DNA from: Aquimarina sp. MAR_2010_214
Lineage (GTDB): Bacteria > Bacteroidota > Bacteroidia > Flavobacteriales > Flavobacteriaceae
Length of the DNA stretch: 64,000 nucleotides
Assembly (NCBI RefSeq): GCF_002846555.1
Contig: NZ_PJMS01000001.1
Coordinates: 5,487,501-5,551,500 of the forward strand
Direction: 5' to 3'
Below, in pieces: positions 1 through 64,000 of the stretch. Within the stretch, counting starts at the first letter, position 1. Every line of letters begins with the position of its first letter. The translations under genes were made by a program, and so were the position numbers. Below the pieces are notes generated by a model. It was not told the origin of the DNA, searched no databases, and worked only from the letters and a program-made list of their open reading frames with translations.

Positions 1-498
1 TTCCCTCACGGTACTGGTTCACTATCGGTCTCTCAGGAGTATTTAGCCTTAACGGATGGTCCCGCCAGATTCATACAGGATTACACGTGTCCCGCACTAC
101 TCAGGATACTACTAAATTAATGCTCTTTACTTATACCAGGCTATCACTGTCTATGGCTCCTCTTTCCAAAGGATTCTAATTCATCACATCTCTTATATCG
201 TAGTCCTACAACCCCACAACTGCCGTAACAATTATGGTTTGGGCTAATCCGCGTTCGCTCGCCACTACTAACGGAATCACTTTTGTTTTCTTCTCCTCCG
301 GGTACTTAGATGTTTCAGTTCTCCGGGTTCGCCTCCATTGCTGGATACTATATCTTCAATATAGTGGGTTGCCCCATTCGGATATCTACGGATCAATAGG
401 TATGTGCCCCTCCCCGTAGCTTTTCGCAGCTTATCACGTCCTTCTTCGCCTCTGAGAGCCTAGGCATTCCCCATACGCCCTTAATTAGCTTATGCGTC
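1..498 (-). rRNA. rrl: 23S ribosomal RNA, 5' part
   Basis: Read on the minus strand this is the 5' end of large-subunit rRNA. The conserved start AAGGGCGTATGGGGAATGCC lies at 482..463, followed by the usual helix sequence CTAGGCTCTCAGAGGCGAAG. The rest of the gene lies outside the window to the left. The mature 5' end is placed near 498 by comparison with known 23S starts and is accurate only to some ten bases. Small ORFs called inside it are spurious. It is the third stable RNA segment of an operon ordered 16S, tRNA-Ile, tRNA-Ala, 23S. Confidence 0.96.
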
Positions 499-725
499 TT
501 GCTTTAACTTGCTCTTTTAGTTTTTGTCGATACTAATAAAGTAACTAAATTAGTATCAACCTCTTTTATTATCATTAATTGTAAACAATTAATGCTCGTA
601 TTTTTAAATCAATATGTCAATGAACGTTTTTCTTATCATTAATATAAAATCAATGAGTATAAAGACTTTTTCATATCATGAATCCTGTGCTTTATAATCT
701 ATCAATCCTTATATCTAAAGAATCG

Positions 726-799
726 TGGAGAATATCGGAGTCGAACCGATGACCTCCTGCGTGCAAGGCAGGCGCTCTAGCCAGCTGAGCTAATCCCCC
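726..799 (-). tRNA. tRNA-Ala (anticodon TGC)
   Basis: The minus strand folds as a standard cloverleaf of 74 nt. The acceptor arm GGGGGAT pairs with ATTCTCC, the T loop reads GGTTCGACTCC, and the anticodon loop CTTGCAC gives TGC. The 3' CCA is not encoded: the discriminator A is followed by CGA. It lies in the 16S-23S spacer, downstream of tRNA-Ile, and is co-transcribed with the rRNAs. Confidence 0.96.
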
Positions 800-949
800 A
801 TTATTTGAAATTCAGAATGTCGAATTTAGAATTACGAATAATGTGACTTAAACTCTATCTTCTAGAATTTCCTTTTTCAATATATTATGAACTTATCAAA
901 TGTAAAATGTAAAACCGAAAAATAATAAACTGAAAAGTAAACAAAAATT

Positions 950-990
950 AACTTTTACATTTTAAATTTAAACTTTTACATTTTAAATTT
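950..990. repeat. tandem 20-bp direct repeat in rRNA spacer
   Basis: Two identical copies of AACTTTTACATTTTAAATTT sit at 950-969 and 971-990, separated by one A, between the two spacer tRNA genes. The surrounding spacer also has short degenerate repeats (for example around 1080-1160). The sequence suggests a slippage-prone, non-coding spacer. Confidence 0.8.
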
Positions 991-992
991 CG

Positions 993-1066
993 TAGTCTCA
1001 GGCAGACTCGAACTGCCGACCTCTACATTATCAGTGTAGCGCTCTAACCAGCTGAGCTATGAGACT
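993..1066 (-). tRNA. tRNA-Ile (anticodon GAT)
   Basis: A 74-nt cloverleaf on the minus strand. The acceptor arm AGTCTCA pairs with TGAGACT, the D arm begins TAGCTCAG, the anticodon loop contains TGATAA with anticodon GAT, and the T arm contains GTTCGAGTC. The CCA end is not encoded. Its position just downstream of 16S is the classical place of a spacer tRNA-Ile. Confidence 0.97.
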
Positions 1067-1241
1067 GTCTTTTAGTAGTGAGTAATCAGTAATCAGAATT
1101 AGATCAAAATCTAAAAATCTTACCTAATACCTAATACTCTGTACTCAATACTAAATAATTAATTAACAGCATAAAGACTAAAAACAACCAAGATACATTC
1201 CATCGTATCATTTCTGGTCTCCTATTAAATAGGAAATCTCT

Positions 1242-2766
<1,525 letters not shown>

Positions 2767-3035
2767 TGTCTTTAAATATTATTCAAAACAATACAACGGA
2801 ATTATAATCGTATCTCAATAATGTCTCTAGTCTTTATTCTTTGTATAAACTATTAATAGTTTAATACGCGCTGTCAATCAATATGTCTATGAACTTTTTT
2901 AACTAATAAAGCAATCTTCATCGCTATTAATTATAGATCGTAAATAAGGAATCGAACCCTATAAATGTTTACAAAAAACACCCTAAACCAATACTACTAT
3001 TTTTATGAACTATGCTTTGTTTCTCTAAGCGGGTG

Positions 3036-3065
3036 CAAATATACAACCCTTTTTATTTCTACAAA
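3036..3065 (-). promoter_or_regulatory. rRNA promoter 1 (proximal)
   Basis: On the minus strand TTTG (3065-3062) is followed after 18 nt by TATATTTG (3043-3036). This fits the Bacteroidota housekeeping promoter (TTTG at -33, TAnnTTTG at -7). Transcription would begin near 3029 and run into 16S. Confidence 0.85.
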
Positions 3066-3158
3066 GTTTTTTTTGATTTATTTTAAAAAAAAATTCTAAG
3101 AAAAAATCAAACTAAATCTCAATGAACTCGCAAAAACATATCCCATTTTTGCAGGGCG

Positions 3159-3188
3159 CAAACATACAACCCTTTTTTATTCTGACAA
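3159..3188 (-). promoter_or_regulatory. rRNA promoter 2 (middle)
   Basis: On the minus strand TTG (3188-3186) is followed after 19 nt by TATGTTTG (3166-3159), another match to TAnnTTTG. It sits 123 bp upstream of the proximal promoter, within a second copy of the same degenerate repeat. Confidence 0.82.
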
Positions 3189-3285
3189 GACTTTTTTGAT
3201 AAAGTTTTTAAAACTTTCTCTTAACCTGAAAATCAAAAAAATAAATCTCAATGAACTCCCAAAACAATATTCCGTTTTGCGGGTG

Positions 3286-3315
3286 CAAATATAAAAACCT
3301 TTTTATTTCTAACAA
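3286..3315 (-). promoter_or_regulatory. rRNA promoter 3 (distal)
   Basis: On the minus strand TTG (3315-3313) is followed after 19 nt by TATATTTG (3293-3286). It lies 127 bp upstream of promoter 2 in the third repeat copy. Together the three sites would give strong, graded expression of the rRNA operon. Confidence 0.82.
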
Positions 3316-3507
3316 CACCTTTTCTTAACTATTTTAAAACTTTTCCTTAATATCTTGATATTACACCTTTTACATTATCAATAAAATTATAGATGGTACT
3401 ACAACTCCAGATATAGGTATCTCAATCTAAACATAGAAATGTTTTTTCTCCCCAGAGAAGTATACTACTATAGTATTTAATTGTTCATTTTAAATACGAA
3501 CAAAGGA

Positions 3508-3996
3508 TTATATAGTCGATATTTTATTTAATAGAATTGCGCTTAAGTATAATCCAATTCCGAAAATGGTATGTGTAAGCAAGCTTTTTATCCTGCCTAT
3601 AGTTGGATTTGGCATATCTGATAATGCCACTCCAAATCCAAATGCAGGCTGCATAATAAAAAAAGGAGCGACGATAGTAACAAGACCTATTACAATGGCT
3701 GGCTGAAGAGTTGGATTAGTTAACCAATCTTTTTCACAAACAAATACCAATAAAAACGCAAATGATATACCTATTATATAATGCGATAACCAACCTATTA
3801 TCAGTTCATTTTTTAATGATGGTGAATTAAAAATTTTATTATGAAAGAATTTTCCTTTGGACATATAGCCTATCCAACGACCAAGAAGACTATAGTCTAG
3901 TGATTTTATTTTAAACATACTTAATATATATGACCAAACATCCATTGTAAATGTAGCACCAATACCAATAATTATTGTTTTCAATATCCAATTCAT
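3508..3996 (-). CDS. DUF2938 family membrane protein
   Basis: The protein begins MNWILKTIIIGIGATFTMDV and is 162 residues when started at 3996. This matches the usual start of DUF2938 proteins; the ATG at 4083 would add a 29-residue tail not typical of the family. Four hydrophobic segments are visible, and family landmarks include LGRWIGYM, GWLSHYIIGISFA and VAPFFIMQPAFGFGVA. The function is unknown; it is an inner-membrane protein. It follows an AraC-type regulator on the same strand, which may control it. Family assignment rests on remembered motifs. Confidence 0.8.
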   Translation of the reverse strand: MNWILKTIIIGIGATFTMDVWSYILSMFKIKSLDYSLLGRWIGYMSKGKFFHNKIFNSPSLKNELIIGWLSHYIIGISFAFLLVFVCEKDWLTNPTLQPAIVIGLVTIVAPFFIMQPAFGFGVALSDMPNPTIGRIKSLLTHTIFGIGLYLSAILLNKISTI

Positions 3997-4128
3997 TTTA
4001 AATTTGCTTTTTGATTCATTTAGACAATTAAGGAGTAGATAATAAATAGGAGTACTATTTATGGGTTCAAAATTAGTGCTCACATGAGTTACTGGAGCAG
4101 GACAAAATTGTAGTTTACTAGGATTTAT

Positions 4129-4974
4129 CTAAAAAAACTTATGTCTAAACACCTTGGGTGAGCATTTCATATGTTTTTTAAAAAACCTGATGAAGTAGGA
4201 TGTATCATCATATCCTAAATCATAGGCGATACTACTTATTTGGTTAGAAGTAGTCAAAAGATATCTTTTGGCTTCCAAAATCATGTATTCATTAATTAAT
4301 TCGGAACATGTTTTACCTACTGTAGATTTAGTAACTGCATTAAGCTGATACAAAGAAAGGTTCATCATTTCTGCATATTGAGCGGCACGTTTACAGGTAA
4401 TACTATGTGTTTCTAAAAGTTCTAAAAATTCTTCAAGTCGTTCTTGTGAATATGGTGTACCACCACCTTTATGGTCTGTTCCAATATTTCGACTAAGTTC
4501 GGTAAGTAATATACTTAAGTTTGCATTAATTACTTCCCGGTATCCATCATCCTTATTTGTAAATTCCTGAAAGATAGCATCTAAAATGGATAGTGATTTT
4601 TTAAAATCATCGATATCAAGTTGATAAAAGTTTACACCACTTATTTTCCTTAACAATTCTGCCTTCACCTTATCATGAGCTACGTAAGAATTGGCATTAA
4701 AATTAAGTAAATACCCTGTACATTTTTCATTTAGTGTAAGTTGATGTACCTGACCAGGGCGAATAAAAAATATGGTGCGAGCGCAAACATTGTAAGGAAC
4801 AAAATCTATTTCATGAAAACCAGTTCCCTGCTCTAGTGCAAGTAAGAAGAAAAAATCATGCCTATGAAGACTTTGGGTCATAGATTTTCCACTCAACATC
4901 TTCTTAACATTCTTAATTGCAAAAATAGATTCATTTGAGTTTGCATTACCTTTTCTTACAGGAATGTCTTGCAT
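4129..4974 (-). CDS. AraC family transcriptional regulator (cytoplasmic)
   Basis: The N-terminal part resembles a cupin ligand-binding fold (HRHDFFFLLALEQGTGFHEID, then a segment ending in RPGQVHQL). The C-terminal 90 residues form an AraC double helix-turn-helix (ISSIAYDLGYDDTSYFIRFF, KKHMKCSPKVFR). The ATG at 4974 (MQDIPVRK) is preferred because family members start this way; an upstream ATG at 5031 is possible. It is transcribed towards the DUF2938 gene and probably regulates it. The ligand is unknown. Confidence 0.85.
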   Translation of the reverse strand: MQDIPVRKGNANSNESIFAIKNVKKMLSGKSMTQSLHRHDFFFLLALEQGTGFHEIDFVPYNVCARTIFFIRPGQVHQLTLNEKCTGYLLNFNANSYVAHDKVKAELLRKISGVNFYQLDIDDFKKSLSILDAIFQEFTNKDDGYREVINANLSILLTELSRNIGTDHKGGGTPYSQERLEEFLELLETHSITCKRAAQYAEMMNLSLYQLNAVTKSTVGKTCSELINEYMILEAKRYLLTTSNQISSIAYDLGYDDTSYFIRFFKKHMKCSPKVFRHKFF

Positions 4975-5112
4975 TATAAGTCTCAGGGATTTAAATTTAA
5001 CTTGTTTTTTTATGAGCATTAAATCATACACGAAGGCTTTATACCATATAAAGAATACTTCTAATTTTTCATTGGCACTAAGATAATTAAACAGATAAAA
5101 ATGTAGCTCTGT

Positions 5113-6192
5113 TTATTTGCTTAGTTTATTCCAAATTTTCTTAAATCTTTCTAAATTATCAGAGCTTAGATCTTCATTTGCCATCAGGATTTGTCCTACG
5201 TTTGTTTTGGGATTGAACATCATAAAAGCAGATGCTCCTAAATCTGAACCTGTATGACCTATTTTCCCAGATTTAAAGTAAGCCATAAAAAGCCCGGTAT
5301 TAGGTTCTCTCGGGTTAATATTCTGAACCTCGTTATTTTCATTAAAATTCTTAGCATATAACTCACTCCACGATTTTTTAGTAAGTAATGTACTATTTCC
5401 ATTATATCCTTTTATGAGTTCAATTAAGTAAAGAGATATATCTTGTATGTTAGTTTTTAAGCTTCCATCGGGATATGTCACACAAGAATAAGGTTGTATA
5501 ACTTGATCTTTTTCATCATATAATATACTATGTTGTGCACTATTTATATTCTCATAAAACCAACCTGTATTATTCATCTTTAATGGTGTGAATATATTTT
5601 CTTTAGTAAATTCATTAAAAGGTTTCGCACTAATTTTTTCAATTATATAAGCCGCTAATGCTGCTCCAATATTCGAATATTCATATTGCACTCCTGCTTT
5701 TTTTTTCAAAAAACTTTTCTTTACGCTCTTCCTATTATGATTAAGATGCTCATATAAGTATGCTCTTAAAGATATTTTTGGAGAAAGTTCATAAGCATAT
5801 GCTGATTCGTATATTTTCTCATTATCCATAATTCCAGAGGTATGCGTTGCCAGATGTCGTAATGTAATGATGTTTGAATCATCGATATGCGGATTAACAA
5901 TTTTAAAGTCCAGATATTCATTAATATCTTTATCCAAATCAATTAGTCCTTTCTCTTTGGCGATCATTAAGGAAACTCCAATAACTGTTTTACTCACCGA
6001 TCCTATTGGTTGAATTGTATTTTTTGAATAGTTCTTCTTTTTTTCTTTATCGGCTAATCCAAATGCTTCTATTTCTAAGACCTCATCCTCATTAACTACT
6101 GCAGTAGCATAACCTGTAAATTTTCCGTCTTGAGATGTACAACTCTGGACACTTAAAAAAGTAATTAAAATAAAAGTAAAATACGATTTCAT
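5113..6192 (-). CDS. serine hydrolase of the beta-lactamase / class C fold, lipoprotein
   Basis: A 359-residue exported protein with a short hydrophobic leader and Cys18 in a lipobox-like SVQSC. The penicillin-binding fold motifs are present: SVSK (Ser65, Lys68) for the nucleophile and general base, YSN at 172-174, and HTG at 313-315. Such proteins hydrolyse esters, amides or peptides; the substrate cannot be told. It lies 157 bp downstream of a membrane AraC regulator on the same strand. A regulator/hydrolase pair of the same type recurs at 8273-11137. Confidence 0.88.
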   Translation of the reverse strand: MKSYFTFILITFLSVQSCTSQDGKFTGYATAVVNEDEVLEIEAFGLADKEKKKNYSKNTIQPIGSVSKTVIGVSLMIAKEKGLIDLDKDINEYLDFKIVNPHIDDSNIITLRHLATHTSGIMDNEKIYESAYAYELSPKISLRAYLYEHLNHNRKSVKKSFLKKKAGVQYEYSNIGAALAAYIIEKISAKPFNEFTKENIFTPLKMNNTGWFYENINSAQHSILYDEKDQVIQPYSCVTYPDGSLKTNIQDISLYLIELIKGYNGNSTLLTKKSWSELYAKNFNENNEVQNINPREPNTGLFMAYFKSGKIGHTGSDLGASAFMMFNPKTNVGQILMANEDLSSDNLERFKKIWNKLSK

Positions 6193-6349
6193 AATTATTG
6201 TTTTTTTTGATTGATATATTCATTTTGAAATTACACACTACTCAAACATTACATATCACCCTATCGAATAATTATTCTGTTGAGATTTGACACAAATAAA
6301 TATGAAAACTACGACCCAAACGCTCCAACGCTTCTGTTGGCACCTATTT

Positions 6350-7495
6350 TTATAATGTTTTTTGGAGTGAAGATTTGAATTGGGATGGAGATAAACCGGT
6401 TTCTTTTTTAAATATTCTATTAAAACTGGTTTTGGATTTAAAACCAGATTCGTATGCAATACCCAGAAGTGTAATATTACTATACTCTGATGATTTCATT
6501 TTTTTCTTGACAGAGGCTACGCGATATTTATTCACATAGTCATAAAATGTAGTCTTTAAATATTGATTTAAAAATGCTGAGAGCTTTTTATCAGAAATTG
6601 AAATTGTACTTGCCAATCTGCTTAAAGTAAGATCTTCGTCTAAATATTTTTCTCCAACAGACATTACATGCTCTAATGACAATTTCAGATTATTCAATTC
6701 TTCATCGCTTATACCAGACAAATATTCGTTTTTTTTACCTTCTTTATCTTTTTCCTCTGGTGTATTGATCAAAAAATCAGGGAGTAGGATTTTTGACTGT
6801 TTAACTCCATAATATCCTAAATATGCTATTAATATAATTACTGAAACTAATGTCAAATACGAAGTTTCAAAATTTAGCTCTTTGACGTTGACTTCATACA
6901 AAGTAAATATCACATCCAGGCATGAAATCACGAGCACACCAATTAGCATTCGTTTCACCCAACCAAAATCATTTTCAGAAATGTTTGAAAAATTGAGTTT
7001 CATTGCACTTTTGTAGGTGTTAAATAATTTTAATGAATATAAGGTGTAAAAAATAAAATACATCATCAATAAAACGCCAAACAAATCACCATGATCATTG
7101 ATAGTTTTTAAATAGTTAAAAACAAACTCTTTCTTAATGATTGAGATCAAAAAAGGAATGGACACACATAGCAAATAGAGCAAAGTGGGAACAAAATGAA
7201 TATAGTATTTCCTTATTAGTTTTGTCTTTCCCTCAAATAGGGACTTGATATAAACAAATATTAAGGGTCCGGTAAAAAATTCAATAATTTCATTAAACAC
7301 AAAAGTGGTGAGAAATAGGGATTTTAATTTATGAATTTGTGCATATCCATGAATAATGTAAAATAGGGTTATCGAAAAAAACAAAAGAAGTAATCGTTGC
7401 GGTGATTCTTTGGTCTTAGATTTTATCAATAACAAAAGTATAATTGCATTGATAACAATTCCTGTGGTTAAAAAGAAGGTGATTCCTAAATTCAT
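6350..7495 (-). CDS. AraC family regulator with N-terminal membrane domain
   Basis: The first 240 residues hold about seven hydrophobic helices (from GITFFLTTGIVINAIILLLL to LVSVIILIAYLGYYGV). After a charged linker the C-terminal 110 residues are an AraC DNA-binding domain (LTLSRLASTISISDKKLSAF, ITLLGIAYESGFKSKTSFNR, IFKKETGLSPSQF). Members of this Flavobacteriia group are thought to sense membrane or periplasmic signals, which is inference here. It precedes a serine hydrolase gene on the same strand, its likely target. A paralogue lies at 9998-11137. Confidence 0.87.
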   Translation of the reverse strand: MNLGITFFLTTGIVINAIILLLLIKSKTKESPQRLLLLFFSITLFYIIHGYAQIHKLKSLFLTTFVFNEIIEFFTGPLIFVYIKSLFEGKTKLIRKYYIHFVPTLLYLLCVSIPFLISIIKKEFVFNYLKTINDHGDLFGVLLMMYFIFYTLYSLKLFNTYKSAMKLNFSNISENDFGWVKRMLIGVLVISCLDVIFTLYEVNVKELNFETSYLTLVSVIILIAYLGYYGVKQSKILLPDFLINTPEEKDKEGKKNEYLSGISDEELNNLKLSLEHVMSVGEKYLDEDLTLSRLASTISISDKKLSAFLNQYLKTTFYDYVNKYRVASVKKKMKSSEYSNITLLGIAYESGFKSKTSFNRIFKKETGLSPSQFKSSLQKTL

Positions 7496-7617
7496 ATACT
7501 ACAAAATGCTGTAAATTATCTCTGATTACACACTGTTATCTACTTTCTGAAAATCGACAAAAAAGCTATGCGCGAAAATATATTATTTCACCATTAAATC
7601 CAGACAACAACCACTAT

Positions 7618-8112
7618 TTAATAATTTGCAAAATGAGTGTGTATTATTTTCGCATTACCTTGTTTATCATTCCTAAGAATGAATGTAACGGGTCCTTTTG
7701 AAACACTATCTTTTACTGTATTTCTATCTCCAAAATACCATACGGCAGCCACCATTGCAGTTTCTCCATAAATTTTTGTCGTGATATCTTCTAACCAGAG
7801 TGATTTTTTAGGTTGTTTCCCTCCTTCTACAAAACCAAAACCCGAGTGATGTGGCTTGAGATGTTTGTATCCTATCATCAAGCCTTCCTTTTCTGATGAA
7901 AAATAGGTTAGATCTTCGGTTTGAATAAAAATATCATCTAGCAGGTTTAAATCATAAGTCTTCCACAATTCTAACCATTTATTAATCACATGTTCTGTCT
8001 CATTTTGAGATAACGTTGCTTTCTCATTTTGGGTATCTGTTTCACTTTTTTGCGTATTGCAAGCTAGTACTAATACAAGGAAAGCGATTATATTTATAAA
8101 TTTGAAGTTCAT
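7618..8112 (-). CDS. NTF2/SnoaL-like domain lipoprotein
   Basis: A 164-residue protein with a signal sequence ending in the lipobox LVLAC. The mature part reads as an NTF2-like fold: a helix with VINKWLELWKTYDLNLLDDI, a middle segment with HHSGFGFVEGG, and strands with TAMVAAVWYFGD and GPVTFILRND. Enzymatic or ligand-binding roles are both known in the superfamily, so no reaction is assigned. It lies 160 bp downstream of a serine hydrolase on the same strand and may be co-transcribed. Confidence 0.7.
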   Translation of the reverse strand: MNFKFINIIAFLVLVLACNTQKSETDTQNEKATLSQNETEHVINKWLELWKTYDLNLLDDIFIQTEDLTYFSSEKEGLMIGYKHLKPHHSGFGFVEGGKQPKKSLWLEDITTKIYGETAMVAAVWYFGDRNTVKDSVSKGPVTFILRNDKQGNAKIIHTHFANY

Positions 8113-8272
8113 AACGATACGATTAGAGTTGTACTAAGTCAAATATAAATATTTTGCTTTTATCGTTTTTTTGTAAATGTCAAATTTAAGATTTGCGACT
8201 TAGTAAATCAGTCAAAGTTTTTCAAACTATCTTAAACCGTCCTACGTTTTTATACATTTTTGGTTATTGGCC

Positions 8273-9916
8273 TTATTTTCTCTCTATTATTGCAGGTAAT
8301 ATATATTCCTTCATCATTTTGTCTGCATTAGCATGGGCATTTGGATTGTTATATGCAGAAGAAGTAATAACAACAACAAAAGGAATATTTTTAAAGATAA
8401 AAATCTTATTTCCGCCTCTACCACTACAAAAAGAAACTGGGTAATCTCTGCCATTAACAGTATATATTTTATTCCAGAAAAGGTAGCCGTAGTAGCCATC
8501 TTTTATACCAGCATAGGTTTGTGACACTTGTTTTGATACACTTTTCTCTACCCATTTTTCTGCTATAATTTGTTTGCCATTCCATTTTCCTTTGTTTTTA
8601 TATAATTGCCCATACTTAGCAAAGTCGATGGCTCTTAACTGTATTCCGCCAGCAGTATTACCTACTTTTTGTGGTGTGTATTGCCATTTATAATTGGTAA
8701 TATTAAGTGGTGCAAATAATTTTTTATCTGCATAAGAAATTAATCCTTCAGGAACAGATTTATGAATGACATCTCCTAAGATCACGACTCCGGCAGTAAA
8801 ATATGTGAAGTCTTTTCCTATTGTTTTATCTTTCCGCATTGGTAAATCAAGTGAAAACTTAACCCAGTTATCTGCTGGATACATATTTTCTTCATTTCCT
8901 GGGCTATTATAATCACTATCATCACCTAGAAATCCCGAACTCATAGTTAGAAGAGATTTTAATGTTACAGAATCTTTCTTACTGCTATAATTTTTAAAGG
9001 ATTTTAATTTGTAAAAATCTTTTAAAAATGCATTTTCACTATTGATATGGTTTTCTTTAATAGCAATCCCCAACATTGTAGATGCAAATGATTTTCCTAC
9101 AGATCTTGGGTTGTGTAAACTATTTCTGTTTTCACCATTAAAATATTCTTCTATTAAAAGCTTATTTTCTTTTATAACGACAATTCCATTAATGTTTTCG
9201 AATCTTTTTTCAGCTATTTTTCTATTTAGCACTTCTATTTTGTGACGATCAAAATTATCTTTAGATAATTGCCAACCACTATCGGGCTGTATTTCCTGAA
9301 CTGGTATTAGACTTTCATCTATAGGAATTTTGGCCACTTCGATCGTTATATTCCCTTTAGCTAAAATCTCACCTACTTTTAGCGCTTCTTCTTTTAAATA
9401 AGGTCTTACTTCAATAGTTAATGAATGGTTGCCTTCTGCAAAAACATCTTGCCCTCCACTTAACTTCATAAACTTTAGCCACATAAACCAACCCCAAAAA
9501 TCAATCTGTTTGGGATACATTAATGGAACCATATATTCAAGTTTGGTTGTTTTAGAATCCACAGTTCCTGCACCTTTGTTTAAATTTTCTATATGAACTT
9601 TTTTACCATCTACTAAAAATGAAAATTGAAAATTCCCTTTATTTAATAATTGATCTTGTGATAAGCTTGGAGCTAATAATTTAAGACTTTCAATAAGAGG
9701 TTTATCTAATGTAAAATGAATGTTCAGAAACTCATCTTTATTAAGTGTAAAACTATTGACGTAGTTATTTGGTGTAGGTTTATTTTTTTTAAAGTCAACC
9801 TTTGAAAAAAATAGATTCTCAATTTCATTGGTTTGAGATTTTTTTGGTGTTGAACTTTTACTAGTATTGCAAGCTACGATGAAGCAAACAATAAATACTA
9901 AATAATTTGATTTCAT
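8273..9916 (-). CDS. two-domain serine hydrolase (beta-lactamase fold), lipoprotein
   Basis: A 547-residue lipoprotein with lipobox FIVAC. Residues of about 30-210 are a beta-rich N-terminal domain without a family I recognise. The rest is a beta-lactamase-type domain with SVGK (Ser272, Lys275), a YFTAG segment where family members have a YxN-like motif, and GRGGN in place of the KTG/HTG box. The altered second motif may change specificity. It starts 81 bp downstream of a membrane AraC regulator; the same arrangement recurs at 5113-7495. Confidence 0.85.
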   Translation of the reverse strand: MKSNYLVFIVCFIVACNTSKSSTPKKSQTNEIENLFFSKVDFKKNKPTPNNYVNSFTLNKDEFLNIHFTLDKPLIESLKLLAPSLSQDQLLNKGNFQFSFLVDGKKVHIENLNKGAGTVDSKTTKLEYMVPLMYPKQIDFWGWFMWLKFMKLSGGQDVFAEGNHSLTIEVRPYLKEEALKVGEILAKGNITIEVAKIPIDESLIPVQEIQPDSGWQLSKDNFDRHKIEVLNRKIAEKRFENINGIVVIKENKLLIEEYFNGENRNSLHNPRSVGKSFASTMLGIAIKENHINSENAFLKDFYKLKSFKNYSSKKDSVTLKSLLTMSSGFLGDDSDYNSPGNEENMYPADNWVKFSLDLPMRKDKTIGKDFTYFTAGVVILGDVIHKSVPEGLISYADKKLFAPLNITNYKWQYTPQKVGNTAGGIQLRAIDFAKYGQLYKNKGKWNGKQIIAEKWVEKSVSKQVSQTYAGIKDGYYGYLFWNKIYTVNGRDYPVSFCSGRGGNKIFIFKNIPFVVVITSSAYNNPNAHANADKMMKEYILPAIIERK

Positions 9917-9997
9917 ATTTGATTGATAATTGAATTATTCAACAAACATAGGTCTACCAGGGCTTACAAAAGCTCCATATTATAGAATGGGACTCAT

Positions 9998-11137
9998 TTA
10001 ACGCTGTTGAGAGTCATTTTTTATTGACTTTTTATAATGCAAAGGAGTGATGCCCTTAATATTTTTAAAGACTCTGTTAAAAGTTGTTTTTGAATTAAAA
10101 CCACACTCAAAAGACAAACCTAATAAGGTTATGTGATCATAACTACTACTATGTAATTTTTCGATAATAGCATTTACACGATATTCATTTACAAAATCCG
10201 AGAAATTTTTATCCAAACCATCGTTTATTACTTTAGACAAAATATTGGGGTGCATATTAAGATTTTCTGCCAAAGACTTTAATGTCAATTCTGAGTTAAG
10301 ATAAAAACGATTAGCTACCATTTGTTCTTTTAACCAAGATGCTTTTTTGAAGATTTCTTCAGATGGTTTTTCTTTATCAATACTATTTTCTCTATTAGCC
10401 TCTAGTAAAATCACTTCTGGTCTTAAAAAAGCTTCTGCACTAATCCAAATAGTGATAATAGACAGTAATACATAAATTGGATAATAATCACTTATGCTTA
10501 ACTGAAAATTAAATACGACATAATCAATAATAGTATAGGGTGTCCATAAAAACCAAAGTACAGCAAATACGATAATCAACCTATATAACCACCTTAAACT
10601 ATATGCGTCATTATTGCTGTAATTTTTATGTAACCATGTATGATAAGCTTTAATTTCTTTTAGAGCATATAAACAATAGGTTACTATAGAAATAATTGCA
10701 AAAAACTGAACAACAGGCATTAATTGAAGGTACGTATTCGTTTCTATACCAATAGTATTATTAACAAGTGCATCACGACTAATCACAAAATGTATCGCGA
10801 GTTCTATCACTAATGGTAAAAAATGAATACTGTCTTTTTTAGAAAGGCGATAACTAAAGTTGGTTATTTTTTTTACATATAAATATAATAATGGCCCAAG
10901 AGCTAAAGAGTAGTTTAATGGTATTAAATAAAAATGTGGTATATAAGTAGTGATTTGAAAATCCAAACTCAATATCCAAATATTCCAAAAAACAATAATA
11001 AAAGTAACCAAGCCAAGTAGCACATTAGCTTTTTTATTTATCCGCTTAGTAAAAATAAGTAATAGTCCAAATGTGGTTCCTATAAATACAGATGCTATTA
11101 TAATAAGGTTGAAAATATTTAAATTGAATTCGCACAT
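9998..11137 (-). CDS. AraC family regulator with N-terminal membrane domain
   Basis: The architecture matches the gene at 6350-7495: about seven membrane helices in residues 1-240 (first helix FNLIIIASVFIGTTFGLLLI), a linker, and an AraC domain (LTLKSLAENLNMHPNILSKV, ITLLGLSFECGFNSKTTFNR, VFKNIKGITPLHY). The two proteins align best in their C-terminal halves. It is the first gene of a likely transcription unit with the hydrolase at 8273-9916 and the NTF2-like lipoprotein. The signal it senses is unknown. Confidence 0.87.
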   Translation of the reverse strand: MCEFNLNIFNLIIIASVFIGTTFGLLLIFTKRINKKANVLLGLVTFIIVFWNIWILSLDFQITTYIPHFYLIPLNYSLALGPLLYLYVKKITNFSYRLSKKDSIHFLPLVIELAIHFVISRDALVNNTIGIETNTYLQLMPVVQFFAIISIVTYCLYALKEIKAYHTWLHKNYSNNDAYSLRWLYRLIIVFAVLWFLWTPYTIIDYVVFNFQLSISDYYPIYVLLSIITIWISAEAFLRPEVILLEANRENSIDKEKPSEEIFKKASWLKEQMVANRFYLNSELTLKSLAENLNMHPNILSKVINDGLDKNFSDFVNEYRVNAIIEKLHSSSYDHITLLGLSFECGFNSKTTFNRVFKNIKGITPLHYKKSIKNDSQQR

Positions 11138-11168
11138 TATTGTATTCTTCTTTTATAAAACTACCTAT

Positions 11169-11310
11169 TTATAAGTGGGTACGATTTTTTGTAGCAATGC
11201 TATAAATCAAAACCCCGATTAACACTCCAATTAATGTAGCATTTATAATTGCAATCGTATTTCTAACCTAAAACTTTAGAAAAGGTTTTACATAGGAACC
11301 TTTGTTATGC
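11169..11310 (-). pseudogene. remnant of a small membrane protein
   Basis: On the minus strand the reading frame from 11264 to 11169 encodes RNTIAIINATLIGVLIGVLI followed by YSIATKNRTHL and a stop. This is a plausible membrane hairpin. The same frame continues upstream with SYVKPFLKF but is interrupted by TAG at 11270-11268, and no start codon is available. I read it as a decayed small membrane-protein gene. It could also be a chance open stretch. Confidence 0.35.
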
Positions 11311-11316
11311 ACTTTT

Positions 11317-12183
11317 CTATTTCTGTTTTTTTATATCATTCCAAGTAATTAATTCAATATTACTCTCCCTGAGTTTTGACTTGTTTTGTTCGCTTGTAAA
11401 AAAATCAAAATCGATTTGTCTCCATTCAGAACCGAAATTAGGATGGTTAACCGTAATTCCTTTCATTTCATTATCATCAAATGCAGGATGAATTAAAATA
11501 ATGTTTAAGCCAGATACTAAATTTTCAAAAACCTGAGAGTAATACTCACTCAACTTTCCAGATTCAAAATATTTATATATTCCGTAGTGAACTTTTTCAA
11601 TTGTTAAATCTTGCTCAAGAATATTTTCCTCTGGAATTAGTCCAACCATTTCCATTAGCTGTTTGCTTATCATGATTGGAAGATTGTATTTTTTACCTAA
11701 ATTTCTATAAACTTGAAAAAATGCTGAACTAGCTCCAACACTATACATATGTGAATCAATATGCGTTGGTTTCAATCCGAATTTTAGTGCTTTTTTTATT
11801 TGGGCGTCAAGCTCTTTCTCAACATCTTCTATTTTTGCATTGTTTCTAAGGTTATCTCTTTTTTTATAAAAATATCCATTATCGTCTACTAAACTTGGAA
11901 CTTCTGAAATCGGTAAAACAGGTCCGAATTTGTAATTTTCCCATTCGCATGTTAGAGTTAAATGAATTCCGTTATCAAATTGCGGATTGTTTTTAGCAAA
12001 TACCGCCATTTCATAAAACCATGGACAGGGAACCATAATACTATATGAGTTCACAATTCCTTTTTCTAAGCATTGAATTGTAGCCCTATTTTCGGAATGA
12101 GAAAGTCCTGCATCATCTGCGTGTATTATCAACAGTTTGGTATTTTCCGAGAATCCTAATTTTTGTGCTGAATTCATTCTCAA
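11317..12183 (-). CDS. ChbG/HpnK (YdjC-like) carbohydrate deacetylase
   Basis: The 288-residue protein has the YdjC-family metal-site motifs: HADDAG with Asp23-Asp24, then THIDSH near the middle, and IHPAFD near residue 238. The family removes acetyl groups from N-acetylated sugars such as chito-oligosaccharides; the actual substrate here is unknown. There is no signal peptide, so it is probably cytoplasmic. ATGs at 12183 and 12177 are both possible starts. It is transcribed on the same strand as the AraC/hydrolase genes. Confidence 0.85.
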
Positions 12184-12298
12184 TAAGGTTTTTTATAACT
12201 TAAGATTCAATTTTTATGGAATTGTGCATGACACTAAGTGCATGTTCTTGTTTATAACCATTTGTTTTATCATAATGCTATTCCGTAAAGATATTCTT

Positions 12299-14287
12299 TT
12301 ACAAAAAGAAATTCCAAACCAAACCGAAACGCAATACAGCATCGCGTGTTGCATATCCCGGTGCCGAAAACTCGTTATTTTGCCTAAAAGCTTCTCCTAT
12401 GTTTTCGTATTTGAAGTAGATTCTTGTTTGTCGTACTTTGGCATTAAAAAAGATATCAAACTGTGGGTAATTTCCTATCTCCTCAACATTTTGAACATAG
12501 AACTCTGATAAAACAGGGTCGTATGCATCTGTCTTATAACTCGTGAAATATTTAAAAGTTACTCCTGTTTGCAAGTACAAAGCTTTTTTAAACCAGTGGT
12601 CATGATAATATAAACTGTTTCTAGTCGTAATTTCTGGTACGTTATATATTTGATCTCCTCCCTCAACATCTTGGTACATTACCGTATTGTCGAGACCTAG
12701 TTTCCAATATTTAAGCCCTTGGGTAAGCTTTACCTTTAGTACATCAATACTCTCTGAAGTTTGTAAAGGAACAATAGCAGCAGTTGCATTTTTGGTGAAA
12801 TAGGTATAATTATTAATCTTAGCATAGCTAGCTTCTATTGCTGCTATTTTTTTTGCTTTAAGATTCACTTGTATTTTTTGAGTTTCAATATTCTCAAAAT
12901 TATTTTGCCAGTTATAATTTACATAATCACTTTGATAAAGTAGAAAATTATAATTTGGTGCTACCGAGCTAGAACTTACCTTGGCCTGAATACCATATTT
13001 CTTATTGAGTTCATATCCGGCACCTGCATTGAAATAATTTCCTGTGAAATCACCAGAAACAATGGTCATTCCATCTCCAAATAGTTGAAATCCTTTATAC
13101 GTATTCTTATACTCTCCTCCAACAGAATATACATCTCCTTTAATACGATTTGTTATATTTATTTGAGTTCCAGAACTATTTACCTGGTTTACAATCGCAT
13201 TATATCCATAGTTATAATTAGAACTCCCTCCTAGTACACGTAAATTACCTAACCATTTATTTGTAAAATCTATAAATACTTGGTTACTAAAGTCCTCTAA
13301 AGCTACATTATCCGAAATATTTGTAGCTACATAGGACGCTCCCAAGAGGTCATTGGGAGCAATTGCAGCTTGATCATATTTAAATCTCTTATCTGTAAGA
13401 TCCATGATATGTCCAACCGATAATGCTGTAGAAGAACTATCTGTTTTTTTTAATATTGCGAATTGATGATTTAGGTAAAATCGCTTTCCTAGTAATATGC
13501 TTTCGGCATTTTCAAAATTAACGGATACTGATCCCCGGTCTGCAAATTCGTCACCCTCTCCAACAAATTCTCCTGTGCCTAAATATTGGTTTAGTCCTTC
13601 TTCTGATAATCCTCCATTCTCTTCATTAAGCAAATCTTGTGACACAAAATGTGTACGCACATTATATCGTTCATTTTTGGTTAAATAACTTGCTGTAGCC
13701 CTAAAATTACCTGTACTGGTTAAGGCATGTTGATATTTCCCTAATGATCGCACACCTTTATAAGCTATCGAAAGATTAAGTCTTGGTGAAGTATTTACAG
13801 TAAAGAAAGCATCTAATTGTTGTCCCTGTTCAAAAGTAGTTTTAAAATATAACTCGGTAAGTGGAGTGGGCACCTGATAGTATACTATATCTTTGACTTC
13901 CATAAAATTGAAATGCCTTGCTCTAGCTCCCATAAGCGGTAATATATGATCTCGCTCTTCTCGCTTGGCCAAACTATTATACGTTTGCCCCACATTATGA
14001 ATTGGAAGTAGTTCAAAATCATCCCTACGCAGATAATTAAACTTATAATCCTTTTGTATCGTTAATGTTGTATCCAGATACGTCGTATCATTTTCTATTG
14101 TAATGATTTTATACTCTGTAACTGGTGGCTTCTTTTTTTTGGTTTTCGGTTGTCTCAATGATTTTCTAGGTTCTTGAGATCCATCTCTTCCTACATTAGA
14201 AGTACCATCTATTCTCTCCTGATCTCTTTGTGCCCAAATCATCGAAACCGATAAAAGTGCAACTATAAATATTATGTTTTTTCTCAT
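12299..14287 (-). CDS. putative porin (Porin_10 / PF14121 type outer-membrane beta-barrel)
   Basis: Starting at 14287 the product begins MRKNIIFIVALLSVSMIWAQ, a clean signal peptide; the upstream ATG at 14308 would spoil it. After a basic linker with KTKKKKPP come repeated amphipathic strands and an end in FGLVWNFFL, an aromatic C-terminus typical of barrels. The segment LPLMGARARHFNF is characteristic of the Bacteroidota putative porin family as I recall it. Length 662 residues. It should form an outer-membrane channel. It is divergent from rnhB. Confidence 0.82.
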   Translation of the reverse strand: MRKNIIFIVALLSVSMIWAQRDQERIDGTSNVGRDGSQEPRKSLRQPKTKKKKPPVTEYKIITIENDTTYLDTTLTIQKDYKFNYLRRDDFELLPIHNVGQTYNSLAKREERDHILPLMGARARHFNFMEVKDIVYYQVPTPLTELYFKTTFEQGQQLDAFFTVNTSPRLNLSIAYKGVRSLGKYQHALTSTGNFRATASYLTKNERYNVRTHFVSQDLLNEENGGLSEEGLNQYLGTGEFVGEGDEFADRGSVSVNFENAESILLGKRFYLNHQFAILKKTDSSSTALSVGHIMDLTDKRFKYDQAAIAPNDLLGASYVATNISDNVALEDFSNQVFIDFTNKWLGNLRVLGGSSNYNYGYNAIVNQVNSSGTQINITNRIKGDVYSVGGEYKNTYKGFQLFGDGMTIVSGDFTGNYFNAGAGYELNKKYGIQAKVSSSSVAPNYNFLLYQSDYVNYNWQNNFENIETQKIQVNLKAKKIAAIEASYAKINNYTYFTKNATAAIVPLQTSESIDVLKVKLTQGLKYWKLGLDNTVMYQDVEGGDQIYNVPEITTRNSLYYHDHWFKKALYLQTGVTFKYFTSYKTDAYDPVLSEFYVQNVEEIGNYPQFDIFFNAKVRQTRIYFKYENIGEAFRQNNEFSAPGYATRDAVLRFGLVWNFFL

Positions 14288-14422
14288 TAGAATGCTAAAC
14301 TGTGGCAAAAATATACTTTTTTAACGAAAGTAAATGATACTCATTGTTTGTTTAAATTAACTTTCTTATTCAATTTGTGAAAATAGTTTTTAGGTATTCT
14401 ATTCATACTGTATCTTCGTGTT

Positions 14423-15025
14423 ATGCTTACATTAAAATTAAATCCAGATATTCTCGAATGTGGTACCGATGAGGCAGGACGAGGATGCCTGGCAGGTCCG
14501 GTCACAGCAGCTGCGGTAATCTTACCCGATGATTTCAATAATTCGGTCCTTAATGATTCTAAACAACTTAGCGAAATCAAAAGAAACCAGCTGAAACCTA
14601 TAATAGAAGACTCTTCTTTGGCCTATGGTGTTACACATGTTTTTATGGAAGAGATTGATGAGATCAATATTTTAAATGCTTCTATTTTAGCTATGCAAAG
14701 GTCAATTGAGCAATTACAACCTCAGCCAGAACATATCATCGTAGACGGAAACAGATTTAAGCCATATCATAATATACCCTATACTTGCGTTATTAAGGGA
14801 GATGGAAAATATTTAAATATTGCTGCAGCCTCGGTATTGGCAAAAACATATCGTGATGAGTTTATGGAAAAAATACATGAAGAGTTTCCTATGTATAACT
14901 GGAAAAAGAATAAAGGATACCCAACAGTAGAACATCGAGATGCCATTCGTAAATATGGTATTACCAAATATCACAGAAAAAGCTTTAGGTTATTACCAGA
15001 ACAACTTACACTAGATTTTAAATAG
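14423..15025 (+). CDS. rnhB: ribonuclease HII
   Basis: A 200-residue enzyme that cleaves RNA in RNA-DNA hybrids and helps remove misincorporated ribonucleotides. The active-site motif DEAGRG is at Asp16-Glu17, followed by [24 protein letters not shown] and [15 protein letters not shown], all type-2 RNase H landmarks. Length and motif order are normal. It is divergent from the porin gene and is followed at 150 bp by a large lipoprotein gene on the same strand. Confidence 0.97.
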
Positions 15026-15176
15026 TTATATCTTTGAGGCTGAATAAAGAGAAAATTCTAAAAAATATATTAAATTATATTTCGATCATTACATTAGACT
15101 TTATATTTTGCAAACCAGGAAATTGAACTTTTTTATTTTGACAACTAAATTCAGGAATACAAAACGCATCGGCATA

Positions 15177-17645
15177 ATGAAAAAAATAGTTGCAATTCTT
15201 TTAATTTTTATTGCTATTTCTTGTGACGATACAACGAAAAAATCAAATTCTTTACTGGATCACATCCCAAGAGATACTCAGATTATTATAAAAATCAATG
15301 ATCTTGAAGGTGCTGCCAGTAAATTAAGAGATAATAATTTTATCAAAAACAATAACCAGATCGCTTTTTTTGAATACTTCAAAAACTTATCTATTCTGGA
15401 TCAAACTCATCAAACTGAAAGCATATTATGTTTCTCTCCACTGGGAAAAAATGATTATGAATATACGTATATTTCAAAATTTGACCCTTCTGTAATTAAT
15501 GCTGATTCGCTTAATACAAAACAAATTGAAACTATAAATTATTCTGAGAATACTATTTATAAAGTTACATCAAAAGGAGAATCATTTTTTGCTACCCAAC
15601 AGGATAGCCTGCTTATTGCCTCTTCTTCTCAATTATTGATCGAAAATGCAATACGAATGCAAGCCGCTCCAATTCCTGTTGACAAAGATTTACAAAAAGT
15701 ATATGAAGTTTCCGGTACTGAAAATACACTGTCTGTATTAGTCAATGGAAAAAAACTACAAAACATTCACAATACATTGCTACCTAATACAGATCTGGAA
15801 AGCTTGACAAATTTTAGCGGTTGGATATCTGCCGATGCCACTATAGATCAAGATGCAATGTATCTGGATGGCATTGCTATAGAAAAAGATTCATTATCCA
15901 GTACTATTGGGATTTTTGATAATACTATTGCTCAAGAAAATAAGATTTCAAAAGTCACACCTGTTACCGCAAAAGGGTTTATCTCTTATACGTATGATGA
16001 TTTTGATGTATTGAAAAAAAATCTATCTATAGCGCAGGATAGAGAATTAGAAGATATCCCTGGAGATCTTGACGATATATTATCAGGTGTTTCTGAAATA
16101 GGCATGATTTTTCTGGAAAAAGAAAATATTTTAGTTCTAAATTCTCTAAGCCCAGAAACTGCCCAAGAAAGTTTAGCTGGGGATAAAATAGACACCTATA
16201 GAAATACAGCGATATATAGTTATAAAGGCACCTCTACCTTTTCACAAATCCTTAGTCCTTTGGTTAACGATTTTGAAGCCAAGTTTTATTTTGTTCGAGA
16301 TGATTTTATCATTTTCGGATCTTCTACCAAAGCTCTTAGAGATGTTATTGCCAATATTCTAAATCAGACATTACTCCATGATCAGGAGTATTACAAAGCA
16401 ATTATAAAGGATTTATCTGATCAATCTTCGATATTAATAGCTGGTAACATCAAAAATTTAAAAGAATATATTTCTAAAAATGCCGAAGAAGAATATTCAT
16501 CGCAATGGGAAACACTTAAAGATAAAGGATATCAAATAGGGATAGTACAGGTTATAAAAGAAAATGATTTTGCTCACATTCATAGTATATTACAAAAAAA
16601 CAGAGCTAAAGGTGCAGCAACATCTGTAACACAAACAGCATCAACTACTTTGGAGAATAAGGTTCTAAACAAACCTATTCTTGTTAAAAACCACAGAACC
16701 AAAGGCATGGATGTAGCCGTACAGGATATCGAAAACAATGTATATCTAATTTCTGATAAAGGTGCTATTTTTTGGAAAAAACAAATCGATGGTGAAATAC
16801 TCGGCGACATTCAACAAATCGATATTTACAAAAATGGCAGGTATCAACTATTGTTTAGTACTGCTAATACCATGTACCTAATTGATCGTGATGGAAAAGA
16901 TGTAAAACCGTACCCTAAAACATTTGAAAAACCAATTACACAACCACTTGCCCTATTTGATTATGACAAAAGCAAACGTTATCGCATTGTTATTACCCAA
17001 GGTAATGAAATAAAAATGTTTGATGCCGAAGCAAAAGCGGTAACTGGATTTAGATTTAAAAACACAGAAACAGATCTTATTTTACCACCGAAACATATTA
17101 GAATTGGAACCAAAGATTATATTTTACTTTCTGAAAAAAATGGAAAGTTAACGATCCTAGATCGACTAGGTAAACCACGAGTTAATGTAAAAGAAAAAGT
17201 TGATTTTTCTAAAAACGAATGGTATCAGTACCTGAATAAATTTACATCTACCACCAAAAGTGGAAAATTAATTCAAGTACAAAACGATGGTAATGCTGTA
17301 GAACAAAACCTGAGTTTACATGAAGATAATAGAATGGTGGCTACCAATAAAACCTTGGTTACTTTTTCTGAAAATAAGCTTACCATAAAAGGCAAAACTC
17401 TTGAACTCGATTTTGGAGTGTATACAGAACCCAAACTCTATTTTATCAATAATAAAATTTATATTACTATTACTGATATACAAGCTAAAAAAGTGTATCT
17501 GTATGACAGTAATGCTGAATTATTTCCTAATTTCCCAGTATACGGTAATTCTGTACTTAGTTTAGGCAATATGGATAAAGATCCTAATCTCGAATTTGTA
17601 GTTCAGGGAGAAGAAAATGGAATACTCATCTACCAAATAAATTAA
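15177..17645 (+). CDS. large lipoprotein with C-terminal beta-propeller-like region
   Basis: The ATG at 15177 gives MKKIVAILLIFIAISCDD, a lipoprotein signal with Cys16; the ORF could extend to 15108 but would bury the signal. Residues of about 30-450 contain repeated alpha/beta segments (DTQIIIKINDLEGAASKL and similar), reminiscent of DUF3352-type proteins. Residues of about 510-820 contain short repeated strands such as VYLISDKGAIFWKKQIDGEI and KRYRIVITQGNEIKMFDAE, like a PQQ/WD-type propeller. Function unknown. It is followed by a strong hairpin. Confidence 0.75.
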   Translation: MKKIVAILLIFIAISCDDTTKKSNSLLDHIPRDTQIIIKINDLEGAASKLRDNNFIKNNNQIAFFEYFKNLSILDQTHQTESILCFSPLGKNDYEYTYISKFDPSVINADSLNTKQIETINYSENTIYKVTSKGESFFATQQDSLLIASSSQLLIENAIRMQAAPIPVDKDLQKVYEVSGTENTLSVLVNGKKLQNIHNTLLPNTDLESLTNFSGWISADATIDQDAMYLDGIAIEKDSLSSTIGIFDNTIAQENKISKVTPVTAKGFISYTYDDFDVLKKNLSIAQDRELEDIPGDLDDILSGVSEIGMIFLEKENILVLNSLSPETAQESLAGDKIDTYRNTAIYSYKGTSTFSQILSPLVNDFEAKFYFVRDDFIIFGSSTKALRDVIANILNQTLLHDQEYYKAIIKDLSDQSSILIAGNIKNLKEYISKNAEEEYSSQWETLKDKGYQIGIVQVIKENDFAHIHSILQKNRAKGAATSVTQTASTTLENKVLNKPILVKNHRTKGMDVAVQDIENNVYLISDKGAIFWKKQIDGEILGDIQQIDIYKNGRYQLLFSTANTMYLIDRDGKDVKPYPKTFEKPITQPLALFDYDKSKRYRIVITQGNEIKMFDAEAKAVTGFRFKNTETDLILPPKHIRIGTKDYILLSEKNGKLTILDRLGKPRVNVKEKVDFSKNEWYQYLNKFTSTTKSGKLIQVQNDGNAVEQNLSLHEDNRMVATNKTLVTFSENKLTIKGKTLELDFGVYTEPKLYFINNKIYITITDIQAKKVYLYDSNAELFPNFPVYGNSVLSLGNMDKDPNLEFVVQGEENGILIYQIN

Positions 17646-17670
17646 TCCATTGTTAAAAAAATAACAATAG

Positions 17671-17705
17671 TAGAAAATCCAAGATTTTAGATTTTGGATT
17701 TTCTA
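17671..17705 (+). terminator. hairpin terminator after the lipoprotein gene
   Basis: TAGAAAATCCAA (17671-17682) pairs perfectly with TTGGATTTTCTA (17694-17705) around an 11-nt loop. It sits 26 nt after the stop codon. A shorter inverted repeat ATTGTTA/TAACAAT lies just upstream. Confidence 0.7.
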
Positions 17706-17932
17706 TTGACAGAATTCACTTTACATGTAACGCTATAACACAGAAGATTTTATTGATTTTCACCATACCATTTTGTAGCAATAAACCAATATATTTTCTT
17801 TAACATTAAATTAAGAATCTACACGGATTATTGTTATTTTATGTTAAATATCATTTCCCAGGTACTAAATTTCATTTTTAGGAGTTGTACAGCCAACGAC
17901 ACAAATTTACTAACACAAACCAAACTCAATTT

Positions 17933-20900
17933 ATGAAAACAAGTATTTTTAACAAAATACTGGTGCTCGCGTTCTTTTTAGTGAGTATTAGTGTTAATGC
18001 ACAACTATGGAGTCCCGTATCTCCTGCAAAAGCACAAGCCAAATCCAAAGAACTTAGAAAAACAACTCCAACTAAGTATCAACTATTTAACTTAAACACT
18101 ACAGAGTTAAGATCTATCTTGCAACGTACGCCATCAAGAGTACAGCAAAAAAGTTCAGGTATTGTTATCGAACTTCCAACTGCAAAAGGAGTACTACAAA
18201 AATTTAGAATTCTTGAAGCTTCTGTTCTTGAAGAAGGGCTCGCAAAACGATTTCCCAGTATCCAATCTTTTGTTGGTTATGGAATTGATGATCCTACATC
18301 TATTGCCAGATTTAGTTTCTCAAAAATTGGTTTACATGCCATGATAACCTCTGGAAATCATTCAACTATTTATATTGACCCTTATACAAAAGATAAAGGA
18401 AGTTATATCTGTTATGCTAAAGCAGACTTACCTGCTGATCCTAATAATTTCGAGTGTCTTGTTGAAGAAAACGTTAAATCAAACTTTTCTAATCAACAAT
18501 TCAATGCTTTAAAAAATGCTAATGACGGTAAGCTTAGAACTTTTAGATTAGCTATCGCATGTACTGGAGAATATTCACAATTTCATATAAATAATCAGGG
18601 AATTAGTTCTAGTGCTTCTGATCAGGTAAAAAAAGAAGCTGTACTTTCTGCTATAAACACTACCATGACTCGAGTAAATGGTATTTTTGAAAGAGATCTA
18701 GCTTTAACCATGGTATTGGTAAATAATAATACTGATATCATTTTTCTCGATGCTAATACTGATAATTTAAGTAATAGTAATGCAAACTCTTTAATTAACG
18801 AAAGTCAGACTGTTTGTGACAATGCTATTGGTTTTAACAATTATGACATCGGACATGCATTTAGCACCGGAGGAGGAGGGTTGGCACAACTTAGATCTCC
18901 TTGTACAAATTCTAAAGCACGAGGAATCACAGGAAGTGGCCGCCCTATCGGAGATGCATATGATGTAGATTATGTTGCTCATGAAATGGGACACCAATAC
19001 GGTGGAAATCATACTCAAAACAATAGTTGCCAGAGGTCTAATGCATCTGTAGAGCCAGGAAGTGCTTCTACGATTATGGGGTATGCTGGTATTTGTTCTC
19101 CAAACGTACAAAACAATAGTGATGCTTATTTTCATGCGATCAGCATTCAGGAAATGTGGCAGAATATTTCGCAAGGAAACAGCACATGTGGTGCTCAAAG
19201 TAATACCGGTAATGCAGCCCCTACTGCCAATGCAGGACAGGATTATACGATTCCTGCCTCAACACCATTTGTATTAAAAGGTAATGGATCTGATGCTAAT
19301 TCGGGGAACAACCTAACCTATTGCTGGGAGCAAATGGATGCACAACCTGCAACCATGCCACCTGCTGCTACGTCAACAAACGGTCCTGCTTTTAGATCTT
19401 TGACTCCAACTGCTTCGCCTGATAGATATATGCCAGCATTACCTACAGTTATTTCGGGACAAACGTCTTCTACCTGGGAGGTTGTTCCTTCTGTAAGCAG
19501 AACAATGAATTTTAGACTTACCGTAAGAGATAATGCATCTGGTGGCGCTAGTAGTGCCAGCGACGATTCAAAAATAACAGTTGCAGGTGCAGCTGGGCCT
19601 TTTGTCGTTAATGCACCCAATACTAATGTTAACTGGGCTTCGGGATCTACGCAAACCGTTACCTGGGATGTAGCAGGAACAACTGCTAATGGTATTAATG
19701 CTACAAACGTAGATATTTTATTATCTACCGATGGAGGAAATACGTATACAACAACAATTGCTTCTGCAGTACCTAATGATGGTTCTCATAGCATCACTGT
19801 TCCAAATGCTGTAGGAACACAGAACAGAATAATGGTTAGAGGGTCCGGAAACATTTTCTATGACATTTCTAATGCTAATTTTGAAATCTCTGGAGGAAGC
19901 GGTGGAGATACTCAAGCTCCAACAACTCCTAATGGTTTAGCAGCTTCTAATATCACACAAACTACTGTTGATCTTAACTGGAATGCTGCTACAGATAATG
20001 TGGGAGTTACAGGATATGATATTTATCAAGGGAATACTGTAATTACAACAGTAACCTCTACTTCACATCAAGTGACCGGGTTATCAGCAAATACATCATA
20101 TAGTTTTAGAGTAAAAGCTAAGGATGCAGCAGGTAATGAATCTAATTTCAGTAACACTGCCAATGCAACTACGCTTTCACAACCAGATACTCAAGCACCA
20201 ACAGCTCCTGCTAATTTAGCAGCTTCTAATATTACAAAAACTACTGTTGATCTTTCCTGGGATGCTTCTACCGATAATGTAGGAGTTAGCGGATATGATG
20301 TTTATAGAGGTACTACAGTGATCACAACCGTTACTACTACTTCTTATCAGGTTACCGGATTATCACCAGATACTGCTTATAACTTTAGCGTAAAAGCAAA
20401 AGATGCTTCGGGCAACGAATCTAGTGCCAGTAATACCGTAAATATTACGACCTTACCATCTACAGGAGGTTCTTCTTGTACTGGAGAGATTTCATCATTC
20501 CCATATGCTGAAGGATTTGAAAATACTCTTGGAGCATGGAAACAGGCAACTGGAGATGATTTTGACTGGGCAGTAAATACTAACGGAACTCCATCAAGAA
20601 ATACAGGACCTTCTGGTGCTTCTGAAGGAACTCATTATATATATATGGAATCATCTTCACCTAATTACCCAACCAAAAGAGCGATTCTTAATTCTCCTTG
20701 CTTTGATTTAACAGCTCAAACAAAAGCTACTTTCTCATTTAAGTATCATATGTATGGAGCTTCAACTATGGGTAGTCTGGCTTTAGAAGCAAGTAATGAT
20801 AATGGTGCTACATGGTCTACAGTTTGGTCTAAATCAGGAAATCAAGGAAATTCATGGCAACCTGCTAATGTAGATCTAAATACATACTTAGGTTCTACTG

Positions 20901-21592
20901 TACAATTACGATTTAATGGTGTTACGGGTACTACCTGGCAAGGTGATATGGCAATAGATGATGTAAGCCTTGGTGGAGGTGGAGGATCAGGCACTACCTG
21001 TACTGATGTCGTATTAACTCTTAATTTTGATAATTACCCACAAGAAACAAGCTGGCAAATTACTGATAGTAATAGTCAAGTTATTGCATCAGGAGGAACA
21101 TATGACACTCAGCCTGATGGATCAACATTAACTATTACAGAGTGTTTGGATCCGGGGACTTATACTTTTACACTTAATGACGCCTATGGTGATGGTATTT
21201 GCTGTGCATATGGTGATGGATCCTACACCTTTACATCAGAAGGAACTACTATAGCCTCTGGAGGATCTTTCGGAGCTTCTGAAGCTACAACATTTACAAT
21301 CAGTAACCCTTCTGCAAGATCCGCAATAACCATTGACGATACAACGACTACAAAACAATTAGAAGTATTCGCATTCCCTAATCCTATAGGAAGAGATCGT
21401 TTACTAAATGTAATTGTTTCTAAAGAAGACACTTCATATGAAATTGTAAGTGTCCTTGGCAAAATCGTAATGAAAGGTAAATTAGCACAAAAAACAATCA
21501 ATACCAGTGCATTACCATCGGGATTATATATCCTGAAACTTAACCCTGGAGGTGAAGGTAAGTACAAATCTTTTCAATTTATACAAGAGTAA
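17933..21592 (+). CDS. secreted reprolysin-like zinc metalloprotease with FN3, MAM and T9SS-type C-terminal domains
   Basis: Translation from 17933 gives a signal peptide (KILVLAFFLVSISVNAQ) and 1219 residues. After a propeptide the catalytic domain carries HEMGHQYGGNH with the first zinc His at residue 350, and a downstream Met-turn-like TIMGYAG. Two near-identical fibronectin type III repeats follow (DNA 19906-20455), then a MAM-like domain (FENTLGAW to DMAIDDVSL), a Cys-containing beta domain with AYGDGICCAYGDG, and a type A C-terminal sorting domain (FPNPIGRDRL, then LPSGLYILKL). It is probably exported by T9SS to the surface or medium. Confidence 0.92.
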   Translation: MKTSIFNKILVLAFFLVSISVNAQLWSPVSPAKAQAKSKELRKTTPTKYQLFNLNTTELRSILQRTPSRVQQKSSGIVIELPTAKGVLQKFRILEASVLEEGLAKRFPSIQSFVGYGIDDPTSIARFSFSKIGLHAMITSGNHSTIYIDPYTKDKGSYICYAKADLPADPNNFECLVEENVKSNFSNQQFNALKNANDGKLRTFRLAIACTGEYSQFHINNQGISSSASDQVKKEAVLSAINTTMTRVNGIFERDLALTMVLVNNNTDIIFLDANTDNLSNSNANSLINESQTVCDNAIGFNNYDIGHAFSTGGGGLAQLRSPCTNSKARGITGSGRPIGDAYDVDYVAHEMGHQYGGNHTQNNSCQRSNASVEPGSASTIMGYAGICSPNVQNNSDAYFHAISIQEMWQNISQGNSTCGAQSNTGNAAPTANAGQDYTIPASTPFVLKGNGSDANSGNNLTYCWEQMDAQPATMPPAATSTNGPAFRSLTPTASPDRYMPALPTVISGQTSSTWEVVPSVSRTMNFRLTVRDNASGGASSASDDSKITVAGAAGPFVVNAPNTNVNWASGSTQTVTWDVAGTTANGINATNVDILLSTDGGNTYTTTIASAVPNDGSHSITVPNAVGTQNRIMVRGSGNIFYDISNANFEISGGSGGDTQAPTTPNGLAASNITQTTVDLNWNAATDNVGVTGYDIYQGNTVITTVTSTSHQVTGLSANTSYSFRVKAKDAAGNESNFSNTANATTLSQPDTQAPTAPANLAASNITKTTVDLSWDASTDNVGVSGYDVYRGTTVITTVTTTSYQVTGLSPDTAYNFSVKAKDASGNESSASNTVNITTLPSTGGSSCTGEISSFPYAEGFENTLGAWKQATGDDFDWAVNTNGTPSRNTGPSGASEGTHYIYMESSSPNYPTKRAILNSPCFDLTAQTKATFSFKYHMYGASTMGSLALEASNDNGATWSTVWSKSGNQGNSWQPANVDLNTYLGSTVQLRFNGVTGTTWQGDMAIDDVSLGGGGGSGTTCTDVVLTLNFDNYPQETSWQITDSNSQVIASGGTYDTQPDGSTLTITECLDPGTYTFTLNDAYGDGICCAYGDGSYTFTSEGTTIASGGSFGASEATTFTISNPSARSAITIDDTTTTKQLEVFAFPNPIGRDRLLNVIVSKEDTSYEIVSVLGKIVMKGKLAQKTINTSALPSGLYILKLNPGGEGKYKSFQFIQE

Positions 21593-21614
21593 ATAGTAGA
21601 TAATAGTTAATTAT

Positions 21615-21653
21615 AGTAAGCGGTGCATTGAGAAATGCACCACTTACTTTTTT
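21615..21653 (+). terminator. rho-independent terminator after the metalloprotease
   Basis: AGTAAGCGGTGCATT (21615-21629) pairs with AATGCACCACTTACT (21634-21648) with one mismatch and is followed by a run of T. It ends just before the convergent gene at 21657 and may serve both. Confidence 0.85.
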
Positions 21654-21656
21654 GAA

Positions 21657-22193
21657 TTAAAGGCTTATTTTTTCTTTGATATTAAAGGTTTTATGGGAAA
21701 CTTCAGGTATTCTAAACGATATATCAATATTGATTTCGTCTTTTGATTTTTGAAGCTCCAGATTTCCATCTTTAACTTTATAATATCCTGCCTCTCCTCT
21801 ACAAAAACAGTGTTTCCCAAAAAGTAAATGTACTTGCTCTAACTTTTCCCCTTTTAAACTTAGAGTCTCTGTAGTTTTATTGATTTCAAAATGTATCGTT
21901 TCAGAATAATCTCCATCTGCAGTACCTTCAGGTCCTTTGATTAAAAATTTAAATTCGATAACTATCCCATCTCCTTTTTCGATAACAGGGTAATATCTAT
22001 CTGTGGTATCTTTTTTTAGTACCATCGAAGAATTCTTATAAAGTTTGATAGTACAGTTTCCGCCTTCCGGGCAGTACTCTTTATTATTTTGATGTTCAGA
22101 AACAACCGCTATTTCTTTTAAAGAATCAACTGTATTTTGAGTTTTACATGCGTATACCAGCATAAGGGCACTAAGAAAAGTATATACCTTCAT
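21657..22193 (-). CDS. lipoprotein of unknown function
   Basis: The 178-residue product has a signal with lipobox LVYAC. The mature protein is beta-rich (NCTIKLYKNSSMVLKK, YPVIEKGDGIVIEFKFL) and has Cys pairs including CPEGGNC and KHCFC. No family recognised. It lies upstream of, and convergent with, the metalloprotease, and is followed on its own strand by no further gene. lipB lies upstream on the same strand at 100 bp, so the two may be co-transcribed. Confidence 0.65.
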   Translation of the reverse strand: MKVYTFLSALMLVYACKTQNTVDSLKEIAVVSEHQNNKEYCPEGGNCTIKLYKNSSMVLKKDTTDRYYPVIEKGDGIVIEFKFLIKGPEGTADGDYSETIHFEINKTTETLSLKGEKLEQVHLLFGKHCFCRGEAGYYKVKDGNLELQKSKDEINIDISFRIPEVSHKTFNIKEKISL

Positions 22194-22292
22194 TTCTACT
22201 TATAATTTTAATCATTTCTTTTGTAAAAAGATCAGATCGTTATTGTATATAAAAACCCAGGATTAACTTTTTTAGTATGAAAAACTGAAGAT

Positions 22293-23009
22293 TTAAATTT
22301 CTGTTTTTTGTTTTACAAATTCTGCTTCAAAAAGTGTTTTAAAATGTTTTAGCAGCTTTTCTTTAACTTCATCTACATTTACATGGTCTACTCCTAATTC
22401 GACTTGTAATGATGTAACTGTTTTGTCTTTAATCCCACAAGGAATAATATGATCAAAATACCCCAGATTAGCATTAATATTTAATGCAAAACCATGCATC
22501 GTAACCCAGCGACTGGCACGAACTCCCATAGCACAGATTTTACGAGCAAATGGAGTGCCCACATCAATCCACACGCCGGTTTCTCCTTCACTTCTTGTGG
22601 CATTAATATCATATTCTGCCAAAGTGAGAATAACCATTTCTTCTAAAAAACGAAGATATTTATGAATATCGGTAAAGAAATTATCGAGGTCAAGAATTGG
22701 ATATCCTACTATTTGCCCAGGACCATGATAGGTGATATCTCCTCCTCTGTTGATTTTATAAAATGTAGCTTCTTTTTCCTTTAATTGCTCTTCTGATAAT
22801 AACAGATTGCTGATATCCCCACTTTTACCTAAAGTATATACATGTGGATGTTCTACAAAAAGAAAATAATTTGGTGTACTAAGCCCAGCAGCTTCTCTTC
22901 GGTTTTTGATTTTTATATCCAAAATCTCTTTAAAAAGAGCTTCTTGATACCCCCAGGTTTCTTTATAATCTTTACGGCCAATATCCTTAAGTTGAATTCT
23001 TTTATTCAT
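22293..23009 (-). CDS. lipB: lipoyl(octanoyl) transferase LipB
   Basis: A 238-residue enzyme that moves octanoyl groups from acyl-carrier protein to the lipoyl domains of 2-oxoacid dehydrogenases and GcvH. Visible landmarks are EHPHVYTLGKSGD, NRGGDITYHGPGQIVGYP, GVWID, KICAMGVRASRWVTMHGFAL and the active-site segment PCGIKDKTVTSL with the acyl-enzyme Cys and the conserved Lys. Length and motif order are normal. It is 44 bp downstream of a lipoprotein gene on the same strand. Confidence 0.97.
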   Translation of the reverse strand: MNKRIQLKDIGRKDYKETWGYQEALFKEILDIKIKNRREAAGLSTPNYFLFVEHPHVYTLGKSGDISNLLLSEEQLKEKEATFYKINRGGDITYHGPGQIVGYPILDLDNFFTDIHKYLRFLEEMVILTLAEYDINATRSEGETGVWIDVGTPFARKICAMGVRASRWVTMHGFALNINANLGYFDHIIPCGIKDKTVTSLQVELGVDHVNVDEVKEKLLKHFKTLFEAEFVKQKTEI

Positions 23010-23053
23010 AGTTCACAAAGATACATCATAAAAAAAAGTGAAGAGATAATTTT

Positions 23054-23821
23054 TTAATTTTCCAGTTCTACTTCGACATCCAATATCTTAGGGTTTTCCA
23101 TAAGTTCGATAAACCCGACTTCGAGTACAAAACTCTTCATATCAAGACTAAATGTGGCTTTATCTGATGACATTTTTATTATTTTTCTCGGAAAAGTATA
23201 CTTCAGCTTATATTTAGAACTTGCTAAAAACATTTTGGCTTTTTCTAAGCTATCCAAGCTTTTTTTAACCTTTTCCTCATCAATAATCTCTGTAATTCTA
23301 CTAAACTTGTTATTTTTAAAACTATACTTCACTTTGGTTCCTCCTTCTTCCGACGTTAACGCTTCAAGAGGATCCATTGTACTTCCATTTCCCGGAGTTT
23401 TATTATTCTTGCCTTCAATAACCATGGCAGTTTTAAAATCACTAAATACATCACCTAACTCAGAAACATCTTTAAAGTCTTTGTACATATCCATATTCAT
23501 TTTCTTGGCTTCAGAATTTGCTACGATATGCATTTCATAATCCTTTAACTTTTGTAGTCTTTCCTGCATCTCTTTTGGTAATTTGGAAATACTATCTTTA
23601 TGTTCTTCTAAAAAATCTTTAAAAACTATTAGTGAATCAATATTCTCTTTTTTCGTTTCTGAAACTTGCCCTTCTCCCATTTTCATGAGTTCTGATCCAT
23701 CAAATTTTATGGTAATTTTCCCTGTTCCATCCTCATTCAGATTTAAATTCTCAGAAAATTGACATCCAACCAAAAGTAAAGATGATATTATAGTTAACAC
23801 ACAAAGACTAAATCTTTTCAT
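23054..23821 (-). CDS. lipoprotein of unknown function next to lipB
   Basis: The 255-residue product begins with a signal and lipobox LLLVGC. The mature start, SENLNLNEDGTGKITIKFDG, is a pattern I recall from an uncharacterised flavobacterial lipoprotein often next to lipB. A lysine- and glutamate-rich middle is followed by beta segments (KATFSLDMKSFVLEVGFIEL). It probably shares a transcript with lipB. No enzymatic motif is visible. Confidence 0.65.
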   Translation of the reverse strand: MKRFSLCVLTIISSLLLVGCQFSENLNLNEDGTGKITIKFDGSELMKMGEGQVSETKKENIDSLIVFKDFLEEHKDSISKLPKEMQERLQKLKDYEMHIVANSEAKKMNMDMYKDFKDVSELGDVFSDFKTAMVIEGKNNKTPGNGSTMDPLEALTSEEGGTKVKYSFKNNKFSRITEIIDEEKVKKSLDSLEKAKMFLASSKYKLKYTFPRKIIKMSSDKATFSLDMKSFVLEVGFIELMENPKILDVEVELEN

Positions 23822-24147
23822 ATATTTTATTATTTATTTAAACTAGAACAACTATATAACAGGTCTATTTTTTTTATTAAAAACTATAGATCGCATTTAG
23901 TCTTTTCACACACTCATGATCTGTGATGTAAAAGTAAATTAAATATTATAAAGTATTCAAAATAATGAGCTCTGAGTTAAGAATTAGTAATCTTTTGCTT
24001 AAAAACCGTATTTATTATTTTCACGTTTCTTTTTTTTGTATTTTACCTATAATTTGAAAACAATGGTAGAATTATTTTTGTTTTTCAGTATAAATATTGT
24101 AATTCTTTCTTCACACAAACAATTAAGAGGAGTTCTATAATTATCAA
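23822..24147. other. intergenic region between divergent genes
   Basis: This 326-bp A/T-rich region separates two divergent genes and must hold both promoters. I see no exact TAnnTTTG box in a good position, no coding frame and no strong hairpin. Confidence 0.5.
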
Positions 24148-25467
24148 ATGAGAAAACAATTACACATATATGCACTTCTATTTTCTATGTCTTTTATTGG
24201 GTTTGCGCAAAATGGCCCAGGAGGAGTAGGAACATCTGATGGAACCTCTTCTTTAAGGGTATGGCTAAAATCCGATGACATAGATGCTGATGGTGATAAT
24301 ACCGATAACCCTATTAATGGAACCGCAGTATCCACCTGGTCTGATAATAGTGGTAATACCAATAATTTTACCCAGGCGGGAGCAAATCGGCCAACTTATA
24401 ATACAACAGGAACTTTTAATGCTGTTAACTTTAATTCTGGTTTGGCTGCTGCGCAATTTATGAACGGTACCATAACGGGATCTTTTACTAATGCAAGTGC
24501 TTATTTTGTAATAAACCCTGTTAATACAGGTAATTCTCATTCTTTATTTGATAACACAACTGCTTCTTTACGAGTAGAACAATGGTTTAATACGAGTAGA
24601 GTTGGTTTTACTCGTTATGGAGTTGCAGATTATGCTACTACAATAGCTTCTCCATTTGGTATAAACAGTATAATATCATACCATAAAGCAGGAGGATCGA
24701 CGAATCTTAATGTAAGAGTAAATGCTGCAACACAAGTTTTAAATATAGGCTCTACTACAGCAGGTATTCCTTATGACAGAATTGGTAGAAATTCTAATGG
24801 TGCTGATGAAGCAAGTGGAGATTTTTTAGAAATCTTACTATATAACAACAGCCTTAATACTGCACAAACTATCATTGTAGACAACTACTTAAGTGCCAAA
24901 TATGGAAGTATTCTAATCCCTATAAATGTGTATAATGAAGATGATATAGCAGCGGGGAATTATGACCATGATGTTGCGGGGATAGGAAGAGTTGATGCGG
25001 CTAATCTTCATAATGATTCTCAAGGAACCGGTATCATAAGGATATTAAACCCATCTGGATTGGGTAATAATGAATTCCTGATGTGGGGGCATGATAATGG
25101 AGACCTACTTTTAAACAATGTAACAGATATACCTACTAGCATACAGTCGAGGTTAGATCGAGTATGGAGAGTAAGTGAAGTCAGTACATTAGGAGCACCA
25201 GTCGATGTAGGAAGCGTTGATGTTAGGTTTGATCTAACAGGACTTAGCGGTATTGCCACATCGTATTTAATGCTTCTGGTAGATACCGATAATGATGGCT
25301 TGTTTAATGACGAAACTCCAATTTATGGAGCTACATCTCTTGGGGGTAATATTTATAGTTTTACAGGAATAACAGCATTATCTGATAATGTAAGATTTAC
25401 TCTGGCAACAGCTATACGTAAAGTGATAACCAATAGAAATATTACATATCGAGTTAATAGAAACTAA
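24148..25467 (+). CDS. secreted LamG-like surface protein (DUF8202-type)
   Basis: The 439-residue product has a signal peptide ending near IGFAQ. The first half resembles a LamG/concanavalin fold (LRVWLKSDDIDADGD, TWSDNSGNTNNFTQ, FLEILLYNNSLNTAQ). The second half has DHDVAGIGRVDAANLHNDSQ, FLMWGHDNGDL and a final VITNRNITYRVNRN, motifs of a widespread flavobacterial surface module. No T9SS C-terminal domain follows, so how it is anchored is unclear. It stands alone on the plus strand. Confidence 0.72.
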   Translation: MRKQLHIYALLFSMSFIGFAQNGPGGVGTSDGTSSLRVWLKSDDIDADGDNTDNPINGTAVSTWSDNSGNTNNFTQAGANRPTYNTTGTFNAVNFNSGLAAAQFMNGTITGSFTNASAYFVINPVNTGNSHSLFDNTTASLRVEQWFNTSRVGFTRYGVADYATTIASPFGINSIISYHKAGGSTNLNVRVNAATQVLNIGSTTAGIPYDRIGRNSNGADEASGDFLEILLYNNSLNTAQTIIVDNYLSAKYGSILIPINVYNEDDIAAGNYDHDVAGIGRVDAANLHNDSQGTGIIRILNPSGLGNNEFLMWGHDNGDLLLNNVTDIPTSIQSRLDRVWRVSEVSTLGAPVDVGSVDVRFDLTGLSGIATSYLMLLVDTDNDGLFNDETPIYGATSLGGNIYSFTGITALSDNVRFTLATAIRKVITNRNITYRVNRN

Positions 25468-25573
25468 AGAAATAATCTATGGTATAAAAGCAAATTAAAT
25501 AGTACAACATATACTGTAGAATATAGTATAGTAGTAATTATTATTTTACACATAGTTTCTTTGCAAATACTAA

Positions 25574-26164
25574 TTATTTACCAGTCTTAAAACCGTTTTT
25601 ATTGACACTAACTTCCAATTCTTTAGTCTCTACAGGAGTTTCAGAGAAGCTTTGTTGTTCTGAATGTGTTTTAAGTTGAATCTGAAGAGTATCGCTTCCA
25701 TTATATTTAAGTGAATCTATTATAATTCTATCTCCTAAAAAATAAGAATCAATCTGCCTAATTGTTTTATCTTCATAATCTAAAACAAACATACCTATAT
25801 AATTAAAAATACCTGATCCCTGATTTGAAACTTTGAAAGGAACCATAAAATATTGTTCATTTTCAGAAGATTGATTTAAGGTTGTTATTTTTAAATAATC
25901 GACAACAACTTCTCCTCGTTCGTTTCCATCAACATAAATGCCTTTTACCACATGTAAAGAATCTGTATCAACTTCTGAAATCTTACATTTAGCATTTGTT
26001 TCAGGAATAGTAATAACCCAATCATTAGACGTTTTTAAATTAAATAACTTTAATAAAACTTCAGATTGCGAAGATGTGTTTTCATCCTTACAACTTTGTG
26101 TTATAGCTATTATCATAATAAGGATAATTACTCTACCCGTTCTAACTCTTCTTTCTTTGACCAT
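25574..26164 (-). CDS. lipoprotein of unknown function
   Basis: A 196-residue product with a basic N-terminus, a hydrophobic segment VIILIMIIAITQ and Cys25 followed by KDEN, which fits a lipoprotein signal. The rest is predicted beta-rich with no motif I recognise. It starts 17 bp downstream of an S41 peptidase gene on the same strand, so the two probably form an operon. Confidence 0.6.
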   Translation of the reverse strand: MVKERRVRTGRVIILIMIIAITQSCKDENTSSQSEVLLKLFNLKTSNDWVITIPETNAKCKISEVDTDSLHVVKGIYVDGNERGEVVVDYLKITTLNQSSENEQYFMVPFKVSNQGSGIFNYIGMFVLDYEDKTIRQIDSYFLGDRIIIDSLKYNGSDTLQIQLKTHSEQQSFSETPVETKELEVSVNKNGFKTGK

Positions 26165-26181
26165 ATATTATATCTATTATT

Positions 26182-27747
26182 TTATTTATTAACGTCTTGT
26201 AGTACCCACTCAAGGTTTTTATCTATCCCATTTTTTGTTTCGATATAAACATCTGGTTTTATCCCAAAACCATCAGGTTCTACTGTATGAGGTGCATTTA
26301 TTTTCATTAACCCTACTCTCATATTTATTTTAGAATTAGGAAGTTCTATATATGCAAAAAACCCTGCAATTGTACCATTATATGCTCCACCTGTTTCTTC
26401 TCCCACAAAAGTAGCGCGTTTGGTAGCTTTTAGATGAGTAGATAAAATACTGCTTGCAGAAAAACTTTCCCCATCTATTAATACATAAATTTTACCGGTA
26501 TACGAATTTGATTTAGGTTTTCTGAGTTTACTATATTTAAATTTAAAATAAGGATCTCCATTTTCTTTTTTAACCTTAAAAAACTGGTATGTTGTTAATA
26601 CCGGGGAGAATAATATAGCTCCGGTTTTTCCGATCCAGGATTTAGTATGAAAAATCGGATATAAAAAACTTAGCCGTTTGGTCATTTTTGCCTTTTCAAT
26701 AAACACATACTCTTTATCAGTCAAATAAGAATAGAGCTCTTCTATTTCTGCTAATCTACCTCCCAGATTTCCTCTTAAATCTATAATGAGGTTTTTACTA
26801 GTTGCAGAATCTATTTTTGAGAAGCTTTCTTCATAAAAATCTTTATAATTTCCGTTCGTAAAACTTCTTATTTTTATATAAGCGATAGCAGAAGTACTAT
26901 CTGTTGTTATAAATTTAAAATTTCTATTATATTCTTTTTTGTATGTATCAAAGCCATATTTATTGTGCCGTTTACGCACCGCTTTATTCTTTTTCCTGGC
27001 TATTTTTTTATCTGCTTTGCTTTGTTTTACTACTGGTACAGTTATGGTGTCTTTTTTTACGGTTTTTTTCTTTTTACTATATCCGGCATGTACATAACGA
27101 GAATAAATACTATCTCCCGCTTTTAACTTCACTAGCACACTATCTTTTTGCTGATGTGTTCTGGCATAAAGCACTCCAAAACCATGACCAGTATACTTTG
27201 GGATAAATGTTCTATTATAGCCATCACCCGTATGTAGTTTTTGAAAAGACAGCAATAGATCACTTGTTTTCTCATGATCAACACTCAATATCTCTGAACC
27301 CACTGCGAGGGTATCATTTTTCTCGTAATTCTTTTCGACATATATCTTATTGTCAACACTATGAAAAGCTAATGATTTAAAAGGATAGCTTCTTCTACCT
27401 TTCATTTTTTTCTCTTTTTTTGTTTGCTTTTTATAAGGAGGATAGATTGCTGTATGTCCCTGTCGTATACTAGCAATTACTGGGGCTAATCGTTTATAAA
27501 ATGCAATGCTGGATATAGGTTTCTTTATATTTTTCTTTAGTGTGTTTATTTTTTCATCCAATGAATCCTTACTTATATACCAATATAAATCCGGATGTAG
27601 TTTTTGTAATTTATGATATATAAAATCTATATCATCGTGTATTTCTCCTGGGCTATGAAGTTCGCTAATTTGTTGATTATACTTTTTAACTGAAGAACAA
27701 GCTGTTAACGAGATTGTTAATACACACAAAAATAACTTTCTAATCAT
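26182..27747 (-). CDS. S41 family peptidase, lipoprotein
   Basis: The 521-residue protein has a lipobox (SLTACSS). The C-terminal S41 (tail-specific protease) domain shows LIIDLRGNLGGRLAEIEELY, the nucleophile segment YVLIDGESFSASSIL, and GEETGGAYNG, followed by GIKPDV. A Lys/Arg-rich stretch around residues 225-270 is unusual and may be a surface loop. It probably degrades peptides in the periplasm. It is followed at 17 bp by a small lipoprotein gene. Confidence 0.88.
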   Translation of the reverse strand: MIRKLFLCVLTISLTACSSVKKYNQQISELHSPGEIHDDIDFIYHKLQKLHPDLYWYISKDSLDEKINTLKKNIKKPISSIAFYKRLAPVIASIRQGHTAIYPPYKKQTKKEKKMKGRRSYPFKSLAFHSVDNKIYVEKNYEKNDTLAVGSEILSVDHEKTSDLLLSFQKLHTGDGYNRTFIPKYTGHGFGVLYARTHQQKDSVLVKLKAGDSIYSRYVHAGYSKKKKTVKKDTITVPVVKQSKADKKIARKKNKAVRKRHNKYGFDTYKKEYNRNFKFITTDSTSAIAYIKIRSFTNGNYKDFYEESFSKIDSATSKNLIIDLRGNLGGRLAEIEELYSYLTDKEYVFIEKAKMTKRLSFLYPIFHTKSWIGKTGAILFSPVLTTYQFFKVKKENGDPYFKFKYSKLRKPKSNSYTGKIYVLIDGESFSASSILSTHLKATKRATFVGEETGGAYNGTIAGFFAYIELPNSKINMRVGLMKINAPHTVEPDGFGIKPDVYIETKNGIDKNLEWVLQDVNK

Positions 27748-27880
27748 AAAGACTTGATTTTAGATTTGAATTTATACCACCAAATGCATGCCACAATTAT
27801 TGTATTATGGATTCATCACAATAATTCTGTTTTTTTACTGCGTTATTTGCTTTCTGTAGAAAAGTCAGAAGAGCTTTCTG

Positions 27881-28036
27881 TCATTTTGGATTATTAAGTA
27901 TAACCAATGCCGCTATTACTCCTGGCACCCAACCGCAAATAGTTAACAACAATACTATTACGACAGATCCACAACCTTTATCTAATACTGATAACGGTGG
28001 AAAAAAAATAGCCAATATAACTCTCCAGATACTCAT
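27881..28036 (-). CDS. Pmp3/YqaE family small membrane protein
   Basis: A 51-residue ORF on the minus strand encodes MSIWRVILAIFFPPLSVLDK, then GCGSVVIVLLLTICGWVPGV and IAALVILNNPK. The two membrane helices, the PPL motif after the first and the GWVPGxIxA motif in the second are those of Pmp3/UPF0057 proteins, which influence membrane potential under stress. It stands alone between the S41 peptidase and the LuxR-type gene. Confidence 0.92.
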   Translation of the reverse strand: MSIWRVILAIFFPPLSVLDKGCGSVVIVLLLTICGWVPGVIAALVILNNPK

Positions 28037-28196
28037 AGTTTGTAATGTAAAATAAATTAAATGTTATACTTATAAGTAGACGACAATTTTATTATGTTAC
28101 AATATTACTGTAAAATTAATTTCTATATTTTTAACTTGGCTTGAAAATTAAAAACAATGAAACAAGCAATAACAAGTTTTGAAAATATTTAAATGC

Positions 28197-29252
28197 ATGA
28201 AATTACCATTTCTAATACTATACTTTATTGTATTGATCAGTCCCAAAATACTTTTGGCGCAATATGAATTTTCTGGCTATGTCGATAAAAAAAACTGGTC
28301 GGGAGATATTTATCTATCATTGATAGAGGACTACAGGAAGTTATCAGGGGTTTATCCCGAACAGATTATTCAGAAAACGGTAAGTGACTCCATGGGATAT
28401 TTTAGCTTTTCGGGAGATAATCTTCCTTTGCAAAACCATATGTACAGGATTCATATAGAAGGATGTTCTGAAGATGAAAAAAAGCCAATTCATTTTAATG
28501 GGTTTTGTCCTTATAGTAAAGAAGTTCTATTTATTGCAAATAACACAGATGCTCTTACCTTACCTTTTTCTTTTGATAATGAAATGTTTTGTAAAATTGT
28601 TTCGAATAACGAAAAAAGTAATGCTTTTATCAAGGTCGACTCTATCATAGGTGAAATGCGTTTTGCCTTTGCTTCATATAGAAGTGAAGCCAATCGTAAG
28701 ATCAATGAAAAAAAGTGGTTTGCTACACTACAACGTTTTGTAAAAGATCAAAATGAACCACTCACAGAGCTTTATGTTTATGCTTTTTTATCAGATAAAG
28801 CCAATAATTTATATGCTCATTATCTTGAAGATCTAAAGCAAAATGTATACTATGATAACCTATTAGAACGATTACAAAAAAAATACCCCAGTAGTACATA
28901 TACCAAACGATATGAAGCAGAATTAGCTTCAGATAAATTTATGATTAGCCCCAGGGAAGTTTCATATAAAAACTTGTGGCTATGGATAGTGTTGGCATGT
29001 GCTATAGTACTTAATATTTTTCAATTTCTGAACTACCGAAAAAAGGTAAAAACGTCTCATAATTCTGAAAAAAATCTTACACAGCAAGAACAAAAAGTAT
29101 TAGACCTTATCCTTGATGATAAGACTAATAAAGAGATTGCTTCTACCATGTTTGTGAGTATAAGCACTATAAAAACTCACATCAACAATCTGTATAAAAA
29201 ACTTGACGTGAGCTCAAGAGATGAAGTTAAATCATTGAATATGAAGAAGTAA
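28197..29252 (+). CDS. membrane-anchored LuxR-type regulator
   Basis: The ATG at 28197 gives a signal-like start (LPFLILYFIVLISPKILLAQ). Residues of about 22-250 form an extracytoplasmic domain, LWLWIVLACAIVLNIFQFL is a membrane helix, and the last 65 residues are a LuxR/GerE helix-turn-helix (LTQQEQKVLDLILDDKTNKE, SISTIKTHINNLYKKLDV). It should sense a periplasmic signal and act on DNA from the membrane. No obvious partner gene lies next to it; the neighbouring secreted protein downstream is a candidate target. Confidence 0.85.
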   Translation: MKLPFLILYFIVLISPKILLAQYEFSGYVDKKNWSGDIYLSLIEDYRKLSGVYPEQIIQKTVSDSMGYFSFSGDNLPLQNHMYRIHIEGCSEDEKKPIHFNGFCPYSKEVLFIANNTDALTLPFSFDNEMFCKIVSNNEKSNAFIKVDSIIGEMRFAFASYRSEANRKINEKKWFATLQRFVKDQNEPLTELYVYAFLSDKANNLYAHYLEDLKQNVYYDNLLERLQKKYPSSTYTKRYEAELASDKFMISPREVSYKNLWLWIVLACAIVLNIFQFLNYRKKVKTSHNSEKNLTQQEQKVLDLILDDKTNKEIASTMFVSISTIKTHINNLYKKLDVSSRDEVKSLNMKK

Positions 29253-29353
29253 TAAAAAATCCACCTGGGGTCTAGTCCCCTTTTCAAACCTATTTTTATT
29301 GATTTTGTTCTCTTATGTTTTCATTTTTGGTATTGCTATCAAAATCAAAATAA

Positions 29354-30517
29354 ATGAACAAAACAACGATTACACTACTACTCTATACTATATTTTTATG
29401 CAATCTAAATGGGCAAACCAGTTCTGTTCTGGTTCCTAAAAACACAAGACTACCTAAAGATTCGATCATAACCAATACGCTAATTAAATCATTAGGCGGG
29501 TTTCTTAATTTAAAAGAAGGACTCAATAGGGAGAATACATTTGTTTTACCTCAAAATTTATTAGAAACCTCAATTTTACTTGATGAAATAAAAAACATTG
29601 AGAAAAGTACCAAATTTAAAAACGAAAAATTTTATAAGTGCTATTTAAATAATATTATCAAAATCAATGAAACAGAATATTTAATTCAGTTTTATTACCT
29701 CGGCCTACATAAAACTGAACCTATTTTAAGAGCAAATTATAGTATAATGGCTCAAGAGAGGGATGGCCAATTTTACTTCTATTCTCCACTAAAAAGGAAT
29801 ACAGTATCCTGGCAAACAAAAAAAATAAAGAATACCACTTTTTATTTCAAGAATGATTTCGAATTACCCAAAGCAATAGCATACACTTCGAAGATTGCAG
29901 AATACGATAATATATTAAATATCCCAGAACAACCAATGGAATTCTATTGTGCTGAAAATTTTAATGAGGTCATGAAACTAATTGGTGTAGATTTCAAATT
30001 AGATTATAATGGGTATAGTCATAATTCTATTGAAGCCTATGAAAACGGTAATAGTCTAATCATTAACGGCGTTATTGCATCTAATTATAGAGATTTTGAC
30101 CCTCATGACCTATGGCACAGCAGAGTACGAAAAATACTGCCTGCAAATAAGATATATAAACCTGTTGATGAAGGTTGTGCTTTTTTATATGGAGGTAGTT
30201 GGGGCTATAGTTGGGAAGAAATTCTTCAAAAATTCAAACGATTTGTGCTTTCCAATCCTGATGCTAACTGGTTAACTCTTTATAATGAGAACAAAAATTA
30301 TGGCAACGAAAAAAATAAGGCATTACGAGTAGACTACACACTCAATGCATTACTAGTTAAAGAATTATACAAAGAGAAAGATTTTTCTGTAATCCTAAAA
30401 TTACTGAGTTGTGGCAAAAAAAACGAAGACTATTTTCGTGTTCTAAAAGAAGTAACTGGTATAACAAAAAGTAGTTTTAATAACTATATGTCTACACTGA
30501 TTAAACAAATTAAATAA
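29354..30517 (+). CDS. secreted protein, possibly a degenerate gluzincin (peptidase MA-like)
   Basis: A 387-residue protein with a signal peptide ending near LNGQ. No family is recognised with certainty. A segment FDPHDLWHSRV carries HDxxH, and 20 residues later DEGCAFLYGG resembles the EG-containing third-ligand segment of gluzincin proteases. The Asp in place of the catalytic Glu suggests a weakened or lost activity. This reading is inference. It lies 100 bp after the LuxR-type regulator on the same strand. Confidence 0.6.
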   Translation: MNKTTITLLLYTIFLCNLNGQTSSVLVPKNTRLPKDSIITNTLIKSLGGFLNLKEGLNRENTFVLPQNLLETSILLDEIKNIEKSTKFKNEKFYKCYLNNIIKINETEYLIQFYYLGLHKTEPILRANYSIMAQERDGQFYFYSPLKRNTVSWQTKKIKNTTFYFKNDFELPKAIAYTSKIAEYDNILNIPEQPMEFYCAENFNEVMKLIGVDFKLDYNGYSHNSIEAYENGNSLIINGVIASNYRDFDPHDLWHSRVRKILPANKIYKPVDEGCAFLYGGSWGYSWEEILQKFKRFVLSNPDANWLTLYNENKNYGNEKNKALRVDYTLNALLVKELYKEKDFSVILKLLSCGKKNEDYFRVLKEVTGITKSSFNNYMSTLIKQIK

Positions 30518-30631
30518 TTATCAGAATACTAGCCCCTCTCCCGGTAAGCTAATAAAGTACCATTTAATATGAGATAGGTTTAATATCTCTTATCTAAAAA
30601 TAATGTTTTAATAATTTTAAAAATCGAAATC

Positions 30632-31111
30632 ATGAAAAAAGAATTCCTAATCTTAGCTAGCCTACTTGTAATGGCTGTAGTATCTTGTAAGGATGATGCT
30701 ACCAAAAAGATAAACGTAGAAAACGTTACCGTTTCTGAAAATCGAGATACAAAAATCTCAGATTTTCCGGTAATGGCTTTTACAGAAACCAATCACAATT
30801 TCGGAGCTATTAATGAAGGTGATATTGTAGAACATAAATTTACCTTTACTAATACCGGTAAAGCTCCATTGGTTATTATAAGTGCCAAAGGTAGTTGTGG
30901 TTGTACTGTTTCTAAGTGGCCAAAGGAACCCATTGCTCCGGGAGCAACAGGAGATATGATGGTTACTTTTAACTCTAATGGTAAACCCAATCTACAAAAC
31001 AAACAAGTAACAATTACCGCAAATACCGAAAAAGGCAAAGAGATACTTAAAATCAAAGCCATGGTTACTCCTAGAATCAAGGCTGTAAGCGGAGCTCCTA
31101 TAAGCAAATAG
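30632..31111 (+). CDS. DUF1573 domain lipoprotein
   Basis: The 159-residue product has a lipobox (AVVSC). The DUF1573 domain is clear: FTETNHNFGAINEGDIVEHK, FTNTGKAPLVIISAKGSCGC, and APGATGDMMVTFNSNGK, an Ig-like ASH-type fold common in Bacteroidota. The GSCGC motif is conserved. The role is structural or unknown, and it acts on the periplasmic side. A hairpin at 31173-31197 follows. Confidence 0.93.
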   Translation: MKKEFLILASLLVMAVVSCKDDATKKINVENVTVSENRDTKISDFPVMAFTETNHNFGAINEGDIVEHKFTFTNTGKAPLVIISAKGSCGCTVSKWPKEPIAPGATGDMMVTFNSNGKPNLQNKQVTITANTEKGKEILKIKAMVTPRIKAVSGAPISK

Positions 31112-31172
31112 ACTAGTCGTAACATTGTAATCGATTAGTTCTCGATAAGAGAGAAACAATTCTTAAACCTTA

Positions 31173-31197
31173 AATCTCCTCCTGATGGGAGGAGATT
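31173..31197 (+). terminator. perfect hairpin after the DUF1573 gene
   Basis: AATCTCCTCC (31173-31182) pairs with GGAGGAGATT (31188-31197). There is no clear T run afterwards, so it may terminate weakly or act in the leader of the next gene. Confidence 0.5.
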
Positions 31198-31238
31198 ATA
31201 TATGCCTTATTTACAACAATAATAAACACCTTCTTAAC

Positions 31239-32138
31239 ATGAAAACAATCATATGTGTCATTACATCCATGATTTTATCCATAATCACGCTTTCTGCTCA
31301 ATCTTTTAATCATGAGATCAAAGCAGAAGGAAGCTCTCCTATGCTTCTTGGTAAAATCAATAATCAGGGATTAACACAAGATCCGTATAATGAGTGGTTC
31401 TCAAAAAACTATAAAGAATACACTCCAAAACAGAGTAGTATAGACTCCTTAAAAACACATTTATCCTCGTATACGATTACCCTTTTTATGGGTACCTGGT
31501 GCGGAGATAGCAAACGTGAGGTCCCTCGTTTATACAAAATATTAAAAGAAAGTAATTTCCCATTAGATCGACTCACCACTATAGCTGTAGATCGAAGTCG
31601 GGAGGCGTATAAACAAAGTCCAGGAGGAGAACACGAAGGTTTGAATATACATCGGGTACCTACTCTAATTTTTTATAAAGATGGAAAAGAGGTCAATCGT
31701 ATTGTAGAATCTCCAAAAAACACTTTAGAAGAAGATATACTCGCTATACTTTCTAAAAACTATACTCCAAAATATAGTTCGGTAATTCTAATGAATGATA
31801 TTCTTACTAAAAATGGAGCTTCCTATATTTTTAAAAACACCAAAAAACTAGTAAAAAAATTTAAGGATAAAACTCAAAATTTGTATGAATTAAACACCTA
31901 TGCCAGTGTTCTTTTTTATGATAATAGAAAAGAAGAAGCCATAGCTGTATTGGATTTTAATACTGCATTGTTTCCTAAAGAGGCAAATACTTATGTAAGT
32001 CTTGCCAATAAATATCTGTATATGGATGACACGGTCAATGCGATCCAATACTACAAAAAATCATTAGAATTTGAAGAAAATAAAGAAATACAAAACAAAA
32101 TTAAAGAACTAAGTACTACACCAAACGTTTCGAAGTAA
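31239..32138 (+). CDS. thioredoxin-like protein with C-terminal TPR repeats
   Basis: The ATG at 31239 starts a signal peptide (ICVITSMILSIITLSAQ); the in-frame ATG at 31185 lies in a hairpin region and is rejected. The thioredoxin-like fold shows ITLFMGTWCGDSKREVPRLY, with CGDS in place of CxxC so that only one active Cys remains, and VPTLIFYKDGKEVNRIVE. Residues of about 200-295 contain TPR-like helices (NTYASVLFYDNRKEEAIAVL). Probably a periplasmic protein. It is followed by a terminator and then by the cassette region. Confidence 0.82.
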   Translation: MKTIICVITSMILSIITLSAQSFNHEIKAEGSSPMLLGKINNQGLTQDPYNEWFSKNYKEYTPKQSSIDSLKTHLSSYTITLFMGTWCGDSKREVPRLYKILKESNFPLDRLTTIAVDRSREAYKQSPGGEHEGLNIHRVPTLIFYKDGKEVNRIVESPKNTLEEDILAILSKNYTPKYSSVILMNDILTKNGASYIFKNTKKLVKKFKDKTQNLYELNTYASVLFYDNRKEEAIAVLDFNTALFPKEANTYVSLANKYLYMDDTVNAIQYYKKSLEFEENKEIQNKIKELSTTPNVSK

Positions 32139-32155
32139 TTATAACAAGGTTTCTA

Positions 32156-32214
32156 GCCCTCACAGATTTGTATAAAACTTAATTCGACACAAGTCTGTGA
32201 GATCATTTTAGGGC
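32156..32214 (+). terminator. hairpin after the thioredoxin-like gene
   Basis: CTCACAGA (32159-32166) pairs with TCTGTGAG (32194-32201), and GCCC at 32156 can extend to GGGC at 32211. It would insulate the ordinary genes to the left from the cassette array. The rest of 32215-32390 is A/T-rich with no gene seen. Confidence 0.5.
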
Positions 32215-32390
32215 AACTTCAAGTCCAATCTTTTTTCTAAATATATAGGTCATCACAACTTTTTCTCTCAGATTAATTACAAAATCTACTAGTATTGTAA
32301 GGCATATGTTTTTATTATTGATATTTAGCAATACCTTTATCATACAACATTATGACAAAACAAACATTTACAAATGTTTATAAATAAGTA

Positions 32391-32434
32391 CAAACGGATG
32401 TATGTGTAATATTGCACATATAACAGTGTTAGGC
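32391..32434 (+). repeat. attC-like site at the left edge of the array
   Basis: TATGTG (32401) and CACATA (32415-32420) form an inverted repeat, followed by AACAGTG|TTAGGC with the presumed crossover between 32428 and 32429. The preceding GTACAAAC could be the first box. It is the 5' border of the first cassette, whose leading bases TTAGGCATA return as complement at 33389-33396. Confidence 0.6.
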
Positions 32435-32449
32435 ATAATCAAAAAACAA

Positions 32450-33412
32450 ATGAAGTACGGAATCTATACAATCGAAAGTCAAATACTCCACTCCGAATAT
32501 TATTCTGAAAACCCTAGCTTATTTTTGAAAAGAAATGCAATTTTATTTGACAAGTTAGTTATAGCAGATGGTAGTGAAATTTATGGTTTTGATAAACTCC
32601 ATTACTTAAATGGTGCTTCAAAAGAAGTTATAAAGAATAAAGCTGACCTTGAAAAAATATTACTTTCTATTAAGGATTTTATAAGTGATGACAACAATAA
32701 AAAACCTATCAATGAGCAACCCAAGCACGAAGACTCTATGTGGGGAGGAGAAAACTCAAGTGATTATATTGAATTTGTATCTGATTATTATTTGAAAAAA
32801 GTTGGAAAAAGCTCTATATCGAAATTAGGAAGATATGAATATAAAGAGTTAAAAGGATACATTGGTGGTATTTCCAATGATTTTCAAACTTTATCTCTAG
32901 CTAATGAAATATCTAAAGATTTCTCAGCTTTATTTTCTGAAATTCACGAAAAAGCATTTAGACATACATATCAAAATGAAAAGAGGTTTGATAAAGGTGA
33001 CGTTATTAGAGAAATAGAAAAAATTAATTTTATCGATTTTGGAGGCTTATCTTGGGATGAAATAATCATTTTAAGAAAATCTGAATTTATAAAAGACTTT
33101 AGGCTTAAAATATTTGATTGGACGACAGACTTCTTAAAAACGAAAGATGTAGAGAAATTTCAATCCGATTTAAATAAATTTATAAATGACGCAAAATTTG
33201 ACTTCATTGACAGAAAAAAACCAAACCTAAAAAAGACCTCTATTTTAGGTATTTTAGGAAATATTCCATTACCAATTCCTGTTAACCCCATAAGTTTAGC
33301 AAATAGTGCTAAAGAAATTCGAGATGATATTAAAATAAAAAAAGATTTTGACTGGTTATTTTTTATACAAAAAGCGTATAAGATGACTATGCCTAACAAT
33401 GACTATAATTAA
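32450..33412 (+). CDS. cassette gene of unknown function
   Basis: The product from ATG 32450 is a 320-residue soluble protein, MKYGIYTIESQILHSEYYSE, rich in charged helices, with one hydrophobic stretch (TSILGILGNIPLPIPVNPIS). An upstream ATG at 32402 lies inside the palindromic site and is rejected. No family is recognised and there is no signal peptide. The last seven codons (MPNNDYN) are formed by the first bases of the following attC-like site, so the ORF runs into the repeat. First cassette of the array. Confidence 0.7.
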   Translation: MKYGIYTIESQILHSEYYSENPSLFLKRNAILFDKLVIADGSEIYGFDKLHYLNGASKEVIKNKADLEKILLSIKDFISDDNNKKPINEQPKHEDSMWGGENSSDYIEFVSDYYLKKVGKSSISKLGRYEYKELKGYIGGISNDFQTLSLANEISKDFSALFSEIHEKAFRHTYQNEKRFDKGDVIREIEKINFIDFGGLSWDEIIILRKSEFIKDFRLKIFDWTTDFLKTKDVEKFQSDLNKFINDAKFDFIDRKKPNLKKTSILGILGNIPLPIPVNPISLANSAKEIRDDIKIKKDFDWLFFIQKAYKMTMPNNDYN

Positions 33413-33584
33413 TACGGGTTTTGGTGCTTTACTCAAAGTTTGGGTATATTCACGAAGTCCGCCAAATCTTTTGATTTGGCTTTACACAAAAAAGATAAAA
33501 CAAAATAAAAAGTTTTGGCTAAGTGATTAATCGAAAGTTCACTACTTTTAATTCCCGCACTAACCATAGCCGAGACGTTGTAAG
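33391..33584 (+). repeat. long attC-like palindrome 1
   Basis: It starts ATGCCTAAC and ends GACG|TTGTAAG (crossover 33577/33578). The left arm CTATAATTAATACGGG pairs imperfectly with CCCGCACTAACCATAG near the right end, and inside lies the hairpin CCAAATC/GATTTGG. A paralogue is at 38383-38630. The first box is the complement of the 5' end of the cassette it closes (32429). Confidence 0.72.
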
Positions 33585-33602
33585 TAATCTAATAATCCCA
33601 AA

Positions 33603-34286
33603 GTGAAATTTAATTCGTTAATAATACTTTTTCTTTCACTTTTTCTTTTTAGTTGTTCTAAAAAGGAAACTGTAGAAAAGGAAAATAAAAAAATAGAAAT
33701 CTATCTTACGAATAAAAGAATTTTAAATGCTAATTCAATAATAGCTACTAAATCTGATTCATTAATAAAGTACATAAAACAGAATGTTCCTGAAAAAGAT
33801 TTCAATTTTTTTATGAGTAGATACGTGACTAAAGAATGGGATACAATCCAAAATAATATAGCTCCTAAGGGAAAATTTATTGCTACAAAAATTGATTTAA
33901 ATAAGAATCCTATTGTTTACGATTCAGAAATAGGGAACTTCAATGTACAAAAAGGTGAGTTAAGAATAAGTAAAAGTGGACTTGATAGAATAATAAAAAA
34001 CCTAGACAGAAAGTATATTTGGGATGGTCAACAGTACGTTATAACCTATGGTGGAAAACCAATATTTACGGGGTATTTTGTTTCAAGTTTAAGTAGCTCC
34101 CTTGTAAATTGGTATTCAACCTATCATTTTCATTCCGATTTATCGAAAGGAGATTTTGAATTAGCAACTCCATTTAAAATAGATCAATGTTACTGTTTAT
34201 TGGAAGATAGAGAATTAATCCCCAATTTAAAGTCTAATAAAAAACTAATCGAAGCCTTTCACCAAACAGATAGGTTAACTAAATAA
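33603..34286 (+). CDS. cassette-borne lipoprotein of unknown function
   Basis: A 227-residue protein with lipoprotein signal (LSLFLFSCSK). The mature part has a Lys/Glu-rich start and then mixed alpha/beta segments (KYIWDGQQYVITYGGKPIF, VNWYSTYHFHSDL). No family recognised. It is the only gene of the cassette 33578-34358 and has no visible promoter of its own, so expression would depend on readthrough or on an unseen promoter. Confidence 0.7.
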   Translation: MKFNSLIILFLSLFLFSCSKKETVEKENKKIEIYLTNKRILNANSIIATKSDSLIKYIKQNVPEKDFNFFMSRYVTKEWDTIQNNIAPKGKFIATKIDLNKNPIVYDSEIGNFNVQKGELRISKSGLDRIIKNLDRKYIWDGQQYVITYGGKPIFTGYFVSSLSSSLVNWYSTYHFHSDLSKGDFELATPFKIDQCYCLLEDRELIPNLKSNKKLIEAFHQTDRLTK

Positions 34287-34295
34287 TAACAACTA

Positions 34296-34367
34296 CTTAC
34301 AACAATTTGTATATTGCATATGCCGCCTTCGGTAGGCAAACGCAACATACAAGAGACGTTGTAATAC
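34296..34367 (+). repeat. attC-like palindrome 2
   Basis: CTTACAAC (34296-34303) opens the site and GACG|TTGTAATAC closes it (crossover 34358/34359). TTGTATATTGC pairs with GCAACATACAA, while bases such as GAGA on the right side remain unpaired, as in the asymmetric stems of attC. The terminal loop carries GCCGCCTTCGGTAGGC. Confidence 0.78.
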
Positions 34368-34433
34368 ATTTTGCTCGTCCTAAAGATTTACGAAATAGAC
34401 CAGACAAAATTTCTTTAGATTTTATTTTAAATT

Positions 34434-35453
34434 ATGCTAAAAAAAACATACATAGTCACTTTCTACTTAATCATCAATCTTTTTTGTAGTTGTCATATTT
34501 GCTTCTCTCAAATCATAGAGTATAATCCTGAAGACAACATATATGACCTTAAAATTAATCGTGGCTATTTACATAGCGTTAAAGGAAATGTAAAAAATTT
34601 AATCACTAAATTGTATGTATATGATTATAATTCTAATGAATATAAAGAATCTTCAATTAGATACCCTGAAGGGTATAGACCATCCAAGTATAGTTTAGAC
34701 AAAGAAGGGAATATTATAGAAAGAGTATTTTTAGGCACCTATGCATACTACTACAGAAATTCAAAAAAACATAAAATTGACTCTAAAAAGACAAATGTCC
34801 TTAATAGAGTTTGGAATAAAGTAATAAAAACAGAAAAAATAGAGGAAGAAGATTTTAGATGGGATTATTATTTTGGTAAAGAAATAAAGATGAGTCTTTT
34901 TGACAAGTATGGTATTATTTATGAAAGAAACAAAAATAATATAGATGTCTATTTTCTAGAATATAAAAACAAACATTTATTTGATAAAAAAGGCAATATA
35001 GATAAAGATAACCATTTAGTATCAAAAGAATTACAATATAGGATTGAATATAATATACATGGAAAAATTAAAAAATTCGAGAACCTTAATGATAATAAGA
35101 TGATTCATTATTATACTTATGACAAAAACAACAATCTAATACGTGAAGACATATATCATTACAGTAATAATGAGTTTTATGAATTTGAAATGAAAACATT
35201 CTTATTAAATGCCAAAAATGATGTTACCAAAAAAAATGTATATAAAGCATATATAAAAGAGAACCCTTTTGATGAAAGTACAATGCTAAAAATGTTCATT
35301 AATCTTATAAGTGACAAAAAAATACCTTCTAAGTTAAAGTATGATAATAATGAATTTGAATATGAGTATGAATATGATAAATATGATAATTGGACGACTA
35401 AATTCTATCAATATAGAGCTAGTAAAATAGTTAGAAAATTAGAATATCATTAA
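34434..35453 (+). CDS. cassette-borne secreted protein with YD-like repeats
   Basis: A 339-residue protein with a signal region (YIVTFYLIINLFCSC), which could be cut as a lipoprotein or by signal peptidase I after CFSQ. The mature protein is Tyr/Asn/Lys-rich and has short units such as YTYDKNNNLIREDIYHY and LQYRIEYNIHGKIKKFENL, resembling degenerate YD or wall-associated repeats. Function unknown. It is the single gene of cassette 34359-35520 and is very A/T-rich. Confidence 0.7.
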   Translation: MLKKTYIVTFYLIINLFCSCHICFSQIIEYNPEDNIYDLKINRGYLHSVKGNVKNLITKLYVYDYNSNEYKESSIRYPEGYRPSKYSLDKEGNIIERVFLGTYAYYYRNSKKHKIDSKKTNVLNRVWNKVIKTEKIEEEDFRWDYYFGKEIKMSLFDKYGIIYERNKNNIDVYFLEYKNKHLFDKKGNIDKDNHLVSKELQYRIEYNIHGKIKKFENLNDNKMIHYYTYDKNNNLIREDIYHYSNNEFYEFEMKTFLLNAKNDVTKKNVYKAYIKENPFDESTMLKMFINLISDKKIPSKLKYDNNEFEYEYEYDKYDNWTTKFYQYRASKIVRKLEYH

Positions 35454-35475
35454 GATAAAATAAAAGAAATAAAAC

Positions 35476-35528
35476 GTATTACAACAATTTGTATAATGCA
35501 TATGCATTATACAAGAGCCGTTAGGCAC
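35476..35528 (+). repeat. attC-like palindrome 3 (most symmetric)
   Basis: GTATTACAAC (35476-35485) opens the site. A perfect 26-bp palindrome spans 35489-35514 (TTGTATAATGCAT and its complement). The site ends GCCG|TTAGGCAC (crossover 35520/35521). The left box belongs to the upstream cassette (5' end TTGTAATAC) and the right box to the downstream one, so the site is a hybrid as in integron arrays. Confidence 0.8.
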
Positions 35529-35552
35529 AAGCACAAAATACTCAAACGAAAA

Positions 35553-36272
35553 ATGAATCCAAAACAAAAATTAGAATCTATTTTAGGTAATGAGTATGAA
35601 TCTGAAAACGGAGATTTATATAAAATACAGTTGTTGGATGGAATGACAAACAAAGAAATTTCAGAATACAAAAAACAGCTTCCAAATAATCATCTTCCAT
35701 CAGAAATAGAAGAACTCTTGAAGTTTAGTATAGGATTTGATTTTTATGGATTAGAAGCAGTGAGATTTGATACCTATGGCCAATTTGGCTTTGAAGAAAT
35801 GTTCCCTAATTCAATTCCACTTACAGGAGATGAATTTGGCAATTTTTGGATTCTAGACATCGATAAAAAAGGAAATTGGAATTCAGTATATTATGTTTGC
35901 CATGACCCAGCAGTTATTGTTAAACATTCTGAGAATTTAAGCGAATTTATTGAGCAAATTCACGAATTTATAAAAAAAGAAAACGAATCAGTTCTTAATA
36001 TAATTCACAAAAAAACAGTAATGGAAATTTGGACTGAAAAAGTCGGAATAATGGAAAGAAATGAAAAGGATTATAAGTTTGAGAATGCGCAAGTTGATTT
36101 ACCAGAAATATTTTTGGTAGCAGATTTAACCGACCAACCAATTAAAACTGGATTCCCTTGGGGTAAATCTGGTGCGAATACTAAAATAATAAGACCATCA
36201 GATAAACCGATTTGGATTGTGGAGAAAAAAGTAAAACAAGGGTTTTTATCGAGGTTATTGGGGGGAAAATAA
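35553..36272 (+). CDS. SMI1/KNR4 (SUKH) family protein
   Basis: The start at 35553 (MNPKQKLESILGNEYESENG) is chosen because the ATG at 35496 lies inside the attC-like palindrome. The N-terminal part has the SUKH pattern: GMTNKEISEYKKQLPNNHLP, EIEELLKFSIGFDF, and later LTGDEFGNFWILDID. SUKH proteins commonly act as immunity proteins against contact-dependent or secreted toxins, but no toxin lies next to it. 239 residues, single gene of cassette 35521-36365, a cargo type frequent in integrons. Confidence 0.78.
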   Translation: MNPKQKLESILGNEYESENGDLYKIQLLDGMTNKEISEYKKQLPNNHLPSEIEELLKFSIGFDFYGLEAVRFDTYGQFGFEEMFPNSIPLTGDEFGNFWILDIDKKGNWNSVYYVCHDPAVIVKHSENLSEFIEQIHEFIKKENESVLNIIHKKTVMEIWTEKVGIMERNEKDYKFENAQVDLPEIFLVADLTDQPIKTGFPWGKSGANTKIIRPSDKPIWIVEKKVKQGFLSRLLGGK

Positions 36273-36277
36273 AGCCA

Positions 36278-36370
36278 GTGCCTAACACTATAAAAAAAAT
36301 TGCTGATAAAAGCCTACTTACGAACTTTAGCGCTTAAAACACGCAACTTTCCTTACACAAACACGTCGGC
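36278..36370 (+). repeat. attC-like site 4, degenerate right half
   Basis: GTGCCTAAC (36278-36286) is the exact complement of the 5' end TTAGGCAC of the cassette it closes. The right end, ACACG|TCGGC, departs from GTTRxxx and no long stem is visible, so this site looks decayed. Confidence 0.5.
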
Positions 36371-36464
36371 ATTAATAAAAAATCAATCATTTCTAAATTC
36401 GCATTTAATGAAAATTTGAAAATACTTATTTTCACTATTCCAATTAATTGAAAATATAAAATAT

Positions 36465-36472
36465 TATATTTG
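36465..36472 (+). promoter_or_regulatory. -7 element upstream of the Fic gene
   Basis: TATATTTG at 36465-36472 is a perfect TAnnTTTG box 23 bp before the Fic start. The best TTG upstream (36448-36450) is only 14 nt away, shorter than usual, so the -33 part is weak. It suggests that this cassette gene has its own promoter. Confidence 0.55.
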
Positions 36473-36495
36473 TGTTTTAGCTAAAAAATAAAATT

Positions 36496-37641
36496 ATGGA
36501 TTTAAATGATTTCATTTCTGGAAAGCACATTAAACAAATAGAATATAAATCATTTTCCCCTGAGAAAATTAATCACGAATGGATTGTATCAACTCCCGAA
36601 GTGAATAAATTATTATCAGAAGCAAATAGACTAATCGGAGAATTGAATGCTTTTTCACAGATTATTCCTGATGTTGATTTCTTTATTACAATGCATATTC
36701 TAAAAGAGGCAACAACTTCTAGTAGAATTGAAGGAACAAAGACAAATATGGAGGAAGCCCTAGTTAAAGAAGAAGATATCAATCCTGAAAAAAGAGATGA
36801 TTGGGCAGAGGTACAAAATTATATAAAAGCAATTAACATCTCAATAAAAGAATTAGAAAAACTACCTATTTCAAGCCGACTTATAAGGAATACCCATAAA
36901 ATAATTCTCTCTGGAGTAAGAGGAAAGCATAAAATGCCAGGTGAGTTTAGGACAAGTCAAAACTGGATAGGAGTAACATTAAAAGATGCTATTTTTATTC
37001 CTCCGCATCATTCAGAAGTAATTGAATTAATGAGTGACTTAGAAAAATTTATTAATGATCAAGAGAATCATATTCCTCACTTAATAAAAATAGCAATTGC
37101 ACATTATCAATTTGAAACAATTCATCCATTTCTAGATGGTAATGGTCGACTTGGCAGACTTTTAATTACACTTTATTTAGTTAGTAATGATGTGTTAAAG
37201 AAACCATCTCTTTACTTATCTGATTTTTTTGAAAAAAATAAAGGGTATTACTATGATAATTTAATGACTGTGCGTCTTACAAGTAATTTAACACAATGGG
37301 TTAAGTTTTTCTTAGTTGGTGTTATCGAAACTTCGAAAGAATCAATACAAGTGTTTAAAGATATTATAGCCTTGAAGAATAACATTGAAACAGTAAGATT
37401 ACCTAAATTAGGAAGTAAGATTAAAAATGGTCAACTATTAATGAAACAACTTTTTCAAATACCAATTATAGATTCAAAACAAGTTTCAGAACTATTACAA
37501 ATTTCAGCATCAACTGCGAATAGGTTAATTAAAGATTTAATCGATCTGGAAATATTGACAGAACTAACAGGCTACAAACGGAATAGAAAGTTCATGTTTA
37601 AAGAATATTTTAAAATATTTCATGCGGAAACAAAAAACTAA
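36496..37641 (+). CDS. Fic family protein
   Basis: The 381-residue protein carries the Fic active-site motif HPFLDGNGRLGR with its His at residue 210; Fic enzymes usually transfer AMP from ATP to target hydroxyls. An N-terminal inhibitory helix motif SSRIEG (Ser75 to Gly80) fits class II self-inhibited Fic. The C-terminus is a winged-helix-like domain (QVSELLQISASTANRLIKDL), common in Fic_N-Fic-wHTH proteins. It lies within the cassette array but has a promoter-like box of its own. The target is unknown. Confidence 0.93.
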   Translation: MDLNDFISGKHIKQIEYKSFSPEKINHEWIVSTPEVNKLLSEANRLIGELNAFSQIIPDVDFFITMHILKEATTSSRIEGTKTNMEEALVKEEDINPEKRDDWAEVQNYIKAINISIKELEKLPISSRLIRNTHKIILSGVRGKHKMPGEFRTSQNWIGVTLKDAIFIPPHHSEVIELMSDLEKFINDQENHIPHLIKIAIAHYQFETIHPFLDGNGRLGRLLITLYLVSNDVLKKPSLYLSDFFEKNKGYYYDNLMTVRLTSNLTQWVKFFLVGVIETSKESIQVFKDIIALKNNIETVRLPKLGSKIKNGQLLMKQLFQIPIIDSKQVSELLQISASTANRLIKDLIDLEILTELTGYKRNRKFMFKEYFKIFHAETKN

Positions 37642-37659
37642 AGACAACAAATAATGCAT

Positions 37660-37701
37660 AATTCCCCATATAAAGAAACTCTATTAATTTCTATTGCTAA
37701 C
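37660..37701 (+). repeat. non-coding element, copy A
   Basis: A 42-nt stretch (AATTCCC to GCTAAC) matches 39583-39624 at 36 of 42 positions by hand alignment, without gaps. Both copies lie directly before an attC-like stem ending in G|TTAGTCAGAATT. It may be part of a gene-free mini-cassette. Confidence 0.65.
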
Positions 37702-37745
37702 ATCATTAAAAAAAGAATAGGAATTGAGCGAATTTTTGGGAAGAT

Positions 37746-37796
37746 TGACTAAACCCTAAACAACTAAATATTAAAATAATAATTTGACGTTAGTCA
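37746..37796 (+). repeat. attC-like palindrome 5
   Basis: TGACTAA (37746-37752) and TTAGTCA (37790-37796) are complementary, and inside them AAATATTA faces TAATAATTT. The site ends GACG|TTAGTCAGAATT with the crossover at 37789/37790. It is the 5' border of the cassette with the gene at 37807. Confidence 0.6.
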
Positions 37797-37806
37797 GAAT
37801 TCAAAA

Positions 37807-38376
37807 ATGAGAACACATTTAATAATTATAATTGTATTAATACTTAATTTACATTCCTTTGCTCAAACAAATAAAAAAAATGACAATGGAAAATTTTATA
37901 CAATTAAAGGGTTAATTACTGATAAAAACTCTAAGGACACTTTACACCTTGTAATTGTTGAATTTATGAATAAAGAAAATAAACTGATTAAAGCAATGCG
38001 ATCAGATTTTGACGGAATTTATTATTCATCTATCTGTTCGAAAGAATTAATAGACGATAGCCTTCTAATTAAAACTACGAACGCATTTTACAAACAGGAG
38101 GTTTTTAATTATAAAATAGTTTCTGATACAATTATTAATATCAATATGGATTCGGATAGTAACAAAACATTTTCAAAAGAAAAATTTGAAGAATATAATA
38201 GGCTCAGAATGTATGGTCGCGGATGTGGTTTAGTTGATGATGACGAATATGATGAACTAGAATACCAAAGGAACCTAAAAACTTACAAGCATTATTGTAC
38301 TGGACAGATAAAAAAATATAGAAGTTTGATTGATGATAATGCAATTTTTTCAGAATGGATACTAATAGAAAAATAA
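37807..38376 (+). CDS. cassette-borne secreted protein with carboxypeptidase-regulatory-like domain
   Basis: A 189-residue protein with a signal peptide (HLIIIIVLILNLHSFAQ). The next 90 residues resemble a carboxypeptidase D regulatory-like fold (YTIKGLITDKNSKDTLHLVI, SDFDGIYYSSI), common in Bacteroidota secreted proteins. The C-terminal tail is acidic (VDDDEYDELEYQ) and then basic. Function unknown. It is the single gene of its cassette. Confidence 0.65.
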   Translation: MRTHLIIIIVLILNLHSFAQTNKKNDNGKFYTIKGLITDKNSKDTLHLVIVEFMNKENKLIKAMRSDFDGIYYSSICSKELIDDSLLIKTTNAFYKQEVFNYKIVSDTIININMDSDSNKTFSKEKFEEYNRLRMYGRGCGLVDDDEYDELEYQRNLKTYKHYCTGQIKKYRSLIDDNAIFSEWILIEK

Positions 38377-38382
38377 AACTAT

Positions 38383-38630
38383 GCCTAACACGATGTCCTA
38401 TAATTAATACGGTTTTTGGCGCTTAACCCAAAGTTTAGGGTTTTAAACTAAGTCCGCCAAATCTTTTGATTTACGACTTTGTTTTTATTTCATATTTTTG
38501 GTAGTCGTAGTCCTTAGGTGGGCATTATAAAGAAAAAGCTAAAACAGAATAAAAAGTTTTGGCTAAGTGCTTAATCAAAAGTTCACTACTTTTAATTCCT
38601 GCACTAACCATAGCCGGAACATTGTAAAAC
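38383..38630 (+). repeat. long attC-like palindrome 6, paralogue of palindrome 1
   Basis: It shares with 33391-33584 the segments TATAATTAATACGG, CCGCCAAATCTTTTGATTT, AAAAAGTTTTGGCTAAGTG and GCACTAACCATAGCCG in the same order. An extra stretch of about 60 nt (around 38466-38530) occurs in the middle. It ends GGAACA|TTGTAAAAC (38621/38622), with A instead of the usual G. Confidence 0.7.
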
Positions 38631-38647
38631 ATAATGAGAATCAAATT

Positions 38648-39157
38648 TTGAAAAAATATTTAACCTTATTTGTAATTTTAATCTCTGTATGGGTGACTAA
38701 TAGCCAAAATGAAAAATCTCACAGAGAATCGTTTGATTTGACTGTTGCTATAGACACTATAAATTTTTACAAACAAAAAATTGATAAAACCCCCTATTTT
38801 GTTAAGGAAAATGTTTTACAAATTTACCCAACAGAAAAGATAAATATCGAAGTTGAAATATCAAAAGATAGTATCATAGCAATGAAAGTTGTGAAAGAAA
38901 ACCTTAATCCGGAAAAGACTATTGTACTTGAATTTAAACAGGAAGTAAAAAACCAAAAAAGTGAAAGGATGATGCTTACCATAACAAATCCTTTTGAAAA
39001 AACACTTACATATGATGCTCATATGTTTATTGTAGGGCACGATAAATGGATTTCAACAAGTATAATACCAATTCTTCCTAAATTGACCAACTTTGAGATG
39101 TGGAATGATATTATTCTTTCTTTAGTTTTAGAAAATTGGAAATTAACAACTAAGTAA
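38648..39157 (+). CDS. cassette-borne secreted protein, probable TTG start
   Basis: The frame has no ATG where a signal peptide begins. TTG at 38648 gives KKYLTLFVILISVWVTNSQ, a convincing signal, and is taken as the start (169 residues). The GTG at 38567 lies inside the preceding attC-like palindrome. The mature part is beta-rich (VEISKDSIIAMKVVKENLNP) with no family recognised. Its cassette starts TTGTAAAAC, and the complement GTTTTACAAC lies 5 nt after its stop, directly before the next gene. Confidence 0.62.
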   Translation: MKKYLTLFVILISVWVTNSQNEKSHRESFDLTVAIDTINFYKQKIDKTPYFVKENVLQIYPTEKINIEVEISKDSIIAMKVVKENLNPEKTIVLEFKQEVKNQKSERMMLTITNPFEKTLTYDAHMFIVGHDKWISTSIIPILPKLTNFEMWNDIILSLVLENWKLTTK

Positions 39158-39174
39158 AATACGTTTTACAACTA

Positions 39175-39522
39175 ATGAAACTGACATTCATCATACTATT
39201 TCTATTGACTGTTTCTACTTTGTTCTCCCAAGAAAGCAAGAAAAACACTATATGTCCGATTGAAATAGTAAAATTAGCTGTAGAATTAGATTCAGTTGAA
39301 TTATTAAAAACCGCATATAGCAACAGAATGGTAGATATTATATCAAGTAGCGGAGAATGGGAAAAGGCTTTCAAATACTGGAAAAAATTAGGGCTGGATG
39401 ATTATTCATGTGAAATTGATCAGAAAAAACCCATAGCCATCTTTTTTTATCGAGGAAAGGAGCATGAAGGTAGAATGAAAGTTATTATGGAGAAATCAAG
39501 TTGGAAGTTTGATGAAAAATAA
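39175..39522 (+). CDS. small secreted protein of unknown function
   Basis: A 115-residue protein with a signal peptide (FIILFLLTVSTLFSQ). The mature part contains two Cys (ICPIEIV and DYSCEID) and a Lys-rich C-terminus. The ATG lies only 2 nt after the box GTTTTACAAC, so the closing attC stem of the previous cassette is missing here and the two genes now share one unit. No family recognised. Confidence 0.6.
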   Translation: MKLTFIILFLLTVSTLFSQESKKNTICPIEIVKLAVELDSVELLKTAYSNRMVDIISSSGEWEKAFKYWKKLGLDDYSCEIDQKKPIAIFFYRGKEHEGRMKVIMEKSSWKFDEK

Positions 39523-39527
39523 ACGTT

Positions 39528-39580
39528 GTACAACACAAAATAAACCACATTAAAATGATGGTTTATTCAAACCGTTGTGT
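39528..39580 (+). repeat. attC-like palindrome 7
   Basis: GTACAAC (39528-39534) opens and CCG|TTGTGT closes the site (crossover 39574/39575). The stem AATAAACCA (39539-39547) pairs perfectly with TGGTTTATT (39559-39567). Confidence 0.7.
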
Positions 39581-39582
39581 TT

Positions 39583-39671
39583 AATTCCCTACATAAAGAA
39601 ACTCTATTAACTTCTTAAGCTAACGGATGAAATTTTAGAGTAAATTCGAAGAGTAAATTTTACCGTTAGTC
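39583..39671 (+). repeat. non-coding mini-cassette with attC-like palindrome 8
   Basis: From 39575 to 39665 there is no gene. The 42-nt element at 39583-39624 is copy B of the one at 37660. It ends in GCTAACGG, which pairs with CCGTTAGT at 39663-39670, with AAATTT on both sides inside. The next cassette begins G|TTAGTCAGAATTT at 39665/39666. Confidence 0.6.
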
Positions 39672-39692
39672 AGAATTTGAGAAAAATTGAAG

Positions 39693-40802
39693 ATGGAAAT
39701 ATGTATTAAAAAATCAACCTTTTTATACTCTATTAAAAGAGTAATTACACCCATACTTATAGTTACTTTAGTTCTAACTTCCTGCAAACAAAATTCTTCT
39801 AACAAGACGAATGTTGAAGTTGAAACTATAAAGAGTGACAGTATTTCGGAACAGAAATATGTAATAATTGAAGGAATAGAACAATTCATTCTTGTTAGTG
39901 GACAATCAAAATCTAATCCATTATTATTAATTCTTCACGGTGGACCAGGAACCTCAGAAATGCCTATGTTCAGAAAATATAATAGTGAACTCGAAAAACA
40001 TTTTTTAGTTGTTCATTGGGATCAACGTAGTGCAGGGAAATCTTTTAGCAAGGAAATTCCAAATTCTACAATAAATGTCCCCCAAATGATTGAAGATGCA
40101 CACCAACTTACACGCTATCTAAAGAAAAAATTTAAAAAGGAAAAAATATTTTTGTTAGGACATTCTTGGGGTTCATTTTTAGGTATCAATACAGTTTTCA
40201 AGTACCCAGAAGATTACTATGCATACATAGGTACTGGACAAATAGCAAATCAATTAATAAGCGAACAATTGGGTTACGAGTTTGTCTTGCAAAAAGCCAA
40301 AGAGGCAAATGATATTGAATCTATTGATGACCTGAACAAATTAGGGCAGTTAACAATAGACGATAAAACGCCAGAGGAAATTATGTCTTGGATTTTTAAA
40401 CAACGAGGGTATTTGGGTAAATACGGAGGTGCAATGTTCGAAATGGATGGAGCGAAAATGATGATGAGCGCCTTTGCCGAAAGTAAAGATTTAACTGATT
40501 ATGATAAAGAACATTTTATGGATGGCAGTATGCTATCACTATACAAATTATTTCCTACAGTCTTGAAAACTGATTTAACAACCAAAATAACAGAATTAAA
40601 AGTGCCTACATACTTTTTACAAGGTATAGCAGACTATACCACATCATATTCGGAAGCAAAAAAATATTTTGGCCAATTAAAAGTTCCTCAAAAAGAATTT
40701 ATTGATTTTAATAAATCTGGACATAATCCACCTTTTGAAGAATCTGAAAAATTCAATAAAATAATGATTAACAAAGTGCTTAAACATGCAGATAAAAAAT
40801 AA
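39693..40802 (+). CDS. alpha/beta hydrolase, proline iminopeptidase-like lipoprotein
   Basis: The start at ATG 39693 gives a basic N-terminus, a hydrophobic segment and lipobox TLVLTSC, so the enzyme is probably membrane-anchored in the periplasm. The hydrolase fold shows the oxyanion segment HGGPGTSEMP, VVHWDQRSAGKS and the nucleophile elbow GHSWGSF, with a late His in NKSGHNPPF. These are proline-iminopeptidase-type motifs; the substrate is unknown. 369 residues. It is cargo of the cassette beginning at 39666. Confidence 0.87.
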   Translation: MEICIKKSTFLYSIKRVITPILIVTLVLTSCKQNSSNKTNVEVETIKSDSISEQKYVIIEGIEQFILVSGQSKSNPLLLILHGGPGTSEMPMFRKYNSELEKHFLVVHWDQRSAGKSFSKEIPNSTINVPQMIEDAHQLTRYLKKKFKKEKIFLLGHSWGSFLGINTVFKYPEDYYAYIGTGQIANQLISEQLGYEFVLQKAKEANDIESIDDLNKLGQLTIDDKTPEEIMSWIFKQRGYLGKYGGAMFEMDGAKMMMSAFAESKDLTDYDKEHFMDGSMLSLYKLFPTVLKTDLTTKITELKVPTYFLQGIADYTTSYSEAKKYFGQLKVPQKEFIDFNKSGHNPPFEESEKFNKIMINKVLKHADKK

Positions 40803-40863
40803 AACCTGATAGCGGATTTGTATCTTAAATCTGCGCGGAAGTATTAACGATTAGGTAACATTT

Positions 40864-40898
40864 TGCACAACCACGAGACATATTTATAACGTTGTGCG
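40864..40898 (+). repeat. attC-like palindrome 9 (short)
   Basis: TGCACAAC (40864-40871) pairs with GTTGTGC (40891-40897) around CACGAGACATATTTATAA. The preceding GGTAACATTTT and this loop recur in degenerate form at 45668-45715. Crossover expected at 40891/40892. Confidence 0.6.
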
Positions 40899-40919
40899 TC
40901 ATACCGAAAAAACCTGCAA

Positions 40920-42275
40920 ATGAAGAAACAATACAAAGTCATTTTAATTTCAATGAGTGGTGTAAGAGTTTATAACAAACGATTACTTGACCTTGGATTG
41001 ACTTTACCCGGATTTGTAGAAAGAAGCGAAGTAATTACAAGTCTCCCAAGTTTAGGTCTATTGACACTTGCAGCTCACACACCTGAAAATTGGGAAGTAA
41101 TTTATAAAGAATTAGACAATTTTTCAGAATCTGAAATCATAGAAATAATTAATAAAAAACCAGATATAATTGCATTTTCTTCATTAACTGCTAGAATTAA
41201 TGAAACGTATAAATTAAGCCAAAGATTCAGAAATATTGGAATAACAGTTGCCATTGGTGGATTACACGTTTCAGCAGTTCCAAATGAAGCACAAAAATTT
41301 GCTGACATTGTAATACAAGGAGAAGGCGAAATAATTTGGAAAACAATTCTTAACGACTTTGAGAACAATTCAATCAAACCTTTTTATAGTTCGCTTTCAA
41401 ACTCAAAATATACTTTCCGTTTCAATTCTTGTAAAATACCAAAATATGAATTGCTTGACATTTCAAGGTATAATAGGTTAACAATTCAAACTACTAGAGG
41501 TTGTCCTTTAAACTGTAGTTTTTGTGCAGCTTCTCGAACTATAAGTTCCTACAAAAAGAAATCAATATTGCAAATTGAAAAGGAATTAAACAAAATACTT
41601 GAAGTTTGGGAAAGGCCTTTTATCGAGTTAGCAGATGACAATACATTTATAGACAAAAAATGGTCAAGAGAATTGTTAACCCTATTCGCAAAATATAAAA
41701 TCAAATGGTTTACTGAAACGGATATTTCTATTGCGTATGATGATGAGTTATTAAAGCTTTTGGCAAAATCCAATTGTGCTCAAATTTTAATTGGATTTGA
41801 AACCGCAAATAAAAATGGACTGAAAGGAATTGATAGAGGTAATTGGAAACATAAACAATTTGATAATTATTTAAAAGCTATTGACAAAATTCAATCCTAC
41901 GGAATATCTGTTAATGGTTGTTTTATTCTTGGATTTGATACAGACACAAAAGAAACATTTAAAGAAACAAAGCAATTTATAATTGACAGTAACCTATCAG
42001 AAGTTCAGATAACTTTATTGACACCATTTCCAGGAACTGAATTATATAATCAACTTAAAAAAGAAGATAGGTTATTAACTGAGAACTATTGGGACAAGTG
42101 CACATTATTTGATGTGAATTTTATTCCGAAAAACTTTTCAGTAATAGAACTTGAAACAGAATTTGAAAATCTAATGGAAAATGTCTATTCCAAAGAGCTT
42201 GTTGCAGATAGAAAAAAGCACTTCAAAAAAACACTATTAAACAGAAAAAAAACGAATCTATATGAGTCTATTTAA
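40920..42275 (+). CDS. B12-binding radical SAM protein
   Basis: A 451-residue enzyme. Residues 1-160 form a cobalamin-binding-like Rossmann domain (VILISMSGVR, PDIIAFSSLTARI, VAIGGLHVSAVP, IVIQGEGEIIW). The radical SAM core follows with CPLNCSFC (Cys195, Cys199, Cys202) for the 4Fe-4S cluster. The full B12 motif DxHxxG is not obvious. Such enzymes often methylate unreactive carbons; the substrate is unknown. The ATG follows the attC-like site by 29 nt, and the gene overlaps the next one by 14 bp. Confidence 0.9.
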   Translation: MKKQYKVILISMSGVRVYNKRLLDLGLTLPGFVERSEVITSLPSLGLLTLAAHTPENWEVIYKELDNFSESEIIEIINKKPDIIAFSSLTARINETYKLSQRFRNIGITVAIGGLHVSAVPNEAQKFADIVIQGEGEIIWKTILNDFENNSIKPFYSSLSNSKYTFRFNSCKIPKYELLDISRYNRLTIQTTRGCPLNCSFCAASRTISSYKKKSILQIEKELNKILEVWERPFIELADDNTFIDKKWSRELLTLFAKYKIKWFTETDISIAYDDELLKLLAKSNCAQILIGFETANKNGLKGIDRGNWKHKQFDNYLKAIDKIQSYGISVNGCFILGFDTDTKETFKETKQFIIDSNLSEVQITLLTPFPGTELYNQLKKEDRLLTENYWDKCTLFDVNFIPKNFSVIELETEFENLMENVYSKELVADRKKHFKKTLLNRKKTNLYESI

Positions 42276-42936
42276 TACCTTAATTAAACTGTTAACTTTT
42301 AAGTTAACCAGAAAAGAAATGTTAAAATTTAATATAAAGCATTTCTATTTAGGTTTGGTTGGCACTTGGCTAGTTGGAATGGGAAGATATTGGGATGATA
42401 GTGGAGCAAATTTGATGCAACATCTAGGATTAGGTTCTGTCATTTACATTTTTGTATTGGCATTATTTATTTGGCTAATCTTAATTCCATTCAAAATAGA
42501 AAATTGGAGTTATTTTACTGTGTTAACTTTTATTGGTCTTACCTCCTTCCCTGCAATCTTTTATGCTATTCCTGTAGAAAAATTTCTTTCAATTGAAACT
42601 TCAAACACTATAAATGTTTGGTTTTTAGCAATTGTTGCAGCATGGAGATTAGCCTTACTATTCTACTTTTTAAAACAGTTTACGAAATTAAGTATGATTA
42701 ATATTATTACTGTTACATTAATGCCAATATGTATTATAATATCCCTATTAACAATATTAAACTTACATAGAGTTGTTTTTAATATTATGGGAGGAATGAG
42801 AAACCCAACTCCACACGATAGTTCTTATATGGTCTTAATGCTACTTACTGGAATTTCGTTAATTTTATCAATACCATTATTGATTTCTTATGGAGTTGGA
42901 ATTTATATCAGAAGGAAAAAATTAAACACAAAATAA
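42262..42936 (+). CDS. multi-pass membrane protein paired with the radical SAM gene
   Basis: A 224-residue protein with about five to six hydrophobic helices (VIYIFVLALFIWLILIPF, YFTVLTFIGLTSFPAIFYAI, IITVTLMPICIIISLLTIL, LMLLTGISLILSIPLLISY). No family recognised. Its start overlaps the radical SAM gene by 14 bp, so translation is probably coupled. The pair fills one cassette, 40892-43073. Confidence 0.7.
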   Translation: MSLFNTLIKLLTFKLTRKEMLKFNIKHFYLGLVGTWLVGMGRYWDDSGANLMQHLGLGSVIYIFVLALFIWLILIPFKIENWSYFTVLTFIGLTSFPAIFYAIPVEKFLSIETSNTINVWFLAIVAAWRLALLFYFLKQFTKLSMINIITVTLMPICIIISLLTILNLHRVVFNIMGGMRNPTPHDSSYMVLMLLTGISLILSIPLLISYGVGIYIRRKKLNTK

Positions 42937-42952
42937 AGTACGAAGGCACAAA

Positions 42953-43079
42953 CGAACAACAATGTAAAAATACTAGCGGTTTAATCGCTATAATAAAAGT
43001 AAGTATAAAAAAGGTCTGTGTTTATCCGAAAAGTTAGTGAGGTAAAATCCGCTACTATCCTTATACTAGACCGTGGGTA
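42953..43079 (+). repeat. attC-like palindrome 10
   Basis: CGAACAAC (42953-42960) opens the site. GTAAAAATACTAGCGG pairs imperfectly with CCGCTACTATCCTTATAC towards the right end, which reads GACCG|TGGGTAC. The same arm sequences occur in the site at 49490-49623. Confidence 0.55.
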
Positions 43080-43084
43080 CAATT

Positions 43085-43699
43085 ATGACGAACAGTATTT
43101 TTCATAACAAAGAATTTAAAATAAATGGAATTTCTATTCCTGAATTTGAATTGAAAAATGGAAATCTAATCCGAATATACATCCCAAATTTTGATGCCAA
43201 AAACTTGCCTTTAGGTTTTGACTTGGCTATTGAATTAATTAAACGTTTTCAAAATCAAAAAACCGATTTTCCATGGGCAAAAAACTACCGACAGCATACA
43301 GTTATGGAATTATTAAACTCTTTGACTGTTAATAAATATCTGATCAATAAAATGCGAATTGATAAATCGAAGGCGAAAAAAATTGCAGAAGAAATCGGAA
43401 TTAGTTTAAAGGATAAATTCGAGCATTTGAGTTTTACTAATAGAAAAGCACTAATTATAAAAGCTCTTTTTGATAAAAATGATAGTGTGATTTTAGATTA
43501 TTACGGAGTAGATGCTAACGGAATTAGATTTTTGGAAAGGTTAGTGAATTCCGAAATTGAAAATGATAAATCTGCTATTGCATTTGATAGATTTGAATTT
43601 AAAGCCAATCAAGAACCATTTCAAAATATTATCCCGATAGAAATAAAAAACTGTATCCAACACGATATATGTGACCATAACAAGCAGTTAGAGTTTTAA
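43085..43699 (+). CDS. cassette protein resembling the C-terminal half of an ABC ATPase
   Basis: The ATG at 43085 is preferred over the GTG at 43073, which lies in the attC-like end. The 204-residue product is soluble. The order TVNKYLINKMRI, then IGISLKDKFEHLSFTNRKAL, then DSVILDYYGVDANG resembles the signature and Walker B parts of ABC ATPases (LSGGQ..., LLDEPTNGLD). There is no P-loop and the expected DE is DY, so it cannot be an ordinary ATPase. The similarity is an inference from motif order and may be coincidental. Confidence 0.6.
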   Translation: MTNSIFHNKEFKINGISIPEFELKNGNLIRIYIPNFDAKNLPLGFDLAIELIKRFQNQKTDFPWAKNYRQHTVMELLNSLTVNKYLINKMRIDKSKAKKIAEEIGISLKDKFEHLSFTNRKALIIKALFDKNDSVILDYYGVDANGIRFLERLVNSEIENDKSAIAFDRFEFKANQEPFQNIIPIEIKNCIQHDICDHNKQLEF

Positions 43700-43828
43700 T
43701 CCAATGGTTGTTGTATTTTCACAAAGGCACAATGCTTGCAAAAATAAAAAGTTAGCAATCAATGTACAGAAAAATCGAAAAGCAAGATAAGTGCTATTAC
43801 AAGAAAATTAGCTGTAATAATTTGGACT

Positions 43829-43975
43829 ATGAGTACTAAAAAAGCTCCTTATCAACCCTCAACTGATTTCTTATTCTTAGATCAGAAACGAAAACTTAAA
43901 ATGATAAACAGAATTAAAAAACATATCGCCAAATTTAAACTTAATCTCGAAAAACCAGAAGAAATAACTAATTGA
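43829..43975 (+). CDS. small basic protein, 48 residues
   Basis: An ORF MSTKKAPYQPSTDFLFLDQK continuing with many Lys and Arg (KMINRIKKHIAKFKLNLEK) and ending EEITN. It lies in an otherwise gene-free interval between two cassette genes, and its last codons fall in a palindromic end (ACTAAT at 43967, ATTAGT at 43997). No family recognised. It could be the cargo of a small cassette whose 5' border is unclear (perhaps G|TTAGCA at 43752/43753). Confidence 0.45.
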   Translation: MSTKKAPYQPSTDFLFLDQKRKLKMINRIKKHIAKFKLNLEKPEEITN

Positions 43976-44009
43976 TAGTCAAAACAAGTAATTGACATTA
44001 GTCAGAATT
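43967..44009 (+). repeat. attC-like site 11 (weak)
   Basis: ACTAAT and ATTAGT flank TTGATAGTCAA-type repeats, and the site ends GACA|TTAGTCAGAATT at 43997/43998. The leading TTAGTCA is shared with three other cassette starts. Confidence 0.45.
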
Positions 44010-44027
44010 AAACTCACAATTATTAAA

Positions 44028-44246
44028 ATGAATGAAATAATAAGGCAAAAAATAATTAATATTTGTAATGAAAAAATTGAGAAAAAAGGAACAGGTGTTG
44101 GGCTTTCATTTTATGCTTTTTTCGCCAATAAAAACGATAACCCAAAACTATTAATGGAAGTTGCAGAGTGGTGGATTATGAAACATAAACTTGACCATTT
44201 TGAAAAAGCAATTAAAATCAGAGAAATGGTCCAAAACAAATTGTAA
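44028..44246 (+). CDS. small protein, DUF6500-like
   Basis: The 72-residue product reads MNEIIRQKIINICNEKIEKK, then GVGLSFYAFFANKNDNPKLL and WWIMKHKLDHFEKAIKIREM. I recall this pattern from the short DUF6500 family of unknown function; the assignment is tentative. The in-frame start at 43992 lies in the junction and is rejected. Its stop overlaps the start of the next gene (TAATG), which indicates coupled translation within a two-gene cassette. Confidence 0.65.
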   Translation: MNEIIRQKIINICNEKIEKKGTGVGLSFYAFFANKNDNPKLLMEVAEWWIMKHKLDHFEKAIKIREMVQNKL

Positions 44247-44800
44247 TGACTAAAAGACTTAAAATTTTAGGGATTAATGGAAGTGCAAGCCAAAATTCTT
44301 CGAACCTTTCCATTTTAAATAAAATTGCCGAACTCGGAAAATCCCAATTTGATTTGAATATAATTGACGACTTGACCGAATTACCACATTTTAAAACGGA
44401 ATTGACAGATAACAATGTTCCCGAAAAAATAATTGAATTTCGTAATCAAATTGAAAATGCAGACGGAATCATAATCTGTACACCTGAATATGTTTTTAGT
44501 ATCCCAAGCGGGCTTAAAAATGCAATTGAGTGGTGTGTTTCGACTGCGGTATTTTCTGACAAGCCAATTGGACTGATTACAGCTTCTGCAAGTGGTGAAA
44601 AAGGACACGAGGAATTGAAACTAATAATGAAAACAGTTCAAACAAATTTCACAGACGAGACTACGCTTCTGATACAAGGAATTAAAGGTAAAATAAATAA
44701 TAGTGGGGAGATTTTGGATGATAACACGAAAAATCAATTAGAGAAATTTGTACAGTCGTTTAATAGATTAAATGAAAAGTCTACAGGTAACACGGCATAG
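44246..44800 (+). CDS. NAD(P)H-dependent FMN reductase family protein
   Basis: A 184-residue flavodoxin-like oxidoreductase. The FMN phosphate-binding loop GINGSASQNSSN is near the N-terminus, and TPEYVFSIPSGLKNAIEW is the family's central signature, followed by DKPIGLITASASGEKGHEE. It should reduce FMN, quinones or azo compounds with NAD(P)H in the cytoplasm. The start overlaps the previous gene's stop. The last codons (GNTA) are formed by the palindromic site that follows. Confidence 0.92.
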   Translation: MTKRLKILGINGSASQNSSNLSILNKIAELGKSQFDLNIIDDLTELPHFKTELTDNNVPEKIIEFRNQIENADGIIICTPEYVFSIPSGLKNAIEWCVSTAVFSDKPIGLITASASGEKGHEELKLIMKTVQTNFTDETTLLIQGIKGKINNSGEILDDNTKNQLEKFVQSFNRLNEKSTGNTA

Positions 44801-44880
44801 TACATTTATTTCCTTCACGAAGCATACGCATTATACAAAAGACTCCAGACTGTCTAAAAACCAATAGAAGATTATGCCAT

Positions 44881-45538
44881 AAAACAATAGAATTAAAAAA
44901 GTCTGTAGTTGACGCTCAACAAATAATGAGCATCATAAATCATGCATATGTTCCTAAGGAATCAAAGAGAATATTAATGAAGTTCAAGATATATGTAATA
45001 AACTAGATTCACTTGTTTTAGCTGCTAAAACTAAAACAGAATCTAATTTAAATCGAATTGCTCCTAAACAAATAGATATTGCCAAAATATTCTTATCCGA
45101 AAACCCTATAAGTTATTATGATTGCATTAATGATCCAGATTCTACAATTACTCTAAAAAACCATCCTCTAAAAAAGAAATCGAAAATTCACAACTCAATG
45201 ACATCCCTTTTTCGGAGATTATGTTAAAGGATGACTCAAGCCTGTTAAAATTATCCGAACATACTTCTTCATTTTTGGATTCTTTAAAATTTCATAAGCT
45301 CAAAAAATTATCAACCTTAAATTTAAGAGAAAATAGTTTAGACTATCTACCTTTCAATTTAACAAAATTAAATAAAATTGAATATTTGAATTTAAACAAA
45401 AATAGTATCGAAAAAACACCAAATAACCTTGATGGTTTTAGTAGACTAAAGTATTTAGATCTAAGAAATAACTTTTTTGATAAAACCGAAAAAGAAAGAA
45501 TCAATAGTATCTCGACTGAGACTGAAATACTATTTTGA
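44881..45538 (+). pseudogene. frameshifted leucine-rich-repeat gene
   Basis: The last part, from 45221, is an open frame with LRR units (LKKLSTLNLRENSLDYLPFN, LNKIEYLNLNKNSIEKTPNN, FSRLKYLDLRNNFF). Upstream, protein-like stretches continue in other frames: TIELKKSVVDAQQIMSIINH (from about 44886), IKENINEVQDICNKLDSLVL (44960-45150) and KKEIENSQLNDIPFSEIM leading into the LRR frame. At least two frameshifts separate them, with no start codon in place. I read it as a decayed gene; the intact protein would have been roughly 210 residues. Confidence 0.6.
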
Positions 45539-45547
45539 ATAATATTT

Positions 45548-45581
45548 GCCAACATCAAGTATGATACCATAAACGTTGAGT
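45548..45581 (+). repeat. attC-like site 12 (short, weak)
   Basis: GCCAAC opens and ACG|TTGAG closes a short stretch with the inner palindrome GTATGATAC. The crossover would be 45575/45576. A degenerate relative of the site at 40864 lies further on, at 45668-45715. Confidence 0.4.
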
Positions 45582-45608
45582 GATAACCAAAAGGTTCTTT
45601 TATATTTG
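45576..45608 (+). promoter_or_regulatory. promoter for the gene at 45724
   Basis: TTG (45576-45578) and TATATTTG (45601-45608) are spaced by 22 nt, within the accepted range for Bacteroidota promoters. It would give a leader of about 110 nt and serve the secreted-protein gene at 45724. Confidence 0.55.
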
Positions 45609-45723
45609 CTATGGCACAAAAATTTCAGAATGTAAAAGTTATAAAATCAGTGTAGAAAATATCATTGGCTTGGTAACATTTTAATCAGCTACGACACATA
45701 TTTATAAAATTACCACATATAAA

Positions 45724-46347
45724 ATGAAAACTTATATTTTACTATTAGCATCAGTTATTCAACTGAGTTCATTTTCTCAAACAAAAATTTCTGGAAAAAC
45801 TAAGTATTTTGCCAGTTATAAGTATAACTTATCTGTTCTTGATTCATTAGTAAAAAAGGAACTGTCTATTTTGAATTCTGCAAAACATACTATTGAAATA
45901 AAACAAGGATCAAAAACTTATAACACACAAACTGATTCTAAGGGTTTTTTTGAAATGCTCCTTGATAGTGAAGAACAAATATTCATTAAAGTAAATAAAG
46001 AATCCAAAGTTTCTAACTTTAATTTTATTATAGAACCTCATAAGTTTAATCGTCTAATTGAATTAAACATGACAAATACTAGAGTTGAAAGTCATATAGA
46101 CTCTATTACATCTACTAAGTTCTACAATAAATACAATTTAGGTCAAGCTTATAAAAACTTCGAGAACAAAAACTATAAACTAATTATCATAGAAAAACCA
46201 AATACTTCAAAACAAATAATCAAAAGACGAAGACGAAAAGAGAAAAGGCATAATGTAAAATATGTCCCTGAAGATATAAACTCAGTTGCTGAGCTCAGAA
46301 TGATGATTAAATATAATTCTAAGATGAAAGAATTAATCGGAATTTAA
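45724..46347 (+). CDS. cassette-borne secreted protein of unknown function
   Basis: A 207-residue protein with a signal peptide (YILLLASVIQLSSFSQ). The mature part is beta-rich at first (HTIEIKQGSKTYNTQTDSKG, a carboxypeptidase-regulatory-like segment with FFEMLLDSEEQIFIKV) and ends in a strongly basic region (IIKRRRRKEKRHNVKY). No family recognised. A promoter-like pair at 45576-45608 precedes it. Confidence 0.62.
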   Translation: MKTYILLLASVIQLSSFSQTKISGKTKYFASYKYNLSVLDSLVKKELSILNSAKHTIEIKQGSKTYNTQTDSKGFFEMLLDSEEQIFIKVNKESKVSNFNFIIEPHKFNRLIELNMTNTRVESHIDSITSTKFYNKYNLGQAYKNFENKNYKLIIIEKPNTSKQIIKRRRRKEKRHNVKYVPEDINSVAELRMMIKYNSKMKELIGI

Positions 46348-46507
46348 TACATGTGTGGCAATATATAACCTTAATTACGGAAGATCAACTGCGTCTGAAT
46401 CCACTCGGAATTTATAAGATTTATGTTTAATCCGAAAATAATAGCTAATTTAACCCGTAACTGACAATTAATAAGAATCGTATACAAAAAGCTTAACATT
46501 CATTAGA

Positions 46508-47005
46508 ATGAAATATCTAATTCAAAACATTATTCAACAATATAAAGAAGTCCAAAATGGAAAATTATGGATAGGTAGCACATTTACTAGTAAATTAAAT
46601 CAAGTTGATGAAAATATGGTTTTTAAAAGACCAATTATAGGTTTACACAGTATCGCAGAAATAATTTCCCATTTGACGTTGTGGAGAAAAGAGACCATCT
46701 TGAAAATTGAGACGGGCGAAGGAAGTAAAACAGATGATTGTGAGGAAAACTGGTTGACTAATGACAAACTGGAATTAATGGGTTGGCGATATATCAAATC
46801 AGAATATGATAAAACTCTTACAGAATTGATTAATTTACTAAAATCAAAAGATGATGAATTTCTGAATAAGGAATATTATGATACAGATTTTAAAGGCAAT
46901 TATAAGTATCGTTTTGTAATTAACGGAATGTTACATCATGATATTTATCATTTAGGACAACTTGGAATAATCATAAAATATTTAAAAGAAAACAACAATA
47001 GCTAA
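46508..47005 (+). CDS. DinB-like four-helix-bundle protein
   Basis: The 165-residue product fits the DinB/YfiT-like superfamily. It has an N-terminal helix, LHSIAEIISHLTLWRKETIL with a likely metal-binding His, and a C-terminal segment MLHHDIYHLGQLGIIIKYL with two more His. Members are metal-dependent enzymes, often thiol transferases, but the reaction here is unknown. It lies 60 bp before the ECF sigma gene; a short palindromic junction separates them. Confidence 0.85.
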   Translation: MKYLIQNIIQQYKEVQNGKLWIGSTFTSKLNQVDENMVFKRPIIGLHSIAEIISHLTLWRKETILKIETGEGSKTDDCEENWLTNDKLELMGWRYIKSEYDKTLTELINLLKSKDDEFLNKEYYDTDFKGNYKYRFVINGMLHHDIYHLGQLGIIIKYLKENNNS

Positions 47006-47020
47006 AAGTAATTGCTTGTT

Positions 47021-47053
47021 CACACAACAATTCATATTCAAGACGTTAGTCAC
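47021..47053 (+). repeat. attC-like site 13 (short)
   Basis: CACACAAC (47021-47028) opens and GACG|TTAGTCAC closes the site (47045/47046). The inner pairing of TTCATATTCAAG is weak. The 5' end TTAGTCA is shared with three other units. Confidence 0.45.
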
Positions 47054-47065
47054 AAGCATATAAAA

Positions 47066-48346
47066 ATGCCCGTAAATGAAAAGAACATATCGAACAAAAT
47101 TGATCATTTATTCAGGCATGAATACGGTAAACTTGTTTCGGTATTAACCAAAACATTTGGAACTTCAAATATTGAACTTGCTGAGGATATAGTACAAGAA
47201 GCTATGCTCGAAGCTCTAAATAGATGGACTTATAACGGAATCCCAACTAACCCTGTCGGATGGATTTACAAAGTTGCTAAAAACAAAGCAGTAAACATCC
47301 TGAACAGAGAAAAGTACAAAAGACAATATGCTTCTGACATTGCTCATCTTCTGCAATCTGAATGGACTGTAGCACCCACTCTAGAGCAAATCTTTACAGA
47401 CAAAGAAATTGCAGACGACCAACTGCGAATGATATTTACCTGCTGCAATCCTATCATTTCAAAAGATTCACAAGTTGCCCTTACCCTAAAAACTCTTTGT
47501 GGGTTTAGTATTTCGGAAATTGCAAAAGCATTTCTGACTACCGAAGAAAACATCAATAAAAGATTGGTAAGAGCAAGAAAATCAATTAAAGATGCAAATA
47601 TTTTATTTGAAGTCCCAACTGGAAGAGAATTAGAACAGAGATTATCAAGTGTTCTCGAAACTATTTATCTTCTGTTTAACGAAGGTTACAATGCAACTTC
47701 TGTCGATAACCCAATTCGTTATGAACTTTGTGAAGAATCCATTCGATTAACTGAAATTATTGCATCAAATCAGATCATAAAATCTTCTAACACATATGCT
47801 TTATTAGCGTTGATGATTTTCAATACATCAAGATTTAAATCAAGAATTGACGAATTTGATAATATTCTGGATTTGGAACATCAAGATAGAAATCAATGGG
47901 ATAAGGAATTGATAAAGAAAGGGCTTTATTATTTAGAATTTGCAACACAACAAAATGAGGTTTCCATTTATCACATTCTTGCCACAATTTCTGCCCATCA
48001 TTGTACAGCACTTGATTTTAAATCAACAGATTGGAAAAGTATTTTATCTCTATACGATATGCTCATCAAAATAGATAATTCACCCATTGTCCTACTAAAT
48101 AGAGCTATTGTTTTTTCCAAAACCGCAAGTCCCAAAAAAGCTCTTCAGCAATTAGAGAAAATAAAAGACAATTCTGTTTTTAGCTCATATTTTCCATATT
48201 ATACTACAAAGGCAACGCTTCATTTTCAAAACAAAGAGTCAAAAAAAGCTAAAAAACTCTTAGATGATGCATTAAAAAAATTCGACACAAGAAACCACAA
48301 GCACCTCATTAACAAGGTTTTGAATGATTTTTCAGGAAATATTTGA
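47066..48346 (+). CDS. ECF-type RNA polymerase sigma factor with C-terminal extension (ECF42-like)
   Basis: The ATG at 47066 is chosen; the TTG at 47012 lies before the cassette junction. Region 2 is visible in IELAEDIVQEAMLEALNRW and PVGWIYKVAKNKAVNILNR, and region 4 in LCGFSISEIAKAFLTTEENI and NKRLVRARKSI. A 230-residue helical C-terminal extension (DUF6596/TPR-like) follows, typical of the ECF42 group, in which the extension rather than a separate anti-sigma factor controls activity. A YCII-domain gene follows, the usual ECF42 partner. 426 residues. Confidence 0.9.
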   Translation: MPVNEKNISNKIDHLFRHEYGKLVSVLTKTFGTSNIELAEDIVQEAMLEALNRWTYNGIPTNPVGWIYKVAKNKAVNILNREKYKRQYASDIAHLLQSEWTVAPTLEQIFTDKEIADDQLRMIFTCCNPIISKDSQVALTLKTLCGFSISEIAKAFLTTEENINKRLVRARKSIKDANILFEVPTGRELEQRLSSVLETIYLLFNEGYNATSVDNPIRYELCEESIRLTEIIASNQIIKSSNTYALLALMIFNTSRFKSRIDEFDNILDLEHQDRNQWDKELIKKGLYYLEFATQQNEVSIYHILATISAHHCTALDFKSTDWKSILSLYDMLIKIDNSPIVLLNRAIVFSKTASPKKALQQLEKIKDNSVFSSYFPYYTTKATLHFQNKESKKAKKLLDDALKKFDTRNHKHLINKVLNDFSGNI

Positions 48347-48434
48347 TTTTTTTTAAGATTCAATGTCCTTTTTGCTTCCTTTCATTTGACTATTAGATAT
48401 AAAACAATTTTCAAAAAAATTAAATGAACAAATT

Positions 48435-48791
48435 ATGCAAGAATTTATGATTTTTATCAAAACCAAAGGCGACCATTTGGCAAGCCTTTCGCCAGAACAA
48501 CAACAAGCCCACGTACAGAAAATCGGGAAATACATAGGTGGTTTAATGGACTCAGGAAAACTAAAAGGTGCACAACCGTTGGAAATGGGTGGAGCTGTAA
48601 TTCACGGTAACAAAGGTGTTTTTAAAGACGGACCTTTTAACGAATCGAAGGAAGTGATTGTAGGCTATTTCCACATTGTGGCTAAAAACTTAGAAGAGGC
48701 TATTGAAATTGCAAAAGCAAACCCAGTGTTTGACGATTCTGAAGGTTCAATTGAAGTAAGACCTATTAAACAAATGGACGGTATCAACTAA
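48435..48791 (+). CDS. YCII-related (DGPF) domain protein
   Basis: A 118-residue protein with the YCII fold and the DGPF motif (GVFKDGPFNESKEVIVGYFH), followed by AIEIAKANPVFDDSEGSIEV. These proteins are the standard genomic neighbours of ECF42 sigma factors and are their probable targets; the biochemical role is not established. It lies 88 bp after the sigma gene and 10 bp before the next gene, so all are probably in one transcript. Confidence 0.92.
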   Translation: MQEFMIFIKTKGDHLASLSPEQQQAHVQKIGKYIGGLMDSGKLKGAQPLEMGGAVIHGNKGVFKDGPFNESKEVIVGYFHIVAKNLEEAIEIAKANPVFDDSEGSIEVRPIKQMDGIN

Positions 48792-48801
48792 AAAAAACCA
48801 T

Positions 48802-49011
48802 ATGAACTCAGGAAATAAAGACAAAACAGTAGCGTACAGTGGGCATTGTGCTTTTGCCGTTAGCACAGGAAAAATAGATATTAAAGGAGGCAAACACAGC
48901 CTGACGATTGAAGGAAAAACTTATCTATTTTCAAATCCGATAGCCAAGTTTTTATTCAAATTGATACCCAATCGAATTGAAAAGGCAGATATCAACTGGA
49001 AAAACAAATAA
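48802..49011 (+). CDS. short YHS-like fragment
   Basis: A 69-residue ORF with VAYSGHCAFAVSTGKIDIKG, KTYLFSNPIAKFLFKLIPNR and ADINWKNK. It resembles the second half of the YHS protein encoded next (YGGYCAFAVSTG, then LYLFDGKS and CGMNWK). It lacks the N-terminal part and a signal peptide and may be a shortened duplicate or a minimal domain. It ends one base before the next start. Confidence 0.6.
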   Translation: MNSGNKDKTVAYSGHCAFAVSTGKIDIKGGKHSLTIEGKTYLFSNPIAKFLFKLIPNRIEKADINWKNK

Positions 49012-49012
49012 A

Positions 49013-49483
49013 ATGAAAAAAAGAACTAAAATAATATTACTATCACTCGTAGCAATAGTCGCTTTTATTTTCATTTTTGCAAAAGCAAACCGTATTTCAC
49101 CATTATCTTGGGGGCACAAGGAAGTTAATCAATCAATGTTTTCAAACGAAGCCGCCAATGGCTATGATGTCGTTGCCTACTTTACAGAAAACAAAGCTAT
49201 AGTTGGTAATGAAACCTATTCCTTCAATTGGAAAAATGCAGATTGGTTTTTTTCATCAGAAGAAAACAAAAGTTTGTTCATTCAAAATCCAGAAAAATAT
49301 ACTCCGCAGTATGGTGGTTATTGTGCCTTTGCCGTAAGTACCGGGTTTACAGCGAATACAGATCCGAATTCTTTTGAGATTATTGATGATAAATTATACC
49401 TTTTTGATGGAAAAAGTGTGAAAACAGATTGGAAAAAAAATCTAAAAGAAAATTTGCAAAAATGTGGAATGAACTGGAAATAA
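49013..49483 (+). CDS. YHS domain protein, membrane-anchored
   Basis: The start at ATG 49013 gives an N-terminal membrane helix (IILLSLVAIVAFIFIFAKAN) and 156 residues. The YHS-type domain shows GYDVVAYFTENKAIVGNETY, WFFSSEENKSLFIQNPEKYT and YGGYCAFAVSTG. YHS domains bind metals in some proteins; here only one Cys of the usual motif is present. It is the last gene of the sigma-factor unit and may be controlled by that sigma factor. Confidence 0.8.
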   Translation: MKKRTKIILLSLVAIVAFIFIFAKANRISPLSWGHKEVNQSMFSNEAANGYDVVAYFTENKAIVGNETYSFNWKNADWFFSSEENKSLFIQNPEKYTPQYGGYCAFAVSTGFTANTDPNSFEIIDDKLYLFDGKSVKTDWKKNLKENLQKCGMNWK

Positions 49484-49489
49484 TACGGT

Positions 49490-49623
49490 CTACAACACTG
49501 TAAAAAATAATAGCGACTTTGATACTTAATCTAAAGTCGCTTTTTTATATTTATGGTCAGTCTTAAAACAGAAAGATTAGTGTTTCAAAAAACTACTATT
49601 ACTTTTATACTAAACTGTTGTCA
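49490..49623 (+). repeat. attC-like palindrome 14 with internal terminator-like hairpin
   Basis: CTACAAC (49490-49496) opens and CTG|TTGTCA closes the site (49617/49618). The arm TAAAAAATAATAG pairs with CTATTACTTTTA near the right end. Inside, GCGACTTT (49513-49520) pairs with AAAGTCGC (49533-49540) followed by six T, a good intrinsic terminator. Confidence 0.65.
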
Positions 49624-49728
49624 ATAATTTAACCCATGAAAATTAAGAAAAATATAAGAAATAAATACCAATAAGACGAAGTCAAAATATGGTATAAACT
49701 ATCTGGATTAACGAACATATCAATGTAA

Positions 49729-50172
49729 ATGAAAAACATGATTACTGAAATTAAACAAATCACTCCATCTGAAACTTTACCAATTCGCCAGAAAGTTATG
49801 TGGCCAAATAAACCTATAGAATATGTTGAACTGTCAAATGATGAAAACGGAAGACATTTTGGTTTATTTGTAAATGAAGAGGTTACATCAATAATATCTG
49901 TATTCGTAGAGAATAATGAAGCGCAATTTAGAAAATTTGCAACATTAGTTGAATTTCAAGGATTAGGATACGGAACAATTTTATTAAAAAGAATAATTGA
50001 TTTAATGAAGAAAGAAGGAATTAAAAAGTTGTGGTGTAATGCCCGAGTAGAAAAATCAAAATTCTATGAGAGATTCGACTTAAAGCTTACAGATGAAAAA
50101 TTTAAGAAAGGTGGAATTGAATATGTAATCATGGAAAGAACTTTTGTTAACATGGCATCTGATAAAACATAA
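49729..50172 (+). CDS. GNAT family N-acetyltransferase
   Basis: A 147-residue acetyltransferase. The acetyl-CoA-binding motif is QGLGYGTILLKRIIDLMKKE, preceded by FRKFATLVEF and followed by KKLWCNARVEKSKFYERFDL, the last part of the fold. The substrate is unknown. GNAT proteins are among the commonest integron cassette products. It is the last gene before the strand switch; the closing palindrome after it (50180-50260) is degenerate, with TCAAAAATCATCGAATTTTGA as its core stem-like part. Confidence 0.9.
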   Translation: MKNMITEIKQITPSETLPIRQKVMWPNKPIEYVELSNDENGRHFGLFVNEEVTSIISVFVENNEAQFRKFATLVEFQGLGYGTILLKRIIDLMKKEGIKKLWCNARVEKSKFYERFDLKLTDEKFKKGGIEYVIMERTFVNMASDKT

Positions 50173-50338
50173 CTAATACCTACTAAACTGAAAGGCTTGT
50201 GTCTATTTTCAAAAATCATCGAATTTTGATTAGTCTTCAAACAGAAAATAAATAAAACACTTACACTTAATAATGAGATGTGAGTTTCTATATTTAAAAT
50301 GGTAGTATTTATAGCCGATATACTACCATTTTATCATT

Positions 50339-52429
50339 CTAATTTTCGTTTAAAATATACTGCTTAGCACTTTCCAAAATCTCATCTTTACCACTTTTTA
50401 TTCCTTCAATAGTCAAATTAACTTGAACATCTGGAACAATACCAATCCCTTGAGTCTCATCCCCGTTTGGATAATACACTCCAAGACCAGAAATCATTGT
50501 ACTAATGTTTCCAGGAAGATTTATTTTAGAGATATTGCCATCTGCACCCGCCGTTTGGCTACCAATTACTTTTGCTTTAGGCGCTGTTTTTAAGGCCATA
50601 ACTGTGTATTCGGCCTGGCTTTGAGTATACTCATCTACTAATATTACTACTTTCCCTTTATAATAATCTGAATTATTTCTCCCTACAGTTAATGGAGAAG
50701 CAAAATTGAATTTCCCTGGATTTTCAATAGATCCTTTAGAAAATTTAACGAATTCGACAGGTTTTGGTAAAAGATAATCACTTAAATTAAAAACAATAAA
50801 ATCTGATGGATAACACCTTAAATCAATTATCAAACCTTTTTTGCTTAAGTATTTTTTCATTATTTTATTGATTTCTCCTTTCTTTAAAGAGCCCGGGTAT
50901 ATGTAACCAATATCATTATCCAGTTCTTTATGGGATGGCAAATCTTTATTAAAAAAATTAACTTGGCCAATAGGTGTACAAAAAACTTCCTTATTAATTT
51001 CTTTATTGTCTCTTTTTATTGTGAGATTTATAAACTTATTATTTGTACGTAACAGTTTAAAACATACATCTCTAATTCTTGCAGATTCATTAGAACCAAT
51101 GGCATATTTTTTTAGAATATTGACATTTCTATCTATATTTTTCTCATTAATTTTTGTGATAATATCACCTTTCTTAATATCAAGATTCTTATTCAATATA
51201 TTTGTAACGACAAATTCATTTTGGATAAATTTAATTTCCAAAGGTGCTATATTCATACCAAAAAAACTATCGATCATTTTCCCCATTTGTAATATGGTAG
51301 AATGTGTATCATTAATTTCTCCAATTAATCTTAAAACAGTTAGTTTATACGAAACTTCATCGTCTGTTTCAATAAATTCAGGAATATATTTCCTAAGTAC
51401 TCCATTCCAATTATTGGCCAAATGTTTGGAAGGGTGAAAATACTCTACCATATTCCATAATCTAAACAAAGTTAATAGTTTATATCCGGTATCTTTCCAA
51501 TCCATTTTAGGATAATTAGGCTCATTTTTGAAAATCGGATTGCCTACGTTTTCATCAAATTCGAGGTAATGATTATATTCGATATCATGGTTTTGCCCTT
51601 TTTTAAATGATTTTTTCCAATGAATTAGTTTGGATTTAAAATCATTATCTACTGTTAAAGGTAATATTTCTAATAACTCCTTATCCCAATTATATGCTCC
51701 TGAACTAACCAAAGAGTTATGATATTTTAAATACCCCCATTCTTTTGCTAAATCTTGTAAATTGTTAATTTGGTTTTCAGAAACGGCACCATATATTCTG
51801 AAATTAGAATCTATATAGTTATTATTAGCCTCTGATTCTTTAGTTACAGCTTCTTTAAACAATAGATCTTTATTATCCATTGTGGATACTACATCTTGAT
51901 ACCTTTTTCCATCTATGTAAACCGAAAAATCATCAAACCACACTTCTCCATTTCCAGACAATATACCTCCAATGTATATATTGGTTGCATCCATATGATT
52001 AGGTAAAGTAATTTTATACTTTGTCCAATCCCCGGATCCATTTATATTTTGACTATACATATTATCAAACTCCAAACTTTCATCATCTTTATCAATTCTA
52101 AGAAGTAATCCAACACGACCTTTAACATTTTTAGTTTTTATATATCCTTCTAATGTGATTTTTTTTCCTGGTAAGCTATAAGGTAACTGATAAGCAATGC
52201 TTCCAAATGGTTTTTCATCATCATTAGACGTAATATTAACGGCATAATTTCCTGAATTATAATGTATCGAATCTTTTGCTATACTATAACCTCCCCATGT
52301 AAACCAATTTTTGGGGATATGACTCCCTTTTTCATATTCTTCGAACCTATAATCAGCATTTACTATTTGAGATTTTGAACTACAAGAACAAAAAATAATG
52401 AGTAATACTATAAAAAAAGATTTTTTCAT
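50339..52429 (-). CDS. S41 family peptidase with N-terminal carbohydrate-binding-like domain
   Basis: A 696-residue exported protein with a lipoprotein-like signal (FFIVLLIIFCSCSS). Residues of about 30-180 resemble a CBM-type jelly roll (SGNYAVNITSNDDEKPFGSI, GEVWFDDFSVYIDGK). A helical region follows. The S41 domain shows a PDZ-like part (KKGDIITKINEKNIDRN), GLIIDLRCYPSDF, the nucleophile segment VILVDEYTQSQAEYTVMAL and GSQTAGADGN, ending GIVPDVQV. It should act in the periplasm or on the surface. It marks the return to ordinary genes after the array. Confidence 0.87.
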   Translation of the reverse strand: MKKSFFIVLLIIFCSCSSKSQIVNADYRFEEYEKGSHIPKNWFTWGGYSIAKDSIHYNSGNYAVNITSNDDEKPFGSIAYQLPYSLPGKKITLEGYIKTKNVKGRVGLLLRIDKDDESLEFDNMYSQNINGSGDWTKYKITLPNHMDATNIYIGGILSGNGEVWFDDFSVYIDGKRYQDVVSTMDNKDLLFKEAVTKESEANNNYIDSNFRIYGAVSENQINNLQDLAKEWGYLKYHNSLVSSGAYNWDKELLEILPLTVDNDFKSKLIHWKKSFKKGQNHDIEYNHYLEFDENVGNPIFKNEPNYPKMDWKDTGYKLLTLFRLWNMVEYFHPSKHLANNWNGVLRKYIPEFIETDDEVSYKLTVLRLIGEINDTHSTILQMGKMIDSFFGMNIAPLEIKFIQNEFVVTNILNKNLDIKKGDIITKINEKNIDRNVNILKKYAIGSNESARIRDVCFKLLRTNNKFINLTIKRDNKEINKEVFCTPIGQVNFFNKDLPSHKELDNDIGYIYPGSLKKGEINKIMKKYLSKKGLIIDLRCYPSDFIVFNLSDYLLPKPVEFVKFSKGSIENPGKFNFASPLTVGRNNSDYYKGKVVILVDEYTQSQAEYTVMALKTAPKAKVIGSQTAGADGNISKINLPGNISTMISGLGVYYPNGDETQGIGIVPDVQVNLTIEGIKSGKDEILESAKQYILNEN

Positions 52430-52597
52430 ACTTAATTGAGTTTTAATATTGTTCTGGGAGGAAATATTGCATTCTTAAAAGAAAGTAGTTTTAGGAGTGC
52501 TATTATATAACAGATTTATAATAAAGTCCTTTAAATTTTTTCAATGTTAGATACAATAAATCTTTGAAGCCCACTTTTTGTTTAAGTATAAACAATT

Positions 52598-52627
52598 AAT
52601 GGGATTGAAAATCTTTTCAATCCCATT
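52598..52627 (-). terminator. perfect 14-bp hairpin after the RiPP precursor
   Basis: AATGGGATTGAAAA (52598-52611) and TTTTCAATCCCATT (52614-52627) are perfect complements with a 2-nt loop. It lies 27 nt after the stop of the small gene at 52654-52875. No strong T run follows on the minus strand. Confidence 0.6.
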
Positions 52628-52653
52628 AGTTTAACAATGTAATCTATATAAAA

Positions 52654-52875
52654 TTAAGCGACTGTGCACTCACAAGTAGCTTGCCCAATAGTACCACCAC
52701 ATGCTAAGGTTACACAATTTTCGGTAGGTCTAGGTTGACATATCCTAGGGTGTGTATCACATCCTGGAAAAAGCCATGATCCTCCATTTTCTTCTCCTCC
52801 TCTAATTTCATTTTGACTTAGTTTTGATATTGTTGACTTTTCTAATTTTAGACCTTTAAGAGACTTTTTCTTTAT
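52654..52875 (-). CDS. cysteine-rich RiPP precursor, lanthipeptide-like, apparent ATA start
   Basis: The minus-strand frame encodes a leader IKKKSLKGLKLEKSTISKLS, QNEIRGG, and a core EENGGSWLFPGCDTHPRI, CQPRPTENCVTLACGGTIGQ, ATCECTVA. The LKL..STISKL...GG leader is that of Bacteroidota natural-product precursors, and the core has six Cys and several Thr/Ser, as in class I lanthipeptide-like precursors. No ATG, GTG or TTG is in frame after the upstream stop; ATA at 52875 is where ATG is expected, 25 nt after the predicted transcription start. No modification enzymes are in the window. Confidence 0.72.
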   Translation of the reverse strand: MKKKSLKGLKLEKSTISKLSQNEIRGGEENGGSWLFPGCDTHPRICQPRPTENCVTLACGGTIGQATCECTVA

Positions 52876-52906
52876 GAGATTTTTATTTTTATATAATAAA
52901 TAAGCT

Positions 52907-52914
52907 CAAATATA
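52907..52914 (-). promoter_or_regulatory. -7 element of the RiPP precursor gene
   Basis: TATATTTG on the minus strand is an exact TAnnTTTG box; no clear TTG lies at the right distance upstream. Transcription would begin near 52900, just before the ATA start at 52875. Confidence 0.5.
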
Positions 52915-53039
52915 TTAAATTTCAGCAATACATAGTAAAAATTAAGAACGACTGTGCATCAGAGGCTAAAAGTTTTTAAGCAGACCTTTCTTTAAATTCT
53001 TCAAATAGGCTATTTTTGTCCCTTTAAAATGACGAATTT

Positions 53040-54731
53040 ATGCAATTATCAGAACAAGAACTTGTAAGAAGAGAGAAATTAAAAGCATTACGCAATCTAG
53101 GTATTGATCCTTATCCGGCTGCATTGTATCCGGTTGACTATACCTCTAAACAGATAAAAAGCAAGTTTGAAGAAGGTAAAAAGGTGATTATTGCAGGTAG
53201 GTTAATGTCGAGAAGAATACAGGGTAAAGCTTCTTTTGCAGAATTACAAGATACCGATGGTCGCATACAAGTCTATTTTAATAGAGATGAAATTTGTCCC
53301 GGTGAGGATAAGCTATTATATAATGAAGTTTATAAAAAACTATTAGATATAGGTGATTTTATAGGTATCGAAGGAGATCTTTTCACTACTCAAGTTGGAG
53401 AAAAAACGGTATTGGTTAAAAATTTTACACTATTAAGTAAATCTTTAAAGCCACTTCCTCTTCCTAAAACAGATAAAGAAGGAAACACCTTTGATGAATT
53501 TAATGATCCAGAGTTAAGATATCGCCAGCGTTATGCTGATCTGGTGGTGAATCCAAAAGTTAGAGATACATTTATAAAACGTACCCAGATTGTAAATACT
53601 ATTCGTGATTTCTACAATGAAATGGGCTTTTTAGAAGTCGAAACTCCTATCCTTCAGCCTATACCAGGGGGTGCAGCTGCACGTCCGTTTATGACACATC
53701 ACAATGCACTTGATATTCCATTATATCTTCGTGTTGCTAACGAACTGTATTTAAAACGTCTAATTGTAGGAGGATTTGATGGAGTTTATGAGTTTGCAAA
53801 AGACTTTAGAAATGAAGGTATGGATCGTACTCATAATCCAGAGTTTACAGTAATGGAAATGTATGCTGCTTACAAAGATTACCATTGGATGATGGATACT
53901 ACCGAAAAGTTACTAGAAAAAGTAGCGGTAACACTTCATGGAACTCCTGAAGCACAGTTTGGAGACAATATCATTAACTACAAAGCACCGTATAAGCGAA
54001 TCGGTATTCTGGATGCTATAAAAGAACATACCGGATATGACCTTTACCAAAAGAGCGAAGACGAAGTTCGTGAAGCTGCTAAAGCATTAGGTCTTGAAGT
54101 TGATGAAACCATGGGTATCGGAAAAATGATAGATGAAATTTTTGGAGAAAAATGTGAAGCCAGTTATATTCAACCCACATTTATTATCGACTATCCTGTA
54201 GAGATGAGTCCACTTACCAAAAAACATCGTTCTAAAGAAGGCCTTACAGAGCGTTTTGAACTTATGGTCAATGGGAAAGAATTAGCGAATGCCTATACAG
54301 AGCTTAATGATCCTATTGATCAACGTGAACGTTTTGAGGATCAACTTAAATTATCTGAAAAAGGTGATGATGAGGCTATGTTCATAGATCAGGACTTTCT
54401 ACGTGCCTTAGAATATGGTATGCCACCAACCTCGGGGATTGGAATAGGTATTGATCGATTAGCTATGTTTATGACCAACAATCAATCTATCCAGGAAGTA
54501 TTATTTTTCCCTCAAATGCGTCCTGAGAAAAAACAGGTTGAACTTAATGATAACGAAAAAGCAATTTTTGAGATTCTTAAAAAAGAAAAAAGCATGGTGC
54601 TTTCTGACCTTAAAAATGCTACCGGATTAAGTAATAAAGGCTGGGATAAGGGAATGAAAGGCCTATCTAAATTGGGATTAACAAAAGTTACGAAAACTGA
54701 TGACAGTCTATTGGTAGAAATAGCAGAGTAA
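53040..54731 (+). CDS. lysS: lysyl-tRNA synthetase, class II
   Basis: A 563-residue enzyme that charges tRNA-Lys. The N-terminal OB-fold ([20 protein letters not shown]) is followed by the class II core with motif 2 [14 protein letters not shown] and motif 3 [12 protein letters not shown]. About 60 residues beyond the usual end ([20 protein letters not shown]) form an extra, winged-helix-like tail seen in Bacteroidota LysRS. A TATTTTTG box at 53011-53018 may be its -7 element. It is followed by a strong terminator. Confidence 0.98.
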
Positions 54732-54762
54732 TTTTGAACACCAAAATATAATATAAACATAA

Positions 54763-54789
54763 AAAACGCAACCGTATTGGTTGCGTTTT
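54763..54789 (+). terminator. terminator after lysS
   Basis: AAAACGCAACC (54763-54773) pairs perfectly with GGTTGCGTTTT (54779-54789) around a 5-nt loop and ends in T4. It lies 31 nt after the lysS stop. Confidence 0.9.
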
Positions 54790-55130
54790 CCCCTTAATAA
54801 ACAATTTCCGTTATATGAAAGAATTTTCCAGTTGTCTTCGCATATACTTTTCTAACATGCAATAATGATATCCTAGTACACCTAGGCAGTACTTTCCGAA
54901 AATGTTATTCTTATAGTATTCTCAATTCCAAATATTTGGATATTACAAGTCATCAATATCCAAAATCAAGTATCAAATAATTCCCTTTCAATCATTTTTA
55001 TACCAGGCGAAGATACTTCTATCTTCATATTTATATGTTAACAATAGATTAAAAAAAAACCTAATAACAGTGAGCCTGTCATGTTATGTTTCCATTTTAT
55101 ATCATATAAATATTCCTAAAACTCGCAAAA
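54790..55130. other. gene-free stretch between lysS and the SPOR gene
   Basis: No coding frame of substance is seen on either strand. The only structure noted is a short inverted repeat CCTAG..CTAGG around 54876-54888. The promoter of the SPOR gene begins just after it. Confidence 0.5.
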
Positions 55131-55132
55131 CC

Positions 55133-55162
55133 TTGAAGTTTTATAATAATCAATTATATTTG
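55133..55162 (+). promoter_or_regulatory. promoter of the SPOR-domain gene
   Basis: TTG (55133-55135) and TATATTTG (55155-55162) are spaced by exactly 19 nt, the optimal Bacteroidota arrangement. Transcription would begin near 55169, leaving a leader of about 14 nt before the ATG at 55183. Confidence 0.82.
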
Positions 55163-55182
55163 AATATCTAAACACAAATCAG

Positions 55183-55791
55183 ATGCCTTTTATAACTGAC
55201 GAAGAATTACAGAGTTTTAAAGACCAAATAGAAAAAGTAGAAGAGTCTAACCGTGCAACAGAATATACACATAGTAAAGCTGTAAAAGACGAAAAAGAAA
55301 ACTCTCGAAAATTTAAGATCGCAACCATCATACTTGGTATTATTGCATTACTAGGTGTTGCCGGAACTGTGTATTTCATGAATTTTAATACTCCAGAAAA
55401 CATGATTACTCAGAAAAAACACAAATCTGAGGTTACTACACGAGATACGAAAATAGCCGAGCTAACAGAAACAATTAAAAACCTATCCATGAACCAGGAA
55501 TTGGATTCAAATAGTACTGGAGGAGGAAATGGTCGTTCCCTGGAAGATGAATTAGTATATGCTGTACAAATCGGAGCTTTTGAAAGTATCGATTTGTCTA
55601 TGTATTCTGAGAATTTTGTGAATTTCAGACAAATTAAAAGTGGCGGATATAATAAATATGCCTTAGGAAACTTTGAAACGCTTAATGAAGCCAAAAAATT
55701 TCGTAGACAATTAGTACGACTCGGGTTTAGAAATGCTTTTATCGCCTCATATCAAAACGGAGAGCGAATAAAGATTGAAGAGGCTTGGTAG
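55183..55791 (+). CDS. SPOR domain membrane protein
   Basis: A 202-residue protein with a short acidic cytoplasmic part, one membrane helix (IATIILGIIALLGVAGTVYF), a coiled-coil-like linker (TTRDTKIAELTETIKNLSMN) and a C-terminal SPOR-like domain (YAVQIGAFESIDLSMYSENF, KYALGNFETLNEAKKFRRQL). SPOR domains bind denuded peptidoglycan at division or remodelling sites. It has a clear promoter and a shared hairpin downstream. Confidence 0.88.
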   Translation: MPFITDEELQSFKDQIEKVEESNRATEYTHSKAVKDEKENSRKFKIATIILGIIALLGVAGTVYFMNFNTPENMITQKKHKSEVTTRDTKIAELTETIKNLSMNQELDSNSTGGGNGRSLEDELVYAVQIGAFESIDLSMYSENFVNFRQIKSGGYNKYALGNFETLNEAKKFRRQLVRLGFRNAFIASYQNGERIKIEEAW

Positions 55792-55845
55792 ACACCGATT
55801 CTGGCTATAGTTTAAAAGAAACCAGAATAACAATATAAAGGAAAA

Positions 55846-55867
55846 CCCCGACGCCAAAACGTCGGGG
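55846..55867 (-). terminator. terminator between convergent genes
   Basis: CCCCGACG (55846-55853) pairs perfectly with CGTCGGGG (55860-55867). The A run at 55842-55845 gives a T tail on the minus strand, so it mainly serves the gene at 55903-56247, and it may also stop the SPOR transcript. Confidence 0.85.
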
Positions 55868-55902
55868 TGCACCATCAAAACTAATTAATCAACTCAATAC
55901 AA

Positions 55903-56247
55903 CTAAACTTGTACTACAATATATTTTCTCCCTGATTTCTTGTAGTATACTCCTTTACATCTGTAATATTTTACACCTCTTACTTTTACTGTTTTATATC
56001 CTCTGGGTAATGTCGTTACTCGCACTCCTGTAGGAACCGTAACTCTTTTATAAGCCCTATTCTTTTTTACATACCAAACACCATCACTTCTATAATAATG
56101 TACATTTTTATGTACTACAACTTTAGGGCGATGTACTTTGGTAACCACAACTCCTCGTGCCGGACGTACTTTTACTGTAGTTGCACAAGACGTCATTAAA
56201 AAACCAAACAATACAACTGGTACAACTATTCTCATCACATTTTTCAT
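55903..56247 (-). CDS. DUF6515-like small lipoprotein
   Basis: A 114-residue product with lipobox (FLMTSCA). The mature protein is basic and rich in Val and Tyr, with the repeated pattern YYRSDGVWYVKKNRAYKRVT, LPRGYKTVKVRGVKYYRCKG and VYYKKSGRKYIVV. I recall this arrangement from DUF6515 proteins, which are envelope proteins of unknown function. It is convergent with the SPOR gene. Confidence 0.75.
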   Translation of the reverse strand: MKNVMRIVVPVVLFGFLMTSCATTVKVRPARGVVVTKVHRPKVVVHKNVHYYRSDGVWYVKKNRAYKRVTVPTGVRVTTLPRGYKTVKVRGVKYYRCKGVYYKKSGRKYIVVQV

Positions 56248-56394
56248 ATCCTTACTATTTTGATTTCTTATAATAAGACCTAAGGATTATAAAAAGGTTT
56301 AATTGGTAAATATTAAAAATGACATTTTTATCATTCTACATTTGTTATGTGTTTTTATTCATCTTGAAATGGTTTAAACTTCCTTATAAAAAAG

Positions 56395-56514
56395 CGTCAA
56401 TTCGAGTGGTTTTTCAGAATGAAATGGAGAAAAACTGTATCGAGAATAGCTTTTTTTATCCAAAATCCTATTCTCGATACACTTCTTCCTACGGTCGAAG
56501 CAATCGAATTGACG
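56395..56514. repeat. nested palindromic element (MITE-like)
   Basis: The outer arms CGTCAATTCGA (56395-56405) and TCGAATTGACG (56504-56514) are perfect complements. The inner arms GTATCGAGAATAG (56437-56449) and CTATTCTCGATAC (56468-56480) also pair perfectly. The 120-bp unit has no credible gene and lies just downstream of the gene at 56551-57096. It looks like a small non-autonomous or regulatory repeat. Confidence 0.7.
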
Positions 56515-56550
56515 AATTTCTGATCAAAAAATATCAAAATGCATAACGAC

Positions 56551-57096
56551 TCATTCTACATACTCTTGTATCGGTAGTCCTGCAATAATTACATCTTCTA
56601 AAACTGATGCTCCATCTTTAACATATACCACAGCATAAACATCCTCCTCCTGTGCATTTCTATTTACTTCTCTATAAGCTTTTTCTGCATCGTATGCTTT
56701 GGTTTCTTCCATATAAAATCTATCAAATGGTAGCTCAAATAGTATTTCATCACTATATGTATTCGTTACTTTGGCCATAACATAATCACCACCAGTATCA
56801 AGGGGTTCTCTACTTACCTGAACAGCTTTTGCAAAACCCTCATCATCATTTTCTATATACACTCGTACCTCATCTCCATATACATAAGTAGTATCTGATG
56901 TTTTAAAAGAATTCATTTCAAACTGAAGTGTAATATACTTTCCTCTAAACGGATCTGTAGGATCAATCGGCCTGGTTTTAAATTTATATGCCGTACCCGA
57001 TATCAGGATATCCTCGTTATCAAAAATCATCTTTAGCGGAGTACCAATTTGTACTACTGCCAAGACTATAAATACTATAAAATAAATCGGTTTCAT
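56551..57096 (-). CDS. GDYXXLXY family protein
   Basis: A 181-residue protein with an N-terminal membrane helix (IYFIVFIVLAVVQIGTPLKM). The family segment appears as DPFRGKYITLQFEM, with GKYITLQF in place of the consensus GDYxxLxY. It lies 19 bp downstream of a DUF2157 gene, the usual pairing, so the two are probably an operon encoding a membrane complex of unknown function. Confidence 0.88.
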   Translation of the reverse strand: MKPIYFIVFIVLAVVQIGTPLKMIFDNEDILISGTAYKFKTRPIDPTDPFRGKYITLQFEMNSFKTSDTTYVYGDEVRVYIENDDEGFAKAVQVSREPLDTGGDYVMAKVTNTYSDEILFELPFDRFYMEETKAYDAEKAYREVNRNAQEEDVYAVVYVKDGASVLEDVIIAGLPIQEYVE

Positions 57097-57115
57097 ATCT
57101 CTATATTTTTAATTG

Positions 57116-58393
57116 CTATTTAATGCGCTGTTGTTTTTTCAGCATGATATAATTGGTTAAAAAGAACCCCGCTCCTACCATCACAAATAAAATTCCTCTG
57201 ACAACAAAGCTCATTCCGGTATCAAAAAACCTACAAATGATCAATATCGAAATGATCAATAATCCATAGTTAAGGATCCCGAAGTTAATTTTATCTGCTC
57301 CAATCTTTATGGCAGACATGCCCAAAGCAAACACCAATGCATTCATTAATATAACAGGTAAAATTCCTGTATCAGGTAGTAAGAAGTAGACTACCCCAAA
57401 AACTACAAAAGCCACCTGAAACAGATTAACAGCTCGTATTCCTTTTCTTATAACAGTATACCCCAAAACAGAGATACTTAACAAGGATAATACTACTGCT
57501 GTATAGCGCTCCTGAGTATCATAATTGAATGTTTCTGGGAGTTCATCCCATATCCAACGAAACGTAAAAATCATCAGCAATACTATAGTACCCAGCGAAC
57601 CAATGATCAAAAAACCGTTTCTAAGTGTTCTTAACTCTTTAAATACCGGAAGTCGTCCTATAGAATACAAGAATCCAAACATGGTGATGTACATCACAAA
57701 ACCAAGATCTTCGCTACGGCCTATAAATGCACTTAATGCAATTGCAATACTTGCTGGTAAAATCCAGGTAAAAATAGTAGCCGTATTGCTGGTCGTATTC
57801 TTTGTAATTACGGTGTAGTAATACGGTAACACAGCTCCAATAAAAGCAATATACAACCAGGGAGTTTCTGTGTTTCTATAGTTCCATAGTCCAACTTCTA
57901 CCGCGTAGTAGGTACTTAGCAGTATTGTAAGTAAGGCTACTGCATGCGATCGGAACAAGTATACCAATGGTAAGCAAAGTACAATCCAGGTACCCAAAAA
58001 AGAACCTAATTCTCCCGGGATATTATAAATCTGACTTACCAATGCCATACATGCGCCTACTGCGAAAAAAAGAAAAGTCCCTGATGCTTCTTTCCAGGTG
58101 GTGCTTTTATTTTTTAGTATAGAAAAACCAGCAAATATCTGACCCAGGATTAAAGGTCCAAATGCTAAAATTGTTTTTGTTAATCGCGAAAAATCATCCC
58201 AATTGTGCGCCAGCATTAGAATAATACCAGAACCGACTAATAACGCACCAAAAATCCCAAAGATCATAAACAGCTTATTAGGCTTTCCTGCATCTTTGGT
58301 AGCGTAGTATTGTCCTATTTTATCTGCAAGCTCTGGAGAAATAATCTTATCTCCTACCAGTGTTTGCAGTTCTTTATTAAATTTTGATCCCAT
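57116..58393 (-). CDS. DUF2157 family multi-pass membrane protein
   Basis: A 425-residue protein. The N-terminal cytoplasmic part (LVGDKIISPELADKIGQYY) is followed by about a dozen membrane helices, starting with LFMIFGIFGALLVGSGIILM and the family segment LAHNWDDFSRLTK. DUF2157 proteins are of unknown function and are often followed by a GDYXXLXY gene, as here. It is the first gene of the pair. Confidence 0.9.
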   Translation of the reverse strand: MGSKFNKELQTLVGDKIISPELADKIGQYYATKDAGKPNKLFMIFGIFGALLVGSGIILMLAHNWDDFSRLTKTILAFGPLILGQIFAGFSILKNKSTTWKEASGTFLFFAVGACMALVSQIYNIPGELGSFLGTWIVLCLPLVYLFRSHAVALLTILLSTYYAVEVGLWNYRNTETPWLYIAFIGAVLPYYYTVITKNTTSNTATIFTWILPASIAIALSAFIGRSEDLGFVMYITMFGFLYSIGRLPVFKELRTLRNGFLIIGSLGTIVLLMIFTFRWIWDELPETFNYDTQERYTAVVLSLLSISVLGYTVIRKGIRAVNLFQVAFVVFGVVYFLLPDTGILPVILMNALVFALGMSAIKIGADKINFGILNYGLLIISILIICRFFDTGMSFVVRGILFVMVGAGFFLTNYIMLKKQQRIK

Positions 58394-58529
58394 AATGTCA
58401 TGTTGTTTAGTGAACTTTTAATCCGTTGTGCATTTTAGAATTAAAAAGTATTAAAATGTCAATCCATTAGTTTTGCTCTCATTTCTACTTCTTTTTACAT
58501 GAACCTGACATATGTTATTGTTGTAGTAC

Positions 58530-58889
58530 CTACTGCTTATCTTTTATATTCAGACATGTAATAAACACAGAATACGCTGCGATACACATGGGTATAATCT
58601 CTAAGAAAATCAACTCCCCGTTACTATTCTTATGTAGATCATTTATTTCCATTTGAAATAAAACACCATATAACAAAACTATACCCCAGTATATCAATAC
58701 ATTCTTTTTTACTTTGGCACTTCGTTTTTTCCATTGAATAAAAAAACCCAGCCCAATACCAAGCTGAATGCCGCCAAGAAAAATTTGAGCAAATAATCCC
58801 TCTTTCTCTCCCATAATCCCGTAATATCCTAAGGTGATTATAAAAGCCAATACATTGATTATAAGTGCTATCTTTTTGATTTTTCTCAT
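58530..58889 (-). CDS. small four-helix membrane protein of unknown function
   Basis: A 119-residue protein with four hydrophobic segments (IALIINVLAFIITLGYYGIM, IFLGGIQLGIGLGFFIQW, VLIYWGIVLLYGVLF, FLEIIPMCIAAYSVFITCL). No family recognised. It lies on the minus strand between the DUF2157 gene and a YiaA/B gene, all membrane proteins, and may be transcribed with them. Confidence 0.65.
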   Translation of the reverse strand: MRKIKKIALIINVLAFIITLGYYGIMGEKEGLFAQIFLGGIQLGIGLGFFIQWKKRSAKVKKNVLIYWGIVLLYGVLFQMEINDLHKNSNGELIFLEIIPMCIAAYSVFITCLNIKDKQ

Positions 58890-59011
58890 CTTTATTAGAT
58901 TTATTTATGATTATAAAAAGACAGCCGTAACCATACGGCCGTCTTCTCTAATCATCAAAACAAGAGACCTCAAGTGCTTTAAGGTCCCTTCTTTTGATTT
59001 CACTGTTCTAA

Positions 59012-59488
59012 TTACTCCTTATTGTTTTCGATAAACTTCTTATCCCTGGTATTCTTCTGTACTGCAATGGCAGCAAATAAACTTAGGGTAAAAGACATCC
59101 CATAAAACCCTTTTTCACTAAGCTCCAGGTCAGCATTCCATAAGCCGATAATCAGCAATAAAATAGACGTGAGTGTGGTAAACCAACTAATCCCATAATA
59201 GATATCGGTAACCGGAATTCCCTCTAGCCTATCCCTAACACTTTTTTGCACAGATACAGCAGAGAACAATCCAAATAGCAGGATGGTAAAGTAGTATCCT
59301 TTCTCATTAAGTAGCATACTCGCATTCCATAATCCGGTGCAATAGGATACCATTCCTATAAACAGTGCAGACCATGATGCTGATATAAAAGCCGGGGTTG
59401 GCTTTTGATCATATACTTTATTTTCTTTCTTTTCTACATTTTCGATTACGGTATCCTCGGATACATCGTTACTAAATTTGTAATTCAT
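59012..59488 (-). CDS. YiaA/YiaB family inner-membrane protein
   Basis: The start at 59488 ([20 protein letters not shown]) is chosen; an upstream ATG at 59545 would add 19 residues without a signal. Two repeats of the YiaA/B two-helix unit are seen: [20 protein letters not shown] with [20 protein letters not shown], and [20 protein letters not shown] with [20 protein letters not shown]. Four membrane helices, 158 residues. Function unknown. Confidence 0.9.
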
Positions 59489-59668
59489 AATTATTGTATT
59501 TTGATGATTCAATAAAAATTCAATTGTTTGTTTTGAACAGGACAAATGTGCGATGATATGCGTTGATATAAAATTCGATTTTAAATAAAAACTTACGATA
59601 TATTTATGTTAATAAATCAGTTTTATCAATATTTACAGTATTTTTATCAAAATTATACTTACGATATA

Positions 59669-61153
59669 ATGCATGTTATTTCTTCTATAATCCATACCTT
59701 ATCTGATGAATCAAAGCGAAATTTCATCACGATATTGCGGCAAAAGAATAAAAGAAACGATACCAAAAACATCCAGTTATTTAAGCTTCTTGATACCACA
59801 TCAACAGCTAAAGACCTCGATATCCAGATTTATGGAAAAAGAGCCAAGGGTGCTTATCACGCACTATGCAAAAGACTTTATGATACGCTGATTGATTTTA
59901 TTGCTGCCAAAAGTTTTGAGGAAGAGACTTCAGAAGAGATGGAAACCCTTAAGCTCCTTAGAGCCAGCAGGAGTTTCTTTGAACAAAAACAATATAAAAT
60001 TGCTTTTAAAACCATTTCCAAAGCAGAGCAAAAGGCCAAAACCTATGCACTTTTCAGTATCCTGAATGAGATTTACTATACACAGATTCAATACGCTCAC
60101 CTTAACCGGGGGATAGTAATAGAAGCTTTATTTGCTAATTTCAGAAGTAATAAAAAATCACTACAGCAAGAAGAAAACCTAAACCTGTTTTACGCTACTG
60201 TACAGCATGAATTGATGAAACAAAGACGAGATGCCGTACCGATTATAAAAACCACATTATCCAGGTTTGGATTATCGATTACACAAGATCTTACGTTTCG
60301 ATCCTTATTTAAGATCCTGGAGATTACGAATCAAACAGCTCATATCACCAGGGATTATCACTCCATACTTCCTTTTGTAGAAGAAGTCTATACCCTAATA
60401 GATGCAAAAGAGGATGTAATCGACAAGCATCTCTTTTACCATATCCAGATCTTATACTATGTAAGTAATTCTTATTTCAGGAATAAAGATTTTAACACCT
60501 CGCAGCAGTACCTGGTCCTGATGCATGAGCAAATGAAAAAACATCAGGATAAATATTACAAGCGATTTTTTCCGCAATACACACTACTACTGTCGCTCAA
60601 TCTTAATTATACAGGCCAGGCAGAAGATGCTATTTTGATGTTAGACACCTTTGACTACGAAAAACACAAAGACCAGATCTCATATATCCTGGATCTTAAA
60701 TTAAGCCATATTGTCTATTATTTTCAGCAACAACAGTTTAAAGAAGCCCTAGGTATTCTTAATGACTTTTACCACAGTGATCACTGGTATACCGAAAAAG
60801 CAGGGCTGGCCTGGGTAATTAACAAAAATCTAATTGAGATTTTACTACGTATAGAACTTGATCATATAGATGTAGTAGAATCCAGAGTAAATAGTTTTAA
60901 AAAGAAACATGGTGCATATCTCAAAAACAATAGAGAAACGCGAGCATCAGAATTCCTGAAACTAGCGGCTACGTACTACCACAAACCAGAGATTGCAACC
61001 ACAGTAGCATTTAAGGACAAGATTCATAATGAACTCACCACTTCTACTCCCAAGGATGAAGACATTTTTGATATGAGTTTTTATGCCTGGATAAAGACAA
61101 AGGTCGAAGGCACCCCTTTGTATGAAACTACTTTACAATTAGTACATCAATAA
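59669..61153 (+). CDS. helical-repeat (TPR-like) protein of unknown function
   Basis: The ATG at 59669 (MHVISSIIHTLSDESKRNFI) gives 494 residues; ATG 59606 would add a Tyr/Gln-rich tail that looks unlike coding sequence. The protein is made of antiparallel helices throughout (LFKLLDTTSTAKDLDIQIYG, ASRSFFEQKQYKIAFKTISK, YFRNKDFNTSQQYLVLMHEQ), with no signal or membrane segment. It is probably a cytoplasmic scaffold or regulator. It is followed by a terminator and then the T6SS effector region. Confidence 0.7.
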   Translation: MHVISSIIHTLSDESKRNFITILRQKNKRNDTKNIQLFKLLDTTSTAKDLDIQIYGKRAKGAYHALCKRLYDTLIDFIAAKSFEEETSEEMETLKLLRASRSFFEQKQYKIAFKTISKAEQKAKTYALFSILNEIYYTQIQYAHLNRGIVIEALFANFRSNKKSLQQEENLNLFYATVQHELMKQRRDAVPIIKTTLSRFGLSITQDLTFRSLFKILEITNQTAHITRDYHSILPFVEEVYTLIDAKEDVIDKHLFYHIQILYYVSNSYFRNKDFNTSQQYLVLMHEQMKKHQDKYYKRFFPQYTLLLSLNLNYTGQAEDAILMLDTFDYEKHKDQISYILDLKLSHIVYYFQQQQFKEALGILNDFYHSDHWYTEKAGLAWVINKNLIEILLRIELDHIDVVESRVNSFKKKHGAYLKNNRETRASEFLKLAATYYHKPEIATTVAFKDKIHNELTTSTPKDEDIFDMSFYAWIKTKVEGTPLYETTLQLVHQ

Positions 61154-61159
61154 AAAGAC

Positions 61160-61197
61160 CTATGAGTTATCCCATCACTCATAGTATTATTTTTTTC
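61160..61197 (+). terminator. terminator after the helical-repeat gene
   Basis: CTATGAGT (61160-61167) pairs with ACTCATAG (61177-61184) and is followed by a run of T at 61190-61197. Confidence 0.8.
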
Positions 61198-62226
61198 CTA
61201 AAAAATTAAAACCCAATGATAAAGTCGTACAAACCTACCCCGATGATGATGGCAAAGGTTTAATGCATATCAACCACCAGGCTATTGTAGTGGGCGAAAG
61301 TATTGCACAAGTTAAACGCTCTACCACTGCCAAAGTTACAGATAGAGGAACAATACTTGTTAGCCAGTTGAAATCTGAAATTTCATCAAGGGGCGAAGAT
61401 GTGTTTTTTTATGATAATTCACTAGGCACATTTGAAGGTACTTTGGCAGATGCACAACGCCTATTCCCTAATGTTGATTTTTCAGATTTACAAGTACCTG
61501 ATATCGTAGATCGCAGCAATCCAGAGTTTGCAAACTATTCGACTGTTTCACCAGATCAAGCCGTATCGTGGCAAGAGATAAGTAAATACGATGCAGAGGA
61601 AAACGGAGGAAAACCTACCACTTGGAGCAAGTGGGCAGACAGTTTACAAACAGGGTTAGATATTGCTGGTCTTGTCCCTGGATTAGGAGAAATTGCAGAC
61701 TTAGCCAATGGCTGTATTTCTTTAGCACGAGGAAATTATGGCGATGCTGCACTAAGCTTTGCAGCAATGGTACCAGGTTTTGGAGTTGCTGCTACAATTG
61801 CTAAGCAAGCTAAAAAAAGCTGTTGATAATAAAGGTGTTTATGATCTTATCATTAAAAATGCTGATGATCTTGAACAGGCTTATGTAGGGCAATCCAAGA
61901 ATATTTTTAAACGGATGCAACGCCATTTTGGCAAGAGTGGTAAATTAAAAAGCGCACAAGAAGTAATACAAGGTGTTACTCATAAAATGGCAGGTTCTAC
62001 CAAAGCAGAACGGGAAATCTATGAACAGTTTATTATTGCTGAAAAATATGGTGGTGTTATAAAAGATAAGAGTATTTTTAAAAAGTTATTAAATAAAGTT
62101 AATCCTGTAGGCGGTAGATATGATTTGAATTCTGTAGGAGGACTTAGAAAATTTAAACAGAAAGCTCGAGAAATTGCAGAAAAATATAATCTACCTAAAG
62201 AATATCAACAAATAAATCTAAATTAA
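61185..62226 (+). pseudogene. frameshifted T6SS-type effector fragment with GIY-YIG-like nuclease end
   Basis: An open frame runs from 61185 without a start codon (KLKPNDKVVQTYPDDDGKGL before the first ATG at 61263), so the N-terminal part is missing. It reads a linker and a Gly/Ala-rich hydrophobic segment (TGLDIAGLVPGLGEIADLA) and stops in QAKKSC. At the A7 run near 61810-61816 a change of frame by one base continues as KKAVDNKGVYDLIIKNADD, YVGQSKNIFKRMQRHF and YEQFIIAEKYGG, a GIY-YIG-like nuclease. A one-base indel or slippage at the A7 run explains the break. Confidence 0.68.
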
Positions 62227-63096
62227 ATGTATCTGATAAAAAGTGTGCCAGGTGATCCTTATTTAATGATCAAACCAAGTTCAAATTTAGATGACGCTAA
62301 ACCAGAATTTTTAACGGGTAAATACAGTGTTCGTTTAGATGAAGAATTTCCTGAAGAATTTTTGGAAAAATTTATGCAAAAATTCAAAGAAATAAAATCT
62401 TTAAACTTATCTACTTGTTATTATTACAAAGCTAAATCATCTTATGTATATCAGATGCCAAATTTAGAAGCACTTTCTATATCGGTTTGGAAGGATACAG
62501 ATTTTATATTAGATTGTAATACGCTGCCTGCAACTATCAAAACTTTATGGTTAACTGTTTATTCAAAGAAGAAGATTATCAATTTAGAATCATTAAACAG
62601 TCATATCGAAGATTTAATGATTTCAGATTTTGACGAAAAAGACCTAACAAAATTAAGCAACCTTACTAATCTGAAAAGCCTAAGTTTCGCAACTGCCAAA
62701 ATCAAATCATTAAAAGGAATAGAAAATCTTACAAACTTGGAAAATCTATCATTAGGGGGAGTACGTAGTCTTACAGATATTTCAGGTATTACGGCTTTAC
62801 AAAAGTTAGAGCGATTAGAGTTTGATATTTGTTGGAAACTTAAAGATTTTACCCCTGTCGGTGAATTGAAAAGCCTTAAAGAACTTCAATTATTAGACTG
62901 CAAAAACCTTGAGAGCATTAAGTTTGTAAAGGAATTATCTAATTTGAAACGCCTTTCTACATTAGGTACTACGATTATAAATGATTATGACACTACACCC
63001 GCCGAACACGTACCCGTGTTTTTTGGCAGTCAGAACAACAAATATAATAAGCAATATCCTGAGAAAGAAATACATAAAAAGTTGGATGATTTGTAA
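62227..63096 (+). CDS. leucine-rich-repeat protein, probable immunity partner
   Basis: A 289-residue protein without a signal peptide. The central part holds 22-residue LRR units of internalin-like type (LTKLSNLTNLKSLSFATAKI, LKGIENLTNLENLSLGGV, LTDISGITALQKLERLEF, PVGELKSLKELQLLDCK). The ATG follows the toxin stop directly. This position and the cytoplasmic LRR architecture suggest an immunity protein for the nuclease. That is inference; LRR immunity proteins are known in polymorphic-toxin loci. Confidence 0.75.
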   Translation: MYLIKSVPGDPYLMIKPSSNLDDAKPEFLTGKYSVRLDEEFPEEFLEKFMQKFKEIKSLNLSTCYYYKAKSSYVYQMPNLEALSISVWKDTDFILDCNTLPATIKTLWLTVYSKKKIINLESLNSHIEDLMISDFDEKDLTKLSNLTNLKSLSFATAKIKSLKGIENLTNLENLSLGGVRSLTDISGITALQKLERLEFDICWKLKDFTPVGELKSLKELQLLDCKNLESIKFVKELSNLKRLSTLGTTIINDYDTTPAEHVPVFFGSQNNKYNKQYPEKEIHKKLDDL

Positions 63097-63140
63097 GCTT
63101 AAAAAAAGAAAATATTACCTACGGTAAATACTCTTATTAG

Positions 63141-63401
63141 ATAAAAAAAATAATTCCCGTAACTGTAGTATCAATTTTGATCTTTCTTTCAATATCATTT
63201 TTGACTGTTTTAAATTCTATTTTTACCTCAGATTTCCCTGAATTAAAAATTGGTTTTCCTTTACAATATTATAATCAATTCTTTACTGCTTCTGATGAAT
63301 TAAGATTTTCTTGGAATATTTGGAGTTTATTAATAGATATTTTAATTATTTGGGGAATTATAGTAATAGTATACTATTTACAGAAACGAATAAAAAACTA
63401 A
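63141..63401 (+). CDS. small membrane protein with ATA or TTG start
   Basis: The frame following the stop TAG at 63138 begins ATA AAA AAA and reads IKKIIPVTVVSILIFLSISF, a good first membrane helix; a second helix is SLLIDILIIWGIIVIVYYLQ. No ATG is available. TTG at 63177 would cut the first helix, so the ATA at 63141 (86 residues) is the more natural start, though unusual. It lies 45 bp after the LRR gene and may be part of the same effector-immunity unit. Confidence 0.5.
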   Translation: MKKIIPVTVVSILIFLSISFLTVLNSIFTSDFPELKIGFPLQYYNQFFTASDELRFSWNIWSLLIDILIIWGIIVIVYYLQKRIKN

Positions 63402-63423
63402 TCAACAAATAAAAAAACGGCTC

Positions 63424-63590
63424 AGAACAAACTATATAATTAATAACTCCTCCGACAATACAGATTTGCAATCCCTCCACGTACCCTGAGCGCAGCCGAA
63501 GGGTACACTTCATACCTAAAACCCAAAACCTCATACCTACTACCTAACACCTCATACCTCCTACTCCCATACATCTATCATTATTCTAAA
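63424..63590. other. non-coding stretch with short repeats
   Basis: TACCCT and AGGGTA flank GAGCGCAGCCGA (63483-63506), a hairpin common in Bacteroidota intergenic DNA. It is followed by degenerate repeats of CTCATACCT (63507-63570). No gene is seen. Confidence 0.6.
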
Positions 63591-63642
63591 CCATTAAACC
63601 AAAATAATTTATAAATTTGAACAACTCTTAAAAACCAAAAAA

Positions 63643-64000
63643 ATGGGCATTATTGCCAGATTATATGCTGATGGACAAGTTTATAACGTACTACAAACCG
63701 AGCACAGTATCACACAGCCCAGTGATGAGACAGGACGACCAATTTCCAGACCTTTTCACACGGGATTAAAAGCAGTGATCGAAGCTACAAAAGACACCTA
63801 CTTTTTTGAAAAAGCCATACATCCCACACAGCAAATACAGGAAATCATTCTGGAATATGCCGATAGTATGTCTGGTAGTAGAACCCGTAAGGTTAGATTT
63901 GTCGATTGCTATGTAACCTATGATGGTACAGATTTTAAGGCTAATGGAAGAGAACCACTTACCGAAACCCTGTTGATAACTGCTGCGGGAATAGAAGATT
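63643..64000 (+). CDS. tssD: T6SS tube protein TssD (Hcp-like), 5' part
   Basis: The frame from ATG 63643 runs off the right edge (119 codons seen). It reads MGIIARLYADGQVYNVLQTE, then HSITQPSDETGRPISRPFHT, then FFEKAIHPTQQIQEIILEYA and REPLTETLLITAAG. This follows the pattern of Bacteroidota TssD proteins (YxLxQxxDxxGRPxSxP). TssD forms the inner tube of subtype iii type VI secretion systems and may carry a C-terminal effector. A TAAATTTG box at 63612-63619 may be its -7 element. Confidence 0.85.
   Translation, partial: MGIIARLYADGQVYNVLQTEHSITQPSDETGRPISRPFHTGLKAVIEATKDTYFFEKAIHPTQQIQEIILEYADSMSGSRTRKVRFVDCYVTYDGTDFKANGREPLTETLLITAAGIED

What the first reader, a model, noticed from the sequence alone, without database searches (positions are those of the whole stretch)
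32429..49617. Integron-like gene cassette array in a Bacteroidota chromosome
About fifteen unrelated short genes or gene pairs stand in one orientation, each followed by an imperfect palindrome ending G|TTRxxx. The layout, hybrid sites, gene-free units and cargo types (GNAT, SMI1/KNR4, DinB, Fic, oxidoreductase) match integron cassettes, but the boxes (TTACAAC/GTTGTAA, GCCTAAC/GTTAGGC) are wider than the classical RYYYAAC/GTTRRRY, and no integrase lies here. It may be an orphan attC cluster or a related system with its own recombinase.
Basis: partly seen in the sequence, partly recalled or inferred. Interest (0 to 1): 0.92.

Follow-up and report, generated by a model that had tools for sequence, protein, structure and literature searches.

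The report
Integron-like cassette system of Bacteroidota
A marine bacterium carries a row of swappable genes cut at hairpin sites like those of integrons, and the enzyme that probably moves them is not the known integron enzyme but a relative found next to similar gene rows in many Bacteroidota.

Summary
The array is real. Its first three units start G|TT-N7-AT and end AC-N7'-AAC, N7' being the exact reverse complement of N7; a fourth pairs over 9 bp. N7 differs between units. In 19 Aquimarina stretches (347 kb) the rule gives 71 pairs forward, 5 reverse. Models of the excised sites fold better on the bottom strand in 25 of 27, with attC-like spacers and bulges. The genome has no IntI over cut-off but two copies of a 375-residue XerA-like recombinase, each followed on the same strand by an attI-like site and an array. 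A rule-type cassette begins right behind relatives of this gene in 28 of 93 loci, behind 0 of 30 IntI and 0 of 46 more distant homologues. It lacks the IntI insertion. In class Bacteroidia IntI is in 1 of 295 genomes, this family in 146. The window array sits at a recombinase-less attI-like site and is partly decayed; the same place is empty in four relatives. Verdict: an integron-like system with a non-IntI recombinase. Recombination is inferred, not shown.

The parts
32350..32430 (+). attI-like site without a recombinase: imperfect palindrome TATGTGTAATATTGCACATA (32401-32420) then AACAGTG|TT
   Evidence: 79% and 75% identical DNA stands in two other Aquimarina genomes, again followed by GTT; further copies dispersed in the genus; same layout as the site behind the recombinase genes
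32429..33577 (+). cassette 1: one ORF (ATG near 32451, stop 33412, no Pfam family); R'' 33386-33397; long site to G33577
   Evidence: 12-bp rule perfect; no Pfam hit for the ORF called from 32402
33578..34358 (+). cassette 2: ORF 33603-34286; R'' 34292-34303; 78-nt site
   Evidence: rule perfect; folds with central spacer, bottom strand favoured
34359..35520 (+). cassette 3: ORF 34434-35453; R'' 35474-35485; short site
   Evidence: rule perfect; spacer homology to an attC-like site of another genome
35521..36370 (+). cassette 4: SMI1/KNR4 ORF; R'' 36275-36286 (9-bp match, 6 of 7 in N7)
   Evidence: its 3' boundary is not clean, end set by eye
36371..37788 (+). Fic unit, degenerate boundaries, ending ..GACG|TTAGTCAGAATTC
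   Evidence: Fic_N and Fic domains; boundary read by eye
37789..38621 (+). unit with ORF 37807-38376; R'' ACTATGCCTAAC 38378-38389; long site
   Evidence: R'' is 2 of 7 off its own start; site homologous to one in array A
38622..39172 (+). cassette with ORF ending 39157; start A|TTGTAAAACAT, R'' 39161-39172
   Evidence: complementarity perfect, first base A instead of G
39173..42940 (+). units with a 115-aa ORF, an alpha/beta hydrolase, and a B12/radical-SAM protein plus membrane protein; site at 40827-40890
   Evidence: (76.6% to an attC-like spacer), Pfam
42941..45711 (+). units with a 208-aa ORF, an FMN reductase and an LRR protein; sites at 42994-43039, 43662-43790, 45556-45707
   Evidence: (81-82% identity each), Pfam
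45712..50300 (+). units with a 207-aa ORF, DinB, ECF sigma/DUF6596 + YCII + YHS-like genes, GNAT; site at 50162-50259
   Evidence: boundaries mostly degenerate
50339..52429 (-). S41 peptidase gene, opposite strand, within the inserted segment
   Evidence: Pfam PF03572; the stretch is missing from the syntenic place in relatives
32157..52961 (.). whole segment absent in relatives between a thioredoxin-like gene and a class II (D, K and N) aminoacyl-tRNA synthetase gene
   Evidence: alignment ends leave 94, 94, 2 and 17 bp in G002, G004, G031, G019; 1.47 kb in G026 and G029; 3.1 kb in G001

Best explanation
The window holds a recombinase-less, partly decayed array of an integron-like gene-cassette system. 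A cassette is one gene, sometimes two, plus one recombination site. SHOWN from sequence: (1) each intact cassette carries its own pair of boxes, GTT-N7-AT at its start and AC-N7'-AAC before its hairpin, so the two halves make one folded site when the cassette is a circle. (2) The sequence of N7 is largely free; the pairing is kept. (3) Such sites fold better on the bottom strand, largely because A.C mismatches of the top strand are T.G pairs on the bottom; a small central spacer follows the R stem and, in 11 of 27, a single extra base stands on the R''-L'' arm. (4) A XerA-like 375-aa tyrosine recombinase lies directly upstream of an attI-like palindrome and a first cassette, on the same strand. 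[quoted passage not shown] Recombinase-less attI copies such as W 32350-32430 are served in trans, by the copies at 4.10 and 4.91 Mb or by a lost one with a matching palindrome.
For: Own-start complementarity in a chain; 71 forward against 5 reverse in 347 kb. Test free of the rule: of 148 site ends found by spacer homology alone 144 have AAC, followed by A in 144 of 144; of the 94 not in the rule-based set, 17 pair 7/7 and 69 at least 6/7 with an upstream start, against 3.9% and 26% in the control (split by my subtraction). Folding: bottom better in 25 of 27, random windows 46 of 135; G-T pairs 106 bottom, 37 top; C before G|TT in 27 of 27; central spacer in 25 of 27, single extra base at stem position 24-27 in 11 of 27. 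Recombinase + attI-like site + array twice in the same genome. First cassette within 400 bp on the same strand in 28 of 93 loci, 0 of 30 IntI, 0 of 46 distant homologues. Palindrome then GTT behind the gene: 18 of 28 Aquimarina, 14 of 59 other family loci, controls 2 of 29 and 3 of 46. Motif residues of a tyrosine recombinase invariant in 25 rows. Species comparison.
Against: No recombination event was observed. The right half of the window array is mostly degenerate. The attI-like palindrome of the window differs from that behind the two recombinases of this genome, so which enzyme served it is unknown. Only 15 of 62 ends of homologous segments between arrays carry a shared GTT within 10 bp (inner control 5.6%). 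Of 13 family loci among the named ones with 5 kb or more downstream, 5 (L116, L123, L126, L141, L162) show no perfect cassette, and in 26 further loci 4 do. The mismatch at R-box position 11 is not paired in the predicted folds: all counted G-T pairs are inner. The 11 sites with an extra base are mostly of one site family, so not independent. The AF2 model has pTM 0.50, and by TM-score IntI4 (0.53/0.62) fits it better than XerA (0.43/0.57), though XerA has the better E-value.
Confidence: 0.85

Rival explanations
1. An ordinary IntI integron remnant (CALIN) with diverged attC sites, brought in from another lineage; the XerA-like recombinase is a bystander.
For: GCCTAAC/GTTAGGC fits the classical boxes; site layout (central spacer, extra-helical base, AAC-G on the bottom strand) is that of attC (PMC2727003 passages). 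True IntI is common elsewhere in the GTDB phylum: 105 of 395 genomes over cut-off.
Against: No IntI over cut-off in this genome, 1 of 295 in the class. The 12-bp rule gives 1 pair on 12 strands of 40 kb around six true IntI genes. The recombinase is directly followed by rule-type cassettes in distant families.
Confidence: 0.08
2. A cassette-like set of passive elements moved by another enzyme (HUH single-strand transposase, or the many tandem tyrosine recombinase pairs of this genome).
For: Hairpin-bounded units and single-strand folding also occur in IS200/IS605-type elements (recalled); the genome has many paired tyrosine recombinases.
Against: None of the paired recombinases lies in arrays A, B or the window, while the XerA-like gene stands at the head of A and B and of arrays in other genomes. 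Boundaries are own-box pairs around a variable N7, not fixed ends. HUH genes were not searched for, and the surroundings of the paired recombinases were not scanned.
Confidence: 0.04
3. A stable tandem of accessory genes with repeated intergenic hairpins (terminators or REP-like), never mobile.
For: Right half is degenerate; no movement seen within one species.
Against: Unit-specific pairing of start and end 0.4-4.7 kb apart has no evident role in termination. Empty and one-unit loci in relatives. A cassette in Aquimarina and one in Seonamhaeicola match from GTT to GTT in different array positions.
Confidence: 0.03

Closest known systems
Sedentary chromosomal integron (IntI, attI, attC, cassettes)
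   Same: array of mostly one-gene cassettes in one orientation, a tyrosine recombinase gene and an attI beside it; folded sites with R stem, unpaired central spacer, L stem, in part an extra-helical base, variable loop; bottom strand favoured; G|TT boundary; AAC followed by G on the bottom strand
   Different: recombinase without the IntI insertion (median 89 against 131 residues between box I and box II) and with an extra N-terminal alpha/beta domain; recombinase gene on the same strand as the cassettes; complementary boxes of 10 with largely free N7; several recombinase-less attI-like copies per genome
CALIN (attC cluster without integrase)
   Same: the window array has no recombinase beside it
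   Different: it keeps an attI-like site, and the enzyme elsewhere in the genome is not IntI; the standard attC covariance model was not run
XerA (archaeal Xer) and NCBIfam NF040815 recomb_XerA_Arch
   Same: catalytic domain: 220.1 bits against cut-off 220; best solved structures by sequence are the archaeal Xer 4a8e and XerA 5hxy, then IntI4 2a3v
   Different: N-terminal domain of about 100 residues; linked to cassette arrays, not to one dif-like site
Treponema denticola integron (recalled)
   Same: integrase gene on the same strand as the cassettes (recalled)
   Different: has a true IntI (recalled, not tested here)

Membership tests
Integron (IntI-based) | integrase with the IntI-specific insertion around patch III (PMC9668308 passages) | tested here: not met
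   box I to box II 89-94 residues in 28 cassette-linked recombinases, 103-131 in 27 measurable of 30 IntI, 81-96 in 19 measurable of 20 Xer-like; TIGR02249 187.1 bits, cut-off 265
Integron (IntI-based) | recombinase falls in the IntI clade | tested here: not met
   IntI one side of a branch with 100 support, cassette-linked rows another with 81 (131 rows) or 93/51 (59 rows). But one common clade of both is not rejected: p-AU 0.508
Integron (IntI-based) | attI beside the integrase gene | tested here: met
   palindrome with arm of 7 or more followed by GTT within 15 bp in 18 of 28 Aquimarina and 14 of 59 other family loci, 2 of 29 IntI and 3 of 46 distant controls, so clear in Aquimarina, weaker outside; different sequence after GTT behind nearly identical sites in copies A and B
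Integron (IntI-based) | attC sites folding on the bottom strand with R, central spacer, L, extra-helical base | tested here: met
   single extra-helical base in 11 of 27 only
Integron (IntI-based) | R' box GTTRRRY | tested here: not met
   second base after GTT is a purine in 19 of 71 cassette starts
Integron (IntI-based) | tandem array of short genes in one orientation | tested here: met
   median start-to-R'' length 746 bp over 71 pairs
Integron (IntI-based) | integrase-dependent excision and insertion of cassettes | not testable with these tools
   needs an assay
CALIN | at least two attC, under 4 kb apart, no IntI nearby, by the standard attC model | not testable with these tools
   the attC covariance model is not on hand; Rfam scan of 30000-52000 gave one chance hit
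XerA / dif chromosome resolution | simple Xer recombinase acting on one chromosomal dif site | tested here: not met
   extra N-terminal domain, two copies, linked to arrays; the genome's two other Xer-like genes in the tree lie apart from it

The most novel reading that the evidence does not exclude
Bacteroidota have their own integron lineage: a XerA-like recombinase with an extra N-terminal domain that takes the place IntI has elsewhere, reads folded single-stranded sites of free sequence whose strand is marked by G-T wobbles, and feeds several dispersed attI sites per genome. It either arose apart from IntI or split from it before the IntI insertion was gained. It would also explain why a 'xerD' gene stands beside tet(X) genes.
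Probability: 0.6. Interest if true: 0.93.

Novelty: new variant of a known kind. Interest (0 to 1): 0.87.

Why it matters
Integron surveys look for IntI and classical attC sites (PMC9668308, PMC9024848, passages read), and IntI is nearly absent from the sampled class Bacteroidia (1 of 295 genomes). If this reading holds, these bacteria have a gene-capture platform that such tools would not see: 146 of the same 295 genomes carry a relative of the recombinase, named today as Xer, 'tyrosine-type recombinase' or, loosely, 'integron integrase'. It offers a second solution to single-strand site recognition to set beside IntI, and a testable account of the unexplained 'xerD' next to tet(X) (PMC7473080 and PMC7494873, passages read).

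Tried and rejected
A first chain search with loose complementarity gave chains hardly better than shuffles and is symmetric between strands; it was dropped for the 12-bp rule, which I then drew from the best pairs of the same output, hence the rule-free test. Exact 7-mer palindromes alone are no more frequent on + than on - (15 and 15 in the window, 5 and 5 in the region). Rfam gave one chance hit (mir-320, E 0.13). A linked 7-bp rule gave two linked pairs on 12 strands around six true IntI genes, so no clean classical array was at hand as a positive control. The first bulge count was wrong by an indexing error and was redone. A common clade of IntI and this family could not be rejected, so separate origin is not claimed. 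The PDB comparison of the model is not decisive. Choices made after seeing results: the cut between 'family' loci L108-L141 and 'distant' loci L142-L187 (taken together, 9 of 80 named loci have a first cassette); a few family members (L162, L171) lie in the distant set. For the 131-row tree I left out rows under 230 or over 520 residues, 20 of 30 genus loci and every second IntI locus; one row of its cassette group, L040, had no cassette seen. Literature term sets: (listings seen); no report of such arrays in Flavobacteriia or of a XerA-like cassette recombinase came up; the library is open-access PMC only, without preprints. I read passages, no whole text, of PMC9024848, PMC8138268, PMC8618304, PMC9668308, PMC7473080, PMC7494873, PMC2426708, PMC2727003.
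Full report
WHAT IS THERE. The window is bases 5,487,501-5,551,500 of a 5.98-Mb single-contig genome of the genus Aquimarina (names of near proteins). Between a thioredoxin-like gene ending at 32138 and a class II (D, K and N) aminoacyl-tRNA synthetase gene starting at 53040 lies a run of short genes, nearly all on the + strand. The first units obey a strict rule. A unit starts G|TT-N7-AT. Before its terminal hairpin it has AC-N7'-AAC, where N7' is the reverse complement of that unit's own N7. The pairs are 32428/33397, 33577/34303 and 34358/35485; 35520/36286 pairs over 9 bp with a changed end. Position 11 is an A.C mismatch, position 12 a T-A pair. N7 differs between units, so the pairing is kept and the sequence is not. 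From 36.3 kb on most boundaries are blurred, but 38621/39172 fits (first base A), and attC-like spacers of other arrays hit the window 26 times, all on + and all within 33435-50259.

CONTROLS. Over 19 stretches of Aquimarina DNA, the window among them (347,189 bases), the rule with any first base gives 71 pairs forward and 5 reverse; with G as first base 67 and 2. One of the 19 (L065) has none. On 12 strands of 40 kb around six true IntI genes it gives 1. A test free of the rule located 148 site ends by homology of the spacer alone. At the predicted place 144 have AAC, followed by A in 144 of 144. Fifty of the 144 belong to the rule-based set and pair 7/7 by construction. Of the other 94, 17 pair 7/7 and 69 at least 6/7 with an upstream start; another site's N7 at the same places gives 28 and 184 of 720 (the split is my subtraction).

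FOLDING. For 27 sites with both neighbours known I modelled the site of the excised circle. With DNA parameters the bottom strand is more stable in 25, the top in 1, one is equal; random windows of the same stretches favour the bottom in 46 of 135. Minimum-energy folds hold 106 G-T pairs on the bottom strand and 37 on the top, none of them in the R boxes; many A.C mismatches of the top are T.G pairs of the bottom. The mismatch at position 11 of the R box, though conserved, is not paired in these folds: all 27 form 10 of the 12 R pairs. In 25 of 27 the first interruption is a small asymmetric spacer of 2-4 against 0-2 nt; in 11 of 27 a single extra base then stands on the R''-L'' arm at stem position 24-27 (counted by me from its list; these are mostly one family of sites). 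The base before G|TT is C in 27 of 27, so the bottom strand reads AAC-G. PMC2727003 (passages) says that this base is a G in most attC sites.

THE RECOMBINASE. No protein of the genome passes the integron-integrase cut-off. The best hits are two copies of a 375-residue tyrosine recombinase at 4.10 and 4.91 Mb. Copy A is followed on the same strand by TAATAGCAATTGCTATTACAACATTGTT and then many same-strand genes with rule-type pairs; copy B has the same site but another array. Thirty-seven of 52 Aquimarina genomes have it (E up to 1e-60). Behind the gene stands a palindrome, different in sequence between lineages, then GTT: 18 of 28 Aquimarina loci and 14 of 59 other family loci, against 2 of 29 IntI and 3 of 46 distant controls. 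A rule-perfect cassette begins within 400 bp after the gene, on its strand, in 28 of 93 loci (6 of 30 in the genus, 9 of 34 named loci L108-L141, 13 of 29 across the phylum), in 0 of 30 IntI loci and in 0 of 46 more distant homologues L142-L187 (the cut between the named sets was made after seeing the hits), and in 4 of 26 further class loci. Many stretches held only 1.5 kb downstream, so these are lower bounds; but 5 of 13 family loci with 5 kb or more have none. Examples: Winogradskyella, Seonamhaeicola, Zunongwangia, Rufibacter, Aquiflexum, Alkalitalea.

IS IT INTI? No. The distance from box I to box II is 89-94 residues in 28 cassette-linked proteins, 103-131 in IntI and 81-96 in Xer-like proteins, so the IntI insertion is missing. 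NCBIfam places it at the edge of XerA (220.1 bits, cut-off 220; TIGR02249 187.1, cut-off 265). An AF2 model (pLDDT 80.5, pTM 0.50) shows an extra N-terminal alpha/beta domain. Foldseek ranks XerA first by E-value, IntI4 third but with the higher TM-score. In a tree of 131 rows, 34 rows labelled cassette-linked stand on one side of a branch (support 81) and IntI on another (100); 33 of the 34 have a cassette seen. A tree holding both together as one clade is not rejected (p-AU 0.508), so common or separate origin is open.

DISTRIBUTION. IntI over cut-off: 105 of 395 genomes of the GTDB phylum but 1 of 295 in the class. The new family at E up to 1e-60: 146 of 295 in the class; not all of these need be linked to cassettes. 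Plasmids of Bacteroidota carry relatives too.

MOVEMENT. In four Aquimarina relatives the flanking genes of the window array are joined by 94, 94, 2 and 17 bp between alignment ends. In two they are 1.47 kb apart, in one of which I read one gene and an attC-type 3' half; in another 3.1 kb. A cassette of Aquimarina (first behind attI) and one of Seonamhaeicola (inside an array) match at 73% from GTT to GTT. A cassette inside an array of one species matches one behind a recombinase-less attI here from its GTT on. Over 31 homologous segments, a shared GTT lies within 10 bp of 8 right and 7 left ends, 5.6% at inner places.

THE WINDOW ARRAY. W 32350-32430 is one of six such places in this genome. 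Of the five others, read, three are followed by GTT-N7-AT and two are blurred. So the array is best seen as cassettes captured at a dispersed attI and partly decayed since. Which recombinase served it is unknown, since its palindrome is nearer by eye to that of other species than to copies A and B.

LIMITS. No recombination was seen. The standard attC model could not be run. Novelty rests on ten open-access full-text searches without preprints.

Noticed in passing
L271 (plasmid pHH1107) 5043-7064; L272 (Acinetobacter indicus plasmid): An N-terminally short relative of the recombinase stands 190 bp before tet(X3). In L271 an attI-like palindrome and a box GTTATGTGCCAT lie between them; no perfect R'' box follows. 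Papers note 'xerD' beside tet(X) without explanation.
   Followed up: partly
G000:C1 4271195, 4273392, 4276104, 2868714, 5555124: Dispersed attI-like sites without a recombinase beside them; three of the five are followed by GTT-N7-AT, and three lie within 5 kb of each other.
   Followed up: partly
G000:C1 1868268-1888466, 3134495-3142482, 5142864-5173030, 5771215-5787634: Many tandem pairs of tyrosine recombinases (about 310 + 311 residues), several with identical scores; their surroundings were not examined.
   Followed up: no
L026 (copy B) about 980-1310, opposite strand: A small Zn-ribbon-like protein gene on the opposite strand just before the recombinase in copy B (and in copy A, whose upstream DNA is 94% identical over the held part), by eye also in some other Aquimarina loci.
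   Followed up: no
L024/L025 (array A) and L026 (array B): A 351-residue transposase-like ORF (looks like IS110, recalled) on the opposite strand sits twice in array A and once in B, in copies 99-100% identical.
   Followed up: no
L273 (Flagellimonas plasmid) 11017-12792: erm(F) lies directly upstream of a 'xerA' recombinase of this family; no rule-perfect pair in the stretch.
   Followed up: no
window 50339-52429: S41 peptidase gene on the opposite strand inside the segment missing from relatives.
   Followed up: no
L274 (Chryseobacterium plasmid) 13288-21968: A plasmid-borne relative of the recombinase followed by two rule-type pairs on its strand, one with first base A.
   Followed up: partly
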